Of a DNA stretch of 64,000 nt, positions 1-64,000 are shown one piece after another. The DNA is from a virus. The stretch covers positions 1 to 64,000 of IMG/VR virus record IMGVR_UViG_3300040856_003274. One strand, written 5' to 3'. Each line of letters starts with the position of its first letter. The stretch's first letter is position 1. The notes under the pieces are model-generated. The model had not been told where the DNA came from. It searched no databases and saw nothing but the letters and a program-made list of their open reading frames with translations. Position numbers and translations under genes: made by a program.

Positions 1-1
1 C

Positions 2-304
2 GGTCGCGTCTTTACTTCAAAGCTCTTGAAGAGTTTCGGAGATAATCCCTTCGCGCATAAAAATAAAAGCATGGACTGGTACATAAGGGAACAACTCAGC
101 GAGGTCGATGTTCCTGTCGATAGCAGGCTTGTTAGACTGTCTGACTTAAGTTATCTCCCGTTAGGGCTCAAGACAGAGGAAAACATTTGGGCTTATGACA
201 AGTATAAGATTACGGTGCTAGACCCGCAAGATAGTCTTGTAAACTGGTTGCCTCCTACGTTGAGGGCTAGGTATCTCTCTATTTCTTTTGATCAGAAAAC
301 TTAG
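2..304 (+). CDS. Glycosyltransferase, C-terminal part (cut by left edge)
   Basis: The reading frame is open from the first bases of the window, so the start lies outside. The visible 100 residues match the end of the glycosyltransferase at 45304-46143: both contain a G-R-[VC] segment, then a PL[GD][IL]KT..NIW[AS][FY]DKY block about 45-65 residues before the stop. The catalytic DxD part is not in the window. It probably transfers a sugar from a nucleotide donor, but donor and acceptor cannot be told. It converges on the larger glycosyltransferase at 279-2522 and overlaps it by 26 bp. The family link rests on the paralogue in this window. Confidence 0.6.
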   Translation, partial: GRVFTSKLLKSFGDNPFAHKNKSMDWYIREQLSEVDVPVDSRLVRLSDLSYLPLGLKTEENIWAYDKYKITVLDPQDSLVNWLPPTLRARYLSISFDQKT

Positions 305-2522
305 AGAACATCTTAACATCGTGGTTTAGATTAACCGCGCTTAAAATCTTGTTTAACAAATATTCTCTAGCTTTATTAGTCGTAAACAGGTTCTCCCCCT
401 CTAAGTTTTGGTCGAAGATTAGAGGACGCTCTCTCGCGACATTAACGGCTTTAACTCCTTTAGCGGATAAGATAAAACCGAAAACAAGGTCTACCATACC
501 TGTCTGTGTTGCTTCAGGTATGCGCTCTAGGTCTTTTTTTATCTGAGAGCCCTCTGTCAGCCACATACAGGTAGTCCCTGTTCCTGCGATGGTGTTTTCT
601 TTATCTTCTGTTAGTATTTGGTTGAAATGCGTTAAGTCTCGGTTTTTAAACCCTGTAGTCTCGCTTCCGTTATAGCCATGTAAGCAGAGTGGAGTCTCTT
701 TAGGGTAATCTAACAGCTTAGAGAGCATATGTTCAAAGTAGTTTAAGGGGTAAACGAGATCGTCGTCCGTCCAAAAATTGACCCCCTCAAAGACATTAAG
801 AAACTTCCCATTGTCTTTTAAGTCTCTAACTGGAGTATAGAGATGGACGTTATCCTTGTCTTTGAAGGCTTCTCTAAAAGACTCAGGCACGCTTTGAGGT
901 GTCTCATTAAGGCAGATGTGTAAGTGTGCATTAAGACTCTCGCATACCTCCATTATGCTCTTTGCGGTTTTGAGAGCTTCTTCAAATCTCTTAGGGTATG
1001 TTGCCATGTGTACGTGAATAGGAGGGAGCGCCTTTATGTTTGAGGGCGTATTTCTTTGACAAGAGAAGGGTTGTTGAAACTCTTTTCTGTGTGTGAATAG
1101 GCTTGCATAAGAAGCTCTAAGAGGGCTCATAGTTTCCTTAGTGTTGTCTAGAGACATCTTAACCTTGTTTGTTAAGCTGTCAGGCAACACCTCAGCTTTG
1201 TATAGCGAGCTTTTGTTTACAGCAATCGTTTTACTGCCCAACATATTTTTTTGTCGGTTGAAAAACTCATCGTCAGCGCCGAAGCGTACAGGTTCGTAGT
1301 AGCCTATCTCATCTAAAAGTGCGTCTTTAAATAGGACACCTGCGTATATTCTTCTCGCATCTAACCCTCTATTACTGAGGATTTCGCCATTTTTGCGTAT
1401 GCGATTTCCGAAGGTGTACGAGCACAGTATATTATCATTAGAGCTTAAGTCTTCTAGCTGTACTTCTATTTTCTCACTGAGCACAAAGTCATCTGCATCT
1501 AACATAGTCCAATATTCATATAAGCCTTTGTATTTTTGTAGAACTCTGTTCTTTGATGCGTAAGGGCCTATATTGGTGTGGTTAGACAAGACTTCGATGT
1601 AGGTTACTGCGCTTGACAACGTGTCTCTAATGTTAAGAGCTGTCTCTAAAGTCTTGTCCGTAGAGCAGTCATCGACAAGAAAGATTGTGTGTGGGGGCTT
1701 TGTTTGATTTAGCAGACTTAATACTGCGCGTCTTAGAGTGTTCTCTGCATTGAAGCAGGGTATGATACATCCTATCCGCTTGTCGGCGGTTTTCCCCTTT
1801 TCTTTATATATCCGTACCCTCTCGATGAAGCCTCTACCACAGAGGCTCACAGCCACGGATTTTTTAGAGGTGACTTTTAGAGTCAGTTTGTGCTCACTGT
1901 GCCTCTCTTCTAATATTACGTTATCCCCTGTGCTCAGAGCGATGTGGCCAACCCCTGACCCTAAGACATAGAAGTTATAAGTACCTTTAAGTAGGCTTTT
2001 TTCAAACAGCGTGATTTGAGGGTTTTCGTATTCAATCGGCAAGTTAAAGGGGGTGAGGTATTGCTTCTCGTAGACCGCACTTACCTCTAGTAACTCTCTT
2101 GAGGGGGAGGTTTTCTTGGTACTAAGAGACGCATCCTTAATCGCAACCTTGTGTGCGTTGAGAATGGATTTTTGTATTACGAGCTTCACAAGAACGGGCA
2201 AAGGAGCAGAGTGTTTGAAAGAGACTCGGCACTCATAATCCCCTGATATATCTATAGCGTAGATTAGGGGATCGGAGAAATACTTTAACTTTGCTCCTAT
2301 CGTGTGAGCCTCAAGTGTTATTTCCGCGCTCTTTTCAGTCCTTGACTGTCCGAGGCTTAAAATAACACTAAAAGTGTGGTCACCTGGGTCTAGCATCCCT
2401 CTGTAAATCTCGACTTCTACGGTATGCTTCGTTGTTCTAGGGGGGACTTTTGGTGTTATGTTTTCTTTGTTTTCAAGCCTACAGTTTGTTAAGGCTTTTA
2501 AGCTAGATTTAAGATTAGTCAC
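279..2522 (-). CDS. Two-module glycosyltransferase with N-terminal beta-rich region
   Basis: Large 747-residue protein. Residues about 1-245 are rich in beta strands and not recognised. Residues about 249-480 are a GT2-type (GT-A fold) domain: IGCIIPCFNAENTL start, nucleotide-binding VDDCST near 283, metal-binding LDADD near 341 and an acceptor-side GADDEFF near 415. A second module from about 501 to the end has its own TDDD near 585 and an IAGTGTT segment, so it may be a second transferase. The start is GTG at 2522, with AGAGGAAA just upstream. It diverges from the sugar-nucleotide dehydrogenase at 2566 with only 43 bp between, fitting a shared sugar-modification role. Donor and acceptor are unknown. 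Confidence 0.8.
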   Translation of the reverse strand: MTNLKSSLKALTNCRLENKENITPKVPPRTTKHTVEVEIYRGMLDPGDHTFSVILSLGQSRTEKSAEITLEAHTIGAKLKYFSDPLIYAIDISGDYECRVSFKHSAPLPVLVKLVIQKSILNAHKVAIKDASLSTKKTSPSRELLEVSAVYEKQYLTPFNLPIEYENPQITLFEKSLLKGTYNFYVLGSGVGHIALSTGDNVILEERHSEHKLTLKVTSKKSVAVSLCGRGFIERVRIYKEKGKTADKRIGCIIPCFNAENTLRRAVLSLLNQTKPPHTIFLVDDCSTDKTLETALNIRDTLSSAVTYIEVLSNHTNIGPYASKNRVLQKYKGLYEYWTMLDADDFVLSEKIEVQLEDLSSNDNILCSYTFGNRIRKNGEILSNRGLDARRIYAGVLFKDALLDEIGYYEPVRFGADDEFFNRQKNMLGSKTIAVNKSSLYKAEVLPDSLTNKVKMSLDNTKETMSPLRASYASLFTHRKEFQQPFSCQRNTPSNIKALPPIHVHMATYPKRFEEALKTAKSIMEVCESLNAHLHICLNETPQSVPESFREAFKDKDNVHLYTPVRDLKDNGKFLNVFEGVNFWTDDDLVYPLNYFEHMLSKLLDYPKETPLCLHGYNGSETTGFKNRDLTHFNQILTEDKENTIAGTGTTCMWLTEGSQIKKDLERIPEATQTGMVDLVFGFILSAKGVKAVNVARERPLIFDQNLEGENLFTTNKAREYLLNKILSAVNLNHDVKMFSKFSDQKK

Positions 2523-2565
2523 AAGCGTTTCCTCTCTTGGCGCGTCGTTACATTAAGGACATAAG

Positions 2566-3792
2566 ATGGGTAATAATAAAGTCGGAATAGTAGGGCTCGG
2601 CTACGTCGGTCTACCTCTCGCAACTCTTTTCGCGGAAAGAGGGTTTAACGTAATCGCGTATGATAGAGATGAGTCTAAGGTAAGTCATCTAAAAAACAGC
2701 GTCAGCTACATCGAAGACATCTCCACCGAGAGGCTGTCTAAGATTATCTCTAAGATTAGCCCTACCCTAGATCCCTCAGACCTCTCTGAGGCAGATTGCA
2801 TCTCTGTGTGTGTCCCCACACCTGTAACATGGGATAAGAAACCTGACCTCAAACCAATCATGGGGGCTCTTGAAGACATTAAGGATCATGTCAAAGAGGG
2901 CGCGGTTGTCATTATCGAGTCTACGGTCTACCCTAACTTCACCAAAGAGATGGCTAGACCCCTCTTCCCCCAAGCTCATGTGGTCTTCTCATCCGAGAGA
3001 GTTGATCCTAATAATCAGCAGTTTGAGATTAAAGACATTCCTAAAGTCTTGGGTGCTGACAGCGAAGAAGCCCTAATCAAAGCTAGAGGCTTCTACTCAG
3101 AGCTGTTCACTTTGAAAGAGGTTTCTTCTACTGCGGTCGCGGAGTCAAGCAAGCTCCTTGAGAACACTTATCGAGCTGTAAACATCGCGCTCGCTAATGA
3201 CTTCTCCCGTATGTGTAAAGAGCTAGATATAGATGTGTGGGAGGTCATCGAAGCGGCTAAGACTAAGCCTTTTGGTTTTCAAGCCTTTTACCCGTCTTTA
3301 GGTGTCGGGGGACACTGCATCCCCGTAGACCCTTTCTACTTACTCCACAAGTCAGATAGTCGCCTTGTTCGCGAAGCCATGATGATTAATCAAGACATGG
3401 TTAAGCGGTGTGTCCGTATGGCTCAAAGTAATCTCTTAGGCAAGGTTTTGCTGTTAGGTGTTGCTTACAAGCCTGATATTTCAGATTACAGGGAGTCTCC
3501 GTCAATAAGACTTCTCGAAAGCCTTTTCCTCCTGAAGCACGACGATCTTAATCCTACAGGTGCTGGTTGTGAGGACATTTCTTATTATGATCCTCATGTG
3601 CCTAGCATCTCGGAGCATGGGCTAGAGATGGTGAGCCAGCCCTCTTTAGAAGAAGCTCTAGGCTGGGCTGATACAGTGCTGGTATGTACAGCGCACAAGG
3701 CTTTCGATAAAGATTACATTAAGTCTAACTCGAACGTCTTGTATGACTTCTGTGGGCTCTTTAGGGAAGACTCTAATGTTGAGGGTATTTGA
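2566..3792 (+). CDS. UDP-sugar 6-dehydrogenase (UDP-glucose / UDP-ManNAc dehydrogenase family)
   Basis: A 408-residue NAD-dependent enzyme of the UDP-Glc/GDP-Man dehydrogenase family, which oxidises C6 of a nucleotide sugar to a uronic acid in two steps. The Rossmann motif GLGYVGLPLA is at residues 10-19, the SSERVDP segment near 142, AESSKLLENTYRAVNIAL around 192-209 (lysine 196 is the usual catalytic residue) and GVGGHCIPVDPFYL at 246-259 with catalytic Cys251. Length is normal for the family. The ATG follows AAGGA. WecC-like (UDP-ManNAc) or UDP-Glc/GlcNAc dehydrogenase cannot be separated by eye. With GlmM (35024) and the GlmU-like enzyme (56356) it could form a UDP-amino-sugar route. Confidence 0.92.
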   Translation: MGNNKVGIVGLGYVGLPLATLFAERGFNVIAYDRDESKVSHLKNSVSYIEDISTERLSKIISKISPTLDPSDLSEADCISVCVPTPVTWDKKPDLKPIMGALEDIKDHVKEGAVVIIESTVYPNFTKEMARPLFPQAHVVFSSERVDPNNQQFEIKDIPKVLGADSEEALIKARGFYSELFTLKEVSSTAVAESSKLLENTYRAVNIALANDFSRMCKELDIDVWEVIEAAKTKPFGFQAFYPSLGVGGHCIPVDPFYLLHKSDSRLVREAMMINQDMVKRCVRMAQSNLLGKVLLLGVAYKPDISDYRESPSIRLLESLFLLKHDDLNPTGAGCEDISYYDPHVPSISEHGLEMVSQPSLEEALGWADTVLVCTAHKAFDKDYIKSNSNVLYDFCGLFREDSNVEGI

Positions 3793-3872
3793 TAAAAAGT
3801 GCTTGCAAAGTCAGTTAGAGTGGTTAAGGATATGGCTTCCTAATCCTCTTTCCTCTCTACAGGAGAACCTAC

Positions 3873-4151
3873 ATGACAAGAAATGAACTGTCATCTAACA
3901 TCGCGGGCTCGTTCTCAGGGCTCGACAAGCAAATCGTCAAGGACATCGTGGCGCGTACTTTTGAGGAAATCTCAACCGCGCTCGCTAATGGTGAGAACGT
4001 ACAGCTCACAGGCTTTGGTACATTCGAGCTTCGCCAGCGTTCAGAGCGTCAAGGTGTTAACCCGCGCACTAAAGAGTCTATCACGATCCCTGCGTCTAAG
4101 ACGGTAGGGTTTAAGCCAGGCAAGGCTCTCAAGGAGAGCGTTAACGGCTAA
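3873..4151 (+). CDS. HU/IHF-family DNA-binding protein
   Basis: 92 residues, the standard length of the family. The beta-arm signature GFGTFELRQRSERQGVNPRT lies at residues about 47-66, followed by the conserved SKTVGFKPGKALKESVN end. The N-terminal helices carry the usual T.NEL and IV..F.EI pattern. It bends and compacts DNA as a dimer, and in a phage may replace or supplement the host protein. AGGAG lies 8 nt before the ATG. The 80 bp upstream contain TTGCAA and a TAAGGAT-like -10, a possible but weak promoter. Confidence 0.93.
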   Translation: MTRNELSSNIAGSFSGLDKQIVKDIVARTFEEISTALANGENVQLTGFGTFELRQRSERQGVNPRTKESITIPASKTVGFKPGKALKESVNG

Positions 4152-4237
4152 TCTTCTATCAGGGTTGATTGCTTACCGATTGAGGGGGGTGTCGCTCTAG
4201 GCTAAGAAAGTCTAGTGAGGCATCTCCCTCAGTCGTA

Positions 4238-4765
4238 TTAGGGCTTGTATCGGTTGACTACGTTTTCGATTAGAGTGGCTTTCTTCTTTAACCGTTTGCT
4301 CCAATAAAACTTTTGATACGCGTTATTAGCCTTGGGGTCTTTACTGAGTTTGGTGGGAGGAGCGCCTTCTAAATCTTCGTGCTTTCCAGGTGCAAACTCG
4401 TCTTTATGGTAACAGAGGCTATCCGCTCTATCGTCTACGGTTTCCTCTTTAAAGTATGCGTTGAAGTTTTTGTAGTTACGCCTGTCCTCGCTAGAGAGCT
4501 CTTTCCACTTAGCGTAATATTTCTTCAGGAGCGCAGGTCTTTTCTCAGACCAACACTTCCGTATCTTTTTCCGAGTCCATTTGTAACGCTTCTTATTTAT
4601 GCCACCGCCCCTATTTCCGTAGTTGCCCATGCTCTCTTTGCCTTTAGGACGTTCGCTTTTCGAGCTCGCAGGTATCCTCGCGCCGAGCACGTCCATATCG
4701 TCATCCTCATGAGCAGAAGCGGTGATTAACCACCGATCAACGATGTCGCTAGCCATCTTGTTCAT
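4238..4765 (-). CDS. Basic protein, tandem paralogue 1
   Basis: 175-residue, Lys/Arg-rich protein, not recognised. It begins MNKMASDIVDRWLITAS, carries a short acidic patch, then a basic middle (KRYKWTRKKIRKCW) and FNAYFKEET..LCYHKDEFAPGKHEDLEG, and ends VVNRYKP. The same order of blocks is found in the next gene (4782-5390), so the two arose by duplication. The N-terminal (K)xAS..V.RWL element recurs in many other proteins of this window. The high charge suggests nucleic-acid or virion binding, but that is inference. Confidence 0.8.
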   Translation of the reverse strand: MNKMASDIVDRWLITASAHEDDDMDVLGARIPASSKSERPKGKESMGNYGNRGGGINKKRYKWTRKKIRKCWSEKRPALLKKYYAKWKELSSEDRRNYKNFNAYFKEETVDDRADSLCYHKDEFAPGKHEDLEGAPPTKLSKDPKANNAYQKFYWSKRLKKKATLIENVVNRYKP

Positions 4766-4781
4766 GGTGGGACTCCTAATC

Positions 4782-5390
4782 TTAGGGCTCGTATCGGTCT
4801 ATAATGTTAGCGACCATCTCTTCGTTCGCCGTTTTCTTGTTAGACTTGAGGCGAGCCTTCCAATATTTTTTATTGTAAGCGGGCTTGTTCCCACCGTTAA
4901 CGTCTTTGGTTTTCTTTACTTTAGGCATACCTTCGAGGTCAGGGTGTCTACCTGGCTTCGCAGGGTTTTTATGGTAGCAGAGGTGCTGCTGCCTAAGGCT
5001 AGCAGTTTCCTTGTTAAAATACGCAGTGAAGTTGTCGTACTTATCTTTTATATTATCCTCGTTTGCTTTCCATTTTTTCCAATGCTCTTTCAGCGCTTTT
5101 TCGCGAGGGCCGTCTTTCTTTTTCCCTTTAGCCGTTGTATATTTACCGCCTCCCCAACATTTGGGTTTCTTTTTCGGAGTCCAGTTATAACGCTTCTTGT
5201 CTACACTCTTACCATACAGAGGGTTACTCTCTTTACCTTTAGGTTTATCTGTGGTGGACTTATTTGGAATCCTTGCGCCGAGGACACCAACATCTCCATC
5301 TTCACTGAAATCGGCGCTGAGGATGTCCCCCTCTTCCTCTGAAGCGGTGAGGAGCCACCGATCTACAATGTTGCTAGCCATCTTGTTCAT
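4782..5390 (-). CDS. Basic protein, tandem paralogue 2
   Basis: 202 residues. Begins MNKMASNIVDRWLLTAS, followed by an acidic stretch (EEEGDILSADFSEDGD), then KRYNWTPKKKPKCW, NFTAYFNKETASL..LCYHKNPAKPGRHPDLEG and a C-terminal IIDRYEP. It aligns over its whole length with the gene downstream (17 bp gap), with insertions in the basic middle. The shared CYHK..PG.H.DLEG block is the most conserved part. No known domain is recognised. The pair is probably co-transcribed leftwards. Confidence 0.8.
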   Translation of the reverse strand: MNKMASNIVDRWLLTASEEEGDILSADFSEDGDVGVLGARIPNKSTTDKPKGKESNPLYGKSVDKKRYNWTPKKKPKCWGGGKYTTAKGKKKDGPREKALKEHWKKWKANEDNIKDKYDNFTAYFNKETASLRQQHLCYHKNPAKPGRHPDLEGMPKVKKTKDVNGGNKPAYNKKYWKARLKSNKKTANEEMVANIIDRYEP

Positions 5391-5536
5391 AGTAAGACCT
5401 CTACTTTAATCTTTAACTGTTTGTGAGTGTATGTTTATAGTCAACCTACCGAACTTGTATTTTTCTTGCATCGGTCTTACTTTCGGCTATCCTAAGCCAA
5501 ACTTCTAACCACCCTAATGACGGGAGACTTAATCTT

Positions 5537-6766
5537 ATGAGCGAGTTTAAGACATATCGCGCAGTCACCAAAATCCACCTCGGACAGATCGAGAGAGACT
5601 TGTACGAGGGAGACATCGTTGAGTTTAACGGCACTACCCTCAAGATTGGGGGCGAGTCTTTTCAGCTAGGTTCTCTACGAGCCGCTGTGTCTAAGAATTG
5701 GCTCGTAGACGCTAATGACTCTACTTCTAAATATGTGCCTCAATCCGCAAACATCGGTGTTCGTAAAGCTGCCGACGCTGGCTCAGAGAGCACTGAGAAG
5801 ACCGTCATTAAGACCGTTAATGATGAAGAGAAGGTTGTCGGCTCTTCTACCCGTATGAGCGTAGAGAACAAAGACACTAACGAAGACGCGGTTGAGATCG
5901 GTAAGGTTAAGACCGCAACGAAGCAAAAGTCTATCCTCAAGGACGGGGCAAGCGTAGACGCTGAGATTAACCGACTCGACAATACGACTCTTAAGTCAAC
6001 CGTGATTAAGCGTGAGGATCAAGAAATTGCTAAATCTCTCAGCGTAGACGAGGCTCAACAGGCTTTTGCTGAGGCTGAGCCCGTAGCTAATCAAGAGCTT
6101 GAGAGCGTTAAAGGTGAGGTCAATGAGATTAAGGGTCAGCTAGCGAGCATGATGGAGATGATGTCTCAGATGATGACCGCACAGCAGACTTTACTGATCC
6201 CCCCCGCGCCTGTACCCGCGCCCGTGATCGAAGAAGACGCATCGGCTAATGTTAGCGTAGATGACGCTAATGAGTTTCAAGACCTCCTCCCTGAGGCTGA
6301 GGTGCTCGGCTCTAATCTCCTAAAGACAGCTTCTGAAAAGCTTTCTTTCGATGACGGGTTTGACGACGAAGACTTTGATGAGAGCCTTGATCTCGACGGG
6401 AGTCTCAGTGACGACTTTGACTTCTTTGGCGACTTCGACGAGGGCGACTTAGTAGAGGTGGATGAAGAGTTTGAAGAAGAGCCTGCTTTCATAAATGAGG
6501 ACATGGAGCCTATCGACCTTCAAGAAACTCTCGATCCTTTAGAGGAAAACGAGGAAACCTCTGCTCCTGTCCCTAATTCTATATCTGACCGTATGATTAA
6601 GCTCAGTAACGGTGATGTTTGGGATATGACTCGCCATTACAACACTCGCGCTTCCGATTTGATTAACAACTATCTCGACAATCCGATCCTCGATGAGATC
6701 CTTTCTCTTGAGGTTAATGGTGTCCGTAAGCGCGTAGCTAATGCGATGAGTAGCGCCGTCTCTTAA
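5537..6766 (+). CDS. Acidic protein, probable structural or assembly protein
   Basis: 409 residues. Residues 1-60 form a compact beta-type domain (YRAVTKIHLGQIERDLYEGD.VEFNGTTL). The middle is low-complexity and charged, with a predicted helical stretch around 190-215 rich in Met and Gln. A strongly acidic region follows (DDGFDDEDFDESLDLDG and similar, about 270-330). The C-terminal 60 residues look folded again (LSNGDVWDMTRHYNTRASDLINNY). A KTASEK element precedes the acidic region. A scaffold or adaptor role is possible. Start ATG 5537 has GGGAG upstream. It heads the long plus-strand block. Confidence 0.7.
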   Translation: MSEFKTYRAVTKIHLGQIERDLYEGDIVEFNGTTLKIGGESFQLGSLRAAVSKNWLVDANDSTSKYVPQSANIGVRKAADAGSESTEKTVIKTVNDEEKVVGSSTRMSVENKDTNEDAVEIGKVKTATKQKSILKDGASVDAEINRLDNTTLKSTVIKREDQEIAKSLSVDEAQQAFAEAEPVANQELESVKGEVNEIKGQLASMMEMMSQMMTAQQTLLIPPAPVPAPVIEEDASANVSVDDANEFQDLLPEAEVLGSNLLKTASEKLSFDDGFDDEDFDESLDLDGSLSDDFDFFGDFDEGDLVEVDEEFEEEPAFINEDMEPIDLQETLDPLEENEETSAPVPNSISDRMIKLSNGDVWDMTRHYNTRASDLINNYLDNPILDEILSLEVNGVRKRVANAMSSAVS

Positions 6767-6779
6767 TCTCTTTATAATG

Positions 6780-6809
6780 CCTCTCTCATAAAGTCTAATA
6801 TGAGAGAGG
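6780..6809. promoter_or_regulatory. 11-bp hairpin between two genes
   Basis: Perfect inverted repeat (6780-6790 with 6799-6809, arms CCTCTCTCATA / TATGAGAGAGG, 8-nt loop) in the short gap between the acidic protein and the next gene. No T-run follows, so it may be an attenuator, processing site or operator rather than a terminator. Confidence 0.5.
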
Positions 6810-6818
6810 TTAAGGATT

Positions 6819-7202
6819 ATGGACAAGAAAGCAAGCTCACAAGCAAGCTGGGCGCTCTTAGCTCAAGGTGTGACTACTGCTAGAGTTGAGGCGCATCGTC
6901 TTAGACATTTAGTCAACCGCGCTATGAAGATGATTGAGGCTTCTCCTCATAAAGATGCGTTTTATGAGTACGGCGGTGACATTATCGAGGGGATGCCTCG
7001 CAGACTAGATAACATCGAGTCTGAGCTTGACCGTACAAGTTACGCGCTCACGCAGATGGGCGACAAGTTTCTTAGAGGTCGTTTGAGCATAGATGACAGA
7101 GAGCTTGTTAAAGAGACTGTCACGACTCACCGTAACCGAGTCCGTATTAAGAAGATGGCTCAACAGGTTTGTGACCGTTATCTTGAAAACGATATGGAGT
7201 AA
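6819..7202 (+). CDS. Small helical protein, unknown
   Basis: 127 residues, predicted mostly alpha-helical, with heptad-like stretches (RVEAHRLRHLVNRAMKMIEAS; RLDNIESELDRTSYALTQMG). N-terminal MDKKASSQASW carries the K-AS element shared by many proteins here. There is no recognised domain. It sits between two probable structural genes, 7 bp before the next start, so a minor virion or assembly role is plausible. Start ATG 6819 follows AGGTTAAGG. Confidence 0.65.
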   Translation: MDKKASSQASWALLAQGVTTARVEAHRLRHLVNRAMKMIEASPHKDAFYEYGGDIIEGMPRRLDNIESELDRTSYALTQMGDKFLRGRLSIDDRELVKETVTTHRNRVRIKKMAQQVCDRYLENDME

Positions 7203-7208
7203 GCCGTT

Positions 7209-9071
7209 ATGTCATATCGCCCTGAGTTATTTGGTGTAAAAACTTATGTTGATGAGGGCTCTCAGAAGGGGATTGACACGCTTAATGCAGGAGGCGCGTC
7301 AGCCCTCCCTAACGGAGAGAGCCCTTACCATGAGTCTTACAGATCATCTCCCTCTTCGGTGCGGAGACGAGAGCAGGCTTTACCTATTACTAACGAGGGG
7401 CATCCTGAGGGTAGGGATCGTAAATCCATCCCCGCTCCAGGTGTTTTCTTGACTCCCTCAGACTCTTCTAATAACGGAGATCGACCTGTTCATCAGAGAG
7501 CGCGTATACAGCCGATGGAAGGCGAGCAGTATGGGCATCCTTACATTGATCAGGGGACACACCTTCATAAGAGGCGCACTATGACAGCTAGCGAGCACGA
7601 TATAATCTTAGCTAATATTATGGCTAGAGTCGCTTCTGATCTTGAGGCAGAGGATTTGGAAGCGGATTGGAAGAGCCCAGTTAAGCCTACGTTCAGAGAG
7701 AGACAGCAACCCCAAGCTGGCCCTGCGAAACTCTACCATCAGAGGTACTACCGCCGTCATCGAAATAAGAAAAAGCGCATGGCTAAGGTTAGGCATCGCC
7801 GTAATAAAAACAAAGGCGTTTACAAGCTAGACCGTAAAAGGCGCAACGAACACCCTGAATGGTACATTCGCAGGAAAGCGATTGGCTACCGTTCTAATGC
7901 AGAGCGTTCGAGAGATGATCGCCAAAAGAAGAAAGCCTCTGAGGAGGTTGTGAACAGGTGGCTCATTAAGACCGCAGACTTCTTGATTGAGAGAGGCCCT
8001 GCACATCGCCGTGAGAGTTTATTAGATTACGATTACCAAGACAGCTTACCTAGTGGGGAGCACACTGACTATGGGCTACCTTCACAGTATGCGCCTGTTG
8101 TTAAAGGTACTGCTCCTTTTAATAGGGAAGAGGATGTGATGCCGACTCAAGGGTTTACTCAGCCGACTGTGCGAGATAACCCGGGCTCTGCGAAGGTGAT
8201 CCCTAGCGGTAAGGGCTTTGTAAATAAGCTCGCGAGCAAGAAGGGCTCTAATCTTTTCCTTGAGTACAAGAAAGAGTTTATGAAGCTCCAAAAGGGCAAG
8301 CAACGCTACCGCTCTGAGGCAGGTAATAAAGTCACTTGGATCACTGCTTATAATCAAAAGAACCCTAAAGCGATTGAAGATTTTAAGAGGTTTGCTCAGG
8401 ATAAGGCTCAGAGGGAGCTGAAAGGGATCAAGGGTGCGGCTACGAGACTGAAGACGAAGGCAGGTCGAGTAGCAAGCGCCATTGTCAGCGCCACTAAGAA
8501 AGTTGCTAGTGTTGCTAAGTCTGAAGTCATGGGGATGGTAAAGACCCCTAAAGTCTTATTCGATATGGCGACAGGTAACTATGATTTTGATGACAAGAAG
8601 CAACTCAAAGAAGACTCTAAGATGATTTGGGGCTCTTTAGTTTATTACGGCGGTATCGCGCTTGCCTTATCTACAGGAGGCTTAGGGTCTACTGCGGTGG
8701 CTCTAGGTAAGAGCGTTGCGACCCATGCGACTTTAGGTGCAGTTTCTTCTGATCTCGACTTCTTTGGTTTTTTGAGTGTAGAAGCCGCCGAGACTGTTGC
8801 AGGCGCTGTAGGCAAAGGGAGTGATCTTCAAGAAGCATTGGGAGGGTTTGTCTCCACGGACTTATTTGACGCAGTGGCTTCAGGAGTCTCTACAGCTCTC
8901 TCCGCAGTTGTTGCTTCTTCAGGCGGTTCGGGTAAAGCTAAACCTGAGAGCCCTGATGCAGTTATGCAAGCGGTCTTGACTAAATATTTAGAGCGTATAG
9001 CAGATACGGCTTCGTCTCTAAGTAAGAAAGATGAGATTAAAGTCTTAAAAGGAGCCTTTAATGAAAGGTAA
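7209..9071 (+). CDS. Large probable structural protein
   Basis: 620 residues. The N-terminal third is disordered-looking and proline-rich. It contains I.ANIMARVASDLEAEDLEA (about 135-152), a very basic block (RRHRNKKKRMAKVRHRRNKN, about 185-205) and ASEEVVNRWLIKTADFL. The middle has NKLASKKGSNLFLEYKKEF. The C-terminal part (about 470-590) has Gly/Ala-rich hydrophobic stretches (VYYGGIALALSTGGLGSTAVAL; VASGVSTALSAVVASSGG) that could interact with a membrane. Three (K)xAS elements lie at apparent domain borders. It overlaps the SWIM gene by 11 bp. Ejection or internal virion protein is one guess. Confidence 0.6.
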   Translation: MSYRPELFGVKTYVDEGSQKGIDTLNAGGASALPNGESPYHESYRSSPSSVRRREQALPITNEGHPEGRDRKSIPAPGVFLTPSDSSNNGDRPVHQRARIQPMEGEQYGHPYIDQGTHLHKRRTMTASEHDIILANIMARVASDLEAEDLEADWKSPVKPTFRERQQPQAGPAKLYHQRYYRRHRNKKKRMAKVRHRRNKNKGVYKLDRKRRNEHPEWYIRRKAIGYRSNAERSRDDRQKKKASEEVVNRWLIKTADFLIERGPAHRRESLLDYDYQDSLPSGEHTDYGLPSQYAPVVKGTAPFNREEDVMPTQGFTQPTVRDNPGSAKVIPSGKGFVNKLASKKGSNLFLEYKKEFMKLQKGKQRYRSEAGNKVTWITAYNQKNPKAIEDFKRFAQDKAQRELKGIKGAATRLKTKAGRVASAIVSATKKVASVAKSEVMGMVKTPKVLFDMATGNYDFDDKKQLKEDSKMIWGSLVYYGGIALALSTGGLGSTAVALGKSVATHATLGAVSSDLDFFGFLSVEAAETVAGAVGKGSDLQEALGGFVSTDLFDAVASGVSTALSAVVASSGGSGKAKPESPDAVMQAVLTKYLERIADTASSLSKKDEIKVLKGAFNER

Positions 9072-9477
9072 TGTTAAGAGGTGGTGCTCAGACCTAATCA
9101 AAAAAACTGACCCCTCTGTCGTAGAAAAATCTAACTCTCTAAAGCCCATTCAAAGAGGTGAGACTCTTTTCAAAGTAGGTGAATATGAGATCAATGCTGT
9201 AGAGGGTGAAGACCTCGTACAGCTCAACTGCACCTGTAAGTATTGGCGGTGGCAAGGCCCTGAGTATTGGGCGAAGAAGGGCGGTTATCTGCTCGGAGCG
9301 CCTACGGGATCAGCATCTAAACCTAATGTTAGGGATACTAAAAGTAATCATTTTCTTTGTAAGCACACTGTAGCGGTGCTTAACGACCTAAAGTCTAGGC
9401 AGGAAGCCACTAGGACTAAGCGAGCTTCTATGGTAGAGAGGGTACTCAAATCTTTTGAGAAGAGGGAGATAAAATAA
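9061..9477 (+). CDS. SWIM-type zinc-finger protein
   Basis: 138 residues with a CxC...CxH arrangement typical of SWIM zinc fingers: C57, C59, C100 and H102 (LNCTCKYWRW ... HFLCKHTVAVL). SWIM domains bind DNA or proteins. The C-terminus KRASMVERVLKSFEKREIK has the short element seen in other proteins of this window. It starts inside the end of the preceding gene and its stop overlaps the next ATG (TAATG), so it is translationally coupled to both. Confidence 0.7.
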   Translation: MKGNVKRWCSDLIKKTDPSVVEKSNSLKPIQRGETLFKVGEYEINAVEGEDLVQLNCTCKYWRWQGPEYWAKKGGYLLGAPTGSASKPNVRDTKSNHFLCKHTVAVLNDLKSRQEATRTKRASMVERVLKSFEKREIK

Positions 9478-9860
9478 TGCCTCAATACCCTTACCGATGT
9501 GATCAATGTGACGTGGACGAGATTCGTATTTTGCCTATGTCAGAGTGCAAGACTGAGCAGATGTGCGCCGTATGCGGCAACACTCTTCGCAAACTTTTGA
9601 CCGCCCCTAACGTGATCTTCAAAGGAGATGGGTGGTCTACTAAAAATGAGCGCATTAAGCGCCAAATGAGAGACAAGAATAAGAAGCTCACCGCTAAACA
9701 AAATGAAATGAAGCGCGATGCGCCTAATGTTGACCTAGCGCCTAATGTTGACGGGCAAAGAGTGGACTCATGGTCTGATGCGCAGAAGCTCGCCAAATCA
9801 AAAGGCAAAGATACTAAGAGCTACGAGCCCCTTATCGCCAAAGAGAAGTCTAACAAGTAA
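9477..9860 (+). CDS. FmdB-like zinc-ribbon protein 1
   Basis: 127 residues. The N-terminal zinc ribbon has C8xxC11 and C30xxC33 in the MPQYPYRCDQC setting of the FmdB family, then APNVIFKGDGWSTKNERIKRQMRDKNKKL, a basic helical region, and a tandem APNVDL/APNVDG duplication. Two paralogues lie at 14332 and 27463. The family is common in phage structural regions but its job is not known. It is coupled to the SWIM gene by a TAATG overlap. Confidence 0.8.
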   Translation: MPQYPYRCDQCDVDEIRILPMSECKTEQMCAVCGNTLRKLLTAPNVIFKGDGWSTKNERIKRQMRDKNKKLTAKQNEMKRDAPNVDLAPNVDGQRVDSWSDAQKLAKSKGKDTKSYEPLIAKEKSNK

Positions 9861-9871
9861 GGAGATCGCTT

Positions 9872-10648
9872 ATGAGACTGCCTAGAGACATGATGAGTCT
9901 AATCCAAAGGTCTAAGAACCTTGTCCATTTGAGTATCGCTCGGCGCGAGGGTGTCCTCAAGTACCGCCTCAGCGTAGCAGACACGCTTAACAATGCCTTT
10001 GGCGACCCTACCATTAGAGGAGTCGCTACGGACGTTGGCGGTCTAGGCTCTACGGTGCTCTTTGAAGTGGACGCAGGGGGTGAATACAAGAGCCGATCTG
10101 TGCGTCAAAAGAGGACAGGTTACACAGAAGAGAAGCAAGGCACTAGCACCCGTATCTTCTTTGACATAGATGACTTTGTTGACCCAGCGCCAGTGGGCGG
10201 CACGTCTCCTGTCACGGACGACACTAAAGCCTTTTACTTAAGATTAGAGGCTTTTGAGCAAGCCTCTAACAGCTATGTACTCCAAGAGCAGATACTGGTA
10301 GTGCCTCCGTATGATTTCTTCAATACGAAGTCACCTACGTTCACGATGTGGGGGTACGCTCCTATTTACGGGAAGCCTGCGGATTTCGCTAATGTGCCTG
10401 CTCATTTCCCTACGGAGATGATGAATGTGCATTTGCCCAACTACACCCACACGATTAGCCTTGAGCACTTACATGAGAACGGCAACCCTGTTTTCTTTAC
10501 AACCGCTAGAGGTTCGAGTCCTTCTATCCTGATGCCAGGTAAGACTGTGTTTGTATATTCGGCAGGAGTCCCTGAGCTTCATATTGCATCACTCGGAAAC
10601 GCCGCTGAGCCCTTCTCTCTGACTGCAAGTATTCAGTATTTGGGCTAA
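9872..10648 (+). CDS. Probable virion protein, unknown
   Basis: 258 residues, soluble, mostly beta-strand in appearance (VVPPYDFFNTKSPTFTMWGY; AEPFSLTASIQYLG). No known domain is recognised. Position among probable structural genes, lack of enzyme motifs and a beta-rich C-terminal half fit a virion component. AAGGAG lies 8 nt before the ATG. Confidence 0.6.
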   Translation: MRLPRDMMSLIQRSKNLVHLSIARREGVLKYRLSVADTLNNAFGDPTIRGVATDVGGLGSTVLFEVDAGGEYKSRSVRQKRTGYTEEKQGTSTRIFFDIDDFVDPAPVGGTSPVTDDTKAFYLRLEAFEQASNSYVLQEQILVVPPYDFFNTKSPTFTMWGYAPIYGKPADFANVPAHFPTEMMNVHLPNYTHTISLEHLHENGNPVFFTTARGSSPSILMPGKTVFVYSAGVPELHIASLGNAAEPFSLTASIQYLG

Positions 10649-10687
10649 TCTTTCTTTTCGTTAAAGGCTTTATTAACCTTATCTGTA

Positions 10688-10697
10688 GGTTATAACC
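10688..10697. promoter_or_regulatory. GGTTATAACC palindrome upstream of a structural gene
   Basis: A 10-bp perfect palindrome 21 bp before the ATG at 10719, inside a 70-bp AT-rich gap. It may be an operator or part of a late promoter. Confidence 0.3.
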
Positions 10698-10718
10698 AAA
10701 TTTCAACAGGAGTATCCC

Positions 10719-11315
10719 ATGCAAGGTCTTGCTATTAAGGTTACACATCTCGGACTCACCACTGAGTCACTTCTTCTCGCTGACATCTTCGACGGTACTG
10801 ACGGCCCTGATCACAACCGCCGTAAGCCAGGTGCTGTCTATGTGCCTGCAAACAGCTCAGTTGAGCTCGCTTACACAGATAGCGTAGCGCACTCTTTTGA
10901 GAGTGGCACTATCCGTGGGCTCATCAGCCAAGGTTACGTCTCAGCACGTTTTGTCCTCGGTGATGCTTTCCCTGCTCGCTCACTTAATGTTACGATCCCT
11001 GTCGTTGCAGGCGATGACTCTATCGCGGCAATCGCAGTCCCTGCTGACGGCACTGTTTCTTCAATCACCGCAAGCGTGAACGTTGTCGCTGACGCAGGTA
11101 CGGTTGTTGTTGCTCTCACGGGTGACGGTAACAACCTCCTCGATGCGGCTAACACAGGTGACCTCGCCGCAGGTACTAACACCGCTTCACTCACCGCAAC
11201 CTCTGCTGACCTCGACCTCAGCGCAGGCGACTCTATCGTAGCGACTGTCACCTCTGATAATGGTGGTCTTACTGAGCCTACTCTCGTCACTCTTCAGATT
11301 GAGATTGCAGGCTAA
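10719..11315 (+). CDS. Probable abundant virion protein with C-terminal beta domain
   Basis: 198 residues. The N-terminal half (GLTTESLLLADIF, YVPANSSVELAYTDSVAHSFESGTIRGLI) resembles small phage structural proteins. The C-terminal half is an Ig-like beta domain rich in Ala, Thr, Val and Asp (VVAGDDSIAAIAVPADG ... LVTLQIEIAG). Its own AT-rich leader with a palindrome, an AACAGGAG ribosome site and a strong terminator just downstream make it a single-gene transcript, as expected for a highly expressed capsid or decoration protein. The exact role is inferred. Confidence 0.6.
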   Translation: MQGLAIKVTHLGLTTESLLLADIFDGTDGPDHNRRKPGAVYVPANSSVELAYTDSVAHSFESGTIRGLISQGYVSARFVLGDAFPARSLNVTIPVVAGDDSIAAIAVPADGTVSSITASVNVVADAGTVVVALTGDGNNLLDAANTGDLAAGTNTASLTATSADLDLSAGDSIVATVTSDNGGLTEPTLVTLQIEIAG

Positions 11316-11365
11316 TCTTACAGAGTGAGAGTGGCTTGAGCCTCCTTTAGGGCTCTGCTAAGATT

Positions 11366-11398
11366 AAGGGGAGTTTCTTCAATAGAAGGACTCCCCTT
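11366..11398 (+). terminator. Rho-independent terminator
   Basis: Inverted repeat AAGGGGAGT / ACTCCCCTT (11366-11374 with 11390-11398) with an inner CTTC/GAAG pair, followed by TTTCTCG. It lies after the gene at 10719-11315. Confidence 0.75.
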
Positions 11399-11420
11399 TC
11401 TCGTATTAGGAGACACTGCT

Positions 11421-11651
11421 TTGCGAACCTCCGACTTATATCTCAGCGCGTTCCTCATTACATCAGGTATGAGGCTTCAAGGCAGTCTTCTTGAAGAGGG
11501 CAAAGTAGTATTTGAGTTTGAGGCGCACCGAGATATGAGTCTGTTAAAGCGTGTATATTATAATAAGACAGGAAAGATCCCTGCACGCGAGTACGCAGAG
11601 AATATTAGGCTTCTTAAGAAGAGAGTACATGAGGAGATGAGAAATGGCTGA
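11421..11651 (+). CDS. DUF5659-like small protein
   Basis: 76 residues starting at TTG (RTSDLYLSAFLITSGMRL), with the pattern SDLYL.AFL...G..L.G....G..VF.FE and the end PAREYAENIRLLKKRV, which resembles the DUF5659 family as I recall it. Function unknown. It overlaps the next gene by 8 bp, so it is the lead gene of the following run. Confidence 0.65.
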   Translation: MRTSDLYLSAFLITSGMRLQGSLLEEGKVVFEFEAHRDMSLLKRVYYNKTGKIPAREYAENIRLLKKRVHEEMRNG

Positions 11652-12939
11652 CTTTACTGGCAACCCGTTATTTCTTGTCGGGGGTTCTATCACCGCTCCC
11701 GACACGGGCGATAATATTGTTTTTGATGCTAACAACTTTTCGCTCGACGTAAGCGGTAATGTGACGGTGACGGGTAACCTCGTCGTACAAGGCACGACGG
11801 TTACCGCCAACGCTCAGGATTTAATCGTTGGTGATGATTACCTGACTCTTAACTCAGGCTATACGAGCATGATGGACGCTCAGAGCGGTATCGTGAGCGT
11901 TCTAAGGGCGGGTAACATTTCCTTTAATATTTCTCAGCTAGAGAGCCAAGCTACCACAGGAGGTTTGGCTAAGATTACGCTCACTACAAACAACAGTGCG
12001 GATTTAAGCTTCACCTTTGACGTTGACTATGTGATCCAAATCTCAGGCACAGAGAGTAATGACGGACTTTACATGGTGAATACCGTCACGGGTGGCACTC
12101 CTGATACGTTAGAGATCAGTAGCTCCCCTGCTAACGATTTTGCAGGCGGGGACTTCACAGATGAGACTCCAGCTTCAGGCACTGTTAATGTGGTAGATGT
12201 GAGCGTTCTTAGAACAGCTATGGGCGCGGGTAGCGGTTATGAATATGGGTCTTTAGCAAGTGCGTCAGCGAGTCAGACGGGTTCGATTAGCTACACTTCT
12301 CTTAGCGGGGGAGGGGGCTCTACGCCTACCTTTGACACGGTGTTCTTAGCAGGTCTTTCGGAGTCAGATCGAAACGGCTTAACCGCTCGCGATTATTATG
12401 CTGGGACAGGGATTACTTTCCCTCTTAATCTTGAGTTTAGTAACGGGGATACAGGCTGGGGTGTCGCCCTTAAAATGAAGACAGGTTCTTCTATCTCGAC
12501 ACGAATGAGCAACTCCAACAATGACACCGCGACCTATTACCTTGTAGCAGGTGAGAACATCTCCAAAGGTGACGTTGTTGCGATTAAGAATGACGGGTCG
12601 GGCAACGCTAAGCTCTACGTCGCAGACAATACTACTTCAAACGGCAAAACAGAGGTTGTCGGTATGGCGGTAGAGGATGCTTCTAGCGGTGGCTTCGTCC
12701 ATATGATTTGTATTCAAGGTCAGCTCGCATACTCTAACACAGACACAAGCGCTTTCCTCGCCACTACAGTAGGCGCTCCGCTCTATTTGGGTGCTACAGG
12801 GGACGTGACCTCAACTGCGCCTACAGTGTCGGGCTCAACGGTTGTGAGAGTAGGGTATCTTGTTCAGCGTTATGACGTAGCAAACTCGATTGAGACTACC
12901 TTATTCTTCTCACCTCAGACCATCGGTGTGAACAACTAA
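11644..12939 (+). CDS. Fibre-like structural protein
   Basis: 431 residues. The N-terminal segment (VSGNVTVTGNLVVQGTTVTANAQDLIVGDDYLTLNSG) is the beta-rich repeat style found in phage fibre and neck proteins. The C-terminal ~120 residues (AGENISKGDVVAIKNDGSGNAKL...) resemble small virion decoration domains with the ISKGDVVA start. No catalytic motifs. Its stop overlaps the next ATG by one base (TAATG). Fibre, spike or head decoration are all possible. Confidence 0.65.
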   Translation: MADFTGNPLFLVGGSITAPDTGDNIVFDANNFSLDVSGNVTVTGNLVVQGTTVTANAQDLIVGDDYLTLNSGYTSMMDAQSGIVSVLRAGNISFNISQLESQATTGGLAKITLTTNNSADLSFTFDVDYVIQISGTESNDGLYMVNTVTGGTPDTLEISSSPANDFAGGDFTDETPASGTVNVVDVSVLRTAMGAGSGYEYGSLASASASQTGSISYTSLSGGGGSTPTFDTVFLAGLSESDRNGLTARDYYAGTGITFPLNLEFSNGDTGWGVALKMKTGSSISTRMSNSNNDTATYYLVAGENISKGDVVAIKNDGSGNAKLYVADNTTSNGKTEVVGMAVEDASSGGFVHMICIQGQLAYSNTDTSAFLATTVGAPLYLGATGDVTSTAPTVSGSTVVRVGYLVQRYDVANSIETTLFFSPQTIGVNN

Positions 12940-13835
12940 TGGCTACGTCTTTTCACCCTACACAAGAACTAAGCAGGGGCGACCTTGATATTTACTTAGT
13001 GGATAATCAAGACGCGCCCGTAAACGCTTACGAGATTTCTTTTGCGCTCTACTTCGTAGACCCTGCAACCCAGCAAGAGGTCTTAATCGGTGGAGCACAA
13101 CGAGTACCAGCTAACCCTTCGATAGGTGAATATTACGCGCCTTTGCTTATACCGCCCTCGGCGCAGTTTGGCTCTTACAGGATCAGGTGGGTTTTTAAAC
13201 AGCTCGCTAACACTCCTGAGCAAACCGTGGTTCAGGAGTTTACGGTTGTAGATAAGGGGCTCAGGAACATCTCTAATGTTATGTCGGCTAATCAACGTAG
13301 CATGGTTGATAAGCTGAGGCTTTTGATTAGAGATCAGAACCCTGACAAATATTATCATTTCCGCCCGCCTACCTCAGAAGAAAACATCTCTCAGTTTAAC
13401 CGAGTGTTCGGTCAGATATGGGAAGATGAGGAGCTACTAGAGTATCTTGAGCGGTCTTTAGATTGGTTCAATATGTTTCCTCCTGAGACTGAGACACTCA
13501 ATACGATAGACAAGCTCGTACAGAACAAACCTGCGTGGCGCACTGCAATCTTATGGGGCGCGATTAGCCATGCTATGTATGCCTTAAGCGCTAACTGGAC
13601 TGCCGATGAGTTTGACTACTCCATCGGAGGGATTTCTTTGAACCTAGAGAAGTCTTCTAAATATGAGAGCCTCAAACAGAGCGCGGAGACGTATTTTGAT
13701 AAGGCTACCGAGGCTAAGGCTCGCACCACTAAGATTATACGAGGTCTTCAGCAACCTAAGTACGGGATCGGTGTGAGAAGCGCCTTCGGCCCGAACGTGG
13801 GGCGCGGTGTTCTTTCTCCCCGTAACTTTATTTGA
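12939..13835 (+). CDS. Probable structural (connector/neck) protein
   Basis: 298 residues. The N-terminal ~105 residues form a beta-sandwich-like domain (LSRGDLDIYLVDNQDAPVNAYEIS...). A helical domain (MSANQRSMVDKLRLLIRDQNP ... YLERSLDWFNMFPPETETL) follows, and a glycine-containing tail (KYGIGVRSAFGPNVGRG) ends the protein. The mix resembles head-tail connector or baseplate-linking proteins but no family is certain. It is translationally coupled to the fibre-like gene. Confidence 0.55.
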   Translation: MATSFHPTQELSRGDLDIYLVDNQDAPVNAYEISFALYFVDPATQQEVLIGGAQRVPANPSIGEYYAPLLIPPSAQFGSYRIRWVFKQLANTPEQTVVQEFTVVDKGLRNISNVMSANQRSMVDKLRLLIRDQNPDKYYHFRPPTSEENISQFNRVFGQIWEDEELLEYLERSLDWFNMFPPETETLNTIDKLVQNKPAWRTAILWGAISHAMYALSANWTADEFDYSIGGISLNLEKSSKYESLKQSAETYFDKATEAKARTTKIIRGLQQPKYGIGVRSAFGPNVGRGVLSPRNFI

Positions 13836-13877
13836 TGCCGCTACGCCAGGTGGTTAAATTCTATAAGGATTGACGTA

Positions 13878-14318
13878 ATGACTCTCGTAATCTTATTCGA
13901 CAAGCTCCCTAAGAAAAGACAACGCATATCTCCAGCCGACTTAATCGGCGCGGGCTCTCTGCGTAGGAGGCGCAAGCGTGCGTCTTCTACAGGAGGGGAC
14001 TGTTATGAAGCCAACGGCAAATACTTTATGGAGCATTGCCATAAAAACCCTAATCTTAGGCTTGTGCATGGCGAGGTGAGCGGGCAAGGTGAGCTCCACG
14101 ACACGACTTTCGGACATTGTTGGGTAGTAGAGGGCAATCAAGTGCTTGACTTTTCTAATGGAAGAGAAGTTAAACTACCTAAGATGATCTATTACGCGAT
14201 AGGTAACGTCGAGTGGATCAACAACTTTTACGAATATGACGCTCAGTCTTTCCACGATAACATTAGCCGTTATGGTCATTGGGGGCCTTGGGACTTGAAG
14301 ACTCGTAGCGGGCTCTAA
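13878..14318 (+). CDS. Putative cysteine peptidase or transglutaminase-like protein
   Basis: 146 residues. A conserved-looking Cys-His-Asp arrangement is visible: C42 in GGDCYEANGKYF, H80 in FGHCWVV and D91 in VLDFSNG, which fits a papain-like fold. It ends GHWGPWDL. A basic stretch and KRASS lie directly before the catalytic-cysteine block (RRRRKRASSTGGDC), so N-terminal trimming could expose the active domain. I have seen similar proteins in other phages but know no named role. Catalysis is inferred from the residue order only. Confidence 0.5.
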   Translation: MTLVILFDKLPKKRQRISPADLIGAGSLRRRRKRASSTGGDCYEANGKYFMEHCHKNPNLRLVHGEVSGQGELHDTTFGHCWVVEGNQVLDFSNGREVKLPKMIYYAIGNVEWINNFYEYDAQSFHDNISRYGHWGPWDLKTRSGL

Positions 14319-14331
14319 GAAAGGTAATCTA

Positions 14332-14529
14332 ATGCCGACTTATCCTTACAAATGCCATGAGTGCGGGAAACGCTTTGAGGTAATCCAAAAGATCAGTGCT
14401 GAGAAGCACACTCAGTGCGCTCAAGTGAACCCTTCCTGTGAAAAAAAGACAGCTCCTGTTGAGCGTATGATCGCTAACCCTAGCTTCGTCTTAAAAGGCG
14501 GAGGCTGGTATAAAGATGGGTACAGCTAA
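14332..14529 (+). CDS. FmdB-like zinc-ribbon protein 2
   Basis: 65 residues. MPTYPYKCHECGKRFEV with C8 and C11, a second cysteine pair further on, then NPSFVLKGGGWYKDGY, the usual FmdB ending. It is a paralogue of the genes at 9477 and 27463. The next gene begins inside it (14 bp overlap). Confidence 0.8.
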   Translation: MPTYPYKCHECGKRFEVIQKISAEKHTQCAQVNPSCEKKTAPVERMIANPSFVLKGGGWYKDGYS

Positions 14530-14809
14530 GAAAGCGCCCAAAAAGAAGAGCACTGATAGTAGACAGCAGGTAAAAAAATATCGGCTTTGTGTTGTCTGTA
14601 ATGAGCTGTTCTTCTCCGTTAAGGTGGATAACCTTACATGCTCTAGGGAGTGCCTTAAAAGAGGCAGGCTTTATAAAGAGGCGCGAGAGAGGGTAGAGGG
14701 GAAGCGTGACAGCGGTGAGCTAGATGTAAGGTTTGAGAACACCCCTAGCACATCTATTATGCTCTCAGCTATCAGCCACCTCATCCCCGCCGAAGAGGAA
14801 AAAAAATAA
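14516..14809 (+). CDS. Small zinc-finger protein
   Basis: 97 residues with one four-cysteine zinc ribbon (YRLCVVCNELFFSVKVDN then TCSRECLKRG) between a lysine-rich N-terminus and a charged C-terminus. It probably binds nucleic acid or protein. It overlaps the FmdB-like gene and is followed by an AT-rich terminator. Confidence 0.65.
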   Translation: MGTAKKAPKKKSTDSRQQVKKYRLCVVCNELFFSVKVDNLTCSRECLKRGRLYKEARERVEGKRDSGELDVRFENTPSTSIMLSAISHLIPAEEEKK

Positions 14810-14836
14810 AAAAATGGCTTCCCTATCCCATTTTTT
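14809..14836 (+). terminator. AT-rich hairpin with T-run
   Basis: Arms AAAAAATGG (14809-14817) and CCATTTTTT (14828-14836), at the stop codon of the zinc-finger gene. It looks like a weak intrinsic terminator closing the preceding run. Confidence 0.5.
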
Positions 14837-14902
14837 AGTGTAGATTGGTTGCAAGGGCGCTATTGGAGCACCCTACAACACTATCCACGCTAAGGGGATA
14901 AC

Positions 14903-15469
14903 ATGAGCACATATGCAGAGATTAACAGGGCTGATTTAGAGGGCTTTCTCGACTCTACAGGCTTGTCTTGGTACAGGAAGGAAGATACCGCAGGTGTCTA
15001 TCTCTTGTGCGTGAGCCCAAAGGTCGCGATCCGACTCTCTTCCACACTCAAAGGTGACGGTTCGGAGTGCGGTGTCGCCTGTGGAGGCGCGTCAATGAAG
15101 CTAGACTTAGTGTCGCGTCTTGACGGCACTTGTCTTAACCGTAAGGCGAGCAAGCAGTCTCGTTACCATCGGACTCTCCAATGGGAGAAAAACTGGGGTC
15201 GAGGGGTCAAGCATTGGGAGAAGGTTTACGCTGAGAAAGCTGACTTTTATGATCGTATCGCTCAGAAGCGTAAAGACCTCGCTACGATTGATGCCCAGGC
15301 TCTCCGTGACCTTTACAAGAAAACGAGAGCCTTAGCGCGTCAAGCAGGGGCGCTTAACTCAGTGCAGGTGTCTGAGACGCTTAGTTTCATCACTCAGATT
15401 GGGAGGGCGCGTGTCGCAGGCAATCCTCTCAAGCCTTGGGAGTGTGTGAAGCTGAGCTATCTTGTTTGA
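14903..15469 (+). CDS. Unknown protein
   Basis: 188 residues, not recognised. Residues 1-70 look alpha/beta with several cysteines (SSTLKGDGSECGVACGGASMKL). The C-terminal half is basic and helical (WEKNWGRGVKHWEKVYAEKADFYDRIAQKRKDL). It begins after AAGGGG in a fresh leader behind a terminator, so it starts a new transcript. An upstream TTGCAA near 14850 could be part of a promoter. Confidence 0.6.
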   Translation: MSTYAEINRADLEGFLDSTGLSWYRKEDTAGVYLLCVSPKVAIRLSSTLKGDGSECGVACGGASMKLDLVSRLDGTCLNRKASKQSRYHRTLQWEKNWGRGVKHWEKVYAEKADFYDRIAQKRKDLATIDAQALRDLYKKTRALARQAGALNSVQVSETLSFITQIGRARVAGNPLKPWECVKLSYLV

Positions 15470-15489
15470 TTGGTAGAGAGGAGCATAAG

Positions 15490-16254
15490 ATGATCTGTAA
15501 TATTTGTAATGACACTGGTATATATCACGCTAACACAGGCTCAGGCACATTTGATGAAATATTATACAACATTTTCGCATCGCCTTCGTCTATATTCCAT
15601 GAGCAGTTTGTTGGTCACAATTATACCTGTTCTCACTGTACTAAAGGTGCTCAAGTGCGCAGAGATCGTGATCGACGTGTACAAGCTGAGAAGAGGCGCA
15701 AGGCTCAGGCGGAAGAAAAGGCTCAGGAGGAAAAAAGACGGAGGCGGGAGGCTGAAGCTAAGTGGAGACGTGAGATTTGGAAAGTAATACAGGATTTAGT
15801 AGCACCTTGTGAGGAAGCCTTAAAATACGGAAACCTTGATCACATTGACCATCTACATAAGCGAAACCACCTTGTGAGATTAAAGGATAAGGTGCATTTA
15901 GCTCAGGAGTGGGCGCTTAATGAAGCTCTTGATATACCTGATGACGGTACTGCTTGGTCGAGGTCACACCCTAATATGCTAGGGGTTAAGATTGTGAGCC
16001 TTGATGACCGAGAGGAGAGGCTTAAGTGGGTCAAAGAGAAAGTGCCTTTCGCATTGAAAGCGCATGAGGACTATTACCATGCTCTTGATAACTACCCTGC
16101 TCTTTATCAGATCGAAGATATTCTTGTTCCTCTTCGTATGTATGTGCTCAAAAGCCTTCCTGCTTACGCTAATGACGACATTTATATTAACCAAGAGTAT
16201 CAGAAGCTCTCGTCTCTCGTAGAGGCTTACAAGAGCGGAGAGGTTGAAAAATGA
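15490..16254 (+). CDS. Zinc-finger plus coiled-coil protein
   Basis: 254 residues from ATG 15490, chosen because GAGAGGAG lies 6 nt upstream. An upstream in-frame start at 15436 lies inside the previous gene. CNICNDTG near residue 3 and CSHC near 43 form a DnaJ-like CxxC pair, followed by a long charged helix (RRDRDRRVQAEKRRKAQAEE...). The C-terminal half is helical and unrecognised. Its TGA overlaps the next ATG (ATGA). Confidence 0.6.
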   Translation: MICNICNDTGIYHANTGSGTFDEILYNIFASPSSIFHEQFVGHNYTCSHCTKGAQVRRDRDRRVQAEKRRKAQAEEKAQEEKRRRREAEAKWRREIWKVIQDLVAPCEEALKYGNLDHIDHLHKRNHLVRLKDKVHLAQEWALNEALDIPDDGTAWSRSHPNMLGVKIVSLDDREERLKWVKEKVPFALKAHEDYYHALDNYPALYQIEDILVPLRMYVLKSLPAYANDDIYINQEYQKLSSLVEAYKSGEVEK

Positions 16255-16619
16255 TCCATTTCTCTAAAGTACATAAGTCGGACGATTTTGGTGGTCGCGA
16301 TTGGACAATCTACTATTCTCACAACAACAATCCCGTAGGGGCTATTAAAAAGACCGTAACGAGCACATCTACCTTTTACACGATAGAGGCGATGGACACA
16401 GTGCTCACTGAGCGAGAACACGTTTTCCGATTTAACTACAGCGACGGGACGGAGGGAGTCCATTTTGTCAGGCTAGAGGATAGCTATAGGACTCTCCGTA
16501 TCGCGAAAGAGAAGGCTAGAGAAGTTTTCAACAAGGATAGAGACTTTCTCATCTACGTCTTAACTAACCAAATGACTCATAAAATAACCCGCAGGGTCAA
16601 CCGAGCGTGGTCTAAGTGA
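16251..16619 (+). CDS. Unknown small protein
   Basis: 122 residues, alpha/beta in appearance, with no recognised domain. Residues about 9-17 (KSDDFGGRDW) resemble DDHFAGRDW in the protein at 18997, perhaps by chance. It is coupled to the preceding gene by an ATGA overlap. Confidence 0.55.
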   Translation: MIHFSKVHKSDDFGGRDWTIYYSHNNNPVGAIKKTVTSTSTFYTIEAMDTVLTEREHVFRFNYSDGTEGVHFVRLEDSYRTLRIAKEKAREVFNKDRDFLIYVLTNQMTHKITRRVNRAWSK

Positions 16620-16635
16620 GAGGGAAGGTAAACGA

Positions 16636-16989
16636 ATGAGCGCAACGGCTACTGTTATAACTCCGATACAGATAAGCTCAAACTCAAAAGAGTTTTTGAG
16701 AACGAGAAAAATCCCTAGGACAGACTACGGTCAAATCATTGAGGTAACCTGGGTCGAGGAGTGGGTGAAGGGAGAAGACTCCAAGACTGAGGTTGCGTTT
16801 ACGAGACTATTCGACGGTTATAAGACTGTGAAGTGGGATCGCGCAACGAGCTTCGCTTTTAAGTTAGCGGTAGGTAACTGCTCTAGTTTAGACAGAAGAA
16901 AGGCATGGGAGATGACAAAGGATAACGCTTTAGACGGCGGGGCTTTCCTCAAGGTTATCAGTGTAGAGCTATCCGTGAGGTTTACATGA
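16636..16989 (+). CDS. Unknown small protein
   Basis: 117 residues, no recognised motif. It has a beta-type pattern (GQIIEVTWVEEWVKGEDSKTEVAF). GGGAAGG lies upstream of the ATG, and the stop overlaps the next ATG by 4 bp. Confidence 0.55.
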   Translation: MSATATVITPIQISSNSKEFLRTRKIPRTDYGQIIEVTWVEEWVKGEDSKTEVAFTRLFDGYKTVKWDRATSFAFKLAVGNCSSLDRRKAWEMTKDNALDGGAFLKVISVELSVRFT

Positions 16990-17291
16990 GTACAATGACA
17001 GGACTCTCTTTGATGCTTATGGTCGTAACCTTCTTGGCGACTGTCTGCTACTACCGTAGAGAGATTATGTTAAAAGAAAGGCTCAGACGAGAGTGTATCT
17101 TTCTTCATAAGGACATCCTTGAGCTCCAGCTCCAGCTAGGAGAGCCTTTGTACGGAGCTAACCTTTTCGACACAGAGTTAGAGCAATACTCCAAGAGCGT
17201 GACTAACTTATCGTGGTTTAAAGATAGACTAAAGAGGCACGAAGCAACCTTGCTAGACAAGATAGATAGCAAGGAGTGCAATGTGCTCTAG
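16986..17291 (+). CDS. Small membrane protein
   Basis: 101 residues. One N-terminal membrane helix (TGLSLMLMVVTFLATVCYY, about 4-22) is followed by a basic stop and a long helix (EIMLKERLRRECIFLHKDIL). The layout resembles inner-membrane spanin subunits or other small phage membrane proteins. No lipoprotein partner overlaps it. It is coupled to the preceding gene (ATGA) and ends the run. Confidence 0.55.
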   Translation: MSTMTGLSLMLMVVTFLATVCYYRREIMLKERLRRECIFLHKDILELQLQLGEPLYGANLFDTELEQYSKSVTNLSWFKDRLKRHEATLLDKIDSKECNVL

Positions 17292-17399
17292 GACGAGATT
17301 TAGTGATGACCCGTGAGAACGTAGAGACACTATCATCTAGAGGTAGGGAACAATACTTTCAAATGCTCCACTGACCATATCGTTAGACTTTAGTGACTC

Positions 17400-17777
17400 T
17401 TAGCCCTCTCGCCAGTCTTGGATTTCTAGGGTCTGCCCTTTTCTCTCAACAAACTTTTTTACGTAGAGAGCAAGAGACATTCCATCTTTCGTCATGACTC
17501 TTAGATTACCAATACTCCCACCACCAAAGAAATGAGTATTATGAAACATAGCCTCATCATCCTCTACTGTCACACGATTAAATTTCGACTCAAGAACCAA
17601 GTTAACGATTTGCCTGTGAGAGAGTAGTTTATTAGTGTATGTAGGTCTTTCTCTCGCTCCTAGAGGGTATTCAGTGTGGATGACTTGTTCTTTAGCGGAA
17701 GCGGTTCTTTTAAGACGAGCGACTCTCATCTCAAGATCGTTAAGATCGTTAAGGATTTCTGAAGCTGTTCTTCTCAT
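17400..17777 (-). CDS. Small protein with MRRTAS N-terminus
   Basis: 125 residues from the ATG at 17777, chosen because GGAGAAAG precedes it and because the N-terminus then matches that of the protein at 39685: MRRTASEIL[NS]D[LI].DL...RVA.L. After this shared ~22-residue segment the two proteins differ. KRTAS follows at about residue 27. The rest (VTVEDDEAMFHNTHFFGGG...MSLALYVKKF) is unrecognised. A shared leader on different bodies suggests a targeting or processing signal. Confidence 0.65.
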   Translation of the reverse strand: MRRTASEILNDLNDLEMRVARLKRTASAKEQVIHTEYPLGARERPTYTNKLLSHRQIVNLVLESKFNRVTVEDDEAMFHNTHFFGGGSIGNLRVMTKDGMSLALYVKKFVERKGQTLEIQDWREG

Positions 17778-17811
17778 GGTCTTTCTCCGTTCATGAGTGG
17801 TTATGGACACC

Positions 17812-17841
17812 TAACCTATAGGCATATAACCTATAGGCATA
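17812..17841. repeat. Tandem 15-bp repeat with CCTATAGG palindromes
   Basis: Two exact copies of TAACCTATAGGCATA (17812-17826 and 17827-17841), each holding the palindrome CCTATAGG. They lie 35-64 bp upstream of the minus-strand start at 17777, in the divergent gap before the HNH gene. A two-site operator is the simplest reading. Confidence 0.55.
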
Positions 17842-17887
17842 TAAAGAGAATAAAAAAATAAATTACTATGATTGACACCAATAGCTC

Positions 17888-17927
17888 AGTCGGGAGAGCA
17901 GGGTCGCTCCCATATGATCTCCCGACT
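17888..17927. other. Stem-loop with tRNA D-arm-like sequence
   Basis: 10-bp perfect stem (17888-17897 with 17918-17927, AGTCGGGAGA / TCTCCCGACT) around a 20-nt loop that holds a small GGG/CCC hairpin. The bases ATAGCTCAGTCGGGAGAGC resemble a tRNA D-arm, but no anticodon stem or T-arm follows. It lies in the leader of the HNH gene, 24 nt before its ATG. Confidence 0.5.
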
Positions 17928-17950
17928 TTCCCAAGAAAGGGGTTAAACAG

Positions 17951-18394
17951 ATGATACTGAAAGTTGAGCTAGTCCCTGCAACCTCATGGGGCAATAACCT
18001 CAGAAGTGAGGCTAATCTCTCAAAGGCTCAGTGGGATAAGCTGAGAAAACAGTGTTACCGAGACGCTAACTACAAGTGTGAGGTGTGTAACGGCAAGGGC
18101 GACAAGTGGCCCGTAGAGTGCCATGAGATATGGCATTACGATGACGTTAATAAAGTGCAGACTCTAAGAGGGCTCATCGCCCTTTGCCCGACTTGCCACA
18201 AAGCGAAGCATCTAGGGCGCACCTTGTCTGTTGAGAGTCAAGAGGTTCAAGACAAGGTGCTCCGTCAACTGATGAAGATCAACGACATCGACGTTGATGA
18301 GTTGGAAGAATATATCGTTGAGGTCTTTCAGAAACACGCGGAGAGATCGCAACATAGGTGGTCATTAGACTTAAGCTGGCTTAAGGCTCTCTGA
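17951..18394 (+). CDS. HNH endonuclease
   Basis: 147 residues. Structural zinc ligands C43xxC46 and C79xxC82 frame ECHEIWHYDD (55-64), the HNH core, with H58 and later H83/H87. HNH enzymes nick or cut DNA. In phages they serve packaging, homing or recombination. It stands alone behind a structured leader, which fits a free-standing homing-type enzyme, but packaging help cannot be excluded. AAGAAAGGGG precedes the ATG. It overlaps the converging gene by 14 bp. Confidence 0.88.
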   Translation: MILKVELVPATSWGNNLRSEANLSKAQWDKLRKQCYRDANYKCEVCNGKGDKWPVECHEIWHYDDVNKVQTLRGLIALCPTCHKAKHLGRTLSVESQEVQDKVLRQLMKINDIDVDELEEYIVEVFQKHAERSQHRWSLDLSWLKAL

Positions 18395-18920
18395 GTATCG
18401 CTAAACAGTCACCCGATGAAGGAAAAGTGCGTGCTAAGGAAGCCCAAACCCTGCGAGCTTCTGTAGAAGTGCTTCCCATGTTGCAGTAGTTGGGGATGAA
18501 GATGAAAGGTTTATTCCCATTTACACTCCACATTCTTTTAGCAAAATTTAGATACATGGAGAGCCCTACACCCTGATTGTGGAAGTCTTTTTTTAGCATA
18601 GTAGCTTCAACTTCAACTACACTAAAGAAGCTGTCCTTAACGATGAGATCGGAGTAGGTTTCAGCGAGTGTTCTCATGTCTTCTCTACAGTCATCGTAAT
18701 TGTAATCTTCATAATCGTACAAGACGAAATCATTTACACTTTTAAGAGTCCCTAAAATCTTGCCTACAGGCTCTAAGTCTTCGTTCATATTAGAGCGGTG
18801 TTGTACGATGAGTTGGTAAGCCTCTTTCCAATATTTGAACTTAGAGTAGTCGAAGAGGGGGGATGAAGCATGGCGACTAGTCCATGCCTTTAATACGTTG
18901 TTAACCATGTCTCTTTTCAT
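18381..18920 (-). CDS. Putative GNAT-type acetyltransferase
   Basis: 179 residues. The C-terminal half carries a GNAT-like core: a beta strand (FFSVVEVEATMLKKDF) leading into HNQGVGLSMYLNFAKR, where QGVG.S is an acetyl-CoA-binding loop of the Q/RxxGxG/A type. The N-terminus MVNNVLKAWTSRHASS has the V...L.AW..(x)AS element common here. Substrate unknown. The match is partial, so another fold remains possible. Confidence 0.45.
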   Translation of the reverse strand: MKRDMVNNVLKAWTSRHASSPLFDYSKFKYWKEAYQLIVQHRSNMNEDLEPVGKILGTLKSVNDFVLYDYEDYNYDDCREDMRTLAETYSDLIVKDSFFSVVEVEATMLKKDFHNQGVGLSMYLNFAKRMWSVNGNKPFIFIPNYCNMGSTSTEARRVWASLARTFPSSGDCLAILREP

Positions 18921-18996
18921 AAGGTGTTCCTTAAGTCGTGATCAATAGGTTCTTTATAGACCATATCTAATAAACTCTTTAGAGGGGGCTTTAGAC

Positions 18997-19626
18997 ATGG
19001 AAGATACAGCTAAGAAGATCGCTAGTTTATATGCTGAGCGCATGGGTGAAGATGACCATTTTGCAGGGCGAGATTGGGGCATCAACAACGTGCAAGGTCA
19101 GTACAACGCTAAGCCTGGGTACAAGCAAGAATACGGCTCAAAGGTCAAAGAGTTTCTGAAAGACCTCGGTAAAGATGAGATTTCATGGACAGAGCGCGAC
19201 CGTAAAAACTACCGAATGTTTTGGGGCGCGAAACACTCAAACCCGCCTCGTTACATTAAGTACAGGAACATGAGCAACCCTTGGGTAGAGGACTACTGCA
19301 AACGCTCAGGGCGCACTAACGGTATTTGCGGCAAAGAGGGGAAGAAAGCTAGCAGTGTTCTCCCTGCGGATACCCTGTCTCCCGATGTCGCTGTGCTCCT
19401 CAACAGAGAGCTAGCTCGCACTTGTACCCATTTAAGGTGTAGCAAAGGTGAGGTGCTCAACGCAGTCAACAGCGTGTTGAGTCCTTTCGGTTTGCGTGTT
19501 GTACCTACTCAAAACCCTCACGTCTTTAATGTGGGGGCTATGTGCTCTGTTGGTTGTATGCCTCTTAAGGGCGCAGAGCTTATTTTGAAGAATAGTGCGG
19601 AAGGCTGGGGTGCGCGAGTTGAGTAA
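18997..19626 (+). CDS. Unknown protein with KKASS junction
   Basis: 209 residues. Residues 1-115 are charged (MEDTAKKIASLYAERMG, DDHFAGRDWG, WTERDRKNYRMFWGAKHS) and end RTNGICGKEGKKASS. The rest is alpha/beta with a helix (LSPDVAVLLNRELARTCTHL) and several cysteines. Not recognised. The KKASS between the two halves matches the boundary motif in the WG-repeat proteins. Confidence 0.6.
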   Translation: MEDTAKKIASLYAERMGEDDHFAGRDWGINNVQGQYNAKPGYKQEYGSKVKEFLKDLGKDEISWTERDRKNYRMFWGAKHSNPPRYIKYRNMSNPWVEDYCKRSGRTNGICGKEGKKASSVLPADTLSPDVAVLLNRELARTCTHLRCSKGEVLNAVNSVLSPFGLRVVPTQNPHVFNVGAMCSVGCMPLKGAELILKNSAEGWGARVE

Positions 19627-19924
19627 CAACACTAATGAGACTAACAACACGGTAGATAAGTTTAAGGTTACCGATATACTTTTGAAGGTGCTCTCTGCGC
19701 TGGTAGTCCCTATCCTTTTGTGGGCGGCAGGAGTCAACACTGAAATCGCTCTGCTTAAGAAAGAGGTAGCGAGATTAGAGCAACAGGCTAACACCTTTAA
19801 TGATAAAGAACAGAAGCTCATCGAAAAACTCTCTAAGCAAGCGCAAGACCTTGCTCTCCTAACTCAAAAAATCGGTCAAATTAAGGAGGACTCTGATGAG
19901 CTCAGAAAAACACTTGGGAAGTAA
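19595..19924 (+). CDS. Membrane protein with coiled coil
   Basis: Up to 109 residues from GTG 19595. A TTG at 19619 overlapping the previous stop is an equally good start. One membrane helix (ILLKVLSALVVPILLWAAGV, about 28-47) is followed by a coiled coil (LLKKEVARLEQQANTFNDKEQKLIEKLSKQ). The arrangement fits an inner-membrane spanin or a small scaffold. The next gene (19896), with a signal-like N-terminus, overlaps its end, as in two-gene spanin pairs. Confidence 0.55.
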   Translation: MRKAGVRELSNNTNETNNTVDKFKVTDILLKVLSALVVPILLWAAGVNTEIALLKKEVARLEQQANTFNDKEQKLIEKLSKQAQDLALLTQKIGQIKEDSDELRKTLGK

Positions 19925-20129
19925 AGCACTCTTGATAGTTGTTTCAATATCCGTTCTTCTGAGCGGAGGGTCTTACGCAGAGAAGCAAAAGCCAGTCTCT
20001 GCGGGCAGTCGTAAAGACCCTCTCCTAGAGTGTCTCAACACAATAGACGCACGTTACAAGATCGCGATTAAAGAAGTTACTCAGGTAGAGGAAAACTTTA
20101 AGGCGCTCTTAGGTAAAGAAACGCCTTAA
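19896..20129 (+). CDS. Small exported protein
   Basis: 77 residues with a signal-peptide-like start: SKALLIVVSISVLLSGGSYA followed by EKQKPV. There is no lipobox cysteine. The mature part is short, charged and helical, with one Cys (LLECLNTIDARYK). It overlaps the membrane coiled-coil gene by 29 bp. A spanin-type pair is possible but not shown. Confidence 0.5.
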   Translation: MSSEKHLGSKALLIVVSISVLLSGGSYAEKQKPVSAGSRKDPLLECLNTIDARYKIAIKEVTQVEENFKALLGKETP

Positions 20130-20206
20130 CGGTCTTGACGGTTGTCTTTAGCTAGTGCTATCTCTGATTACCCTTTGTAACCTCCAATCTTAAAGGAAAT
20201 AAGATT

Positions 20207-20449
20207 ATGTCAGAGATGAAACTTACCGCTGAAGAGATGGCTCAAATCCAAGAATATCGAAGCCGCATCAACTCCTTGTTGGCTGAGGTGGGCTCTCTCG
20301 AAATGCGTAAGGCGCAAACGCTCGACCTCGTAAATCAAAACGACAAGCTCGCTTCAGAGTACGTCCGTAATGTTCGAGCTCGCCTCGGCATTGCTGAGAA
20401 CGCCCGTATGGAGATCAATCCTGAGGGTAATGTTACGGTTACTGAGTAA
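20207..20449 (+). CDS. Small helical protein
   Basis: 80 residues, almost wholly helical (EEMAQIQEYRSRINSLLAEVGSLEMRKAQTLDLV), ending in a short beta-like tail (MEINPEGNVTVTE). It is the size and pattern of small phage structural or chaperone proteins. AAAGGAAAT precedes the ATG. The stop overlaps the next ATG by one base. Confidence 0.6.
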   Translation: MSEMKLTAEEMAQIQEYRSRINSLLAEVGSLEMRKAQTLDLVNQNDKLASEYVRNVRARLGIAENARMEINPEGNVTVTE

Positions 20450-20823
20450 TGAGACACCTCAAGCCTCTATTCTTTGAGCACTCCAAGATACCTGTGTGGT
20501 TATCGAAGGTGTCTCCGATAGAGATAGAGGCGATCACGCTCTTTTGCTTTGTATTCTCTAGGGGTGAAGCAGAAGAGCGCCTGAGAAGGCATGAGACGAT
20601 CCATTTCCAGCAATACCTAGAGACGTTCGTAATAGGCTTCCTCTTAATCTACCTGTTCGAGTTTCTCTACCTCGCGATCATTAAGCGCATGGGCTTCACA
20701 AAAGAGGCTTACAGAGCGATCCGCTTCGAGCAAGAAGCGTATGACTGCGATGTGTATATAAACTATTTAGAATGTAGAAACCGCTATGCGTGGAAAAGTG
20801 TATATAAGCTAGGCGGAGAGTAG
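20449..20823 (+). CDS. Membrane-associated HExxH protein
   Basis: 124 residues. RRHETIHFQQYLE (about 47-59) holds a zinc-protease HExxH. A hydrophobic segment (FVIGFLLIYLFEFLYLAII) follows, then RFEQEAYD, whose Glu could be the third ligand. It looks like a small membrane metallopeptidase, but the family is not recognised. TAATG coupling ties it to the small helical protein. Confidence 0.55.
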   Translation: MRHLKPLFFEHSKIPVWLSKVSPIEIEAITLFCFVFSRGEAEERLRRHETIHFQQYLETFVIGFLLIYLFEFLYLAIIKRMGFTKEAYRAIRFEQEAYDCDVYINYLECRNRYAWKSVYKLGGE

Positions 20824-20824
20824 C

Positions 20825-20947
20825 TTGACCTCTCACCCTGCGCTATACGCTTTCTTTAGCGAGGTATCTCCTGAAGACTTCATCGCCCTTGTCTTCATAG
20901 CGTTAATATTTTGGGCTTTTTACATTATCCTTGAGAGGAAGATATGA
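20825..20947 (+). CDS. Very small membrane protein
   Basis: 40-residue frame starting at TTG two bases after the previous stop and ending in an ATGA overlap with the next gene. It encodes a soluble N-terminus and one clear membrane helix (FIALVFIALIFWAFYIIL) with a positive end (ERKI). The tight packing on both sides supports expression. Confidence 0.5.
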   Translation: MTSHPALYAFFSEVSPEDFIALVFIALIFWAFYIILERKI

Positions 20948-21222
20948 GCGTTTACGGTCAAAAGCTGAATACAAGGCTGTATTGTAAGGATGGTTTCAGT
21001 TTCTCTATCCAGGCATCTGCGAGTCACTACTGCAAACCTCGTGAAGATAACCCAGCCCCGTACCCCTACATTCAGTATGAGATTGGTGATCCGACTAAGT
21101 ATGAGCCGTTGCTTGCACCTTACCACAGTAAGAATGATGGGAGTGGTATTTATGCGTGGGTTCCCGTTGATGTGATCAATGACATGATTGACAAGCATGG
21201 AGGTTTGCGGGAATGGGTATAG
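20944..21222 (+). CDS. Unknown conserved-looking small protein
   Basis: 92 residues, compact alpha/beta protein (LYCKDGFSFSIQASASHYCKPRE ... YAWVPVDVINDMIDKHGG). No family assigned. The start overlaps the stop of the tiny membrane gene. The end overlaps the methyltransferase start by 10 bp. Confidence 0.6.
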   Translation: MSVYGQKLNTRLYCKDGFSFSIQASASHYCKPREDNPAPYPYIQYEIGDPTKYEPLLAPYHSKNDGSGIYAWVPVDVINDMIDKHGGLREWV

Positions 21223-22199
21223 TTAAGAAACTAGGCACTCTAGCCACTACATTCAAAAAAGAAGATCACAATGAGTTTGAGCTGAATAAAATCAGAGCCT
21301 CTCTTGAGGTGCTTTTAGAGAAGATTGAGGGGGAAGCCCCTGCTCCCAGTGATGGTGAGAAAGAGCAGGCTCAACGTGAACGCTCTTTCAACTCTTTAAC
21401 TGCTAAAGAGTGGGCTCGCCTCAGCAGAAATGTATGGCGAGACTTGTCTCCCCTTAGGTCAAGAGAGAAGAAGTTACACGGGGCGACTTTCCCCAAGCCT
21501 TTGTCAGACCGCCTAATTAAAATGTATAGCAAAGAGGGTGATCTTGTTTTCGACCCTTTCTTAGGTACTGGTACTACCCTTATCTCGGCTAAACAGCTAA
21601 ATCGTCATGGTGTAGGGATTGAGCTAAATGAGACATACTTCAGTTATGCTTCTAACTTGATCGGTATGCCTGACTTGTTCTCTACCTCTAATATTTGCGC
21701 CCATAATGACGACTGTCGGCATCTTGAAAAGTATTTAGAGGATGGGTCGGTTCAACTGACGGTGACCTCTCCCCCATACGCTGACTTCATCCAAAAGTCA
21801 TTAGAAGATAGGGAAAAGGTGCATAAGACCTCTTTAATCAAAACTAAAAACAACTCCACAGTGAGGCAGTATTCAGACTCCGAAAACGACTTCGGTAACC
21901 TATCTTACCAAGACTTTTTGTGTCAGATAGAGGGTGTCTTAAGCTCCCTTTATAAGAAAACAAAAACAGGTGGGTACGGCGCATGGGTGGTGAAGGATTA
22001 TAGGGACACAAAAAATGGTATCTCCTACATCGACTTCCACTCAGATTTGGCGAGGGTGGGTCAGTCTGTGGGGTTTGAGTACCACGACCTTATTGTTTGG
22101 GATCAAAACGAAAATAGGAGCTTGGTGCTCTTAGGGTATCCCTCTACTTTTTATACCAATCAAAACTGTAGTTTCATCGTAGTGTTCAGGAAGAAATAA
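21213..22199 (+). CDS. DNA methyltransferase (N6-adenine / N4-cytosine type)
   Basis: 328 residues. Order of motifs: SAM-binding DPFLGTGTTL (about 114-123) and, after it, catalytic TSPPY (185-189). FHSDLARVGQSVGFEYHDLIVWDQNENR in the C-terminal part resembles the usual region after motif VIII. The TSPPY form fits N4-cytosine or N6-adenine enzymes. The N-terminal ~60 residues are a charged helix. It may protect phage DNA from host restriction. Recognition site unknown. The facing GIY-YIG gene overlaps its end by 14 bp. Confidence 0.88.
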   Translation: MGIVKKLGTLATTFKKEDHNEFELNKIRASLEVLLEKIEGEAPAPSDGEKEQAQRERSFNSLTAKEWARLSRNVWRDLSPLRSREKKLHGATFPKPLSDRLIKMYSKEGDLVFDPFLGTGTTLISAKQLNRHGVGIELNETYFSYASNLIGMPDLFSTSNICAHNDDCRHLEKYLEDGSVQLTVTSPPYADFIQKSLEDREKVHKTSLIKTKNNSTVRQYSDSENDFGNLSYQDFLCQIEGVLSSLYKKTKTGGYGAWVVKDYRDTKNGISYIDFHSDLARVGQSVGFEYHDLIVWDQNENRSLVLLGYPSTFYTNQNCSFIVVFRKK

Positions 22200-22512
22200 T
22201 CTCCCTCCCTCTACACCACTGCGAGTCCTCAAGCGTCCAATGTAACCTTTGGCGACCTCTTTTGCGCTTCAGGGCTCTCTCAGCTTTCATCGCCTCAGAG
22301 CGGTCTGCATATGTGCCATAAGTACACATGAGCTTCCAGGGACGGTGCTTTGCCGTATAGCGCCCACCTCCTTTGATCTCACCGTTGTGTTGCCTCAAGC
22401 GTCGATGCACATCTGTGGTACAGCCCACATAGAAGAAACCTTCGGCAGGCTTCCCGCTTGCGGTTTTTCTCATCTGCTGGCTCTGTATTACGTAGACAAC
22501 CCATTCGCTCAT
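22186..22512 (-). CDS. GIY-YIG nuclease family protein
   Basis: 108 residues from the ATG at 22512, which has AGGAGG upstream. WVVYVIQ is the GIY part, FFYVGCT the YIG part, then RRLRQHNGEIKGGGRYT and AERALKRKRGRQRLH, typical of the small YhbQ/URI-type GIY-YIG proteins. A KTAS sits between the two motifs, as a family-unusual insert. DNA cleavage is likely; a repair or homing role cannot be told. It converges on the methyltransferase. Confidence 0.88.
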   Translation of the reverse strand: MSEWVVYVIQSQQMRKTASGKPAEGFFYVGCTTDVHRRLRQHNGEIKGGGRYTAKHRPWKLMCTYGTYADRSEAMKAERALKRKRGRQRLHWTLEDSQWCRGREIISS

Positions 22513-22568
22513 ACCTTTTCCTCCTATAAGCCACACTTATTTGAACCCTCTATAAGTGGAGTGCTCTT

Positions 22569-23984
22569 ATGGCAGATCATGGTTGGACTAGTGACAGTGC
22601 GGGCTACGTAGGTCTTTCTTACCCTTTGCCCCCTCAGAACGTAAACCTAATCAATCCTCTCATCAAGGGAGCTTTTGATTTGAGGTGGGATGACCCTAAT
22701 CTTATCTCCTCTAATACTTCTTTTGAGGTTATCGGTGTTAACATCTATCGTTCAGTTGCCAGCGACAGAGGCCCCTATGATATTGTTAACGCTCTTCCCG
22801 TAGGCGGTAACTACTACCGAGATCAGACAGAGGAGTTTCTTGTCGAAGATGAGGAGATCATTTGGGACAGTAGTTACGTCTCGAAAGGGGAGGCGAAAGA
22901 CCACCACGTCTATAAGATTAGGACAGCACATAAGATTAGTAAGCGAGGCTTTAATGAAGTCTACGCTAACTCACCTGACGATGTAGTCTTGAAGATAGAC
23001 GGGCGCGTCGTCCCTGTCCATGCGGTGTTTGGTGTTACTTGTGAGATTACGCTCATCAACACAACCTTCCTCGATCCGATCACCCAAAAGCATATAGGGC
23101 CTTTCTTACCTGATGAGAATACTTCGGTTACGGTCACTTATTACGCTAAAGGTAATATTATCAGTACGGTGCTCGACAGGAAGACCTTTTACCGCATCTC
23201 TACCGTGGCGCGTGACCCTAATGACCAGCAAAGCACCGTCGAGACTCCTTTAGAGCTATGCCAGCCTGTCAACAATATGGACGTGGAGAAGGTTGATTGG
23301 ATATGGAGAGAGGCGATTAGGCGCAACGCTTATATTCTTGACCAAGGCGGGGAAAGAGCGATGCTGTTTGTCCGTAAGACTTCAGGCACAAAGTGCTATT
23401 GTGGTTGGGATGAGGAGACTGTTGAATACTCCAAACAACCTTCTCAAAGGTGCATGATATGTTTTGGGACAGGGATTGAAGGAGGCTACGAAGGGCCTTA
23501 TGAGATACTCATCGCACCCGATGACACTGAGCGTAGGATTAGTCAAAGCGACAGAGGGAGGCGTAAAGAGCACACTTATGAAGTATGGATCGGCCCCACT
23601 CCTGTGGTGAGTCAGCGCGACTTTATCGTGAAGCAGACCAATGAGAGGTACTCCATTGGCCCTGTCCGTAGACCATCTAATCGTGGTGTTTTCTTACAAC
23701 AACATTTCAATATTGCTTATCTTGATGAGCAGGACATACGCTACTCTATCCCAATAGACTTGAGCGCCCTCAAGTTTCCTCAGACAAGGACAATGGACAC
23801 ACCTGAGGGTGTAGAGGGTTATTACGCGACACCGCTTAGACCTGATGGTTATGAGTACCCTCCTGTAGTTGGTATAGGAGAGAACATTGTCGCTCCTATG
23901 ATTACAGATGATAGTAAGCAGAGCATTGAGAACGCCAAGCGCGGGCGCACGCCCGCGTGGGCGCACACGAATAAGAATAACTGA
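22569..23984 (+). CDS. Probable tail or baseplate structural protein
   Basis: 471 residues, mostly beta-type. The N-terminal region resembles a fibronectin-like fold (FDLRWDDPNLISSNTSFEVIGVNIYRS). KCYCGWDEE ... QRCMICFGTG near 270-300 forms a CxC/CxxC metal or disulphide site. The C-terminus is rich in Pro and Tyr. It begins the run that leads to the actin-like gene and sheath. Similar cysteine-containing proteins exist in phage neck and baseplate regions, but I cannot name the family. Confidence 0.6.
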   Translation: MADHGWTSDSAGYVGLSYPLPPQNVNLINPLIKGAFDLRWDDPNLISSNTSFEVIGVNIYRSVASDRGPYDIVNALPVGGNYYRDQTEEFLVEDEEIIWDSSYVSKGEAKDHHVYKIRTAHKISKRGFNEVYANSPDDVVLKIDGRVVPVHAVFGVTCEITLINTTFLDPITQKHIGPFLPDENTSVTVTYYAKGNIISTVLDRKTFYRISTVARDPNDQQSTVETPLELCQPVNNMDVEKVDWIWREAIRRNAYILDQGGERAMLFVRKTSGTKCYCGWDEETVEYSKQPSQRCMICFGTGIEGGYEGPYEILIAPDDTERRISQSDRGRRKEHTYEVWIGPTPVVSQRDFIVKQTNERYSIGPVRRPSNRGVFLQQHFNIAYLDEQDIRYSIPIDLSALKFPQTRTMDTPEGVEGYYATPLRPDGYEYPPVVGIGENIVAPMITDDSKQSIENAKRGRTPAWAHTNKNN

Positions 23985-23994
23985 GGTTAATATT

Positions 23995-24600
23995 ATGGGG
24001 TCGTCGTATAAGATTATACGCAAGAAGATTAACTTTTATGAGGTGCTCTTAGACTTCGAGAATGAAGCGGAGCGCGATAAAACCTTTCTGTACATCCTCA
24101 GAGAGACTTTAGATCAGGTGATCAGTATTGACCAAGTGAAGGGGAAGCTCCCTAGAGATAAAAACTTTAAGTTTGTCACTTATATGAGAGACGGCACTTT
24201 CCTATTTGAAAGCTCCGACGAGTCTCTGAATGCGTACCTAAGTGACGGTGGGGGGCAGAGAACAGGGTCTTGGGAGATCGGCCCCAAGACAGGTCGGGTC
24301 ATGCGTAGGAGGCGAGCTTTTAAGGATAAGAAAAGTGGAAAGTGGCGCATGGTAGATGGCCCGACTCGGATGAACCGTGTGCCTATTAGGATTAAGGCTC
24401 GCGACGGTAGGATGATATGGCGCATGGCTCCTCTTCAGATTGGGGAAGGGAAGAGGAAGCGATGGGTACATCCAGGCATTAACAAAAACAATTTTATCGA
24501 CCGATCAATCGACCTTGCCACAAGAATATTTTACACTAACCCGATTGCGAGGCGGAAGGCTTTAGGTCAAGTTAGAGGCTCTTCTATTACAATGAGGTAA
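23995..24600 (+). CDS. Basic structural-region protein
   Basis: 201 residues from ATG 23995 (preceded by GAGG). An in-frame start at 23908 lies deep in the previous gene. The N-terminal part is alpha/beta (KINFYEVLLDFENEAERDKTFLYIL). The C-terminal part is Arg/Lys-rich (RVMRRRRAFKDKKSGKWRM, RKRWVHPGINKNNF). No domain recognised. The position suggests a virion or assembly function. Confidence 0.6.
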   Translation: MGSSYKIIRKKINFYEVLLDFENEAERDKTFLYILRETLDQVISIDQVKGKLPRDKNFKFVTYMRDGTFLFESSDESLNAYLSDGGGQRTGSWEIGPKTGRVMRRRRAFKDKKSGKWRMVDGPTRMNRVPIRIKARDGRMIWRMAPLQIGEGKRKRWVHPGINKNNFIDRSIDLATRIFYTNPIARRKALGQVRGSSITMR

Positions 24601-24604
24601 GATT

Positions 24605-25309
24605 ATGAAAGTTAAGATTAGGTGTGAGTGTGTCTCTCTAAGAATACCTGACTTAGGTATCATTATGATTAGAGGCGAAGACAGAATAGTAGACAGCCAC
24701 TCGTTTACGACCTCTAAGTTTTTATCTAGGGCTTTAGACAGCGGGGCGGTGAGAGTCTTAGACGGCTCGAAACCAATAGAGAAGATACAAAACACTAAAG
24801 ACCTGATGGAGTACCTAAACTTGAGTAAAGATATGAGAGCACAGAGGTTAAATGAAGCTCCTACGCTTAGAGAGTTAGGGCGCTTACAGGACACCGTAAA
24901 GATGTTGTCTGATAAGCTAGACCAGCTACAACAAGCTCCAGCAACCGTTGAGGTTAGGGAGAAGGTTGTTGTTAAAGAAGTCCCTGCACCTCAGCAAGAG
25001 AGCGCATTAAGTATAGAATTACTACAGGCGCTGATGGATAAGGTGGATAAGATTAGCTCAGCCCCCCCTCAAGTGGTAACTCAGTATGTGACAGCACAAG
25101 AAACACAAGCCTCCCTCAGTCCTGATGTGGTAGACGAAGGTGATATGGTTTTTATACCTAAAACTATAAGCAATAGTAGTCTTGAGGCTGACGTTAAGGT
25201 ATCTTCTAACAAGTCTGAGGCAAGCTCATCTTTTGAAGAGGCTTCTAAGGCTCTGAAATCTCGACCCAAGCGTAGTAAACGCAAGAAAAATACAGGAGAC
25301 TCTAAATGA
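24605..25309 (+). CDS. Coiled-coil protein, unknown
   Basis: 234 residues. A small N-terminal beta domain (VKIRCECVSLRIPDLGIIMIRGED) is followed by a coiled coil (LRELGRLQDTVKMLSDKLDQLQ, about 95-120), a Pro/Val/Glu linker and a Ser/Lys-rich end (SRPKRSKRKKNTGDSK). It overlaps the actin-like gene by 4 bp (ATGA), so the two are made together. It could be an adaptor for the ATPase. Confidence 0.6.
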   Translation: MKVKIRCECVSLRIPDLGIIMIRGEDRIVDSHSFTTSKFLSRALDSGAVRVLDGSKPIEKIQNTKDLMEYLNLSKDMRAQRLNEAPTLRELGRLQDTVKMLSDKLDQLQQAPATVEVREKVVVKEVPAPQQESALSIELLQALMDKVDKISSAPPQVVTQYVTAQETQASLSPDVVDEGDMVFIPKTISNSSLEADVKVSSNKSEASSSFEEASKALKSRPKRSKRKKNTGDSK

Positions 25310-26343
25310 GTGACGACAACAGCAACAGCAAGGGTAAAACCCGTAAGTTTTCTTTAGGTGTTGGACTCGATGTAGGAACGATGAACCTTGTGTCTGCAAG
25401 GAAATACGCGTCAGGCATTGAGACTAAGCGCATCCGAGACGCTTTTCTCGATCTCCCTCCAACCTCTAAGAAGATGCTCAAGCTCTCAGGCGTGAGCTAC
25501 GTAGAGCGAGAGGATGAGCTTCTAATCTTAGGAGATGCGGCTCTCGACACCGCTAATATATTTGGTAAAGAGGCTCGTCGCCCTCTCCAAGACGGGCTTG
25601 TTTCTTCTAACGAGGTAGACTCACTTGAGGTACTTGCCCTTCTCGTTAAGAATGTGCTTGGCGACCCGATGGATGAGGATGAAGTTTGCTACTTCTCAGT
25701 ACCAGCCGCACCTATTGACCAACCTAATCGCGACGTAATCTACCACCAAGGTGTGTTTGAGCGTATCATTAGCGAGTGTGGATTTGAGCCGATTGCATCT
25801 AATGAGGCAATGGCGGTAATCTTTGCCGAGACTGCAAAAGAAAACTTCAGCGGTATTGGCATCTCGTTTGGTAGCGGTATGACTAATGTGGCGCTTGCGG
25901 TAAACTCTATTGAGGGGCTCAGCTTCTCAGTAGCTCGCGGTGGCGATTGGATTGACAAGGGCGCAAGCTCATCTATCGGCTCAACAGCGGCGCGTATTTG
26001 TTCAATCAAGGAGAGCGGGATTGACTTGAGCAATCCTCAAAACCGCGAGGAAGAGGCGATTGCGTTTTATTACCGTAATCTTATCTCTTACGCGATTGAT
26101 AACATCGCCAAGCAGTTTAATCTTATAAAGAACCAGTTTGCTTTGCCCAAGCCGATCCCCATCGTCGTATCAGGCGGTACGAGCTTGGCAGGGGGCTTCA
26201 TGGAGCTCTTTGAGGAAGTGTTTAATAAGAAAAAGAAACGCTTCCCTATTGAGATCACTGAGGTGCGCCATGCGTCTGATCCTTTCAACGCGGTGGCTCA
26301 CGGTATGCTTATCCAAGCTGTGCAAGAGTACGACGAGGATTAA
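25306..26343 (+). CDS. Actin-like ATPase (MreB/ParM/Hsp70 superfamily)
   Basis: 345 residues. Phosphate-1 loop GVGLDVGTMNLVSA (18-31, Asp22), a second loop GIGISFGSGMTNVAL (about 183-197) and the adenosine motif PIVVSGGTSLAGGFMELF (about 285-302) follow the actin order. The length suits the MreB/ParM type. Such proteins form filaments that position DNA, or act as chaperones. Unlike most phage filament genes this one lies inside the virion gene run, between a coiled-coil protein and a structural protein, so an assembly role is also possible. Confidence 0.88.
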   Translation: MSDDNSNSKGKTRKFSLGVGLDVGTMNLVSARKYASGIETKRIRDAFLDLPPTSKKMLKLSGVSYVEREDELLILGDAALDTANIFGKEARRPLQDGLVSSNEVDSLEVLALLVKNVLGDPMDEDEVCYFSVPAAPIDQPNRDVIYHQGVFERIISECGFEPIASNEAMAVIFAETAKENFSGIGISFGSGMTNVALAVNSIEGLSFSVARGGDWIDKGASSSIGSTAARICSIKESGIDLSNPQNREEEAIAFYYRNLISYAIDNIAKQFNLIKNQFALPKPIPIVVSGGTSLAGGFMELFEEVFNKKKKRFPIEITEVRHASDPFNAVAHGMLIQAVQEYDED

Positions 26344-26346
26344 GAT

Positions 26347-27462
26347 ATGTATTATCAGCTAACAGGGGCGGTTAAGCGTAGGTTTATTGAGGAGCTTCGC
26401 AACTATTGGAAGCACCATCCGAAGTACCCTGATCTAGCTGATAACATACAGGGGAAGTACAGTTTTAACGAGCGCCCTCAACATGGGATGATTATTAAGA
26501 CTGGGAGCGCGAGCCGTAATAGTTTATCTGCGGATAACTTTATGGGTAGCGTCCACTCTTATGTGACTCTAGCCGCTTTACAGGGCTCTAAAAGCCAATT
26601 CTTAGAGTGGGTGAGAGAGAACACTCAGATGCTTGCGAAGGGCGCTCCTTTCCCGTCTCCTCCAGGTGTCTACTATCTTGAAATCGCGGATAACTACGAG
26701 TTTTATGTAGACCCTTTGCTGTCTGTGTATGACGAGTCCGTGTTAATGTCTTCGCCTACTGAGGGGGTGTTGTTAAACACTCCTATAGATGGGACTTTGA
26801 GAGTCTTTGAGCTACCCTCTAACCAACCTGTCGAGTTTACTAGAGACGGTGATAAGATTACGTTGGCTCAGCCTTTGACTGCTGGCACGTCTATCTCAGC
26901 GGATTACCGCTACGCAGGTGAGTCTAGAGGGCCGTTCAAATATAAAGAAAACTACTCTAATGTTGATGCGATCCCTGGAGCTATCCTTGTCTTTGGGCGC
27001 AGGGTAGAGGTCGGAGATAAAATGGCTGTGATTGTACAGCCTAAGCGCGACCTCGCTTATCAGGAGTATGGTGGTAAGTGGGAAATGTCTGTAGATATTG
27101 AGGTGCTTGCAAGAGATGTTTATGCTCAGCAAGAAATCTCAGACCAGTCTCTTGTTTATTTGTGGGCGATCTTAAGGACGCTCTTATCTAAAGAGGGGAT
27201 CGAGATCACGGACGTGAGTCTCGGAGGGGAGTCCGAAGAGGTATATGACGAGAACGGAGATGACTACTTTTATAACGGCAGTCTCTCCATCAGCTTGACA
27301 ACGGAATGGGCGATACAGTTACCTGTTTACGCTGAGATTAAGTCTGTCAGTGAGACGTACACTCCTTATAAGGACATGCAGGATTTGAGTGCTTTTGGGC
27401 TCAAACCTTTCTCAGACCCTTTCATTAGGACAACTAAGTTTTCACAAGAGACGATTAGATAG
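26347..27462 (+). CDS. Probable structural protein
   Basis: 371 residues. A helical N-terminus (VKRRFIEELRNYWKHHPKYPD) precedes beta-rich domains (YYLEIADNYEFYVDPLLSVYDESV; KITLAQPLTAGTSISADYRYAG). The last third has SLVYLWAILRTLLSKEGIEITDVSLGG. No enzyme motif. The YYLEI...F.VDP pattern resembles tail-terminator or baseplate components. It ends one base before the next start. Confidence 0.6.
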   Translation: MYYQLTGAVKRRFIEELRNYWKHHPKYPDLADNIQGKYSFNERPQHGMIIKTGSASRNSLSADNFMGSVHSYVTLAALQGSKSQFLEWVRENTQMLAKGAPFPSPPGVYYLEIADNYEFYVDPLLSVYDESVLMSSPTEGVLLNTPIDGTLRVFELPSNQPVEFTRDGDKITLAQPLTAGTSISADYRYAGESRGPFKYKENYSNVDAIPGAILVFGRRVEVGDKMAVIVQPKRDLAYQEYGGKWEMSVDIEVLARDVYAQQEISDQSLVYLWAILRTLLSKEGIEITDVSLGGESEEVYDENGDDYFYNGSLSISLTTEWAIQLPVYAEIKSVSETYTPYKDMQDLSAFGLKPFSDPFIRTTKFSQETIR

Positions 27463-27897
27463 ATGCCGACATATTCTTACTTGTGCCAGCAGTGTGGTTT
27501 ACGATTTAAGAAGAGAGCTCCTAGAGGCTCTAATGAAATGCCGTGTACTAGTTGTAAGTCTAATGCAGAGAGAGAGATGCCTGTTTCCTTTAGTGCTTCT
27601 GTAGAGGTCGCCACTGAAGGCACAGACCCTCAAAACACAGGCAGTAGCTTAGACTATGATTACGACACACTCATTGCGGTAGACAGCAAGAAAAGATGGG
27701 AAGCCGTACATGAGCGCAACATGGCAAAAGAGCAGGTTTTGAGAGATAACCCAAATGCGGATAGGGGAGCACTCTCTCAAAACACTGACGGGTCTTATCG
27801 AGTGATGGACACCTCAGAGAGAGCCTTAAAAGATAAGGTTAGAGAGTCCCATAATCAATTCGTTAAAGATCATCTTCAAAGTCGCAAGCCTCATTAA
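27463..27897 (+). CDS. FmdB-like zinc-ribbon protein 3
   Basis: 144 residues. MPTYSYLCQQCGLRFKKRAP has C8 and C11, and PCTSCKSN gives the second pair. The C-terminal 90 residues are charged and helical (KRWEAVHERNMAKEQVLRDNP) and are not found in the shorter paralogues. It is the last plus-strand gene before a converging gene, overlapping it by 35 bp. Confidence 0.8.
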   Translation: MPTYSYLCQQCGLRFKKRAPRGSNEMPCTSCKSNAEREMPVSFSASVEVATEGTDPQNTGSSLDYDYDTLIAVDSKKRWEAVHERNMAKEQVLRDNPNADRGALSQNTDGSYRVMDTSERALKDKVRESHNQFVKDHLQSRKPH

Positions 27898-29170
27898 ACG
27901 CTTCCCTCACTTCTGCGAGGAAGCTACGCTCCTCTGAGGCTTTCTTAGCGACAGGTTTTTTCGATGCCTTTTGAAGGGTCTTCTCAAACTTGTATTGTAG
28001 CTCGATCTCTTTGACTTGCTCAGGAGTGAGGTTTTTGAGGTCATCAAAAGCCTGCTCGACAGCTTCCCCGTATGCTACGTACATCTTTAAGATTAGAGCG
28101 AAAAGCTCAGCTTCATACTTCTCTTGCTCGGTCTTAACACCAGCTTTTTTGAAGCAGTTTTTCTTTTGAAGGTCTGTAATCCCGCTACAGTCTACTCCCA
28201 TTAACTCGTCAATCTTTTGGACTTTCTCTTTAGCATAGCGCCCTACGGCATTTGTAATGAATGCACCTACCGCACCTCCGAGAGGGCCAAAGGCTACAGT
28301 ACAGCCTACACCGACAGCAACGTCAGTATATTTCATCAAAACATCGGAGACTGCCCTAAGAGAAGCTCTTTTCTTCTCTACAGTCTCTTTGTGTTTTTGA
28401 AATTTGTCTCTAGCTTCATCAAGCGTTCGCTTTGCACCTTTAGGCCCCGCTCTCTGAGCTTTCGTCAGCTTCTTGTCCTTCTTTTTAGGTCTAGCCGTGT
28501 TTAATGCCGTGTCTAATAGGAAAGAGGCGAACTGCATCCACTGCTTGCCTTCTTCCTTGACGGCTTTCTTTAGGTCTTTTGCGCTGAAGAGGTTTTTAGC
28601 TTCTTTAGCCGCTTTTTCATATGCCTTAGCGTCCTCAAAGCCTAGTGCTCTACTCGTAGCCTCTTTAGCAAATTGGCTTGCTGTACCTAATCCGCGTCCT
28701 CTAAGCCTTTTGGCGGCATCCCCTTTTAGTTTGTATTTTATACGTTTACCTTTGCCCTTACCTCTACCGCCTACAGTGACCTTTACCTCGCTCTTTTTTC
28801 CTTCGCCCTCCTTTCCTTCGCTCTTCTTTCCTTCACCCTCCTTTCCTTCGCCTCCCTCACCTTCAGAAGATTTACCTTTCTTCTTCTGTTGTTTTTTCCA
28901 CCGATCATACCACTTGTCCATGATCTCTTTGTGTTTCTCGTTCGTATAAGGGTCTAAAGAGGTGATGAGCACTTCGTTACCTGTGTCAGGGTTGCGCTCT
29001 TTAATCTCCATCTTCCTTACGTCTTGAAGAAAGTCTGTAGGGTAAGTGACTCCACTTTTCCCTCTACCCTTGGAGCCTTTAGATTTAGAGCCTTTTCCTA
29101 TATAGTACCGCTTGAGCGATGAGGGTGCTCTCATTCTCTTGGGGGTAGTCTTTGCTGTTCTTTCAAACAT
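27863..29170 (-). CDS. Lys/Gly-rich protein with repeats
   Basis: 435 residues. Basic N-terminus, a low-complexity stretch of GEGK/EGEGKKSE units (about residues 103-127) and a helical, Lys-rich middle. A Gly/Ala hydrophobic segment (DVAVGVGCTVAFGPLGGAVGAFITNAVG, about 285-312) could insert into membrane. It ends ACDFEDDL. VAKKASEERSFLAEVREAF near the C-terminus carries the K-AS element. No domain is recognised. It resembles internal virion proteins in composition only. Confidence 0.6.
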   Translation of the reverse strand: MFERTAKTTPKRMRAPSSLKRYYIGKGSKSKGSKGRGKSGVTYPTDFLQDVRKMEIKERNPDTGNEVLITSLDPYTNEKHKEIMDKWYDRWKKQQKKKGKSSEGEGGEGKEGEGKKSEGKEGEGKKSEVKVTVGGRGKGKGKRIKYKLKGDAAKRLRGRGLGTASQFAKEATSRALGFEDAKAYEKAAKEAKNLFSAKDLKKAVKEEGKQWMQFASFLLDTALNTARPKKKDKKLTKAQRAGPKGAKRTLDEARDKFQKHKETVEKKRASLRAVSDVLMKYTDVAVGVGCTVAFGPLGGAVGAFITNAVGRYAKEKVQKIDELMGVDCSGITDLQKKNCFKKAGVKTEQEKYEAELFALILKMYVAYGEAVEQAFDDLKNLTPEQVKEIELQYKFEKTLQKASKKPVAKKASEERSFLAEVREAFNEACDFEDDL

Positions 29171-29233
29171 TCCGACCTCTCTTTAAGCTACTTCATTCAC
29201 TATTCGTTATATTCTCACGCCATTATTAAATGA

Positions 29234-29251
29234 CTAAGGCATACTCCTTAG
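29234..29251. promoter_or_regulatory. Small hairpin upstream of sheath gene
   Basis: CTAAGG / CCTTAG with a 6-nt loop, 47 bp before the ATG at 29298, in the divergent gap between the Lys-rich protein and the sheath gene. A possible operator. Confidence 0.35.
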
Positions 29252-29297
29252 AGAGCATCACCACACCGCGCTTAACCTTACATAATGGAGTCGAAAG

Positions 29298-32200
29298 ATG
29301 GCTAATGTCGGTAATGGGTACGCTTCACCTGGCGTTTACACCCAAACAAACTATGATACGTCGGTGGCAGGTACACCTAGCGTAACGAACCTTCCTGTTC
29401 TTATTGGCACAGGCAATGAGATCCTCACCCGTACAGGGCTAGAGGTTGTCCGTGGTAGCTCTTCGGTAGTGGATCAGCGTGTTCCTCTTGAGAATATCGC
29501 AGATCGAGCCGTAGTGATGACTACACCTGCTGGCGAGATCGTGCTTGGTGCTTTTGAAGGCACTCGTACAAAGTTTCAGGTAAGAAACTTCCCTATTGTT
29601 GACGGGACGGGTCGTGGCTTGACCGCTACAAAGTCCTCTGCCGTAAGTGTCTTCATTAATGATGAGCCTCAAGTGGTTCTCGGCTTGGACAGTGCAAACG
29701 GTATCGTTGAGCTCGCTGTAGCGCCTAAAGCTACAGATGAGGTTCGTTGTACTTACTACTTCAACCGTACTGATACGCTTCAGACTGATAACCTTAGCGA
29801 TCAGGTTACGTCAGGTAATGCTGAGATTAGGTCTTCTCTCGGAGGCTCTTATGACCTTAGCGGGCTCGCTGATGACGGCACTCTTATTCTTACAGTGGAT
29901 GGGGTTGAGCTTACTATTACGATCCCTGCCGACACATGGACTCCTAGTCAGATTGTTGCGTTCATTAACGCTGGCGCAGGGACGACTGACCTTGAGGCAA
30001 GCCTCTTCACCAATAACCTTGGGGACTCAAGCGTTCTTCTCAGCGCTCCTCAAGAGATTATCGTGGGTGCGGGTACGGCGAACACTGCTCTTGGTTTCAT
30101 TACGGGAAGCACTACTGTAAGAAACAGGGTCTTCTACACCTTTAACGGCCCTGTCGTTGATGGCTCTAATGGGGGTATCGTTACGACTGACCCTGCTAAG
30201 GTTACAGTTAAGGTTAACGGAGCGCAGGTTGTCGCAGAGGCTCTTGACGGGCTCAATCGTGCAATCACGCTTCCTCTCCCCCCCGCTTCAGGTTCTGTTG
30301 TTGAGGTTACTTACTTCTACAATACTTGGGAGAACACCTTCGACTACCTCGCTGACGTAGGAGTTACTAACGCGATCCGCGCAGGGCTCACTCCTGAGCG
30401 CGAAGACTACTTCGAGGGCGCTGATTTTGTGATCAGTGAAGATAAGATTTATTGGGGTACGTCTGCGTCTGTATCATCAGGCAACACTGAGCAAGGTACT
30501 CGGTCTTTCGATGAGACTCAGATCAGCCTACAGCTTGCTGATAACCGTCTTTTCTTAGCTCCTTGTACGGCAGGGTCTAACTCAAAGACTTTCAAGCTCC
30601 CTTACGTCCCCACGGTGGGTAATGGGCGCAACAGTCCTCTCGGTTCAGACCTTTATCTTAAGGTGTCTAACGGTAAGTCAGACGTGGTTACCAACCGTCC
30701 TGATCTTGTTATCGCATATGCAGGTTATAACCCACAAGACGCGCTCAACAGAGGTCGCCTAACGGTGACTCGCGTAGGTGGTGATTACAGCGCCGATGCA
30801 CCTGCTGCGGTGGAGTTTACTCTTAAGGAAGCTCCTGCCGTAGGTATGCGTGTTTACGCTACGTTCTACCATAACATTCTTACTGACAACACTTACACGA
30901 TATCGGTTGTCAGCGCAGGAGCTTCTAATGTCGGCTCTTATAATGTTATCGACAAGGACGGAGACGCGGTAATCTACCCAACCTTTACGGGTAAGGGTGA
31001 TCTTCTCGCTAACACGACAATCCAGTTTCCAAGTGGTTCTGAGCTGATCAGCGATGCTAAATATGTGATCCCGACCACGACAGCTAACTACAGAGGCGCG
31101 GTTGAAGAGATCATCACTGTGACTTTCGCTAGCCGTGATCCTGAGCCCGCTGTGTTTGTATTCGGCCCTAATAACTACTTCACTGTAACAGGGCAGAGTG
31201 ACCGCATCAGCATGACCGTAGACGGTTCTGATGCTCAGACCGCAGGTGAAGGTATTTCTTTGACTGATCCTTCAGGGCTCGGCACAGGCTTCCTTGCACA
31301 CCTTGTATCTGAGCCTGTCATCTATGAGGTTGGCTACAGCAGTCAGGCTCTTGATATTGTTGAGGGCATCAACGACGAGCTCCAGCTTAACATTGATGGT
31401 CAAAGCCTTGTTGTTACTGCTACCGCTCAGGATCAAGTCACTGCTCAAGTGTATGTTGACGCAATCAATGCTGAGGCGAGAGCACTTGCACCAAGAATGG
31501 CTTCACCTGCTCGCTTCAACCAAGGGATTGAGATCACTACAGGTTTGTATGATCAAATCACCTTTGGTTACACAGGTGACAAGACAGGGGCTACAGGTGC
31601 TATCGTCGCTACCATCGCAGAAGATGCTTATGTTACGGCAACTACTGTAGCAGAGGCTGTGCAAGAAGCCGTTACCAACGCAGTTACCGACTTCGTGGCG
31701 GATAACTCAAACTTTGAGGGTCTTAATATCGCCGTGACTGCTTCTACAGAGGGTCGCCTTGTATTTACCCTCTCTGAGATCCCTAATGTTGCGCCGTTCA
31801 ACGACAACTCAGGTTTCTTTGAGATGTTGGAGAGCACCTCTGCGACAATCGACGCGACCTCTACGCTTACTGTAGACACTCCTCCTGTAGTAGAGCCAGC
31901 CGCAATCCTGATTGATGAGATTAGACTCTCTGCGAGCACTGAGCGTGTCTCAGGTGAGGATAACTTTAAGGGAGACTTTAACGTGTCTGCTACAGCGGCA
32001 CTTAGAGTCCTTGAAGCACCTCTTACAGATGCCGCAGGTCTTAAGATTACGATTGACGGTGTTGAGCTTACAGGTGTAGACGGAGCACGTACTTCAGGCA
32101 GTGCTGACTTCAACCTTTCTTTGGAGACTCCTTTCGCAGTAGCGCGAGAGATCGCTGAGGCAATCAACGATCCTGCTAACGGCTTCAATGGTATCTGTAC

Positions 32201-34982
32201 GGCAACTGTGGGCTCACAGCCTGTCGTAAGTTTCACATCAACACAGGTAGGCGCTGAAGGTAACGGTATTGCTCTTACGAGCACCTTTACTGATCCCTCA
32301 GGCCCGTCTATCGTTGTCGGTAATGATGAGCTGTTCGAGGACAGCACAGGGTTTACTGACCTCGACGCTTTCTTTGCAGGTGGCTACACTACGTCGGCTG
32401 ATGACGTAGCAGAGAGCATCGTCTCTGCGATCAATGATGCTAATAATAGCTTTGGCGGTGTTGTCACGGCTTCTCTTGGTGAAGGTGCTGGTGAGGTTAT
32501 CCTCACTTCAGTGTTCTCAGGCACTGCGGGTAACGGCACAACTGTTTTCCTTGAGACAGGTGCGATTTCTTCAACAGGTGACCTCAGTGGTGGCGTATCA
32601 GGTTTTGCGCGAGACTTTAACATCCTCACAGGGTTTGACGTGGATGCTCAGGGCGGTGCTCAAACTAAGCTCTTACAAGCACCTATCGCACGTCTCGCTA
32701 GCACTTCTTCAACAGGTACGGCTCGCACTGACCGCGTTGTGTTAAGAAACCGTATTCTCCCAGGCTCTCGCTCACATGGGATCGCTAACCAAACGGGAGT
32801 CCGTGTTGTTGGTGGCAATGCTAATCTTACGCTTGGCTTGGCGACTAACAGCTTTAGAGGTGCGAACACCTCTGCAACTGTTAAGAACCCTAGCCTCTCC
32901 TCTAAGATTGGCTTTACGGAGCTCGTTGATGGTCAGCCTTCGCTCAAATTCTATAATGGAGCAGGGTCAAACTCGGCTAATAACCAACTTGTGTTTACTT
33001 CTTTCGCTTCTCCAGGTGTTACTGTTACAGTTAACTTCAACTCAAGCGCAGAAGGTACGGCAACACCACTTGGCCCTGTAGACGTTCAAGGCACGATCCT
33101 TAATCAGATTGCTGAGGCGATGGTAGATGCGGGTCTTGCAGATAATGTCGCTGAGGTTATCAGTGAGGGTCTTGTTGTACAGGCTGGCGATAGCTTCCTC
33201 GTCTTTAATGCGAGTGCTAGCTCTACGTCTCGCCTTGTTGTTGGTGGCGGTAGCTCAAACACTCTCTTTACTCTCACTGAGAACCAAGAGAGCGTCCGTA
33301 CCCCTACCTCAGCAGACGAGATTTCTTCTGCTCTCCTTAACCACACAGGTACAGGGCTCTCTTACCTCCTCGACCCCTCTGATGTCTCGACAGACTTCTT
33401 TGCTGGTCGGGCGCTCTCGTTTGTTGTCACGGATGATGAGGGTGTGAGACAGCTCGGTTTAGAGTCACTTACCGCAGGTCTTGGCGGCGGCATCCTGCTT
33501 AACAATGCTCCTAATGCTAACGCGCTTAATATTGGCACAGGACTTATCGCTGACGTTAATCAACAGGTAATAGGCGCTGATCCTATCGTTGGTTTCTTCG
33601 TGACCTCTAATGTGGCTAATGGTAGCGGTAGTGTTAATAACTCCGCGCTTAATAACGGTGTGGGTCAAGACGGCATCATCGGTCAAACTTATGTTGATGA
33701 GGTAACAGGCTTCTCATTCACCATTCTTCCTGCGGAGGGTGGGATTGATTATCCTGAGGGAGCGACTGCGACCCTTACCTTTACCTCAAGTAAGACTATT
33801 CTTGCCGATGCTAATGTCCCTGTTCATGTGATCCCAGGTCTTCAGATGGTCGTTACAGACACTCTTCAGACTGCACAGGGTAACACGGCAGAGATTACGA
33901 CTTTTGAGAAGGGTGGCGCTGAGCCTGCTCTTGGAGACAGTTTCTTTATCTCTTACGAGTATGCAAAGCGTGACTTCTCTACGCAGATTTACACTAAGCT
34001 CTCAGCGGTTGAGGCTTCTTTCGGTAGTGCTGATCCTAATCACCCGCTCAGCCTCGCGGCTCGCCTCATGTTCCTTAACGGAGCGAGCGCGATTGCGATT
34101 AAGCAAGTGCCTAAAGCTATAGGGTCTACAGATGGTTCGCTTGAGTCTTACCTTGAGGCGATTGACTCTCTTGAGGGTCAGATCGCACCGAACGTCTACC
34201 CTCGCACGATTGTGCCTCTGACTCCAGCGACGAGTAACTTGCTTAACTACCTCGCTCGCCACTGTGACGTGCAGTCGAGCTTGCGCTTTAAGGCGGAGCG
34301 TACAGCGGTACTTGGCTTTACTGCGGGTACTCAACCGAGTGAGGCGCGGGCTCTCGCTGAGGAAGTTTCTTCTTCACGCGTGCGTGTTGTTTATCCTGAT
34401 ATGGCTCGTATTAATCTTACAGATGCTTTGGGGAACACTCAGGAGTATCTCGTAGACGGACGTTATGTGGCTTCTGCGCTTGTCGGTAACTGCGTAGCTT
34501 CTACTAACGATGTTGCGACTCCTTGGACGGGTAAAGAGATCGTAGGGTTCTCAAGTCTCGCACGTACTCTCGATCTTGTTGAGCAGAATAGAGTGTCTTC
34601 AAGCGGTATCACTGTCCTTGAGGATCGCCCTCCTTTCTTGCGTGTCCGTCATGGGCTCACAACAGACATGAGTAACGTCCTCACGCGTACACCTACTGTG
34701 AACACGATTGCTGACCTCGTACAGGCGCAGGCGCGAGCTGTGCTTGAGCGTTACATTGGCAATAAGTTTATCGCGTCATCGACCTCTCAGATCGAGATCA
34801 GCCTCTCTCGTATGTTTGCTGAGCTTCAGCGTCAGCAGATCATCAATAACTTTACAGGCATCACCGTTGAGGCAGACCCTAACGATCCAACTGCGATTAA
34901 TGTCGAGGCTTATTACCAGCCCGTGTTCCCTCTCCTCTACATCGTGATTAACTTCAACGTGAGAGCGGGTAGCCTGAGCTAA
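29298..34982 (+). CDS. Giant tail sheath protein
   Basis: 1894 residues. The start YASPGVYTQTNYDTSVAGTP is the typical sheath N-terminus. The last ~250 residues carry the sheath C-terminal fold (GITVLEDRPPFLRVRHGLTTD, ...VQAQARAVLERYIGNKF, then PLLYIVINFNVRAG). Usual sheaths are about 400-700 residues. Here about 1200 extra residues form repeated beta-rich blocks such as ...ITIDGVELTGVDG... and ...SIVSAINDANNSFGG..., which look like inserted surface domains. Monomers would polymerise around the tail tube and contract at infection. It has its own leader and TCGAAAG upstream. Confidence 0.85.
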   Translation: MANVGNGYASPGVYTQTNYDTSVAGTPSVTNLPVLIGTGNEILTRTGLEVVRGSSSVVDQRVPLENIADRAVVMTTPAGEIVLGAFEGTRTKFQVRNFPIVDGTGRGLTATKSSAVSVFINDEPQVVLGLDSANGIVELAVAPKATDEVRCTYYFNRTDTLQTDNLSDQVTSGNAEIRSSLGGSYDLSGLADDGTLILTVDGVELTITIPADTWTPSQIVAFINAGAGTTDLEASLFTNNLGDSSVLLSAPQEIIVGAGTANTALGFITGSTTVRNRVFYTFNGPVVDGSNGGIVTTDPAKVTVKVNGAQVVAEALDGLNRAITLPLPPASGSVVEVTYFYNTWENTFDYLADVGVTNAIRAGLTPEREDYFEGADFVISEDKIYWGTSASVSSGNTEQGTRSFDETQISLQLADNRLFLAPCTAGSNSKTFKLPYVPTVGNGRNSPLGSDLYLKVSNGKSDVVTNRPDLVIAYAGYNPQDALNRGRLTVTRVGGDYSADAPAAVEFTLKEAPAVGMRVYATFYHNILTDNTYTISVVSAGASNVGSYNVIDKDGDAVIYPTFTGKGDLLANTTIQFPSGSELISDAKYVIPTTTANYRGAVEEIITVTFASRDPEPAVFVFGPNNYFTVTGQSDRISMTVDGSDAQTAGEGISLTDPSGLGTGFLAHLVSEPVIYEVGYSSQALDIVEGINDELQLNIDGQSLVVTATAQDQVTAQVYVDAINAEARALAPRMASPARFNQGIEITTGLYDQITFGYTGDKTGATGAIVATIAEDAYVTATTVAEAVQEAVTNAVTDFVADNSNFEGLNIAVTASTEGRLVFTLSEIPNVAPFNDNSGFFEMLESTSATIDATSTLTVDTPPVVEPAAILIDEIRLSASTERVSGEDNFKGDFNVSATAALRVLEAPLTDAAGLKITIDGVELTGVDGARTSGSADFNLSLETPFAVAREIAEAINDPANGFNGICTATVGSQPVVSFTSTQVGAEGNGIALTSTFTDPSGPSIVVGNDELFEDSTGFTDLDAFFAGGYTTSADDVAESIVSAINDANNSFGGVVTASLGEGAGEVILTSVFSGTAGNGTTVFLETGAISSTGDLSGGVSGFARDFNILTGFDVDAQGGAQTKLLQAPIARLASTSSTGTARTDRVVLRNRILPGSRSHGIANQTGVRVVGGNANLTLGLATNSFRGANTSATVKNPSLSSKIGFTELVDGQPSLKFYNGAGSNSANNQLVFTSFASPGVTVTVNFNSSAEGTATPLGPVDVQGTILNQIAEAMVDAGLADNVAEVISEGLVVQAGDSFLVFNASASSTSRLVVGGGSSNTLFTLTENQESVRTPTSADEISSALLNHTGTGLSYLLDPSDVSTDFFAGRALSFVVTDDEGVRQLGLESLTAGLGGGILLNNAPNANALNIGTGLIADVNQQVIGADPIVGFFVTSNVANGSGSVNNSALNNGVGQDGIIGQTYVDEVTGFSFTILPAEGGIDYPEGATATLTFTSSKTILADANVPVHVIPGLQMVVTDTLQTAQGNTAEITTFEKGGAEPALGDSFFISYEYAKRDFSTQIYTKLSAVEASFGSADPNHPLSLAARLMFLNGASAIAIKQVPKAIGSTDGSLESYLEAIDSLEGQIAPNVYPRTIVPLTPATSNLLNYLARHCDVQSSLRFKAERTAVLGFTAGTQPSEARALAEEVSSSRVRVVYPDMARINLTDALGNTQEYLVDGRYVASALVGNCVASTNDVATPWTGKEIVGFSSLARTLDLVEQNRVSSSGITVLEDRPPFLRVRHGLTTDMSNVLTRTPTVNTIADLVQAQARAVLERYIGNKFIASSTSQIEISLSRMFAELQRQQIINNFTGITVEADPNDPTAINVEAYYQPVFPLLYIVINFNVRAGSLS

Positions 34983-35023
34983 GAAAGCTGAAAAGCATAG
35001 CGCCGATGGTTGAGGCGAGAAGA

Positions 35024-36406
35024 TTAAATAATGAAGCCCTTTGAGATTAGGGTAATCTCACCTAACATTACAGAGTGGATGTCTTCGACAAACTTCGATA
35101 TTAACCGCTCGTCTTCTCCCTCAACCATGATCCGAGCTTTCTGTTCCGTACCAGAGTAACGGATAAGGACTCTCCCTCTGTCGGCTAATCTTTTCTCGAT
35201 GGATGCGATTATAGCGTTCGTCTTTAGGAGGCTCTCAAGGGGAGGCTTGGAAGACACCTTGAAGCTCTTTAGCACCTGAGGGTAACGCACCATCTCAGAC
35301 CCTAAAGCGTTTAGGGTTTTCTTCTCAGTAACCATAATGTTGAGGATAGCGAGGGCGGTGGCAAGACCGTCCCCTGTGGTCGAGAAATCTTTAAGGATGG
35401 TGTGTCCTGATTGCTCGCCTCCAAGATTAAGCCCTTCCTCTATCATCTTTGCCATAACGTGACGATCCCCTACCTGTACCCTCTCTACAGTCACGTTGTG
35501 CTTCCTTAAGGTAGTGTCGAGTCCTAGATTACTCATTACAGTTGCGACAACACGGTTACCTTTTAGCTGTCCGTTAGCATTCATCGTCCTGCCCAAGATT
35601 GCGAGCACTTGATCCCCGTCTAATACGGATTGCGTTTCATCAACAAGAATGACTCGATCTGCATCTCCGTCTAGAGCAATGCCGATATCCGCACCTTCTC
35701 GGCCTACTCTCTCGATTAGCTTCTCGGTGTTTGTAGCTCCACAGGAGTCGTTAATGTTAGACCCGTCAGGCGTAACGCCGATTGCAATTACTTCTGCGCC
35801 GAGGTCTTTTAACAGATTAGGGGCTATGCGGTAAGCCGCGCCGTGGGCGCAGTCCACGACTACTTTAAGACCCTGTAAAGAAAAGCTCTCAGGAAGGCTT
35901 TGTTTTATCTTCTTAGCGTAGAGAGAGATAGCATTGTCTATATGAGAGGTTCTACCGATATTCCTACCTGTGAGGCGAAGCTCCTCGCTACCTAGCTTGA
36001 GAGTATGGATGATGCTTTCAATCTTTCTCTCAGCGCCTTCTGTAAGTTTAAGTCCGTTTTGATCGAAGACTTTCACACCGTTCTCCTCAAAAGGGTTATG
36101 GGAAGCAGTGACCATAAGCCCTGCGTCTGCATAAAGACTTTGAGTGATGGTAGCTACCGCAGGAGTAGGGACGATCCCTGCAAAGAGAACATCCACTCCA
36201 GCCGAACAGAGCCCAGCAACTAGAGCGTGTTCTATGAGACATCCTGATAACCGTGTATCTCTTCCTAAAACAACCTGTGGTCGCCTCTCTTCGATGTGTT
36301 GATAGAGACTAAGCCCTATAGCGCGTCCTAATAAAAGTGCTGCCTCAGGGCTCATTACGCCAACATTAGCGAGCCCTCTAATACCATCTGTACCAAACAA
36401 CCGCAT
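35024..36406 (-). CDS. glmM: Phosphoglucosamine mutase
   Basis: 460 residues, normal for GlmM, which interconverts glucosamine-6-P and glucosamine-1-P. The N-terminus MRLFGTDGIRGLAN, the phosphoserine loop TASHNP (Ser102), the metal loop DGDADR (about 243-248), the sugar loop GEQSGH and the phosphate-binding RYSGTE near the end are all intact. The GTDGIRG and SGH forms point to GlmM rather than other hexose phosphate mutases. It is minus-strand, 4 bp after the WG-repeat gene. With the GlmU-like enzyme at 56356 it can feed UDP-amino-sugar synthesis. Confidence 0.93.
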   Translation of the reverse strand: MRLFGTDGIRGLANVGVMSPEAALLLGRAIGLSLYQHIEERRPQVVLGRDTRLSGCLIEHALVAGLCSAGVDVLFAGIVPTPAVATITQSLYADAGLMVTASHNPFEENGVKVFDQNGLKLTEGAERKIESIIHTLKLGSEELRLTGRNIGRTSHIDNAISLYAKKIKQSLPESFSLQGLKVVVDCAHGAAYRIAPNLLKDLGAEVIAIGVTPDGSNINDSCGATNTEKLIERVGREGADIGIALDGDADRVILVDETQSVLDGDQVLAILGRTMNANGQLKGNRVVATVMSNLGLDTTLRKHNVTVERVQVGDRHVMAKMIEEGLNLGGEQSGHTILKDFSTTGDGLATALAILNIMVTEKKTLNALGSEMVRYPQVLKSFKVSSKPPLESLLKTNAIIASIEKRLADRGRVLIRYSGTEQKARIMVEGEDERLISKFVEDIHSVMLGEITLISKGFII

Positions 36407-36410
36407 TGAA

Positions 36411-37478
36411 TCACCTTCTCTTAGAAGCTATTTTCTTAACACCTTTGATTAAGTTATTTTCTAGAAGAGTCGGGCTTATATACCTTTTCCAAAAGTATGG
36501 TGTGAACACTGTCTCGAAGTTAAAAGAGCGGTCATGGTGGCTAATTTGTATTTCCTTAAGGGGACGTTGAAGACCCCAAGGTAAAAAAAGAATTACGTAT
36601 TTGGTTGTATGCTGGGCGAGAGGATCTTCTAAAAGGATTTTTATCTTAAGAGTTTGTTTTAAAACGGGGGATACAATCTCATAAGTACGAGATCGGGTTG
36701 TACTTCTAGAGAGCGTAGCTTTCCACATGTTGGGTTTAGGGGGGTCGCCCCACATCACTTCAATAGGGCTCTCGTCAGAGGCGATTTTTGTGCTACCGCT
36801 CCTTGGCTTTATCCTTATTACGCTACTTATTTCTTTCCAACCCTCACGGCTTTTAACCTTTTCAAACCATGCTTCTGCGGCATGAGTTAAGGTGGCTCCT
36901 GCATTGAACTCAAGCAACTCTGAATAGTAGTAGACCTGTAACTCCCACAGGTAGCTCTCTCTATCCATTGTGTGTATCTGAACCTTTAAGTATTTAGTAC
37001 CGCCTACATTTTTTCGGAAGTCTTTCGCGGTTATCCTTATCGGGCGCTCTATTAGTGGGCTATCTACGGTAAGGCTGAGTTCGTATTCGTCGTAAGAGGC
37101 TTTCCATATATTAGGTTTGGGTGGGTTTCCCCATTGGAGCTCAATCTTAGAAGAAGCGACTTTGTTAGGTGTCTTAAGCTCGTTGTGCTTCACTAGCATT
37201 CTTTTAACGGTGCTCCAAAACGCATGGGAGAGCACCGCTTCTCCATCATCAAGGTCTTCTGTAGGCGCATAGAGACTTTCTTTCCAACTGCCCTGAGCGC
37301 CATAAACAGCAACGAGAGAGATACCCTCTGAGGTACTTTTTTCAAGGGTAATAAAAATAGTCTCATGCCGAAGCGCGGGAGATTGGATGGTATAGGCTTT
37401 CCATCCAGTTTTTAGCTCTCTTACGGTAGCTTTCCACATGTTGGGTTTAGGGGGGTCGCCCCACATCACTCTTAACAT
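36411..37478 (-). CDS. WG-repeat protein A (three modules)
   Basis: 355 residues made of three modules. Each begins WG[DN]PPKPN[MI]WKA (Trp at residues 6, 116 and 243), then has SP.L about 20 residues later, beta strands, and a helical end with Trp/Phe. The linkers are KVASS (106-110), KIASD (231-235) and a C-terminal KIASKRR. I recognise no known family. The DNA for modules 1 and 3 is nearly identical over about 40 bp at 36717-36759 and 37428-37470, so duplication or gene conversion is recent. It lies next to glmM and diverges from the gene at 37536. Confidence 0.8.
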   Translation of the reverse strand: MLRVMWGDPPKPNMWKATVRELKTGWKAYTIQSPALRHETIFITLEKSTSEGISLVAVYGAQGSWKESLYAPTEDLDDGEAVLSHAFWSTVKRMLVKHNELKTPNKVASSKIELQWGNPPKPNIWKASYDEYELSLTVDSPLIERPIRITAKDFRKNVGGTKYLKVQIHTMDRESYLWELQVYYYSELLEFNAGATLTHAAEAWFEKVKSREGWKEISSVIRIKPRSGSTKIASDESPIEVMWGDPPKPNMWKATLSRSTTRSRTYEIVSPVLKQTLKIKILLEDPLAQHTTKYVILFLPWGLQRPLKEIQISHHDRSFNFETVFTPYFWKRYISPTLLENNLIKGVKKIASKRR

Positions 37479-37535
37479 TAGTATTCTCCTTATGCTTAAG
37501 TAAAGTTAACACTTCTGAGTTATATGGAGATTATC

Positions 37536-38507
37536 ATGTCCCAACTAGCGTTACTAAAAGCCCTCCCAAACATCATCCTGGGGCTTTGGATGTCTTTCTT
37601 AAGTTATAAAGCCTACGTGTATTACGGCGACTTAACAGCCCAAAAAACTATCTTGAGGCAGACTCAAGGGCTCTTGAATGAGAAAGAGCGAGAGATGCAA
37701 AAGGAGCACCGAGAGATAGGAGTGTTAAAGTCTAAACTGGTCAAAGACCTCAAAAGCCTAGAAGAAGATGCTTCCCGTCTTAGGCAAATGTATGGAGAAA
37801 GCTCTGAGAAGCTAGACAAGTTTATTGCGAAGCACAACCTGAGGCTCAAATCCTATCAGCGAGCTAACTTCTCCCTGAGGCAGAGGATTGAGTCTGCTAA
37901 GTCTAAACCAAAGGTGACTGTGGTTACCAAAGCGGGGTCGTGTGAAGAAAACACCGAGGTGTATTATCGTTATGAGGAAGAGAATGGGCGCGTAATCTTA
38001 GAGACTCCCAACTGCCTTAAGAATGGTGAAGAGGTCTTGACTCTTAACCAGTCCTTTGTGGTGTATGGAGAGGTTTTCCAACAAGATGGCGGGGCGCTTG
38101 AGGTATCCAGGTTAGTCTTAAAAGAGGTAGACCCTGACAACCCTAAGATCATTCTCGCAAAACCAAAGTTAGTAACAGGTGATTTTAAGTACCATCCTTT
38201 TACGCCTAAACCTAAGCCTGCTAAGCCCTTCAACATAGTGGCTGGAGTCGGGTTTGATAAAGACGGGTTCGCTAACGTCTCTTTAGGTATCTCTCCGCTC
38301 AGGTATCGCCAAGGGTTCTTATCTCTGTCCTATCAAATGTTTGAGCAAGCTAAGGGGATTGATAGGCACGCGATCTCAGCGCGAGTCGGCTGGCGACCTA
38401 AACTCTTTGAGGGAGATTTAAACTTCGGAGTCTCTTTGGGCGTTGGCACACCTGTAACAAGGCTAATCCCTCAATATACTCTGTCTTTTGATTTCTTTGT
38501 TTGGTGA
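37536..38507 (+). CDS. Membrane-anchored coiled-coil protein with outer-membrane-like C-terminus
   Basis: 323 residues from ATG 37536 (GGAG 6 nt upstream; the in-frame ATG at 37524 is worse). One N-terminal membrane helix (LPNIILGLWMSFLSYKAYVYY) and a coiled coil follow (EREMQKEHREIGVLKSKLVKDLKSLEEDASRL). After it come a beta domain and a Pro/Lys linker (PKPKPAKP), and last about 90 residues with alternating hydrophobics ending FDFFVW, as in outer-membrane barrels. The order suggests a bridge from inner to outer membrane, perhaps a one-gene spanin or a tail-associated envelope protein. Inference only. Confidence 0.55.
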   Translation: MSQLALLKALPNIILGLWMSFLSYKAYVYYGDLTAQKTILRQTQGLLNEKEREMQKEHREIGVLKSKLVKDLKSLEEDASRLRQMYGESSEKLDKFIAKHNLRLKSYQRANFSLRQRIESAKSKPKVTVVTKAGSCEENTEVYYRYEEENGRVILETPNCLKNGEEVLTLNQSFVVYGEVFQQDGGALEVSRLVLKEVDPDNPKIILAKPKLVTGDFKYHPFTPKPKPAKPFNIVAGVGFDKDGFANVSLGISPLRYRQGFLSLSYQMFEQAKGIDRHAISARVGWRPKLFEGDLNFGVSLGVGTPVTRLIPQYTLSFDFFVW

Positions 38508-38520
38508 GAGGCAAGTTGTT

Positions 38521-39612
38521 ATGGGTGATCTAAAAGCGCAGTGGGGTAATCCTCCTAAACCTAATATGTGGAAAGTGAGAGAGTACAACCACTCTTCAGA
38601 CAAAGACTACGTGGCTGTTGTCTCTCCTATCTTAAAGAACAACGGTGAGTTTTACGTAATGCGTAACGAAAAGCGAGAGTGGGAAATACGTTACCATGAC
38701 CGCTTCCACATATATATCTCCATTAAGCGTCTGAAAGAAACTCACAGCTTTTTAGAAGTGCGACATTACTTCTTAAGCTCTGTATGCTGGTCAAAAGATA
38801 TCGGGCCGTTCTTAAGAGACAACCGAAACTTCTTCGCAGACGGCTTTTCGACAAAAGTCGCGTCTTCTGTCCTTAAGGCAAAGAAGATTAAGCATCGAGC
38901 TATGTGGGGTGACCCTCCTAAGCCTAACATGTGGAAGGTCGATTTTAGGTGGTATGCTGGAGGTGGCGAGGAGTTTTCTTATTGCTCGGTAGAGTCCCCT
39001 GTCTTAAAAGAGGGGTCTTTTTTCCAGTTGATGTTCGACACCTCAAGTAAAAAATGGACTATTCAATACAGCGGGTCTACTACTTTCCACGTCCACACCT
39101 TTCATAATACAAATAAATTTTTAGAGGCGCGGGATATCTTTTTAAGTCGAAAGGGCTGGAAGATTATCAAGACCTTTGCGCTTATCGCGGGGACAGATTT
39201 CTTCCGCACTAAGGTAGCGTCGTCTTCTTCTAAACTCGAAGCGCATTGGGGTACTCCAGCCAAACCTAATATGTGGAAAGTTGAGGAGTACGAGGAGTTT
39301 GTAGAGGTCACTTCTCCTGTGTTAGGAGACGGTTCTCTTTTGTTAACCTCTCCTGCATATAATGGCACAATCAAATATCACATAGAGTATCACAATAAAA
39401 AACGACATCTTCGGAAACTAGTGATGGAGGTAGACAACTATCCGTATGAGAATGCTTTAAAATGGTTCTTAGGGAGTATGTTTTGGGATAGGAAGTTAAA
39501 AGAGTGGGCGAGTAAGCAACCTTTCCCAGTATTCACAAAAAATAAGATAGCTTCCTCTAACTTGCGGGTGATGTGGGGCAACCCCGTCAAATCTAATCTA
39601 TGGAAGGTCTGA
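38521..39612 (+). CDS. WG-repeat protein B (three modules plus terminal motif)
   Basis: 363 residues from ATG 38521 (GAGAGG upstream; the longer frame starts inside the previous gene). Trp of the WG motif lies at residues 8, 129, 243 and 352. The fourth motif, WGNPVKSNLWKV, is the very end of the protein. Each module has SP.L about 29 residues after the motif and FLS..GW near its end. Linkers are TKVASS (111-116 and 230-235) and NKIASS. The modules are homologous to proteins A and C. Because the final motif has no domain behind it, the motif itself may be the functional or binding unit, or a domain was lost. Confidence 0.8.
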   Translation: MGDLKAQWGNPPKPNMWKVREYNHSSDKDYVAVVSPILKNNGEFYVMRNEKREWEIRYHDRFHIYISIKRLKETHSFLEVRHYFLSSVCWSKDIGPFLRDNRNFFADGFSTKVASSVLKAKKIKHRAMWGDPPKPNMWKVDFRWYAGGGEEFSYCSVESPVLKEGSFFQLMFDTSSKKWTIQYSGSTTFHVHTFHNTNKFLEARDIFLSRKGWKIIKTFALIAGTDFFRTKVASSSSKLEAHWGTPAKPNMWKVEEYEEFVEVTSPVLGDGSLLLTSPAYNGTIKYHIEYHNKKRHLRKLVMEVDNYPYENALKWFLGSMFWDRKLKEWASKQPFPVFTKNKIASSNLRVMWGNPVKSNLWKV

Positions 39613-39652
39613 GGACGAGCTTAGGATTTCTTTATTCCACTTATACCCGCCT

Positions 39653-39671
39653 TTAGGTAGGATCTACCTAA
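39653..39671. promoter_or_regulatory. Perfect 8-bp hairpin before a small gene
   Basis: TTAGGTAG / CTACCTAA with a 3-nt loop, ending 13 bp before the ATG at 39685. It may be an operator, or an RNA hairpin covering the ribosome site. Confidence 0.4.
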
Positions 39672-39684
39672 CAAGGAGAAAAAA

Positions 39685-40170
39685 ATGAGAAGAACAGCTT
39701 CAGAAATACTATCTGACATTAAGGACCTTAAGATCAGAGTCGCTAACTTAAATTATTCCTCTATGGTTACGATTTCATCGGAAGCGCGGAAGCTCCTCGA
39801 CCATGCGCGTACTATACCTGATCTTGCTGCCTCGAATAAGAGTGATCTAGGGACTCTGATGCACATCGGGTTGCCCCCTATAATAACGAGGTTGCATAGA
39901 GCACTTAAGGCTAAGGCTAAGGGTGGTGAGTCCGTGACAGAAATGGATTTAGAGTTGCTTCAGTTCTGTGTGTATCTACACAACGAGCTGGCAAATGGCG
40001 GGGCGTGGACTCTTGAACCTGCACCTGTCAATCAGCAGTTGAACCCTAGAGCTTTTGATGAGGTTTCAGGGGCTCGGTCAGGTTGGGTAGTTGAGACTAT
40101 CGTTCCTAGCATCCCACAAGTAAGCGCACTTAGGGGGCTAGTCAAAGTGACAGCGCGTCGTCCTCAATAG
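39685..40170 (+). CDS. Small protein with MRRTAS N-terminus, second copy
   Basis: 161 residues. The first ~22 residues (MRRTASEILSDIKDLKIRVANL) match the start of the protein at 17400-17777. The rest is different: helical (ARKLLDHARTIPDLAASNK; EMDLELLQFCVYLHNELA) with a C-terminal tail (SALRGLVKVTARRPQ). Unknown function. AAGGAG precedes the ATG. Confidence 0.65.
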   Translation: MRRTASEILSDIKDLKIRVANLNYSSMVTISSEARKLLDHARTIPDLAASNKSDLGTLMHIGLPPIITRLHRALKAKAKGGESVTEMDLELLQFCVYLHNELANGGAWTLEPAPVNQQLNPRAFDEVSGARSGWVVETIVPSIPQVSALRGLVKVTARRPQ

Positions 40171-40214
40171 TTGTTCACCTTTCTATTCGTTCATTAAGAG
40201 CGACACTAGAAAAG

Positions 40215-40508
40215 CTAAAGACTCTTGAGTAGGTGAGGAGGGATCTCTTTCCCATAGATTTTCCTGAGTCTAAAAGATACGTCCTTGTGCGCGTCTTTAT
40301 ACTCAGTAAAGAATAAAGGGGCTCTTTGTTCCCATGCCTTGTAGCCGATTTCTTTGACGAGCTCAGCGATCTTGTAAGCATCTACTTGGTGTATGCAATC
40401 TTTAATCGCCTCAGAGCCTTTTACGGGCTCTAATGTTACAAACAGCATGAAGATTTGATTAGCCTGCTTGTATCTCTTAGCTACTCTGCGTGCTTGCTCT
40501 TTTCGCAT
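40215..40508 (-). CDS. Small basic protein
   Basis: 97 residues. MRKEQARRVAKRYKQANQ gives a basic helix of the RVA.RY type seen elsewhere here. The rest is alpha/beta (IFMLFVTLEPVKGSEAIKDCIHQV). Unknown. It is alone on the minus strand between two plus-strand genes. Confidence 0.6.
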   Translation of the reverse strand: MRKEQARRVAKRYKQANQIFMLFVTLEPVKGSEAIKDCIHQVDAYKIAELVKEIGYKAWEQRAPLFFTEYKDAHKDVSFRLRKIYGKEIPPHLLKSL

Positions 40509-40566
40509 AGACTTCTAGCCTCTCAGTCATGGTGTTTATCAAAAGCTAATATCAGAGGTTTAGTGT

Positions 40567-40595
40567 TTGACAAGCGTAATCCCTTCCGATGTTAT
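40567..40595 (+). promoter_or_regulatory. Candidate sigma70-type promoter for the thymidylate genes
   Basis: TTGACA (40567-40572), 17 bp, then TGTTAT (40590-40595), 34 bp before the tdk start. The -35 is perfect and the -10 has four of six consensus bases. It is the best-looking host-type promoter in the window. Confidence 0.5.
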
Positions 40596-40629
40596 GAGCT
40601 TTATCAAGCCACGTCGGAAAGGAAAAAAA

Positions 40630-41214
40630 ATGGCGCTCACCTTTTATTACTCTACCGTTAATGCGGGTAAGACCGCGAAGCTCATCTTAGACGCGCACGC
40701 GCACAAGAGTCGAGATGTTAAGACTCTTGTCTTGCTACCTGAGATCGCGCTCTCAAGAGAAAACGGTAATACTCTCTCATCAAGAGCAGGGCTTTCTTGT
40801 GAGATTACATCTTTGCCTGACGGTGGTTGCCCTCACAGCCTTGTGAGCGATCTTAATGAGCTACCTGAAGTGGTCTTCATTGACGAGGCGCAGTTTCTCA
40901 CCCCAGCTCAGATTAGAGGTCTTTGTAATATTACAGACCTCCTTAACATCCCTGTATTTGCTTTTGGACTACGTACTAACTTTTACGGTGAGCCTTTTGA
41001 GGGGAGCATTTATCTCATGGCATGGGCAGATAGGATCGTAGAGATACCTACACCGTCAACGAGAGAAAAGCATGTTTTCGCGACAATGAACATTAGAGTG
41101 TGTCCTGAGACTAAAGAGCGCGTATCAGGAGAGAACGGGATTGAGGTAGGCTTTAACTTTGAGCCTGTAAGCAGAAGGTATTTTAATCTTAATGAGAGAT
41201 GGGAAGAAAAATGA
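40630..41214 (+). CDS. tdk: Thymidine kinase (type II)
   Basis: 194 residues from ATG 40630, with GGAAAGG upstream. Walker A is STVNAGKTA (8-16), followed by the switch FIDEAQFL (about 83-90) and FGLRTNFYGEPFEGS, which is the lid/thymidine side of type II kinases. It phosphorylates thymidine to dTMP with ATP. The C-terminal zinc cysteines of cellular enzymes appear reduced, as in some phage forms. Its stop overlaps the DHFR start (ATGA), and thyA follows: a dTMP operon. Confidence 0.9.
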   Translation: MALTFYYSTVNAGKTAKLILDAHAHKSRDVKTLVLLPEIALSRENGNTLSSRAGLSCEITSLPDGGCPHSLVSDLNELPEVVFIDEAQFLTPAQIRGLCNITDLLNIPVFAFGLRTNFYGEPFEGSIYLMAWADRIVEIPTPSTREKHVFATMNIRVCPETKERVSGENGIEVGFNFEPVSRRYFNLNERWEEK

Positions 41215-41699
41215 TTGCACTAATCGCCGCTGTCGGCGCAAAACTAGGTATCGGCTTTAATGGTCAGCTCCCTTGGGGGCATATTAAGAAAGACATGTCG
41301 CACTTTAAGCGTGTGACAAAAAACAGCACGCTCATTATGGGACGCGCTACCTACGAGTCGATAGGCAGACCCCTCCCTGATAGAGAGATGTTTATTGTGT
41401 CGAGCACATTAGAGCCTAATGACCATATTCGAGTTTTTAAGGATATACCCACAGCATTAGAGGCTTGTAAGACCGAAGACATATTCTTTGCTGGTGGTGT
41501 CCGTATTTACGAGGAGGGTGCTAAATACGCAGATAGGATATACCTTACTATGCTCTCTTCAGAAGCTGAGGCAGACACTTACTTCCCTAAGCAAATACTT
41601 ACTCCTGAAGAGTGGGTAGTCATAGATCATTCGCATGATTATGACTCCGACTCAGATGTGAGGCTCAGCTTCTTCACATTTGAGCGAGAGGTGGCTTAA
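41211..41699 (+). CDS. folA: Dihydrofolate reductase
   Basis: 162 residues from ATG 41211 (GGGAAG upstream, overlapping the tdk stop). The N-terminus IALIAAVGAKLGIGFNGQLPW, the catalytic acid Asp28 (KKDMSHFK), NADPH-binding MGRATYESIGRPLP and GG.RIYEE all fit. It reduces dihydrofolate, regenerating the cofactor used by thymidylate synthase next door. Length is standard for bacterial DHFR. Confidence 0.93.
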   Translation: MIALIAAVGAKLGIGFNGQLPWGHIKKDMSHFKRVTKNSTLIMGRATYESIGRPLPDREMFIVSSTLEPNDHIRVFKDIPTALEACKTEDIFFAGGVRIYEEGAKYADRIYLTMLSSEAEADTYFPKQILTPEEWVVIDHSHDYDSDSDVRLSFFTFEREVA

Positions 41700-41702
41700 G
41701 GT

Positions 41703-42497
41703 ATGTCAGAGCAAGGTTACATTAACTTAGCTAAGAAAGTGCTCTCAGAGGGCGAATACCGCGCTGATCGAACAGGTGTGGGTATTTATTCTCTCTTCGG
41801 TGAGCAAGTCAAGTATGATCTCACAGAAGGCTTCCCGTTGCTCACCTCAAAGAAAGTCTACTTTAAAGGTGTAGCATACGAGCTGATTTGGTTTTTGAGC
41901 GGAGATACTAATATTAAATTTCTGCAAGAAAACAAAGTGCGGATATGGGACGAGTGGGCTGACTCCGAAGGTAATTTAGGGCCTGTCTATGGCAAGCAGT
42001 GGAGAGATTGGAGCGGTGTAGATCAGATCGCTAATCTTATAGAAGAGCTTAAGTCTAATCCGACTTCGCGTAGGCATCTAGTGAGCGCATGGAATGTTAG
42101 TGAGTTAGCAGAAATGGCGCTCCCCCCTTGCCACATGACCTTTCAGTTTTATGTGCGCCGAGGAGAGTATTTAGACTGCCAGCTTTATCAGAGGTCTGCT
42201 GATCTTTTCTTAGGCGTACCTTTCAACATCGCCTCCTACGCGCTCTTAACTCATGTGATCGCTAAGCTAACAGGACTTAAAGCTGGCGTGTTTACGCATA
42301 CAATGGGTGACGTACATATCTACTCCAATCACCTAGATCAGATTAAGGAACAGATTAGAAGATTTGAGAACGAGCCTAGACCCCTCCCTCAGATAGAGCT
42401 TCAGCCGATTGATAACATAGACTCATTTTGCTACGGAGACATAAGAATAGCGGGGTATGATCCTCACCCTCCTATCAAAGGTACGGTGGCGGTCTAA
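41703..42497 (+). CDS. thyA: Thymidylate synthase
   Basis: 264 residues, close to the E. coli length. RADRTGVG, the nucleophile Cys143 in [36 protein letters not shown] and [13 protein letters not shown] are all present. It converts dUMP to dTMP with methylene-tetrahydrofolate, giving dihydrofolate for the neighbouring DHFR. Three bases separate it from folA; AGG lies just upstream. Confidence 0.96.
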
Positions 42498-42547
42498 ATT
42501 CTATATACCTTCGATAGTCACAGACTAGTAAAAGACTAGGAGGTACT

Positions 42548-43624
42548 ATGAGACACCTGACAGCTCGACAAAGAAAATCAAAACTTAGGCTTCACTTAGA
42601 CACTCACGTTAGTAGGCTTGTGCGGGAGTTTAGAAGTCATCTTGATATGTACATTATGAGCAACAAGGACGCTCTGATTAAGAGTATAGGGGATAACTTC
42701 GACTCTCGTATCTCTCCCATCATTGACTCGATCCCTAGCCATGAGACAGACAGTGATTTTTTTAGAGGCGGTGTTTATGTGTCTCTCTCTTACTTCAACT
42801 CAAGAGATCCTATCCAATCTTACTTTAAAAACGGTTACGGGGTTGAGGAGACTCTTGCTAATCTAATAGAGCAGACCACAGATCGAGGAGATTTTTCTTT
42901 AAGCGATGCTTACGACAAGTGGTTTTACTATTACAGCCCTCTCTTAGCGCGGGCATTAGGTAAGGTTAAGATACAAACTAACCCTTTCCTTGTAGATGCT
43001 TACAAAGGTAAGGCGCTTAACTTCTTCTCTCATAGCGCACTCTCTGCCTTTTCGATTTTAAGCCACCTGCTGAGATTTTTTAAAGCACCTGGACTTGTGG
43101 TAGAGGCGGCTCTTGTTGCGCTCTTCGCACCTAAGAAGAAAGCTGTAGAGAGACACCTTAATATTAAGACTGCTTCTGTAAAGGTAGCCCAGCGATACCT
43201 AATCGCTAAGGCTCTCGAAGATGACGAGAAGCGAGACATCTATAACAGGTGGCATAAGCTCATCAACATGACACAGAAAGAGCTAGAGGATTGGGGGGAC
43301 AACCCTGAGCGCCTAAAAGCCTCTCTCAACAGGCAGAGAGCCAAAGAGGAAGGGGGCATACAGAGCGGTTATGACTCTTTCCGAAGAATAGTGCGTCGTA
43401 AGTCGAAGCCCTTCAAAGATTGGTCGCCACAAGACTTCCAAAACGCTCAACAAGAGATAAACTTTAACACTCGTATGCTTGGGAACAACCCGGGTCAACC
43501 TGTGAACAAAGACATTATGAAATCTAAGTGGGAGATTAGCCTGCTTAACTGGGGGCATGACCCGTCTAAGAAAAGCTCACCCTCATATGGTAAATGGAAG
43601 GCATGGAAAGATGACCTTGAATGA
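42548..43624 (+). CDS. Two-part protein, unknown
   Basis: 358 residues. Residues 1-195 are helical (DTHVSRLVREFRSHLDMYIMS; FLVDAYKGKALNFFSHSAL) with a hydrophobic stretch (APGLVVEAALVALFAP). A junction NIKTASVKVAQRYLIAKAL follows. Residues about 225-358 form a different module (RDIYNRWHKLINMTQKELEDWG, SGYDSFRRIVRRKS, MLGNNPGQPVNKD, LLNWGHDP) resembling a small conserved module I have seen in other phage proteins but cannot name. The junction carries the KTAS element. It overlaps the next gene by 14 bp. Confidence 0.6.
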   Translation: MRHLTARQRKSKLRLHLDTHVSRLVREFRSHLDMYIMSNKDALIKSIGDNFDSRISPIIDSIPSHETDSDFFRGGVYVSLSYFNSRDPIQSYFKNGYGVEETLANLIEQTTDRGDFSLSDAYDKWFYYYSPLLARALGKVKIQTNPFLVDAYKGKALNFFSHSALSAFSILSHLLRFFKAPGLVVEAALVALFAPKKKAVERHLNIKTASVKVAQRYLIAKALEDDEKRDIYNRWHKLINMTQKELEDWGDNPERLKASLNRQRAKEEGGIQSGYDSFRRIVRRKSKPFKDWSPQDFQNAQQEINFNTRMLGNNPGQPVNKDIMKSKWEISLLNWGHDPSKKSSPSYGKWKAWKDDLE

Positions 43625-43994
43625 GTATATCGAAAACTTTTACGAGCCCCGTGTAATCTTATCGCACAGCGAGACGGATTTTCCTGTGACTTATAACTTT
43701 CGAGACATCACGTTAGACCTCCTGAAAGATTACGATAAGATTGTCTTTTCGACAAAGCGTATGCGCACGCTGTCTGATGACGCTGTGTGGCAAGCGCAGG
43801 CTCTTCGTAAAGAGATTGAGGGTACACAAATAATAACTGACCGCTACGGACTTGCGCTTGTTTCTTCAAACCCGCAGAAGGTGGTTATGGGTTTCCTTGA
43901 CCTTATCTCCACAAGAGGGGAGTACGTAGATTACTTAAACAGCCTAAAAGCTCCGACCAAAGCTGTAAACGCCCTATTTTTTGATAAACCTTGA
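43611..43994 (+). CDS. Unknown protein
   Basis: 127 residues from ATG 43611, chosen because GGAAAG precedes it (the upstream frame lies within the previous gene). Alpha/beta pattern (NFRDITLDLLKDYDKIVFSTKRMRTL; ITDRYGLALVSSNPQKVVMGFLDL). No recognised family. It lies just before the ClpP-like gene. Confidence 0.55.
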   Translation: MTLNEYIENFYEPRVILSHSETDFPVTYNFRDITLDLLKDYDKIVFSTKRMRTLSDDAVWQAQALRKEIEGTQIITDRYGLALVSSNPQKVVMGFLDLISTRGEYVDYLNSLKAPTKAVNALFFDKP

Positions 43995-44020
43995 ACCCGC
44001 ATAGCTAGGAGGAAGTAGCT

Positions 44021-44671
44021 TTGATTACCTACAAAAACAAGAATAGACGGTTATTCTCCGCAGATGATAATGAGAATGTGATCCTAATCTCCGCACCTCA
44101 GCAGAGTGGGGGAGGTGAGCCTAAGGCAAGAGAGATTGTGACGGAGGGGACTCACATCTATTTCTTCCAAGACGTGACCACGGAGAGTGTACAAGATTTA
44201 GTGGTGACTCTTAGAAGGATGACCGCGAGCATCTTAGAGTTTACGACGGATTTAGAGCTCCCTGAACCCCCTCCTATCCATCTCCACATCAACACCAACG
44301 GCGGGGACGCTTTCGCTGGTTTTTCAGCATCTTTCTCTATCGCTTCTAACCCGATCCCTGTTTACACCTACGTAGACGGTCAAGTTGCTTCCGCAGGTAC
44401 GTTTATGTCTCTCGCGGGCGCGAAGCGGTTCATGCAACCTCAGTCCTTCATGCTTATCCATCAAGTCTCATCGGGTGTGTGGGGTACTTATGCTGACATT
44501 GTGGACGAGAAGGAGAGCCTTGACCGCATCATGGAGAAGGCTAGAGAGCTCTACAAGAAATACACTAAGATTAGCGATGAGAGGCTCGATGATCTCCTTA
44601 ACGGCAACCTTTGGCTTAACGCAGAAGAGTGCTTAGAGCTGGGCTTCGTTGATGAGGTACAAAAAAGTTAG
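44021..44671 (+). CDS. ClpP-like serine protease
   Basis: 216 residues from TTG 44021, with a strong AGGAGGAAG upstream. The ClpP/crotonase fold is clear: LHINTNGGDAFAGFS, nucleophile Ser124 in DGQVASAGTFMSLAG, His147 in SFMLIHQVSSGVWG, and the C-terminal LWLNAEECLELGFVDEV. The catalytic Asp is probably in SDERLDD. The first 35 residues are extra. Phage ClpP homologues act in head maturation or with host ATPases. It could process the many (K/R)xAS-containing proteins, but there is no direct evidence. Confidence 0.9.
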   Translation: MITYKNKNRRLFSADDNENVILISAPQQSGGGEPKAREIVTEGTHIYFFQDVTTESVQDLVVTLRRMTASILEFTTDLELPEPPPIHLHINTNGGDAFAGFSASFSIASNPIPVYTYVDGQVASAGTFMSLAGAKRFMQPQSFMLIHQVSSGVWGTYADIVDEKESLDRIMEKARELYKKYTKISDERLDDLLNGNLWLNAEECLELGFVDEVQKS

Positions 44672-44727
44672 TGTAGCTTTTGGGAGAGGTAGTGTATAGG
44701 GGACACTCTTAAGAAAGGAGTCCCAAT

Positions 44728-45321
44728 ATGCTACCGCCTATCGAGGCTATCAAAAACTTTGTCTTAATGACTCAACTCTTGTCTTCAAGCTGGGGTGTAC
44801 CTCCTCAGCAGATTGATGACGCACAATGTTACCTCTTTGAGCTAAGCCATGCTATCGCTCATTACTCTGAGGACAAAAACCAACAACTCATGTATTTGAC
44901 TATTGCGGCTCAGGAGTCAAAGTTTAGCTTTGACCACCCAAACGACGAGCCCTCAGTTAACCCGAAGTCAGGTGCTTGTGGCCCTTATCAAATCGTCCCG
45001 AAGTGGGCTGTACCTAAAGATTTACCTGCTGATTGCAACGAGCTTCACGACCCTTATGACGGCACTTGGAGACTCCGAGAGGCGCTCTCAGCCATAGCAA
45101 AGATGGTGAAGCCTAAGAATGTGATGTGCTATTATGCTACAGGTGACCTTGAGTGTACCCATGAGAAGACTCCTTACTCACGCGTACACTCAAGACTAAA
45201 GGAGAAAATACGCAGAGAACGTGCTAAGATAGATAAATACGGCAAGTACGCTTTAAAGATCGTAAGACTCACGCTTCAAAACAAGTGTTCGCGTGGGCAA
45301 AATTCAGAGCCACTCAGGTAA
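44728..45321 (+). CDS. Lytic transglycosylase-like (SLT) enzyme
   Basis: 197 residues. LTIAAQESKFSF with the likely catalytic Glu63, and SGACGPYQIVPKW, the SLT G.YQ..P block, identify a lysozyme-like fold. The C-terminal ~50 residues are basic and helical. It would cleave peptidoglycan, during entry or lysis. There is no signal peptide, so it needs a holin or virion delivery. AAGAAAGGAG precedes the ATG. It converges on the glycosyltransferase at 45304. Confidence 0.78.
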   Translation: MLPPIEAIKNFVLMTQLLSSSWGVPPQQIDDAQCYLFELSHAIAHYSEDKNQQLMYLTIAAQESKFSFDHPNDEPSVNPKSGACGPYQIVPKWAVPKDLPADCNELHDPYDGTWRLREALSAIAKMVKPKNVMCYYATGDLECTHEKTPYSRVHSRLKEKIRRERAKIDKYGKYALKIVRLTLQNKCSRGQNSEPLR

Positions 45322-46143
45322 TATCTGAGCCTCTAAATCTAAAGCGTAAAGCAAGTCAGCAGTGCGCTTCCCATAGCCTTTATTTAAGACTTTCTTAGGG
45401 TCGTTGACAAAATCATGTGACCCTAGCTTCGACGTGTACTTGTCAAAGCTCCAAATGTTCGTCTGAGTCTTAATGTCTAAAGGTACAAAGTTAAAGTCCT
45501 TACAGACGACTTTCCGCTCTCCTTTAGAGAAGCCTTCAAGTAGCGGATTGAGCTTCCTTGTCATCTTGATGTCCATGTTGCGGTTAATGTCATCAGGCCA
45601 CAGCTTCCAGTCTGCTTTATCAAGAAGAGCTCTACTCACACATCTACCTAGACCTAAAGTTACACCGTAGTTGGAGTGACCTTTAGGGTAATAGAAGTGG
45701 ATCATCTTCTTTGTAGAGGACTCAAAGAAGTAAATGTCTTGTATACCAATGTACGGGTATCCTTGAAATAGGAACCTAGCGTAGAGAGCGATCAGATCAA
45801 CAGGGAGCAAGTCATCGGTGTCTACAAACAGCACCGCGTCTATCTCTACTTGCCAATCTCTAATCTTTTCGAGCGCCTGATTACGTTTAGCAGACACGGG
45901 AGTATTAGGGCGCTCCATATAGTTGTAGTTGTGCCTCGATGCCAAGGAACGACTGTACTCACCTTCAGACCCAACCGCGAAGAGATAGAGCCCTATATTT
46001 TTCTTTAAGAGCTCTTTTTGAACATGGTTAAACCACTTAAATGTAAAGTCCGTCAGCACTTGCCTGCGCCACATCGTGGTAAGTATTGCGATGTTGGTTT
46101 TTTGAGGCGCAGGGTTCTGTTCGGCGTGAGTATATTCAATCAT
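45304..46143 (-). CDS. Glycosyltransferase (GT-A like)
   Basis: 279 residues. A beta-alpha start (NIAILTTMWRRQVLTDFTFKWF), RNQALEKI before the metal site FVDTDDLLP (D108, D110, D111) and a C-terminal NIWSFDKYTSKLG fit a GT-A transferase. The end matches the cut gene at the left edge. Donor and acceptor are unknown. It overlaps the SLT gene by 18 bp on the other strand. Confidence 0.75.
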   Translation of the reverse strand: MIEYTHAEQNPAPQKTNIAILTTMWRRQVLTDFTFKWFNHVQKELLKKNIGLYLFAVGSEGEYSRSLASRHNYNYMERPNTPVSAKRNQALEKIRDWQVEIDAVLFVDTDDLLPVDLIALYARFLFQGYPYIGIQDIYFFESSTKKMIHFYYPKGHSNYGVTLGLGRCVSRALLDKADWKLWPDDINRNMDIKMTRKLNPLLEGFSKGERKVVCKDFNFVPLDIKTQTNIWSFDKYTSKLGSHDFVNDPKKVLNKGYGKRTADLLYALDLEAQILPEWL

Positions 46144-46191
46144 GTCTTCGCCTTTATAAAAAATTGGGTGGTTTCTGAGATTTAAAGTGTA

Positions 46192-46208
46192 GATAGGTTG
46201 ACCCTATC
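46192..46208. promoter_or_regulatory. Small hairpin in divergent gap
   Basis: GATAGG / CCTATC with a 5-nt loop, 18 bp before the ATG at 46227 and in the divergent gap upstream of the glycosyltransferase. A possible operator for one or both genes. Confidence 0.3.
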
Positions 46209-46226
46209 ACAATATGGAGAAAAGAA

Positions 46227-46610
46227 ATGGGTAACAACTTCCTCACCATCCAAAGACCTGTCGAGATCACAGAAGAGAGGTTTGAAGACCTTCTTTGCAA
46301 CGCTCTCGAAGGCGGAGTCTCTTACTGGGCTGACATCGACACGTCGATCCACCCTCCTCAAGAAGGCGATGAGAACATCGAGTTTCCTCACCTCGCGTTC
46401 ACTCATCCTAAGTACGTCATTCATGTCGTTGACCGTGAAGATGATGGGAACACCTTTAGGTTGAAGCTCGAAGACCTTAAGAAGGGTTTTGAGATTTGGG
46501 CTAAAGACTGTCCTTATCACTTTGAGAATTTTCTCAAAGAGGAAGATGACGCGATCACCGCAGATACTTTCTTCCAATGTTGTGTTTTTGGAGAGGTCAT
46601 TTACGGGTAG
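46227..46610 (+). CDS. Unknown conserved-looking phage protein
   Basis: 127 residues. ALEGGVSYWADIDT, HVVDREDDGNTFRLKLEDLKKGF and DAITADTFFQCCVFGEVIYG form a layout I recognise from other phage proteins without a named function. It is acidic, with no enzyme motif. It converges on topoisomerase IB with a 14-bp overlap. Confidence 0.65.
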   Translation: MGNNFLTIQRPVEITEERFEDLLCNALEGGVSYWADIDTSIHPPQEGDENIEFPHLAFTHPKYVIHVVDREDDGNTFRLKLEDLKKGFEIWAKDCPYHFENFLKEEDDAITADTFFQCCVFGEVIYG

Positions 46611-48168
46611 TCTTAGTCCTCTTAGTCCTCTTAGTGGACTTGGTACGCTTTGTCCTCTTAGTGGACTTGGTACGCTTTGTCCTCTTAGTGGACTTGGTAG
46701 CCTTAGTCCTCTTAGTGGACTTGGTGGACTTGGTAGTCTTAGTCCTCTTGGTGGACTTGGTAGTCTTAGTCCTCTTGGTCGCTTTTGGCGAGCCCCCTGC
46801 GCTCTGCAAGGCTTTTGTCAGAAAGACCTCAGGATCAAACCTAAGCTCAGTTTTCTGTTGAGTAAGTAAATCCTCTAGGTTGTCTTCTACAGCGCCCTCA
46901 GAGAGGAAACGCAAGAGCACCTGAGGGTTGATATAAGAAGAGTAAGTAGTCTTGACGCTCCTATGGCTCAAGTCTTGTTGTGATTTAGCATACGCTCTCT
47001 GTACCGCTTCCAAAACAGCAGTTGTGATCTCTTGCTTCATCTTCTTCTTAGCGAGCGCCTTAAAAGAGCCTACTTTGACATAGAGGTCAGCCTGCTCCTC
47101 TTTAAGGCTTTCCAAGATAGATCGAGTCGCCTTGAGCTTACGGAAGTCGGTCATCCTCAACCTACGGAGTTTCTTCTTTAAATAGGTGTTGACGATGGAC
47201 TGAGTGAGTACCTTTCCGTCATCAAAGACGAAGATAAACTTGCTACCTGCATCGCTACCCCTCTTTGTGCTCACTCTCCCTACCATGTCTTTTAAGACTT
47301 TGACGATCTGAGCGTCTCTCAGCTCAGCGACGTTGACTGTTGTCCTCTTCCCCACAAACTTGAGTTGGGCGACGTTAGCCCTCACAAACTTAATGTGTTT
47401 GGGCATAAGGGTGATCGCACCAAAAGTCTCCTCATACTCATCAGTGTCTGACTTGTAAACTTGGTTACCATGCTCACCTGGGCGGATACCAGTCTCCATA
47501 AGAATTGACACAACAAGCGCCTTAATCTTAAGAGAGCTGTCTGCGCTCCTAAGGTCTTTCAAGACGCTCTTTCTAATCTTAGCGTAGTTAGCTACCAGCT
47601 CCTTCTGCACCTCGATCTTCTCGCCTAAGTTTTCAAACTTCTCCCTAAAGCGATTGTAGAGCTTCGTGATCTTACCCGATCTGTCCGTCTCAACAACAAG
47701 ACTATCAGGAAGAAACTCAAAAAACTCTTCGCCTAGCTTCGCTTTGATATTGCGTGCGCTCTTCTCATTCTCCATGTCCCTATAGTTATTCTTCATGGAC
47801 GGAGCGATGCGCTGGAGCTCATCGTCTATGCTGAGCTCCCTAAAGTGGACGTTCCTGATCACATACGCGCACGCGCTTGTGCGACTAGACGCGCCCTTGT
47901 AGCCCTCACCGATATATCTCTTAGCGAAGTTGAGGAAATCTCTCTGCGTCACAAGATGCTTAGTGAAGATACGCTCTGCTTGACTAGGGGTCTTACCGAT
48001 TTTTTTCGCCGCTTGTAAGGTTTTCTTAGCGACAGGCTTGTACTTGTTAGAGAGCGTCTTCAGCGCCCTTAGCATAGCCTGATGGTGTCTCTCCCGCGCT
48101 TTCTCGTCGCGAGTATACATACGGCTATATTCTGTCTCTTCTCTAGCTAGTAAGTCCATCATTTGCAC
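46597..48168 (-). CDS. DNA topoisomerase IB with Lys/Thr/Arg repeat tail
   Basis: 523 residues. A helical N-terminal region is followed by the type IB catalytic core: ILMETGIRPGEHGN (catalytic Arg), a KFVGKR basic strand, MTDFRKLKATRSI (the D-(F/L)-R region) and KTTYSSYINP, where Tyr412 is the probable nucleophile. It relaxes supercoils by single-strand nicking. Residues 462-523 are a KRTKSTKRT tail, coded by 27-bp repeats. Unusual cargo for a phage; similar enzymes occur in poxviruses and some bacteria. Tyr assignment is by position. Confidence 0.85.
   Translation of the reverse strand: MQMMDLLAREETEYSRMYTRDEKARERHHQAMLRALKTLSNKYKPVAKKTLQAAKKIGKTPSQAERIFTKHLVTQRDFLNFAKRYIGEGYKGASSRTSACAYVIRNVHFRELSIDDELQRIAPSMKNNYRDMENEKSARNIKAKLGEEFFEFLPDSLVVETDRSGKITKLYNRFREKFENLGEKIEVQKELVANYAKIRKSVLKDLRSADSSLKIKALVVSILMETGIRPGEHGNQVYKSDTDEYEETFGAITLMPKHIKFVRANVAQLKFVGKRTTVNVAELRDAQIVKVLKDMVGRVSTKRGSDAGSKFIFVFDDGKVLTQSIVNTYLKKKLRRLRMTDFRKLKATRSILESLKEEQADLYVKVGSFKALAKKKMKQEITTAVLEAVQRAYAKSQQDLSHRSVKTTYSSYINPQVLLRFLSEGAVEDNLEDLLTQQKTELRFDPEVFLTKALQSAGGSPKATKRTKTTKSTKRTKTTKSTKSTKRTKATKSTKRTKRTKSTKRTKRTKSTKRTKRTKTTRK
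46611..46785 (-). repeat. 27-bp tandem coding repeat (topoisomerase tail)
   Basis: Units of 27 bp, reading nine residues each (KRTKRTKST type), with partial and shortened units. They code the C-terminal tail of topoisomerase IB and are prone to length change. Confidence 0.75.
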
Positions 48169-48203
48169 TCTCCTTTTGATGAGAGCACATTAGAGAGAGA
48201 TTA

Positions 48204-49418
48204 TTAAAACAAGCTCCCTTGTATGCCCCCTCCTGCTCTCATCTCGCCCCTGACCTCACTAAAGCGTGGTAAGTAGAAGTCGAGGCGGGGCTTCCACCCC
48301 ATATTGTCCTTGATGTATTGAGGCTCAGTCACTTCTTGCTTAGAGAAAGTCCCCCAAAAACGACATATGCTCATATAACGAACACCTCTGTTAACGTTAA
48401 GAACATAGCCGTTGTCATTTGCCTGCTTCAACACCCACCCTAAGAAATAGTACGGTAGCGTGTCTTGGTAAGGTTTAAACTCTAAGTGGTCTGCATCAAA
48501 ACCGTATCTGTTCCTAATGCTTATTCGGTTACGGAAGAGGGGGGCGTTGAGATATTCACCTCCAAAAGTCAGGAAGAATACACCCTTTTTGCGGAGGCGC
48601 TTCCATATAAGCTGGAGGAGGTCATACGAGTTAGAGAAAGGGTCGAGGTCTATGAAGTCATAAGTGCGCTTTGTGCTCTTAATAAACTCTATGTTGTCTC
48701 CCAAATGCCAAACCGCGCTAGGGCATCTCTGCTTACCTTCGTTATAAAACTCTTCCTTGATCTCTACTACGTCGATGTGAGCTTTAGGGAACGCTTGCCT
48801 GACAATCTCAGCAGAGTGTCCTAATCCTCCATAAGCATCTAAAGCAGACCGTATCTTAATGGGAGTGTCTTTTAGCTCCAGCTCGTTTACAAACCACTTA
48901 TGGTCTGTGGAGACTTGATTTCTCTTCTTGCCATGCCCTCGGTTGATCATCCTCTCCGAGACAAAAGTCAGCTCACAGTTTAGAGCGATAGAGATTTTCC
49001 ACAGAGGTAAGCCTGCTTCGTAGAGCTCATCGGCGCAGTCTTTGTTCCAGTTTTCTTTACTGTCGATACGGGCGCACTTAGTGTTTTTGAAAGTGTCCCC
49101 TCTAACCTTACAGATTGCGCTGATCGCCATTTGTAGGTCTTTAGGGTTACGGTTGTATTTACACACAAGGTCGAAAGAAGACATGCCTGCCTTCCAATCC
49201 GCGTAAGCGCCCTCTCGCTCAGTATTCGTCCACCGTTTTCTTGTCGGCGCGACCTTGAGCAGGTGCTCTTTCCCTGAGTACGGAATTCTATACTTATCGA
49301 GTATCTGTAAGACCAAAACTCGGCTCTCCTCTAAGATTAGGGCGTTTGAGACATCGCTTAAAAGCATAATAAACCAAGACCTGTAGCCTGTATAGCCTTT
49401 TAGAGAGGATGCTACCAT
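48204..49418 (-). CDS. Trm1-like methyltransferase with N-terminal helix-turn-helix region
   Basis: 404 residues. The C-terminal half is a SAM-dependent methyltransferase: ALDAYGGLGHSAE (about 192-204) and catalytic DLDPFSN (257-263), which resembles the DxDPFG motif of tRNA guanine-26 dimethyltransferase Trm1. The N-terminal half has two HTH-like segments (ADWKAGMSSFDLVCKYNRNP; LYEAGLPLWKISIALNCEL), so it may bind DNA instead. The start ATG at 49418 shares CATG with the opposite gene, and a later in-frame start near 49367 is possible because no clear ribosome site is seen. Target unknown. Confidence 0.65.
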   Translation of the reverse strand: MVASSLKGYTGYRSWFIMLLSDVSNALILEESRVLVLQILDKYRIPYSGKEHLLKVAPTRKRWTNTEREGAYADWKAGMSSFDLVCKYNRNPKDLQMAISAICKVRGDTFKNTKCARIDSKENWNKDCADELYEAGLPLWKISIALNCELTFVSERMINRGHGKKRNQVSTDHKWFVNELELKDTPIKIRSALDAYGGLGHSAEIVRQAFPKAHIDVVEIKEEFYNEGKQRCPSAVWHLGDNIEFIKSTKRTYDFIDLDPFSNSYDLLQLIWKRLRKKGVFFLTFGGEYLNAPLFRNRISIRNRYGFDADHLEFKPYQDTLPYYFLGWVLKQANDNGYVLNVNRGVRYMSICRFWGTFSKQEVTEPQYIKDNMGWKPRLDFYLPRFSEVRGEMRAGGGIQGSLF

Positions 49419-49638
49419 GAAGAGAATAACTCTAATACTCCTAATCTCGTTAGGCGCTTGCGACGAGAGCGCCCAGCTTGAAGAACCTAAGACACTCTGC
49501 GAACAAGTGTCTGATAAACTCTACGAGTGTATCGGAGGCAGAGTACCTATTACCTACTGCTCACAAGAAACTGCGGATTATATACTCAACGCACCCTGTG
49601 AGGATGTGCTTGAGTTTATTAGAGGCTCTCAGCGGTAA
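49417..49638 (+). CDS. Small lipoprotein
   Basis: 73 residues. MKRITLILLISLGAC is a clear signal peptide with lipobox L-G-A-C, so it should be lipid-anchored in a Gram-negative envelope. The mature part is acidic with four further cysteines (LCEQ, YECIGG, TYCSQE, APCED) that could form two disulphides. It could be an exclusion or lysis protein. Its ATG overlaps the ATG of the divergent methyltransferase in one CATG. GAGAGGA lies 7 nt upstream. Confidence 0.75.
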   Translation: MKRITLILLISLGACDESAQLEEPKTLCEQVSDKLYECIGGRVPITYCSQETADYILNAPCEDVLEFIRGSQR

Positions 49639-52115
49639 TACCAAATATTAGGCTTAGCAGAAGTACCCCACATAGCTTTTAAGCCCTCAGAGGAAGCCAC
49701 CTTACGTCTCAGGTGAATATGAGGCTCTATTTTGCGCCAAAATGCTGTGCTCTTGAGAAGATACTCTATCTTGTGCTGTGGAGCATTTATATCGAACGCA
49801 TAGAGCTTTACATCAGCCTTACCTGGAGCGCCGTGATAGATCACATTGCCGTATTCAGCATAGTAAACAATGACCCCTACCATAAGAGGTGAGGTAATCG
49901 CCCAATTCCCGTAATCGTTAACATTGACTTTCCAAACGTTAGGCTTAGGGGGAGTACCCCATTTGAGCTCAATCTTTTTCTTATTTGGTGACGCTATGCT
50001 AGCAACCTTAGGGATAGTGAGATTAATCTTCCCTGACTGGATAGCAGGCTTAATGACATTCTTCCAAAGTGCAGGATGCGCCATTAGCTCTACGCTAAGC
50101 TTAAGACTATGCTTATCTAAGAGTTTGAGCGTAACTACTTCCCCGCCTCTCTCCATATACTCTAGCTTAGAGTAAGAGCCTTGCTTAAACGTGAGGAAGA
50201 TGCTCCCAACCATCGCAGGTGAGTGTACCACGTAGCCCTCTTCACCTCTACCCGTAAACTGTAGGAGCTTGTTCTCTACCACCTTCCACATATTAGGTTT
50301 AGGAGGGTCGCCCCATTGGAGCTTAATGTCTGTCGGAGGCGCAAGCCAGTCATTCGCGATCTTCATGGATTTCCACCCGCCAGTCATTTTTTCAGGATGC
50401 CTTTTCTTAAACAGTTTTACTAACTCCCAACCCTTAGGGCTCAAATAAAAATCAACGGCGCTCTGAAAGTCATCCTTAGTCCTGTGTCTTGAGAGGACTT
50501 CTCTCCCATAGCGGCTCTGATAACTGAGCTCCCAAGCACCTTGCCACCTGCCGATGCTAAACACGCTCTTATCAAACGCTGAAGAGATGATTAAACCAAT
50601 AGGTTGGCCTGCCTTTTCAGGGTTAGGGCTGTAGACTATCTTAGTCTTCCACATGTTAGGTTTAGGAGGATCGCCCCACTGAACCGTATAACTTCCGCTG
50701 TCAGAAGCTACTTTGGTATTAAACGCTTCTATCGAGAAGTTGCCTAGGGCGCTCTTTATCTGAGCCCAACCCTTTTCGCTCAAGAAGAAGTCTAGCGCCT
50801 CTTCAAAGTTAACACGCTCGCTCAGAAAACTATGTAAATCTTCATATGGGTCGCCGTCGTCTCCTTCAAAAATGATGTACCACCGACCACGAAACTTAGA
50901 CAAAGTAATAGATGTGTGGGGGAGGAGAACAGGAGAAGTTACCACTGCTTGCCCGTCATTCTCGCTAATCTTAATTACAGACACCTTCCACAGGTTAGGC
51001 TTAGGAGGGTCACCCCACATAGCTTTTAAGCCGTTAGAGGAAGCCACCTTGGTTTTAAAGATACCACCCTTCTTTCGCATAAAATCTTTAATCCAACTCC
51101 AGCCCTCTTGACTTAAGAAACGATCTCTCGCCCTCTCAAAAGTGTTAGCTTCAAACTCTATAATATGGTGCTCTTCGTTGTAAGGATTAAAAGATACCTC
51201 CCATGTACCCTCCGCTAGCTCCGTGAGCGTAATGTTCGACATATTTCCGCCGTAAAGATTAGGGCAAGTGACCTCCATCCACTCCCTCTCCCGATAAGCA
51301 CTATCACGATAAGTACCCGTTTTGACTTTCCACATGTTAGGTTTAGGCGGGTCACCCCACATAACTTTTAAGCCACTAGAGGAAGCTACCCTTGTTTTGA
51401 AGACCTGCTTTCCACCTCTCGATGACCTTATCGCTAACCAACGACCTATCATGTCCCAACCCTTTTCGCTTAAGAAAATAGATAACGCTTTCTCAAAGTC
51501 AGGAGCCGAAAACGTACCTATCCTTTCATAAACGTCGTCCATGCTAGGGGAATACTCTATCGACCACTTATCTAATCCTTCGAGCCACCGTAAATAAAAA
51601 GAAGTGTCTTCCCCCTCAAGGAGAGGCGACTCAACAACCGCTTGCCCTCCCCCAAGATCAGATCTGTCTACCCAAACCTTCCACGCATTAGGCTTAGGCG
51701 GATTACCCCAACGAGGCTTAAGATTAGGCGCAATATCCATAGATGCCACCTTCGAGCCCCCATGCGTTAACTTGATCCTCCCGTCAAAAATCTTAGGCTC
51801 GACGTAGGCTTTATAAAACTCATGGGACGTGATCTCGCTAAGAGGCATATTAGGATGGTTTCTAGGCTCTAAAGAGATCACGTCTGAGTAGTAATCCTCA
51901 ACGTATCCGCTACAAGCAGAGGCTCGCACCTTAGGGTCATGTACGATCCTAATGTAACCCTTTATCAAAGGGGAGCTCACTCGAAGCGTCTCGCTAATAA
52001 CAATGTGTCCAGGAGGCTTTAATTCTTGCTCCACTTTCCAAATGTTAGGCTTAGGGGGATCTCCCCATTGAAACTTAATGTCGTGTCTCGGCTTGAGCTT
52101 AGTATCATCCATCAT
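49629..52115 (-). CDS. WG-repeat protein C (seven modules plus terminal motif)
   Basis: 828 residues from ATG 52115 (GAGGAG upstream; a second ATG follows at once). Trp of WG[DNT]PPKPNxWK lies at 17, 136, 253, 367, 480, 601 and 719, with a degenerate eighth (WGTSAKPNIW) at 816 that ends the protein. Spacing is 97-121 residues. Modules carry SP[LVA][LM] about 30 residues on, FLS.KGW near the end, then K[VI]A[SN] linkers. Two are shorter and lack FLS.KGW. It is homologous to proteins A and B. Function unknown; no signal peptide. It overlaps the holin-like gene by 11 bp. Confidence 0.8.
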   Translation of the reverse strand: MMDDTKLKPRHDIKFQWGDPPKPNIWKVEQELKPPGHIVISETLRVSSPLIKGYIRIVHDPKVRASACSGYVEDYYSDVISLEPRNHPNMPLSEITSHEFYKAYVEPKIFDGRIKLTHGGSKVASMDIAPNLKPRWGNPPKPNAWKVWVDRSDLGGGQAVVESPLLEGEDTSFYLRWLEGLDKWSIEYSPSMDDVYERIGTFSAPDFEKALSIFLSEKGWDMIGRWLAIRSSRGGKQVFKTRVASSSGLKVMWGDPPKPNMWKVKTGTYRDSAYREREWMEVTCPNLYGGNMSNITLTELAEGTWEVSFNPYNEEHHIIEFEANTFERARDRFLSQEGWSWIKDFMRKKGGIFKTKVASSNGLKAMWGDPPKPNLWKVSVIKISENDGQAVVTSPVLLPHTSITLSKFRGRWYIIFEGDDGDPYEDLHSFLSERVNFEEALDFFLSEKGWAQIKSALGNFSIEAFNTKVASDSGSYTVQWGDPPKPNMWKTKIVYSPNPEKAGQPIGLIISSAFDKSVFSIGRWQGAWELSYQSRYGREVLSRHRTKDDFQSAVDFYLSPKGWELVKLFKKRHPEKMTGGWKSMKIANDWLAPPTDIKLQWGDPPKPNMWKVVENKLLQFTGRGEEGYVVHSPAMVGSIFLTFKQGSYSKLEYMERGGEVVTLKLLDKHSLKLSVELMAHPALWKNVIKPAIQSGKINLTIPKVASIASPNKKKIELKWGTPPKPNVWKVNVNDYGNWAITSPLMVGVIVYYAEYGNVIYHGAPGKADVKLYAFDINAPQHKIEYLLKSTAFWRKIEPHIHLRRKVASSEGLKAMWGTSAKPNIWYYR

Positions 52116-52461
52116 TAGACTCCTCTTTAGGTTCAGTAGGTTCTTTAGGTTCAGTAGGTATAACACCTGACACTATTAAGACTTTCTTCTTTAACACCTT
52201 CACTAAAAAAGCATTAAGCGCCCCCGCAGAAGCCCCTAACCACAAGTCAAGTACGTCATAGCTCAATGACCAACCCACAAAACCCCCCACAAACACAGCG
52301 GCTAATCTAATCACTGCGTCAGCCTTCTCATTACATGTCCTGAAGATAAAAGGCTTCACTGCCTGAGTCACCGCAAAACTCAACACCGAGGCTATACACA
52401 CTAAGTATACATGCCCCATGTGCGGCTCAACTGGCGCTGCCGATATGCCTGCTAATAACAT
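52105..52461 (-). CDS. Holin-like membrane protein
   Basis: 118 residues from ATG 52461 (AAGGGG upstream). Two or three hydrophobic segments (GHVYLVCIASVLSFAVTQAV; VIRLAAVFVGGFVGWSLSY; LWLGASAGALNAFLVKVL) and a charged C-terminus with PTEPKEPTEPKEES repeats match holin layout. It would let an endolysin reach the wall. The SLT enzyme lies 7 kb away. No holin family is assigned. Confidence 0.55.
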   Translation of the reverse strand: MLLAGISAAPVEPHMGHVYLVCIASVLSFAVTQAVKPFIFRTCNEKADAVIRLAAVFVGGFVGWSLSYDVLDLWLGASAGALNAFLVKVLKKKVLIVSGVIPTEPKEPTEPKEESNDG

Positions 52462-52566
52462 CTCATTCCCCTTTCTTAACATTAAGGTCGTCTTTAACCC
52501 TTATATAGATATAACACTATTAGAGACACCTACCCCCAACACCACGCTAAGAAAAGACCCTCCCAC

Positions 52567-53268
52567 ATGATTGACAACCTCAAAATATCTATACACGGGT
52601 CATGCGTCACTAGAGATGCCTTCAACTACCCTCCCTTCGGTAAAGAACATATCCATTACTATCAGGCTCGGTCTTCTCTCTGTACAAAACATCTCCCCCC
52701 CGCTCAACCTCCCCAAGCCCTCTTAGACGCGCTCTCTAATAAGTTTAAAACAAAAATGCTCACCTTTGACCTCTCAAGAGCACCTATACCAAACCAATAC
52801 CCTGTCATCTTCGACCTCATAGATGAACGCTTTGAGGTATGTGAGTATCAAGGTGTCTCATACACCCAGTCTGAGAACCCACAAGGGATCACACCCTCCA
52901 TCATACACCCAAAACACTCTCAAGAGAGATTAGACCTCTTCTCTCAAGGTGTCTCTCACATATATCACCGACTCAAAGAAACTCCCGTTCTACTCCATAA
53001 AGCCCATTACGCTACACAATACCGTTGCTCTGTAGACTCTACCCTTAAACCCCTGCCTACAGATAAAGAACACATCAAAGCTATGAACGCATACCTCGAC
53101 ACCCTACACGACGCTTTCTTACAAGCTGTCCCACACGCTATCCCCATAGAGGTAGACCAGTCCCTTAGAGTCGCTAACCCAAACCACATATGGGGACTCG
53201 CACCCTATCACTACATAGATGACTATTACGCGTCCTTACAAAGGCTCATACTCGACGCTCTAAAATAA
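52567..53268 (+). CDS. DUF6270-like protein
   Basis: 233 residues. SIHGSCVTRDAF, RSSL and the later DLSRAPIPNQYPV and NPNHIWGLAPYHYIDDYY give the layout I associate with DUF6270, a family often found with cell-surface sugar genes. GSC near the N-terminus could be an SGNH-type start. Codon use is more C-rich than its neighbours (many ACC, CCC, CTC), hinting at recent transfer. It diverges from the holin-like gene. The gap holds TATATAGATATAAC, a possible promoter. Confidence 0.6.
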   Translation: MIDNLKISIHGSCVTRDAFNYPPFGKEHIHYYQARSSLCTKHLPPAQPPQALLDALSNKFKTKMLTFDLSRAPIPNQYPVIFDLIDERFEVCEYQGVSYTQSENPQGITPSIIHPKHSQERLDLFSQGVSHIYHRLKETPVLLHKAHYATQYRCSVDSTLKPLPTDKEHIKAMNAYLDTLHDAFLQAVPHAIPIEVDQSLRVANPNHIWGLAPYHYIDDYYASLQRLILDALK

Positions 53269-53329
53269 CCCTCCGCCAGCCCCCCCCCTGCTCACTTCTC
53301 GCTTCTGACGAAATGTTTACAGCTAGGGC

Positions 53330-53530
53330 GCAAATTGTTTTCAAATTAATTTGACCCTCCGAGCAAATTAATTTGGGATCAGAGCAAATTGTTTTCAAAT
53401 TAATTTGACCGAGAACCCGCTTTAGTAAGCTATTCTTGCCCAAATTAATTTGGAGTAAGAGCAAATTGTTTTCAAATTAATTTGGGTTTTGGGGCAAATT
53501 AATTTGGGCTTAAGGCAAATTGTTTTCAAA
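53330..53530. repeat. AT-rich iterated palindrome array
   Basis: Two elements alternate. Long: GCAAATTGTTTTCAAA fused to the palindrome CAAATTAATTTG, at 53330-53353, 53384-53407 and 53461-53484. Short: CAAATTAATTTG alone at 53364-53375, 53441-53452 and 53495-53506. A last half element, GCAAATTGTTTTCAAA, is at 53515-53530. Spacing of starts is 20-77 bp, irregular. It may be an iteron-type origin, a centromere-like site, or multiple operators. Confidence 0.75.
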
Positions 53531-53597
53531 CCCCAGTCAAAATGTTTTTAAAAACCTGTGTCCTGAGAGAGCCTCTTAGGGGGGTTTGTCCTTACCG

Positions 53598-53612
53598 CGT
53601 CTCAACGAGACG
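53598..53612. other. Tight hairpin
   Basis: CGTCTC / GAGACG with a 3-nt loop, flanked by G and T that could wobble-pair. Confidence 0.4.
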
Positions 53613-53634
53613 TAGGTCAGACCTTGAAAACCTT

Positions 53635-53677
53635 AAATCCGCAAGAAAAACGAAAAGGCGAAGAGTCTTGCGGATTT
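53635..53677. other. 12-bp hairpin in the non-coding region
   Basis: AAATCCGCAAGA / TCTTGCGGATTT (53635-53646 with 53666-53677), 19-nt loop, followed by TT. It could end transcription from one or both converging genes, or be part of the site described above. Confidence 0.5.
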
Positions 53678-53765
53678 TGGGGTCTAGATTTCTTAGGGGA
53701 GAGCATGGGCTCGAAAAGCGCCGACTCAATTCTATATTTTGAGGTCTAAGGAAGCCTTGCAGGGG

Positions 53766-54320
53766 TCAGCGTTTGCGCCTCTTGTGGTTAGAGGTGAGGT
53801 TAGCGAGCGCCTCATAGGGTATGACGACCATTTGCGGATTTCTTGTGTCCCCTCGCGAGGGCTTTTGCTTAGGTTTATTGCTACGGTGAGGATAGACGTT
53901 GAGCTCCCATGATCTCCTCTTAGAGCTTATGGCTCTCTTGCGCCATCCGTTGAGACTAATCTCCTCAAGCTGGGTGTCATTCATCCCGCCGTCGAACATA
54001 GAGATGACCCTAACAGACGCGCCATGTTTCTCTGCGAGATCGAAGTAGGGTTTACACTCGTATTGGGTAGCGAAGATGTTGTGTACGATGACGGTAGAGA
54101 TTGTGTCGTCTTGTAGGGAGTCCTCAACGCGCTTTAAGCAGTCAGCGTATGCTTCAGGGAGCTTGTTAGGGTCGAAGATCGTTTCCTCACTCTCCTCGTC
54201 GTAGAAGAAATCTTCAATAGCGTGAGCTACGCAGTCATCGTTTCCCTGAACCATGATATCGGCTACCTCAGTTTTGCCTGCGGAGGGTAGCCCTCTTAAT
54301 ATGTAAAGTTGCTTGTCCAT
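53766..54320 (-). CDS. P-loop kinase of the polynucleotide kinase type
   Basis: 184 residues. Walker A is GLPSAGKTEVA (10-20) and STVIVHNIFATQYECKPYFDLAEKHGA is the usual second strand region of PNK-like / N4BP2-like AAA kinases. The C-terminal 40 residues are basic and partly disordered. It may phosphorylate 5' ends of DNA or RNA, as T4 Pnk does in repair. A zeta-toxin-like kinase is an alternative. Confidence 0.72.
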   Translation of the reverse strand: MDKQLYILRGLPSAGKTEVADIMVQGNDDCVAHAIEDFFYDEESEETIFDPNKLPEAYADCLKRVEDSLQDDTISTVIVHNIFATQYECKPYFDLAEKHGASVRVISMFDGGMNDTQLEEISLNGWRKRAISSKRRSWELNVYPHRSNKPKQKPSRGDTRNPQMVVIPYEALANLTSNHKRRKR

Positions 54321-54376
54321 AATATCGTCCTTGGTTTGTGATTGGAGGGCGATTTTATGGGCGAGCTATCGGTAAG

Positions 54377-54940
54377 TCAAGGGTGCTGTTGCAGGTTACA
54401 GAGGGCTCCGAGCATATCTAAGAGAGTAGGGTCTTGGGAATTGAAGCCGTTGTTACGGACATACGTTTTGAGCTTTTCTTGAACCATTGCGATATTGTCG
54501 GATCGCTCGATTTGCTCCTGAGTGAGGATCTCTTTAATCTCCCATGTACGGAGATTAAAGGTAGCCTCGTTTCCGTGGAAGTCTTTGAGGAGGAAGACAT
54601 TTTCTTCGTCAGTGGCTTCCCAAGAGATTTGGGCTTGCTCTCCGCAGATTGTTGTACGCATGAACCCATTAGATGAGGGTACGAAGGGGTGTTCAGTGAG
54701 AAGGGTTTCCTCTCCGAGGTATGGGTAGGTAGTTGAGGGGTTGTATTTAGGGAGGTTAGCGCCTTCAGTCTCTACCTTAAGGGGCTTGATTGACTTTAGA
54801 GCTTCTTTAAAAGGGTCTTTGGTCGGGTAGGCTTGGAAGACTTTGAAGAAGAAAGGAGCGCCGTGGGTGTTTGGGAGCTCAAGGCTGACTTCAGCCTCAT
54901 AGTTTTTAGAGTTAACGGTGTCGGTGGCGAACAATCGCAT
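54377..54940 (-). CDS. Unknown protein
   Basis: 187 residues, soluble, alpha/beta (YEAEVSLELPNTHGAPFFFKVFQAYP; QAQISWEATDEENVFLLKDFHGNE). No recognised motif. The C-terminal 60 residues are helical. It lies upstream of the PNK-like kinase (57 bp) on the same strand. Confidence 0.6.
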   Translation of the reverse strand: MRLFATDTVNSKNYEAEVSLELPNTHGAPFFFKVFQAYPTKDPFKEALKSIKPLKVETEGANLPKYNPSTTYPYLGEETLLTEHPFVPSSNGFMRTTICGEQAQISWEATDEENVFLLKDFHGNEATFNLRTWEIKEILTQEQIERSDNIAMVQEKLKTYVRNNGFNSQDPTLLDMLGALCNLQQHP

Positions 54941-55035
54941 GGTTTCTCATCTTTCTTGATAAGTGAATGTGCGGTATAGATGGTGTCGAGCTTGTCTTAC
55001 TTGCTCTACACTTACTTAACGGGGGAGAGCCCAAA

Positions 55036-55548
55036 ATGATAACGCTGAATCGTAAAAAATATGTTGAAGACCTGATGGAGCTCTCTTTGAGCTTCGCAGA
55101 AAATTGTATAGGTCAAGTGACTTTACCCTTCGTTTTGTATGTGAACGAGGTGGAAGACCTGGACAACTATATTCTTAGCTCAAGTGTGCGGGTTTTTAAC
55201 TTTGAGGACGACGCGTGCCTCGAAGAGGACTGCCCCGTGTGTAAAGGGGAGGCGCTTCCTCATGCTTATTATGAGAGATTAGAGATTAAAGAGGTGTGTG
55301 AGAGCTCTTACGTGTATGGTTACTTGTTTGGAGCGACAGCTCGCGCTGAGATCGCGGGTCAAGAAGGGGAGATTTTGATTATAATCTACGAGGGGGAGTT
55401 TGAGCCTGCTGTTTTAGCGGTGATTTTAGAGGATGACGGGAGTCTAACCCCCTTACCGCCACTTGTAGGGGAAGAGGCGATCAAGACATCAGGAGAAGTG
55501 ACGAGTTGTTTTCTTGGGACATACACAAAAGACCTGACAGTACACTAA
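55036..55548 (+). CDS. Unknown acidic protein
   Basis: 170 residues from ATG 55036 (GGGGGAGAG upstream; a longer frame lacks a good site). Strongly acidic. A DACLEEDCPVCKGEALPH stretch gives a C..C..C cluster near residue 60, possibly a metal site. The rest is alpha/beta. Not recognised. It diverges from the gene at 54377. Confidence 0.55.
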   Translation: MITLNRKKYVEDLMELSLSFAENCIGQVTLPFVLYVNEVEDLDNYILSSSVRVFNFEDDACLEEDCPVCKGEALPHAYYERLEIKEVCESSYVYGYLFGATARAEIAGQEGEILIIIYEGEFEPAVLAVILEDDGSLTPLPPLVGEEAIKTSGEVTSCFLGTYTKDLTVH

Positions 55549-55561
55549 CAGGAGCACGTAC

Positions 55562-55744
55562 ATGAGCTTTAAGATTAAGACAGAGCACTCAACAGGCCAT
55601 CAAATCGTGACATTCGGCGGTAAGAAAGCCTTAATTCGAGACGAATGGGTGCTTATTTGCGCTTTTGACGAGTCTAAGAAAGCATGGATACCGAAAACTT
55701 ATGATATCCAAGCGATCTTAGACTACTTTAACGGCTTAAGTTAG
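55562..55744 (+). CDS. Unknown small protein
   Basis: 60 residues (VTFGGKKALIRDEWVLICAFDESKKAW...YFNGLS), a compact beta-rich fold by pattern. ACAGGAGCACGTAC precedes the ATG. It ends in a 9-bp overlap with the converging gene. Confidence 0.6.
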   Translation: MSFKIKTEHSTGHQIVTFGGKKALIRDEWVLICAFDESKKAWIPKTYDIQAILDYFNGLS

Positions 55745-56305
55745 GTAGCGGAGGGAGTCGAGGGTTTCAGAGGTAGCTCTCCACACGTTTTTAGGCACTT
55801 TAGATACGAGAGGAAGACCTCCTGCCTCTCTCTCGTTAAGAATACGGTTACGAGCGTGGTATTGAGCCCTTTGATGGGTTCTCTCGCGCTCAACACCTGG
55901 ATCATCGACGAGAGCATTAAATAATACGAACAAGATTAGAGCGATGCCCGCGCCAGGGATGAAATAGGCGAGTGTAGCCGCGACGACTGCAATGCCTAAA
56001 ACAGAGTTGCTGATCCCCAGCTCTTTACGGAAAAAGTGGGTAAAGAACTCCTTAACCTTCTGAAAAGAGCTCCGTGGAGGTACTTTTTCGAGGGATTTCA
56101 TAAACTCAGGGTTTCTTTGGAGCTCTCGGACAGCCTTTTTGATGTCTCGCTCAGGCATGTAGAGAAGAGCTTTCTCAACGCCTTTGCCAAAGGAGCTGAG
56201 CATAGACAGCACCTTTTCTTTAAGCCTTTGGAGGGCGGCTTCTTTCTCAATGTGGGCAACTCTGTGTTGGAGGCTAGCGAGCCTCATCATTTGTTGATTG
56301 TTCAC
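55736..56305 (-). CDS. Membrane-associated helical protein
   Basis: 189 residues. N-terminal MMRLASLQHRVAHIEKEAALQRL carries the xAS..RV element. The middle is helical and charged. One hydrophobic hairpin (SVLGIAVVAATLAYFIPGAGIALILFVLFNAL, about 100-131) could cross the membrane twice. The tail is basic. Unknown. Confidence 0.6.
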   Translation of the reverse strand: MNNQQMMRLASLQHRVAHIEKEAALQRLKEKVLSMLSSFGKGVEKALLYMPERDIKKAVRELQRNPEFMKSLEKVPPRSSFQKVKEFFTHFFRKELGISNSVLGIAVVAATLAYFIPGAGIALILFVLFNALVDDPGVERERTHQRAQYHARNRILNEREAGGLPLVSKVPKNVWRATSETLDSLRYLT

Positions 56306-56355
56306 TATCTTAATCTTTCTTAAGTGGGTGTTTGAGGGGGATACAGCTACTAATC

Positions 56356-57123
56356 TTATAGAGACATTACTAATCTAGCGTAATCTTCTGCTTTAGCGAG
56401 CTCTACGGCGGTATTTACTCCGTGGAGCTCGCGAACGGCTTCTCCTCTCAAGATCGGACAAAGTATTTTAATTTTTTTCCTGTACGCGTATTCGATCATA
56501 TCTGTGAGGTAATACTCCCCCTGCGCGTTGTCTGTCCCTACCGTGTCGAGCGCCTCGAAAAGGAGCTTAGCGTCTACACGGTACAAGCCTGTATTGACCT
56601 CTTTGACTTCCAACTCTTCATGTGAGCAGTCTCTCGCTTCGCGGATAGCGCAGAGGTTACCTTTCTGATCTCTCAGTAACCGCCCACACATATAAGAGTA
56701 TTGGTCCCTCTCAGCGCCCACCACTAACATCTTACAGTCCTCAGAAGGTTTCTTAAGATCGAGCATAAGCTGTGCAGACAGGTTAGGTGTATCTCCTGAG
56801 ATGATCCACACATCGCCGTTAAGATTACCTAGCTCCTTACGAGCACTCATTACAGCATCTGCTGTCCCCCTCTGTTCTTCCTGTAGAGCCCATGAGATTA
56901 CATCGCTCTTAATGTGCTTTTGTACGGTGCGGATTACAGCATCTGCTTCATGTCCTACGACGATGATCACTTTCTCCATACCTGCTTTAAGGGCTGAGCG
57001 GGCAACTCTTACGATCATAGGAACACCGAGGACAGTATGTAAGACTTTAGGTTTGCTTGAGCCCATACGAGTACCTTTACCTGCGGCAAGAATAATCGCG
57101 GTTTGGGGTTGGGTTGTTTTCAT
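56356..57123 (-). CDS. UDP-GlcNAc pyrophosphorylase domain protein (GlmU N-terminal type)
   Basis: 255 residues, single domain. LAAGKGTRM (12-20) with KPKVLH, QRGTADAV (83-90), SGDTPNL, the product-side EVNTGLYRV, GEYYLTDMIEYA and HGVNT all follow the GlmU uridylyltransferase order. The left-handed beta-helix acetyltransferase half of GlmU is absent, so GlcN-1-P acetylation would need the host. It would join UTP and GlcNAc-1-P to UDP-GlcNAc. With GlmM (35024) and the dehydrogenase (2566) it could supply glycosyltransferases. AGGAG is not obvious upstream. Confidence 0.88.
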   Translation of the reverse strand: MKTTQPQTAIILAAGKGTRMGSSKPKVLHTVLGVPMIVRVARSALKAGMEKVIIVVGHEADAVIRTVQKHIKSDVISWALQEEQRGTADAVMSARKELGNLNGDVWIISGDTPNLSAQLMLDLKKPSEDCKMLVVGAERDQYSYMCGRLLRDQKGNLCAIREARDCSHEELEVKEVNTGLYRVDAKLLFEALDTVGTDNAQGEYYLTDMIEYAYRKKIKILCPILRGEAVRELHGVNTAVELAKAEDYARLVMSL

Positions 57124-57184
57124 GCGGTTACTCCAAGATTAGGTTTACTAGAGCCTAAATAAGAAAAGTAGTAAACTCCAGGCA

Positions 57185-57234
57185 GAAAGCCCCCCGCCGT
57201 AGCAATCCTAAGATCACTAGGGCGGGGGGCTTTC
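57185..57234. terminator. Strong bidirectional terminator
   Basis: 14-bp perfect GC-rich stem (57185-57198 with 57221-57234, arms GAAAGCCCCCCGCC / GGCGGGGGGCTTTC), between the GlmU-like gene and the gene at 57238-57480. AAA/TTT on each side let it act both ways. Confidence 0.85.
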
Positions 57235-57237
57235 CTT

Positions 57238-57480
57238 TTAATCGTCTGACTCTTCCTCGTCCTCACCATCGTGGTCGTGGTCGTTCCACTCTTCGAGTGT
57301 ATCGACCATGCTACAGCCACAGCCACCCATGTAGCCGTGGTCGTTGTCGAGGATCATTTGCAGTTGCGCGACCCAATACGCGTTAGCGCGGGCTTGCGCG
57401 TGGTCAGGTACGAGGCTCGTAGCCTCTGAAGCGAGCTCTCTCATCTCTTGGATGATTTGCTCAAAACGATATGCGCTCAT
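57238..57480 (-). CDS. Small acidic protein with Cys-Gly-Cys
   Basis: 80 residues. Helical N-terminus (YRFEQIIQEMRELASEATSL), a middle GGCGC and a His/Asp/Glu-rich end (WNDHDHDGEDEEESDD) that could bind metal. Unknown. It is bounded by a strong terminator downstream and a hairpin leader upstream, so it forms its own unit. Confidence 0.6.
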   Translation of the reverse strand: MSAYRFEQIIQEMRELASEATSLVPDHAQARANAYWVAQLQMILDNDHGYMGGCGCSMVDTLEEWNDHDHDGEDEEESDD

Positions 57481-57513
57481 AGTAGTCTCCTATGTGTGAG
57501 CTTTTAAGATTAA

Positions 57514-57589
57514 GGGAGTCTCTAGGACTCCCGACACCTTATCCCCCCACCGTCTGATCTGCACTAGGGCATCTCAGAGGGTGAGGGTT
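57514..57589 (-). promoter_or_regulatory. Repeated terminator-leader hairpin module, copy 1
   Basis: Small hairpin GGGAGTC / GACTCCC with a 5-nt loop (57514-57532), next to GACACC and an imperfect larger stem-loop with ...CCACC / GGTGAGGG. On the minus strand it reads terminator-type stem, then small hairpin, then TTAATCTTA, then the ribosome site of the gene at 57480. Copies lie at 58039, 58714 (small hairpin only) and 60183 (opposite strand). Confidence 0.65.
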
Positions 57590-57626
57590 TAAGATTAGGG
57601 TGAGGGTTTCCTCGTAGAGGAAAAGG

Positions 57627-58010
57627 TTAAGGCTGTGTCGCCAACCTAACCTTGTCGATCTCTACGAGTATGGAAAAGCCTTCCTCAGCGATCTCCTCAA
57701 CGCTCTTGACTTGCTTGAGCGCGAGGTCTTCACGCTCAAAAGTCACCGTATCTGAAGATTTCGTGACTTTATAACCGACACAGAGCGCACGAACGCGCCC
57801 CATTACGGTTGCGCTCGCCCCGTTCCAACAGTCACCCTTGAAGGTGACTTTGAGTCCACCTTTAAGGGGCTCAATCACCGCCAAACGGCATTGGTAACAG
57901 TTGACGTAGATGACCTTATCAAGAGGTAAAACCTCTAAGTTGCCTTTCGCAAGGGAACCTGAGGTTTTACCCAAGATGTGTCTCCACATCTCTTTTTCCA
58001 CTTTTCGCAT
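57627..58010 (-). CDS. Unknown protein
   Basis: 127 residues. Alpha/beta with a beta-rich centre (VIYVNCYQCRLAVIEPLKGGLKVTFKGDCWNG) and Cys pairs. Unknown. Its leader (AAGGAGATCAA before ATG) lies behind hairpin module copy 2. Confidence 0.55.
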   Translation of the reverse strand: MRKVEKEMWRHILGKTSGSLAKGNLEVLPLDKVIYVNCYQCRLAVIEPLKGGLKVTFKGDCWNGASATVMGRVRALCVGYKVTKSSDTVTFEREDLALKQVKSVEEIAEEGFSILVEIDKVRLATQP

Positions 58011-58038
58011 TTGATCTCCTTAAATGCTTTAAGATTAA

Positions 58039-58121
58039 GGGAGTCTCTAGGACTCCCGACACCTTATCCCCCCACCGCCCAACCTGCTTAGAGCAGATTA
58101 GAGGGTGAGGGTTAAGGTGTT
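58039..58121 (-). promoter_or_regulatory. Repeated terminator-leader hairpin module, copy 2
   Basis: Small hairpin GGGAGTC / GACTCCC (58039-58057) plus GACACCTT (58058-58065) pairing with AAGGTGTT (58114-58121), with an inner CTGCT/AGCAG. It separates the methyltransferase from the gene at 57627. Confidence 0.7.
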
Positions 58122-58160
58122 TTAGACTCGGTAGCGGGCGCGGGTTAGAGGAGGTGCGTT

Positions 58161-58679
58161 TTACTTAACTTCCTTCACCCATAGGTTACCATCGCGAAGG
58201 TAACCTCGAATTTGAAAAAAATCCGAGGTTACCTTCACTTGGTACGTCCCCCTCTTGGTGAGTTGCTCACCTGGAGGAAGATCCTTCCTCACCATGTGCA
58301 AGACTGTCCCCCCTCGCGGAGTAACAAGCCTTTCACACATCTCTGCTATATCGGAAGCGATAGCTAATGTTGTTGTGTTCAAAACGTAGGTGCTGAACAC
58401 AATCTCAAACGAGTTTACAGGGAGCTTGTTAGAGACTCCCTCCCACCCACTCACATCATCTTCCCCGTTGAACGGGTCATACGCGTAAACGCGATGACCC
58501 ATCTTGCGGAGCGCATCAGCATGGCGACCATGCCCTGCGCCGAAGTCCAAGATGTACATACTGTCATCATAGTCTCCGAAAAACTCTAACAGCTCTTTAT
58601 TGGGCTTCGCATTTTTCATTGCGGTCTTGGCTGATGCCGCTTCAGAGTACAACTCCGAGTCCGTTTTTTGCTCGCTCAT
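58161..58679 (-). CDS. SAM-dependent methyltransferase
   Basis: 172 residues. MYILDFGAGHGRHADALRKMGHRVYAYDPF gives motif I (LDFGAGHGRHA, about 44-54) and the acidic strand end. NSFEIVFSTYVLNTT is motif IV-like, and the domain ends with RGGTVLHMVRKDLP. It is a compact class I methyltransferase. Substrate unknown; a small-molecule or base target is equally possible. It has its own leader (hairpin copy 3) and TAGGAG upstream. Confidence 0.78.
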   Translation of the reverse strand: MSEQKTDSELYSEAASAKTAMKNAKPNKELLEFFGDYDDSMYILDFGAGHGRHADALRKMGHRVYAYDPFNGEDDVSGWEGVSNKLPVNSFEIVFSTYVLNTTTLAIASDIAEMCERLVTPRGGTVLHMVRKDLPPGEQLTKRGTYQVKVTSDFFQIRGYLRDGNLWVKEVK

Positions 58680-58713
58680 AGTAACTCCTATTAATGTGAG
58701 CGTTTTAGATTAA

Positions 58714-58732
58714 GGGAGTCACTAGGACTCCC
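58714..58732 (-). promoter_or_regulatory. Small leader hairpin, copy 3
   Basis: GGGAGTC / GACTCCC with a 5-nt loop, 35 bp upstream of the methyltransferase start on the minus strand. Flanked by the TTAATCT word and a TAGGAG ribosome site shared with copy 1. Confidence 0.6.
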
Positions 58733-58760
58733 GAAAACGATGGGGAGCGACCGCCCCCCT

Positions 58761-59029
58761 TTACTAACATTACGGATTACTTTTTTCCCCCGACATTACA
58801 GTTTCTCGCCACGGCCCACGCGCATACGCGCACGCGTGTACATGTGTGCGTCATGTACGCGAACGCACGCCAGCGACATGACGCTCAAGCGCGAGCGCGA
58901 GCCCCCCACGACGTATAGAATTCAGACAGGCAATCCGTTTTAGAATTCTATACGCGGTATAGCAGGCGCACCTACGCGTACACGCGTGTGGTTTTGTCGG
59001 GGGAAAAAAGTAATCCGTAATGTTAGTAA
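58761..59029. repeat. Nested inverted repeat (35-bp arms)
   Basis: Perfect 35-bp inverted repeat, 58761-58795 with 58995-59029. Inside are further inverted pairs: 58831-58841 with 58978-58988 (11 bp), 58848-58855 with 58877-58884 (8 bp) and 58912-58923 with 58943-58954 (12 bp, CGTATAGAATTC). It lies at a transcription divergence. A replication origin, cruciform or control element are the likely readings. Confidence 0.7.
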
Positions 59030-59093
59030 GGGGAGGCACTGAGCTTCCCATAACTTTAATGGCTCTCTGAGCCCATTTATGAAAGGTATTCGC

Positions 59094-60140
<1,047 letters not shown>

Positions 60141-60182
60141 GAGCGGAGCTGAGCTGAGCTAAGGTCGCGTGTGTTTGAGTGA

Positions 60183-60265
60183 GACACCTTAACCCTCACC
60201 TTCTGAGATGTCCTAGACAGATCAGACGGTGAGGGCTTGAGGTGTCGGGAGTCCTAGAGACTCCC
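60183..60265 (+). promoter_or_regulatory. Repeated terminator-leader hairpin module, copy 4 (plus strand)
   Basis: A long stem-loop with GACACCT (60183-60189) and AGGTGTC (60240-60246) outside, CCCTCACC (60193-60200) and GGTGAGGG (60228-60235) inside, and TCTGA/TCAGA further in. It is followed by GGGAGTC / GACTCCC (60247-60265) and TTAATCTTA. It follows the gene at 59094 and precedes the cyclase leader. Confidence 0.7.
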
Positions 60266-60315
60266 TTAATCTTAGCTGAGGCGCGTGCTTACGATTACTG
60301 AACCTCCCACGAAAA

Positions 60316-60375
60316 CAGAAAGCCCCTCACCCTCTAATCTGCTCTAAGCAGGTCAGAGCGGTGAGGGGCTTTCTG
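60316..60375. terminator. Strong bidirectional terminator
   Basis: 16-bp perfect stem (60316-60331 with 60360-60375, CAGAAAGCCCCTCACC / GGTGAGGGGCTTTCTG) with an inner CTGCT/AGCAG. It isolates the cyclase unit from the gene before. Confidence 0.85.
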
Positions 60376-60481
60376 TCGGGACTCGTTGCTTTTCTTACGT
60401 TACCGCGCCCCAATAATCTTTTGACTTTAATATTAAGAGTATGACCGCGAGGGGGATAGACTAGCTGAAAAGAGTGCTCTA

Positions 60482-61288
60482 ATGAAACCGACCTTTGTTA
60501 TTCTTGTGCTTATCGACATAGTAGACTCGACCAAGTTTATTGAGCGAGTAGGGGATATGCACGCCTCTGAGGTGATGAGAGTATATGACCGTATCTTTAG
60601 AGGTCTTCTTATCAAGTACGAGGGGCTAGAGATTGACAAGACGGACGGGGCGCTGTTGCTATTTGAGACAATGAAAGATGCGCTTAACTACATCCAAGCC
60701 TACCACAGTATGGTGGAGAGACATCTAGGGCTAAAGTCTAGGGCAGGTATTCATTGTGGTTATGTCATCATGCACTCTAACTCACAGTTGTTTGTATCTA
60801 GGGGAGCTAAGCCCATTGAGGTTGAGGGGATACAGAAGGCTATCGCGGCTCGGATTATGAGCTTAGCTGGGGGAGGTCAGACCTTTCTTAGCAAGCGTGC
60901 AGGTGAGTATGCCGCATCGGTGCGCGGTAAGCTCTTAATGAGGGATTTAGGTATGTGGAAGCTCAAGGGAGTTAAAGACCCTATGCAGTTGTACGCTATA
61001 GGTGATGATATCAACCGCCTCGCCCGCCCCAAAGAGACAGAGAAGGTTAAGCTAGTGAAACCTCCTAAGCTAACCCCTAGAGAGCGCCGTGATAGGTTTC
61101 TTAGGCGCTACGTATACTTCCCTATCGCCGTCTTTTCTTTTTACGTTTGGGTGTCGTGGTTAGCTTTCTTAGAGTATTTCGGCGCTTTCGGCTACGGGTG
61201 TGAAGTGTTCAAGACCACGAAGCTCGTTATGGACTATATGACGCTACCATTTTACAAAGCCTTTTGGGTGTGGCTGTTCAACCTGTAG
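60482..61288 (+). CDS. Class III nucleotide cyclase with C-terminal membrane anchor
   Basis: 268 residues. The catalytic domain has the metal-binding pair Asp12 (LIDIVDSTKF) and Asp55 (EIDKTDGALLLF), then RAGIHCGYV and QKAIAARIMSLAGGGQTFLS, the order of bacterial class III cyclases. KLKGVKDPMQLYAI closes the domain. After a basic linker come two hydrophobic segments (YFPIAVFSFYVWVSWLAFL, about 210-228, and about 247-266). It would make cAMP or cGMP (or another cyclic nucleotide) at the membrane. It has its own terminator-bounded unit. Confidence 0.82.
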   Translation: MKPTFVILVLIDIVDSTKFIERVGDMHASEVMRVYDRIFRGLLIKYEGLEIDKTDGALLLFETMKDALNYIQAYHSMVERHLGLKSRAGIHCGYVIMHSNSQLFVSRGAKPIEVEGIQKAIAARIMSLAGGGQTFLSKRAGEYAASVRGKLLMRDLGMWKLKGVKDPMQLYAIGDDINRLARPKETEKVKLVKPPKLTPRERRDRFLRRYVYFPIAVFSFYVWVSWLAFLEYFGAFGYGCEVFKTTKLVMDYMTLPFYKAFWVWLFNL

Positions 61289-61334
61289 GCTCGTATTCTT
61301 TTTATAAGATTAGAGTGATAAAAGGAGTCTTTAG

Positions 61335-61856
61335 ATGAATAACAAGCAGTTTACTCAGAGCGAGAAAGCCAAGAGAGGCTGGTGGGCTAGTGTGGTGTTC
61401 ATGCTACTCATAGTCGTACTGATCGTTTTCTTATCTTACGTGGAGATACAGAAAGAGAACCGTGACATACTTATAGGTATTATTGGTATGTTGACGGGTT
61501 CGATTAGTTCAATGTTAGCCATCGCATCAGGCCGTGACCCGTCTGAGGTAGAGGAGCTAAAAGACAAGCTCGCGAGCGCCAATGCAGACAGGGAAGCCCT
61601 CATCGCGAGGCTCAGGGACGCTCAGATACAGATGCAACTCCTAAGAAGTCAGATTTTCGAGCTTCAAAACGCGGTAATCGAGAAGCTTTCTGTCTTCATG
61701 GGTAACTCCCCTATAAAAACAAAAGATGTTGGTGATGTGGAAGTCCCTGAAGTGGTTAAGGAGTGGCTACCGAAACCCACAAAAGAAACACCTCCTCCCC
61801 CTAAAAAGGAACAATCTAAGGAACAACCTAAGGAACCTGCTAAGAAAGGTAAGTAA
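61335..61856 (+). CDS. Membrane protein with coiled coil and Pro/Lys tail
   Basis: 173 residues. Two hydrophobic segments (WWASVVFMLLIVVLIVFLSYV; ILIGIIGMLTGSISSMLAIA) precede a coiled coil (EVEELKDKLASANADREALIARLRDAQIQMQLLRSQIFELQ). The tail is Pro/Lys-rich (TPPPPKKEQSKEQPKEPAKKGK). Holin-like in outline but the coiled coil is long. GGAG precedes the ATG. Three bases separate it from the next gene. Confidence 0.55.
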   Translation: MNNKQFTQSEKAKRGWWASVVFMLLIVVLIVFLSYVEIQKENRDILIGIIGMLTGSISSMLAIASGRDPSEVEELKDKLASANADREALIARLRDAQIQMQLLRSQIFELQNAVIEKLSVFMGNSPIKTKDVGDVEVPEVVKEWLPKPTKETPPPPKKEQSKEQPKEPAKKGK

Positions 61857-61859
61857 GAC

Positions 61860-62843
61860 ATGGATCGCACAGCATATATGATGAAGAGAGCCTCTGCTCA
61901 GAACGAGTTAGCCTTTAAGATAGCCAACGGGCTATTTCTTACAGAGGCTGACAAGGCTTCTAATGAGATTTCCGACGAAGCTAAACAGGGCTTGGCTCTT
62001 ATCCGTAAGGGCGCTGGGTGCAACTCACTCTCTGCTTTCCTTAAGCAGACTGAAGGTAAGCAAGACATTGACGACACTGACCCAATACAGAAGCTCATAA
62101 AGGCACGTCTTCAAGGAGTCACTTCACCTGAAGAGGCTCAAGAGGTCATTGGCACTTTTGCAGTTGCTTATCAGAAGAAAGACATCGTGAAGATGGCTAA
62201 GATCGTGGAGATTGAAGCCAAGGTAATGTCTCTCATCTTGTTGTGGTACGTAAGAGATGATCAGAGCTTGTGGCAGAACAACTCTCCTATGGCAAGAACC
62301 GCCGCTAGTCGAGGCTATAACCGTCGTTATCGGTCACTTAAGAAAGTGCTCACCCTAATCTTAAAGGTTTCAGAGGGTACGCTTAGCTTTGTAGAGAAGA
62401 TTACAGGCGGTGTATCAGACTGGATCGTGCGTTTTCTTCCTGCTACTGCTGGCAAGTTAATCGGTAAGCCTATCAAGTGGGCTCTCTTGACAGGGATCGC
62501 TCTAAAAGCGTGGCCTACGATTACTCAGCTTGTAGCACTTAGTAAGCCTCTGTTCGCTCTAGCGGTGCTCAAGCTGAAGCTCTTAGTAGGGCCTATCGCT
62601 TTCGGCTCTGTAGTGTCTACCGCAGGGTTCGCTTTGGCGGTCTTGGCGGTCGCTTGGTTTGGTTACCAAGTCAAAGAATACCTCGCATGGGCGAAAGGTA
62701 AGCTCCTAGAGGCTATCAAGCTCCCTTTCGCATCGCTCCTGTTGATCCTTAAGACGGTGTTTAAGGGTGGCTACAGCCTTCTTAGATGGGCTTTTAGGGA
62801 CATTAAGGGCTACATTAGAGAGAACCGCGCTCTACTCACCTAA
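61860..62843 (+). CDS. Large membrane-associated protein
   Basis: 327 residues. N-terminus MDRTAYMMKRASAQNELAFKIANGL has the KRAS element. The middle is soluble (SPEEAQEVIGTFAVAYQKK). The C-terminal half has several hydrophobic stretches (LATAGKLIG..ALLTGIALKAW; AVLKLKLLVGPIAFGSVVSTAGFALAVLAVAWFGY; PFASLLLILKTVF). No family. It could form membrane channels or be an internal virion protein. Confidence 0.55.
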   Translation: MDRTAYMMKRASAQNELAFKIANGLFLTEADKASNEISDEAKQGLALIRKGAGCNSLSAFLKQTEGKQDIDDTDPIQKLIKARLQGVTSPEEAQEVIGTFAVAYQKKDIVKMAKIVEIEAKVMSLILLWYVRDDQSLWQNNSPMARTAASRGYNRRYRSLKKVLTLILKVSEGTLSFVEKITGGVSDWIVRFLPATAGKLIGKPIKWALLTGIALKAWPTITQLVALSKPLFALAVLKLKLLVGPIAFGSVVSTAGFALAVLAVAWFGYQVKEYLAWAKGKLLEAIKLPFASLLLILKTVFKGGYSLLRWAFRDIKGYIRENRALLT

Positions 62844-62864
62844 GAAACTTCAGGAGTCGAGGCT

Positions 62865-64000
62865 ATGGACAAGCGATCAGGCTTAATCAGACCCCCTCAA
62901 GGCTTAGTAGACCGTCTCACCGTTATCGGGCGAGGCGCGACGGCTAAATATTGGCTCGACAGGGAAGAGAGGGAGAGGGGTCAGAAGTGCCTCGATCAAG
63001 AAGATGTAGACGGCTTTGAGTGGGTTATCGAGGACATTGACGACCTCTGTCGTAACATAAGAAAAGGCGAGGTCAGCTTAGATGACGTTAAGTGGACTTT
63101 CCAAGCTAGTTTAAACACCACTAAACTTATCTTAGACAAGTGCGCCAGCATAGGGCTGACAATCCCTGCTCTTACTACAGAGCGCGTAATCTTAGCGCAT
63201 AAGAAACAGGAAGCGGCGCTAATCTTTGAAGACGAGCGGAGCTACCGCAATGAGCTTGCTGGGCTTGTGTCGAGGCTTGAGGCTATTCTTACAAAGACCC
63301 TTAAAACGCTAGTAGGTGAGCCTCTCTTCTCTGAGACTATGAGGGAGCAATACTTAGAGGCGAGTGCTCAAGTCGAACACAACGACCAGCAGTCATGGGT
63401 TGTCTTTGACTCTTTCTTAGGTGAGGTTAGACTTAATCTTATCATTAAGCGCACACCAACCTTAGGGAGCTATGTTTACAGGGGCTCTCAACATACGCTC
63501 CTGCTTTACGTGCATCCAGGTCGTGTAGGGTTTGACTTAGGAGAGATTAGAGACGTAGTGAGGCATGAGCTAGTCCACGCTATGCAAAAGCAGATCAGCC
63601 TTAATAACGAAGTCTCTCAAGCAGGGTTGCCACGCTCTAAGAGTGGCGTTTATCGCCAAGGTATGAGGGAGAAAGAGAAGGAGCTCAAAGTCGAGTACGC
63701 AAGAAAAGGGCTCGACCCTGAGGATGTGTCTATCCATGCGCTCGATGACATTGAGTTTTACTCGCGGCTACTTGATGAGGTGGTCAACTTCCAGCGTATT
63801 ATGGGCAGTAATCCGAGTAACGCCGATATACACAACCACATCTCTCGAAGGCTGTTCTTTAAGAGCCTCAAGCGCCAGCCTAAGAAATGGCGTAAAGCGG
63901 TAGGTATCTTCTCTTCTGAGGTGATGTCTCGTAATGTTAGGCGAGCCTCTGAGTTTAAGACTCCGCGCAAATGGAGTAAGGCTCATTGTGAGTCCAAGAG
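62865..64000 (+). CDS. HExxH metalloprotein (cut by right edge)
   Basis: Starts at ATG 62865 (AGGAG upstream) and runs open through the right edge, about 378 residues visible. RDVVRHELVHAMQKQI holds a zinc-protease HExxH, and LDDIEFYSRLLDEV could supply the third ligand. The N-terminal 150 residues are helical and charged (KYWLDREERERGQKCLDQED). Later basic stretches (LKRQPKKWRKAVG) and NVRRASEFKTP appear. Family not identified; it may be a phage or host-surface peptidase. Confidence 0.65.
   Translation, partial: MDKRSGLIRPPQGLVDRLTVIGRGATAKYWLDREERERGQKCLDQEDVDGFEWVIEDIDDLCRNIRKGEVSLDDVKWTFQASLNTTKLILDKCASIGLTIPALTTERVILAHKKQEAALIFEDERSYRNELAGLVSRLEAILTKTLKTLVGEPLFSETMREQYLEASAQVEHNDQQSWVVFDSFLGEVRLNLIIKRTPTLGSYVYRGSQHTLLLYVHPGRVGFDLGEIRDVVRHELVHAMQKQISLNNEVSQAGLPRSKSGVYRQGMREKEKELKVEYARKGLDPEDVSIHALDDIEFYSRLLDEVVNFQRIMGSNPSNADIHNHISRRLFFKSLKRQPKKWRKAVGIFSSEVMSRNVRRASEFKTPRKWSKAHCESK

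What the first reader, a model, noticed from the sequence alone, without database searches (positions are those of the whole stretch)
36411..52115. New-looking WGxPPKPNxWK repeat family: 15 motifs in three proteins
Proteins at 36411-37478, 38521-39612 and 49629-52115 consist of ~100-125-residue modules that each begin WG[DNT]PPKPN[MILVA]WK. I count 3, 4 and 8 motifs (the last of B and C are degenerate). 13 modules have a domain; two proteins end right after a final motif. Modules are joined by K[VI]A[SN] linkers. I recognise no known family. The DNA of two motifs in protein A is near identical over ~40 bp, so copies are still being made. The pattern suggests a polyprotein cut at the linkers, or a string of binding domains, on the virion or secreted.
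Basis: partly seen in the sequence, partly recalled or inferred. Interest (0 to 1): 0.78.

Follow-up and report, generated by a model that had tools for sequence, protein, structure and literature searches.

The report
Phage head proteins strung as polyproteins
A giant bacterial virus carries about 40 divergent copies of one small, previously unknown protein domain, strung together like beads and separated by short sites that look like the cutting sites of its head-assembly protease, which suggests it makes an internal cargo of many different small proteins from a few long precursors.

Summary
The repeat is real and larger than reported. The window holds 13 full modules plus 2 stubs. The rest of its 168-kb phage contig carries five more such proteins, giving 36 full modules in 8 ORFs. 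A sister phage (2 contigs) carries orthologues and a ninth gene. No Pfam, PHROG, NCBIfam, PADLOC or PDB family matches. A confident AlphaFold model (pLDDT 88, five strands and two helices) has no significant Foldseek match.

All 36 module ends carry [KR][VIL]A[SN]; only one [KR]xA[SN] lies inside 3,762 residues of domain body. [KR]xAS is the signature of this phage clade's head proteins: enriched 3-6-fold around most of the capsid genes sampled, conserved at residue ~24 of the head maturation protease, recurring after its catalytic domain and in the putative scaffold. One array protein also contains an unrelated domain that is stand-alone in relatives, and it begins at such a site in both. Another starts with a copy of the major capsid protein's N-arm.

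Best reading: head-protease-processed polyproteins that load the head with many small, fast-evolving internal proteins, probably ejected like T4 internal proteins. Cleavage and head location are inferred; there is no virion mass spectrometry. The ejected role and targets are guesses.

The parts
36411..37478 (-). Array protein A (355 aa, 3 modules, ends KKIASKRR)
37152..37463 (-). A module 1 (WGDPPKPNMWK ... NKVAS)
36777..37133 (-). A module 2 (WGNPPKPNIWK ... TKIAS)
36423..36752 (-). A module 3 (WGDPPKPNMWK ... KKIAS)
38521..39612 (+). Array protein B (363 aa, 3 modules + stub)
38542..38865 (+). B module 1
38905..39222 (+). B module 2
39247..39555 (+). B module 3
39574..39609 (+). B stub, degenerate motif WGNPVKSNLWKV right before the stop
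49629..52115 (-). Array protein C (828 aa, 7 modules + stub)
51741..52067 (-). C module 1
51381..51710 (-). C module 2
51039..51359 (-). C module 3; modelled with its 7-residue leader (pLDDT 87.6, pTM 0.80; disordered KVAS tail)
50703..51017 (-). C module 4
50352..50678 (-). C module 5 (ends KIAN)
49998..50315 (-). C module 6
49692..49961 (-). C module 7; modelled with its leader (pLDDT 80, pTM 0.73, same element order)
49632..49670 (-). C stub WGTSAKPNIWYYR right before the stop

Best explanation
The arrays are precursors of internal head proteins of a jumbo myophage related to Bacillus phage G and to a large uncultured clade. Each ~100-130-residue module is an independently folding small alpha/beta domain. 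The K[VI]AS linker at its end is a site of the phage's head maturation protease, probably cut [KR]xA|S. The array proteins would be carried into the prohead, perhaps by the invariant WGxPPKPNxWK segment, and chopped there into single domains during head maturation. The released set of about 40 divergent small proteins stays in the head with the DNA and is most likely ejected into the host, working like T4 internal proteins or P1 Dar proteins (host takeover or anti-defence). Shown here: the domain, linker and register anatomy; linker identity with the clade's head-protein motif; module gain/loss and fast evolution. Inferred: cleavage, location in the head, the order of events. Guess: ejection and targets.
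For: (1) 36 of 36 modules end in [KR][VIL]A[SN]; only one [KR]xA[SN] lies in 3,762 aa of domain body; leaders of proteins A, B, E, F (5-9 aa) match the shorter linkers (6-8 aa), so first modules start where a cut product would start. (2) [KR]xAS is enriched in non-array proteins: sister phage 80 seen vs 24.6 expected, maximum 41 in 200 shuffles; own contig 51 vs 29, maximum 45; reversed, acidic and AA/GS controls are flat or nearly so. Around the MCP gene of 12 IMG/VR relatives and LR745208 it is 1.2- to 6-fold over expectation, in most 3- to 6-fold, but not raised in two own tail-region stretches. In two relatives sampled end to end the total is about 2.5-fold over expectation and among the strongest around the head genes. 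(3) The head maturation protease itself has [KR]xAS near residue 24 in 16 of 21 diverged homologues (1.5 expected) and K-x-A-[SA] after its catalytic domain in 13 of 21 (2.9 expected); the 544-aa putative scaffold has conserved sites in 36, 32 and 28 of 41 homologues with only 12% conserved columns. (4) Array protein H also contains two unrelated domains bounded by the same sites; its C-terminal domain is stand-alone in relatives (L128, L076) and begins right after a [KR]xA site there too. (5) Array protein G starts MTSPLRLRRDYG, matching the MCP arm after its presumed cut (KLAA|SMTQPLRLRRDY); the only other non-MCP case with a K-x-A-S site among 1,868 ORFs is KHA|SLTQPLMNRRDYG in L144. (6) The sister's two-module gene lies in the terminase-proximal structural region. 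(7) The KVAS tail is the only poorly modelled end (pLDDT 49) of a confident domain. (8) Modules evolve fast (dN/dS 0.28-0.73) against 0.05-0.08 for other parts of H and 0.09 genome median, and the sister H lacks exactly modules 3 and 5. Precedent: T4 internal proteins are small, propeptide-cleaved, ejected, poorly conserved, and IPI is an anti-restriction protein (PMC9026906); SPN3US gp245 prefers Ser at P1' (PMC10052503).
Against: No cleavage or virion data exist. The protease, MCP and terminase were seen in the sister contig, not on the window's own fragment. The MCP site is KLAAS, not exactly KxAS. Five proteins keep a KVA[SN]-type site 2-6 residues from the C-terminus, where cutting would release almost nothing. 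Phage G, a distant relative, shows no clear enrichment (3 vs 1.4), and two IMG/VR relatives (L067, L093) show little. No array module was found in 21 related records or two relatives sampled end to end, so the arrays are not an essential head part. T4-type N-terminal targeting tags were not identified on most arrays.
Confidence: 0.62

Rival explanations
1. K[VI]AS is an uncut packaging or docking tag: array proteins are carried into the head intact and each module keeps its own tag.
For: KVA[SN] is kept at the very C-terminus of A, D, E, F and G where a cut would release 2-6 residues; [KR]xAS often sits in short tag-like contexts such as KMASDIVDRWLITAS.
Against: The same motif marks the ends of the protease's catalytic domain and the boundary of a domain that is stand-alone in relatives, which is what processing sites do; 36 tags in 8 proteins is far more than packaging needs.
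Confidence: 0.17
2. Intact strings of binding domains, on the capsid or tail surface or secreted.
For: Tandem divergent domains with conserved spacing and fast evolution could be host-facing adhesins.
Against: No signal sequence is apparent, no significant match to an Ig-like or lectin fold in the model searches, no tail-fibre family match, motif enrichment absent from own tail-region stretches, domains joined by the head-protease motif.
Confidence: 0.08
3. Cytoplasmic early proteins (multi-domain host-takeover factors) never packaged; KVAS is a conserved C-cap of the fold.
For: Arrays are scattered on both strands among metabolic and nucleotide genes; the linker is as conserved as the WG motif.
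Against: KVAS is the disordered end of the model, and the identical motif marks unrelated head proteins; the H and G features point to the head.
Confidence: 0.1
4. Decaying selfish repeat: modules spread by local copying through the conserved motif DNA without a job.
For: Two degenerate stubs and a 45-bp identical stretch.
Against: All 36 modules are open with invariant residues; dN/dS between sisters is below 1; synonymous positions in the motif are mostly randomised.
Confidence: 0.03

Closest known systems
T4 internal head proteins (IPI, IPII, IPIII, Alt)
   Same: Small alpha/beta proteins, poorly conserved between related phages; in T4 they are targeted to the prohead core, cut by the head protease and ejected, and IPI blocks a restriction enzyme (PMC9026906).
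   Different: T4 makes them as single genes with an N-terminal targeting propeptide cut by gp21; here many paralogous modules are strung in precursors with [KR]xA-S linkers. No sequence or fold match was found.
SPN3US/phiKZ inner-body and ejection proteins (prohead protease gp245)
   Same: A jumbo-phage head protease with many substrates and several cuts per protein; Ser preferred at P1' (PMC10052503).
   Different: gp245 cuts after A-X-E; here the motif is [KR]xAS, and the products would be tandem homologous domains rather than propeptide plus mature protein.
Phage P1 Dar proteins (DarA, Hdf)
   Same: Internal proteins (DarA cut by the prohead protease), co-ejected with DNA, anti-restriction (PMC12810830).
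   Different: Single-gene proteins, not described as tandem arrays of homologous modules; no similarity found.
Nematode polyprotein allergens (ABA-1)
   Same: Logic of one long tandem precursor cut into many small homologous proteins (PMC3079579, abstract).
   Different: Animal lipid-binding proteins; analogy only.
Herpesvirus assemblin and scaffold
   Same: A capsid maturation protease that releases itself and its scaffold at release and maturation sites (PMC4498786); from general knowledge these are Ala|Ser bonds.
   Different: No homology of the arrays; membership of this phage protease in the assemblin fold was not modelled here.

Membership tests
Any described domain family (Pfam, PHROGs, NCBIfam, PADLOC, PDB) | Profile or fold match to the module | tested here: not met
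   nothing above curated cut-offs; best Foldseek matches insignificant (TM-score at most about 0.5)
Head maturation protease substrates of this phage clade | [KR]xA[S] sites at domain boundaries and absent from domain bodies | tested here: met
Head maturation protease substrates of this phage clade | Actual cleavage by the protease | not testable with these tools
   needs enzyme assay or N-terminomics
T4-type internal proteins | Small, fast-evolving alpha/beta domains absent from close relatives | tested here: met
T4-type internal proteins | Sequence homology to IPI, IPII or IPIII | tested here: not met
   no such match
T4-type internal proteins | Presence in the head and ejection into the host | not testable with these tools
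   no virion available
SPN3US/phiKZ ejection proteins | A-X-E cut sites | tested here: not met
   all 36 module ends carry [KR][VIL]A[SN] instead
Tail-fibre or Ig-like binding-domain strings | Ig-like/beta-sandwich fold or fibre family match | tested here: not met
   five strands and two helices, no significant fold match; no fibre PHROG

The most novel reading that the evidence does not exclude
A virus that builds an injected arsenal as polyproteins: about 40 diversifying effectors on one new fold share one entry motif (WGxPPKPNxWK) and one protease cut (KVA|S), so that new effectors can be added or dropped as whole cassettes and delivered with the genome.
Probability: 0.35. Interest if true: 0.88.

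Novelty: new variant of a known kind. Interest (0 to 1): 0.72.

Why it matters
Internal head proteins are known in T4, P1 and phiKZ-type phages, but tandem polyprotein strings of dozens of paralogous ones were not found in the papers searched. If true, it gives a readable cut-site code for the head proteome of a large, environmentally common jumbo-phage clade ([KR]xA|S), a new small domain family, and a natural cassette system for loading many different proteins into a capsid and perhaps into bacteria.

Tried and rejected
Flavobacteriaceae hit L026 (WGIPPKPNLWK): chance motif in a CarboxypepD-like protein, no module. Foldseek best hits (TreTu toxin, Hsp70 substrate domain, polo boxes, phage G gp30): not significant; the small ORFs beside the phage G MCP were read and are not WG modules. 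Nearby ClpP-like protease (44021-44671) as the cutter: set aside, because the clade's dedicated head protease carries the [KR]xAS signature itself. DNA condensation by basic modules: mean net charge only +3.5, range -5 to +11. Shared late promoter (TATAAC about 50 bp upstream of A, D and H): too few cases. The repeat finder was called with the wrong strand and replaced by self-BLASTN. Phage and plasmid collections gave no match.

Full report
Check of the observation. A has 3 modules, B 3 plus a stub, C 7 plus a stub. The window is the first 64 kb of a 168,266-bp virus contig. Reading the rest of that contig in pieces gave five more array proteins: D 85365-86387(+), E 86384-88144(+) and F 88146-90332(+) in a row, then G 160278-162620(+) and H 162632-165382(-) tail to tail. 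In total there are 36 full modules and two stubs. Between modules the identity is about 25%, yet W1, G2, P4, K6, N8, W10 and the linker Ala are invariant.

Distribution. A scan of IMG/VR for WGxP[PA]K[PK]NxW gave only two contigs from one sample, whose gene order suggests two pieces of one sister genome. The sister has orthologues of H, G (its last modules) and F (last module), and a ninth two-module gene at G001 22.3-23.1 kb. One genome-collection hit is chance. Phage and plasmid collections have none. The sister contig also holds terminase (phrog_9), portal (phrog_16240, 1e-32), head maturation protease (phrog_18299, 8e-12) and major capsid protein (phrog_2522, 4e-50). That capsid protein has over 500 IMG/VR relatives (the 80 listed are 88-100% identical) and cultured kin in Tunturi_5 (48%) and Bacillus phage G (38%). 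None of 21 large related records, nor two relatives sampled end to end and searched with an unfiltered profile, has a module. The family is therefore an expansion restricted, so far, to one narrow phage lineage.

The domain. AlphaFold models of two different modules (C3, pLDDT 87.6; C7, pLDDT 80.0) give the same order of five strands and two helices. Neither has a significant match in PDB, and C3 has none among viral models. Profile libraries are silent. The WG motif lies in the modelled part just before strand 1; the KVAS end is disordered.

The linker. Every full module ends in [KR][VIL]A[SN], and only one [KR]xA[SN] is found within 3,762 residues of domain body. Leaders before the first module of A, B, E and F are as long as the shorter internal linkers, so the first module starts where a cut product would. 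The same signature is over-represented in the phage's other proteins (sister: 80 [KR]xAS against 24.6 expected, maximum 41 in 200 shuffles; own contig: 51 against 29, maximum 45), while reversed or acidic controls are not. In relatives it is enriched around the capsid gene, and it is not raised in two own tail-region stretches. It is conserved where a maturation protease would be expected to act: near residue 24 of the protease itself (16 of 21 diverged homologues, 1.5 expected), just after its catalytic domain (13 of 21, 2.9 expected), and at conserved sites of the putative scaffold (36, 32 and 28 of 41 homologues). I infer that [KR]xA|S is the head protease cut. MCPs of the clade read KLAASMTQPLRxRRDY, and a relative's protein L144 reads KHA|SLTQPLMNRRDYG.

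Ties of the arrays to the head. H contains, between and after WG modules, two unrelated domains framed by K[VI]AS or KKAS. Its C-terminal domain is a stand-alone protein in relatives (L128, L076), where it starts just after an N-terminal ...RVAS...KxA|ASG leader, as it starts after KVAS in H. G begins MTSPLRLRRDYG, the capsid N-arm; among 1,868 ORFs the only comparable non-capsid case with a K-x-A-S site before it is L144. The sister's ninth gene lies in the structural block before terminase.

Evolution. Between the two sister phages the modules change fast (dN/dS 0.28-0.73; 75-87% identity) while the other parts of the same protein H are conserved (dN/dS 0.05-0.08; 95%) and the genome median is 0.09. 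Sister H lacks exactly modules 3 and 5. The motif DNA is mostly synonymously randomised, with a few recent local copies. This is the pattern of a diversifying cargo carried behind a fixed handle.

Mechanism. Shown: anatomy, register, near-restriction of [KR]xA[SN] to module ends, shared head-protein motif, module-exact gain/loss, fast evolution. Inferred: array precursors enter the prohead, are cut by the head protease into about 40 different ~100-130-residue proteins, and remain inside. Guess: they are ejected and act on host defences, as T4 IPI (PMC9026906) and P1 Dar proteins (PMC12810830) do. The main weak points are the lack of any virion data, the retained KVA[SN] next to several C-termini, and the head genes being read from the sister genome.

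Verdict. A new domain family and a new arrangement (tandem polyproteins) of a known kind of thing (protease-processed internal head proteins).

Noticed in passing
window 35024-36406(-), 56356-57123(-); contig 96526-98274(-) (L010:12526-14274): The phage encodes GlmM, a GlmU-type uridylyltransferase domain and GlmS, covering most of the UDP-GlcNAc pathway, plus a nucleotide-sugar dehydrogenase at 2566-3792.
   Followed up: partly
contig 90329-91966(-) (L010:6329-7966): Phage-encoded ATP-type phosphoenolpyruvate carboxykinase (pckA, E 3e-220), next to the array genes D-E-F.
   Followed up: partly
L062 4868-7627, L093 4688-7555, L113 3409-6435, L100 127-2124: The head maturation protease genes of relatives carry intein-like inserts at two different positions.
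   Followed up: no
window 4238-4765(-), 17400-17810(-), 39685-40170(+), 55736-56305(-), 61860-62843(+): Many small ORFs start with a tag such as MRRTASEIL or MNKMASDIVDRWLITAS: probable head-targeting propeptides built on [KR]xAS.
   Followed up: partly
window 44021-44671(+): ClpP-like protease matching phage head maturation proteases of another type (phrog_94, 6.5e-40) between arrays B and C.
   Followed up: no
window 46597-48168(-): Protein with a C-terminal tail of many short (S/T)KRTK-type repeats.
   Followed up: no
L144 14119-15582(-), L131 17191-19542(-), L142 2108-4498(+): Relatives have other proteins with several [KR]xA[SAN] sites (L144 with 4, including one before a capsid N-arm mimic; the other two with 9 and 10 [KR]xAS): possible further multi-cut head proteins.
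   Followed up: partly
upstream of A (about 37529), D (about 85309) and H (about 165430): TATAAC about 50 bp before the start codon of three array genes; a possible late promoter, too few cases to judge.
   Followed up: no
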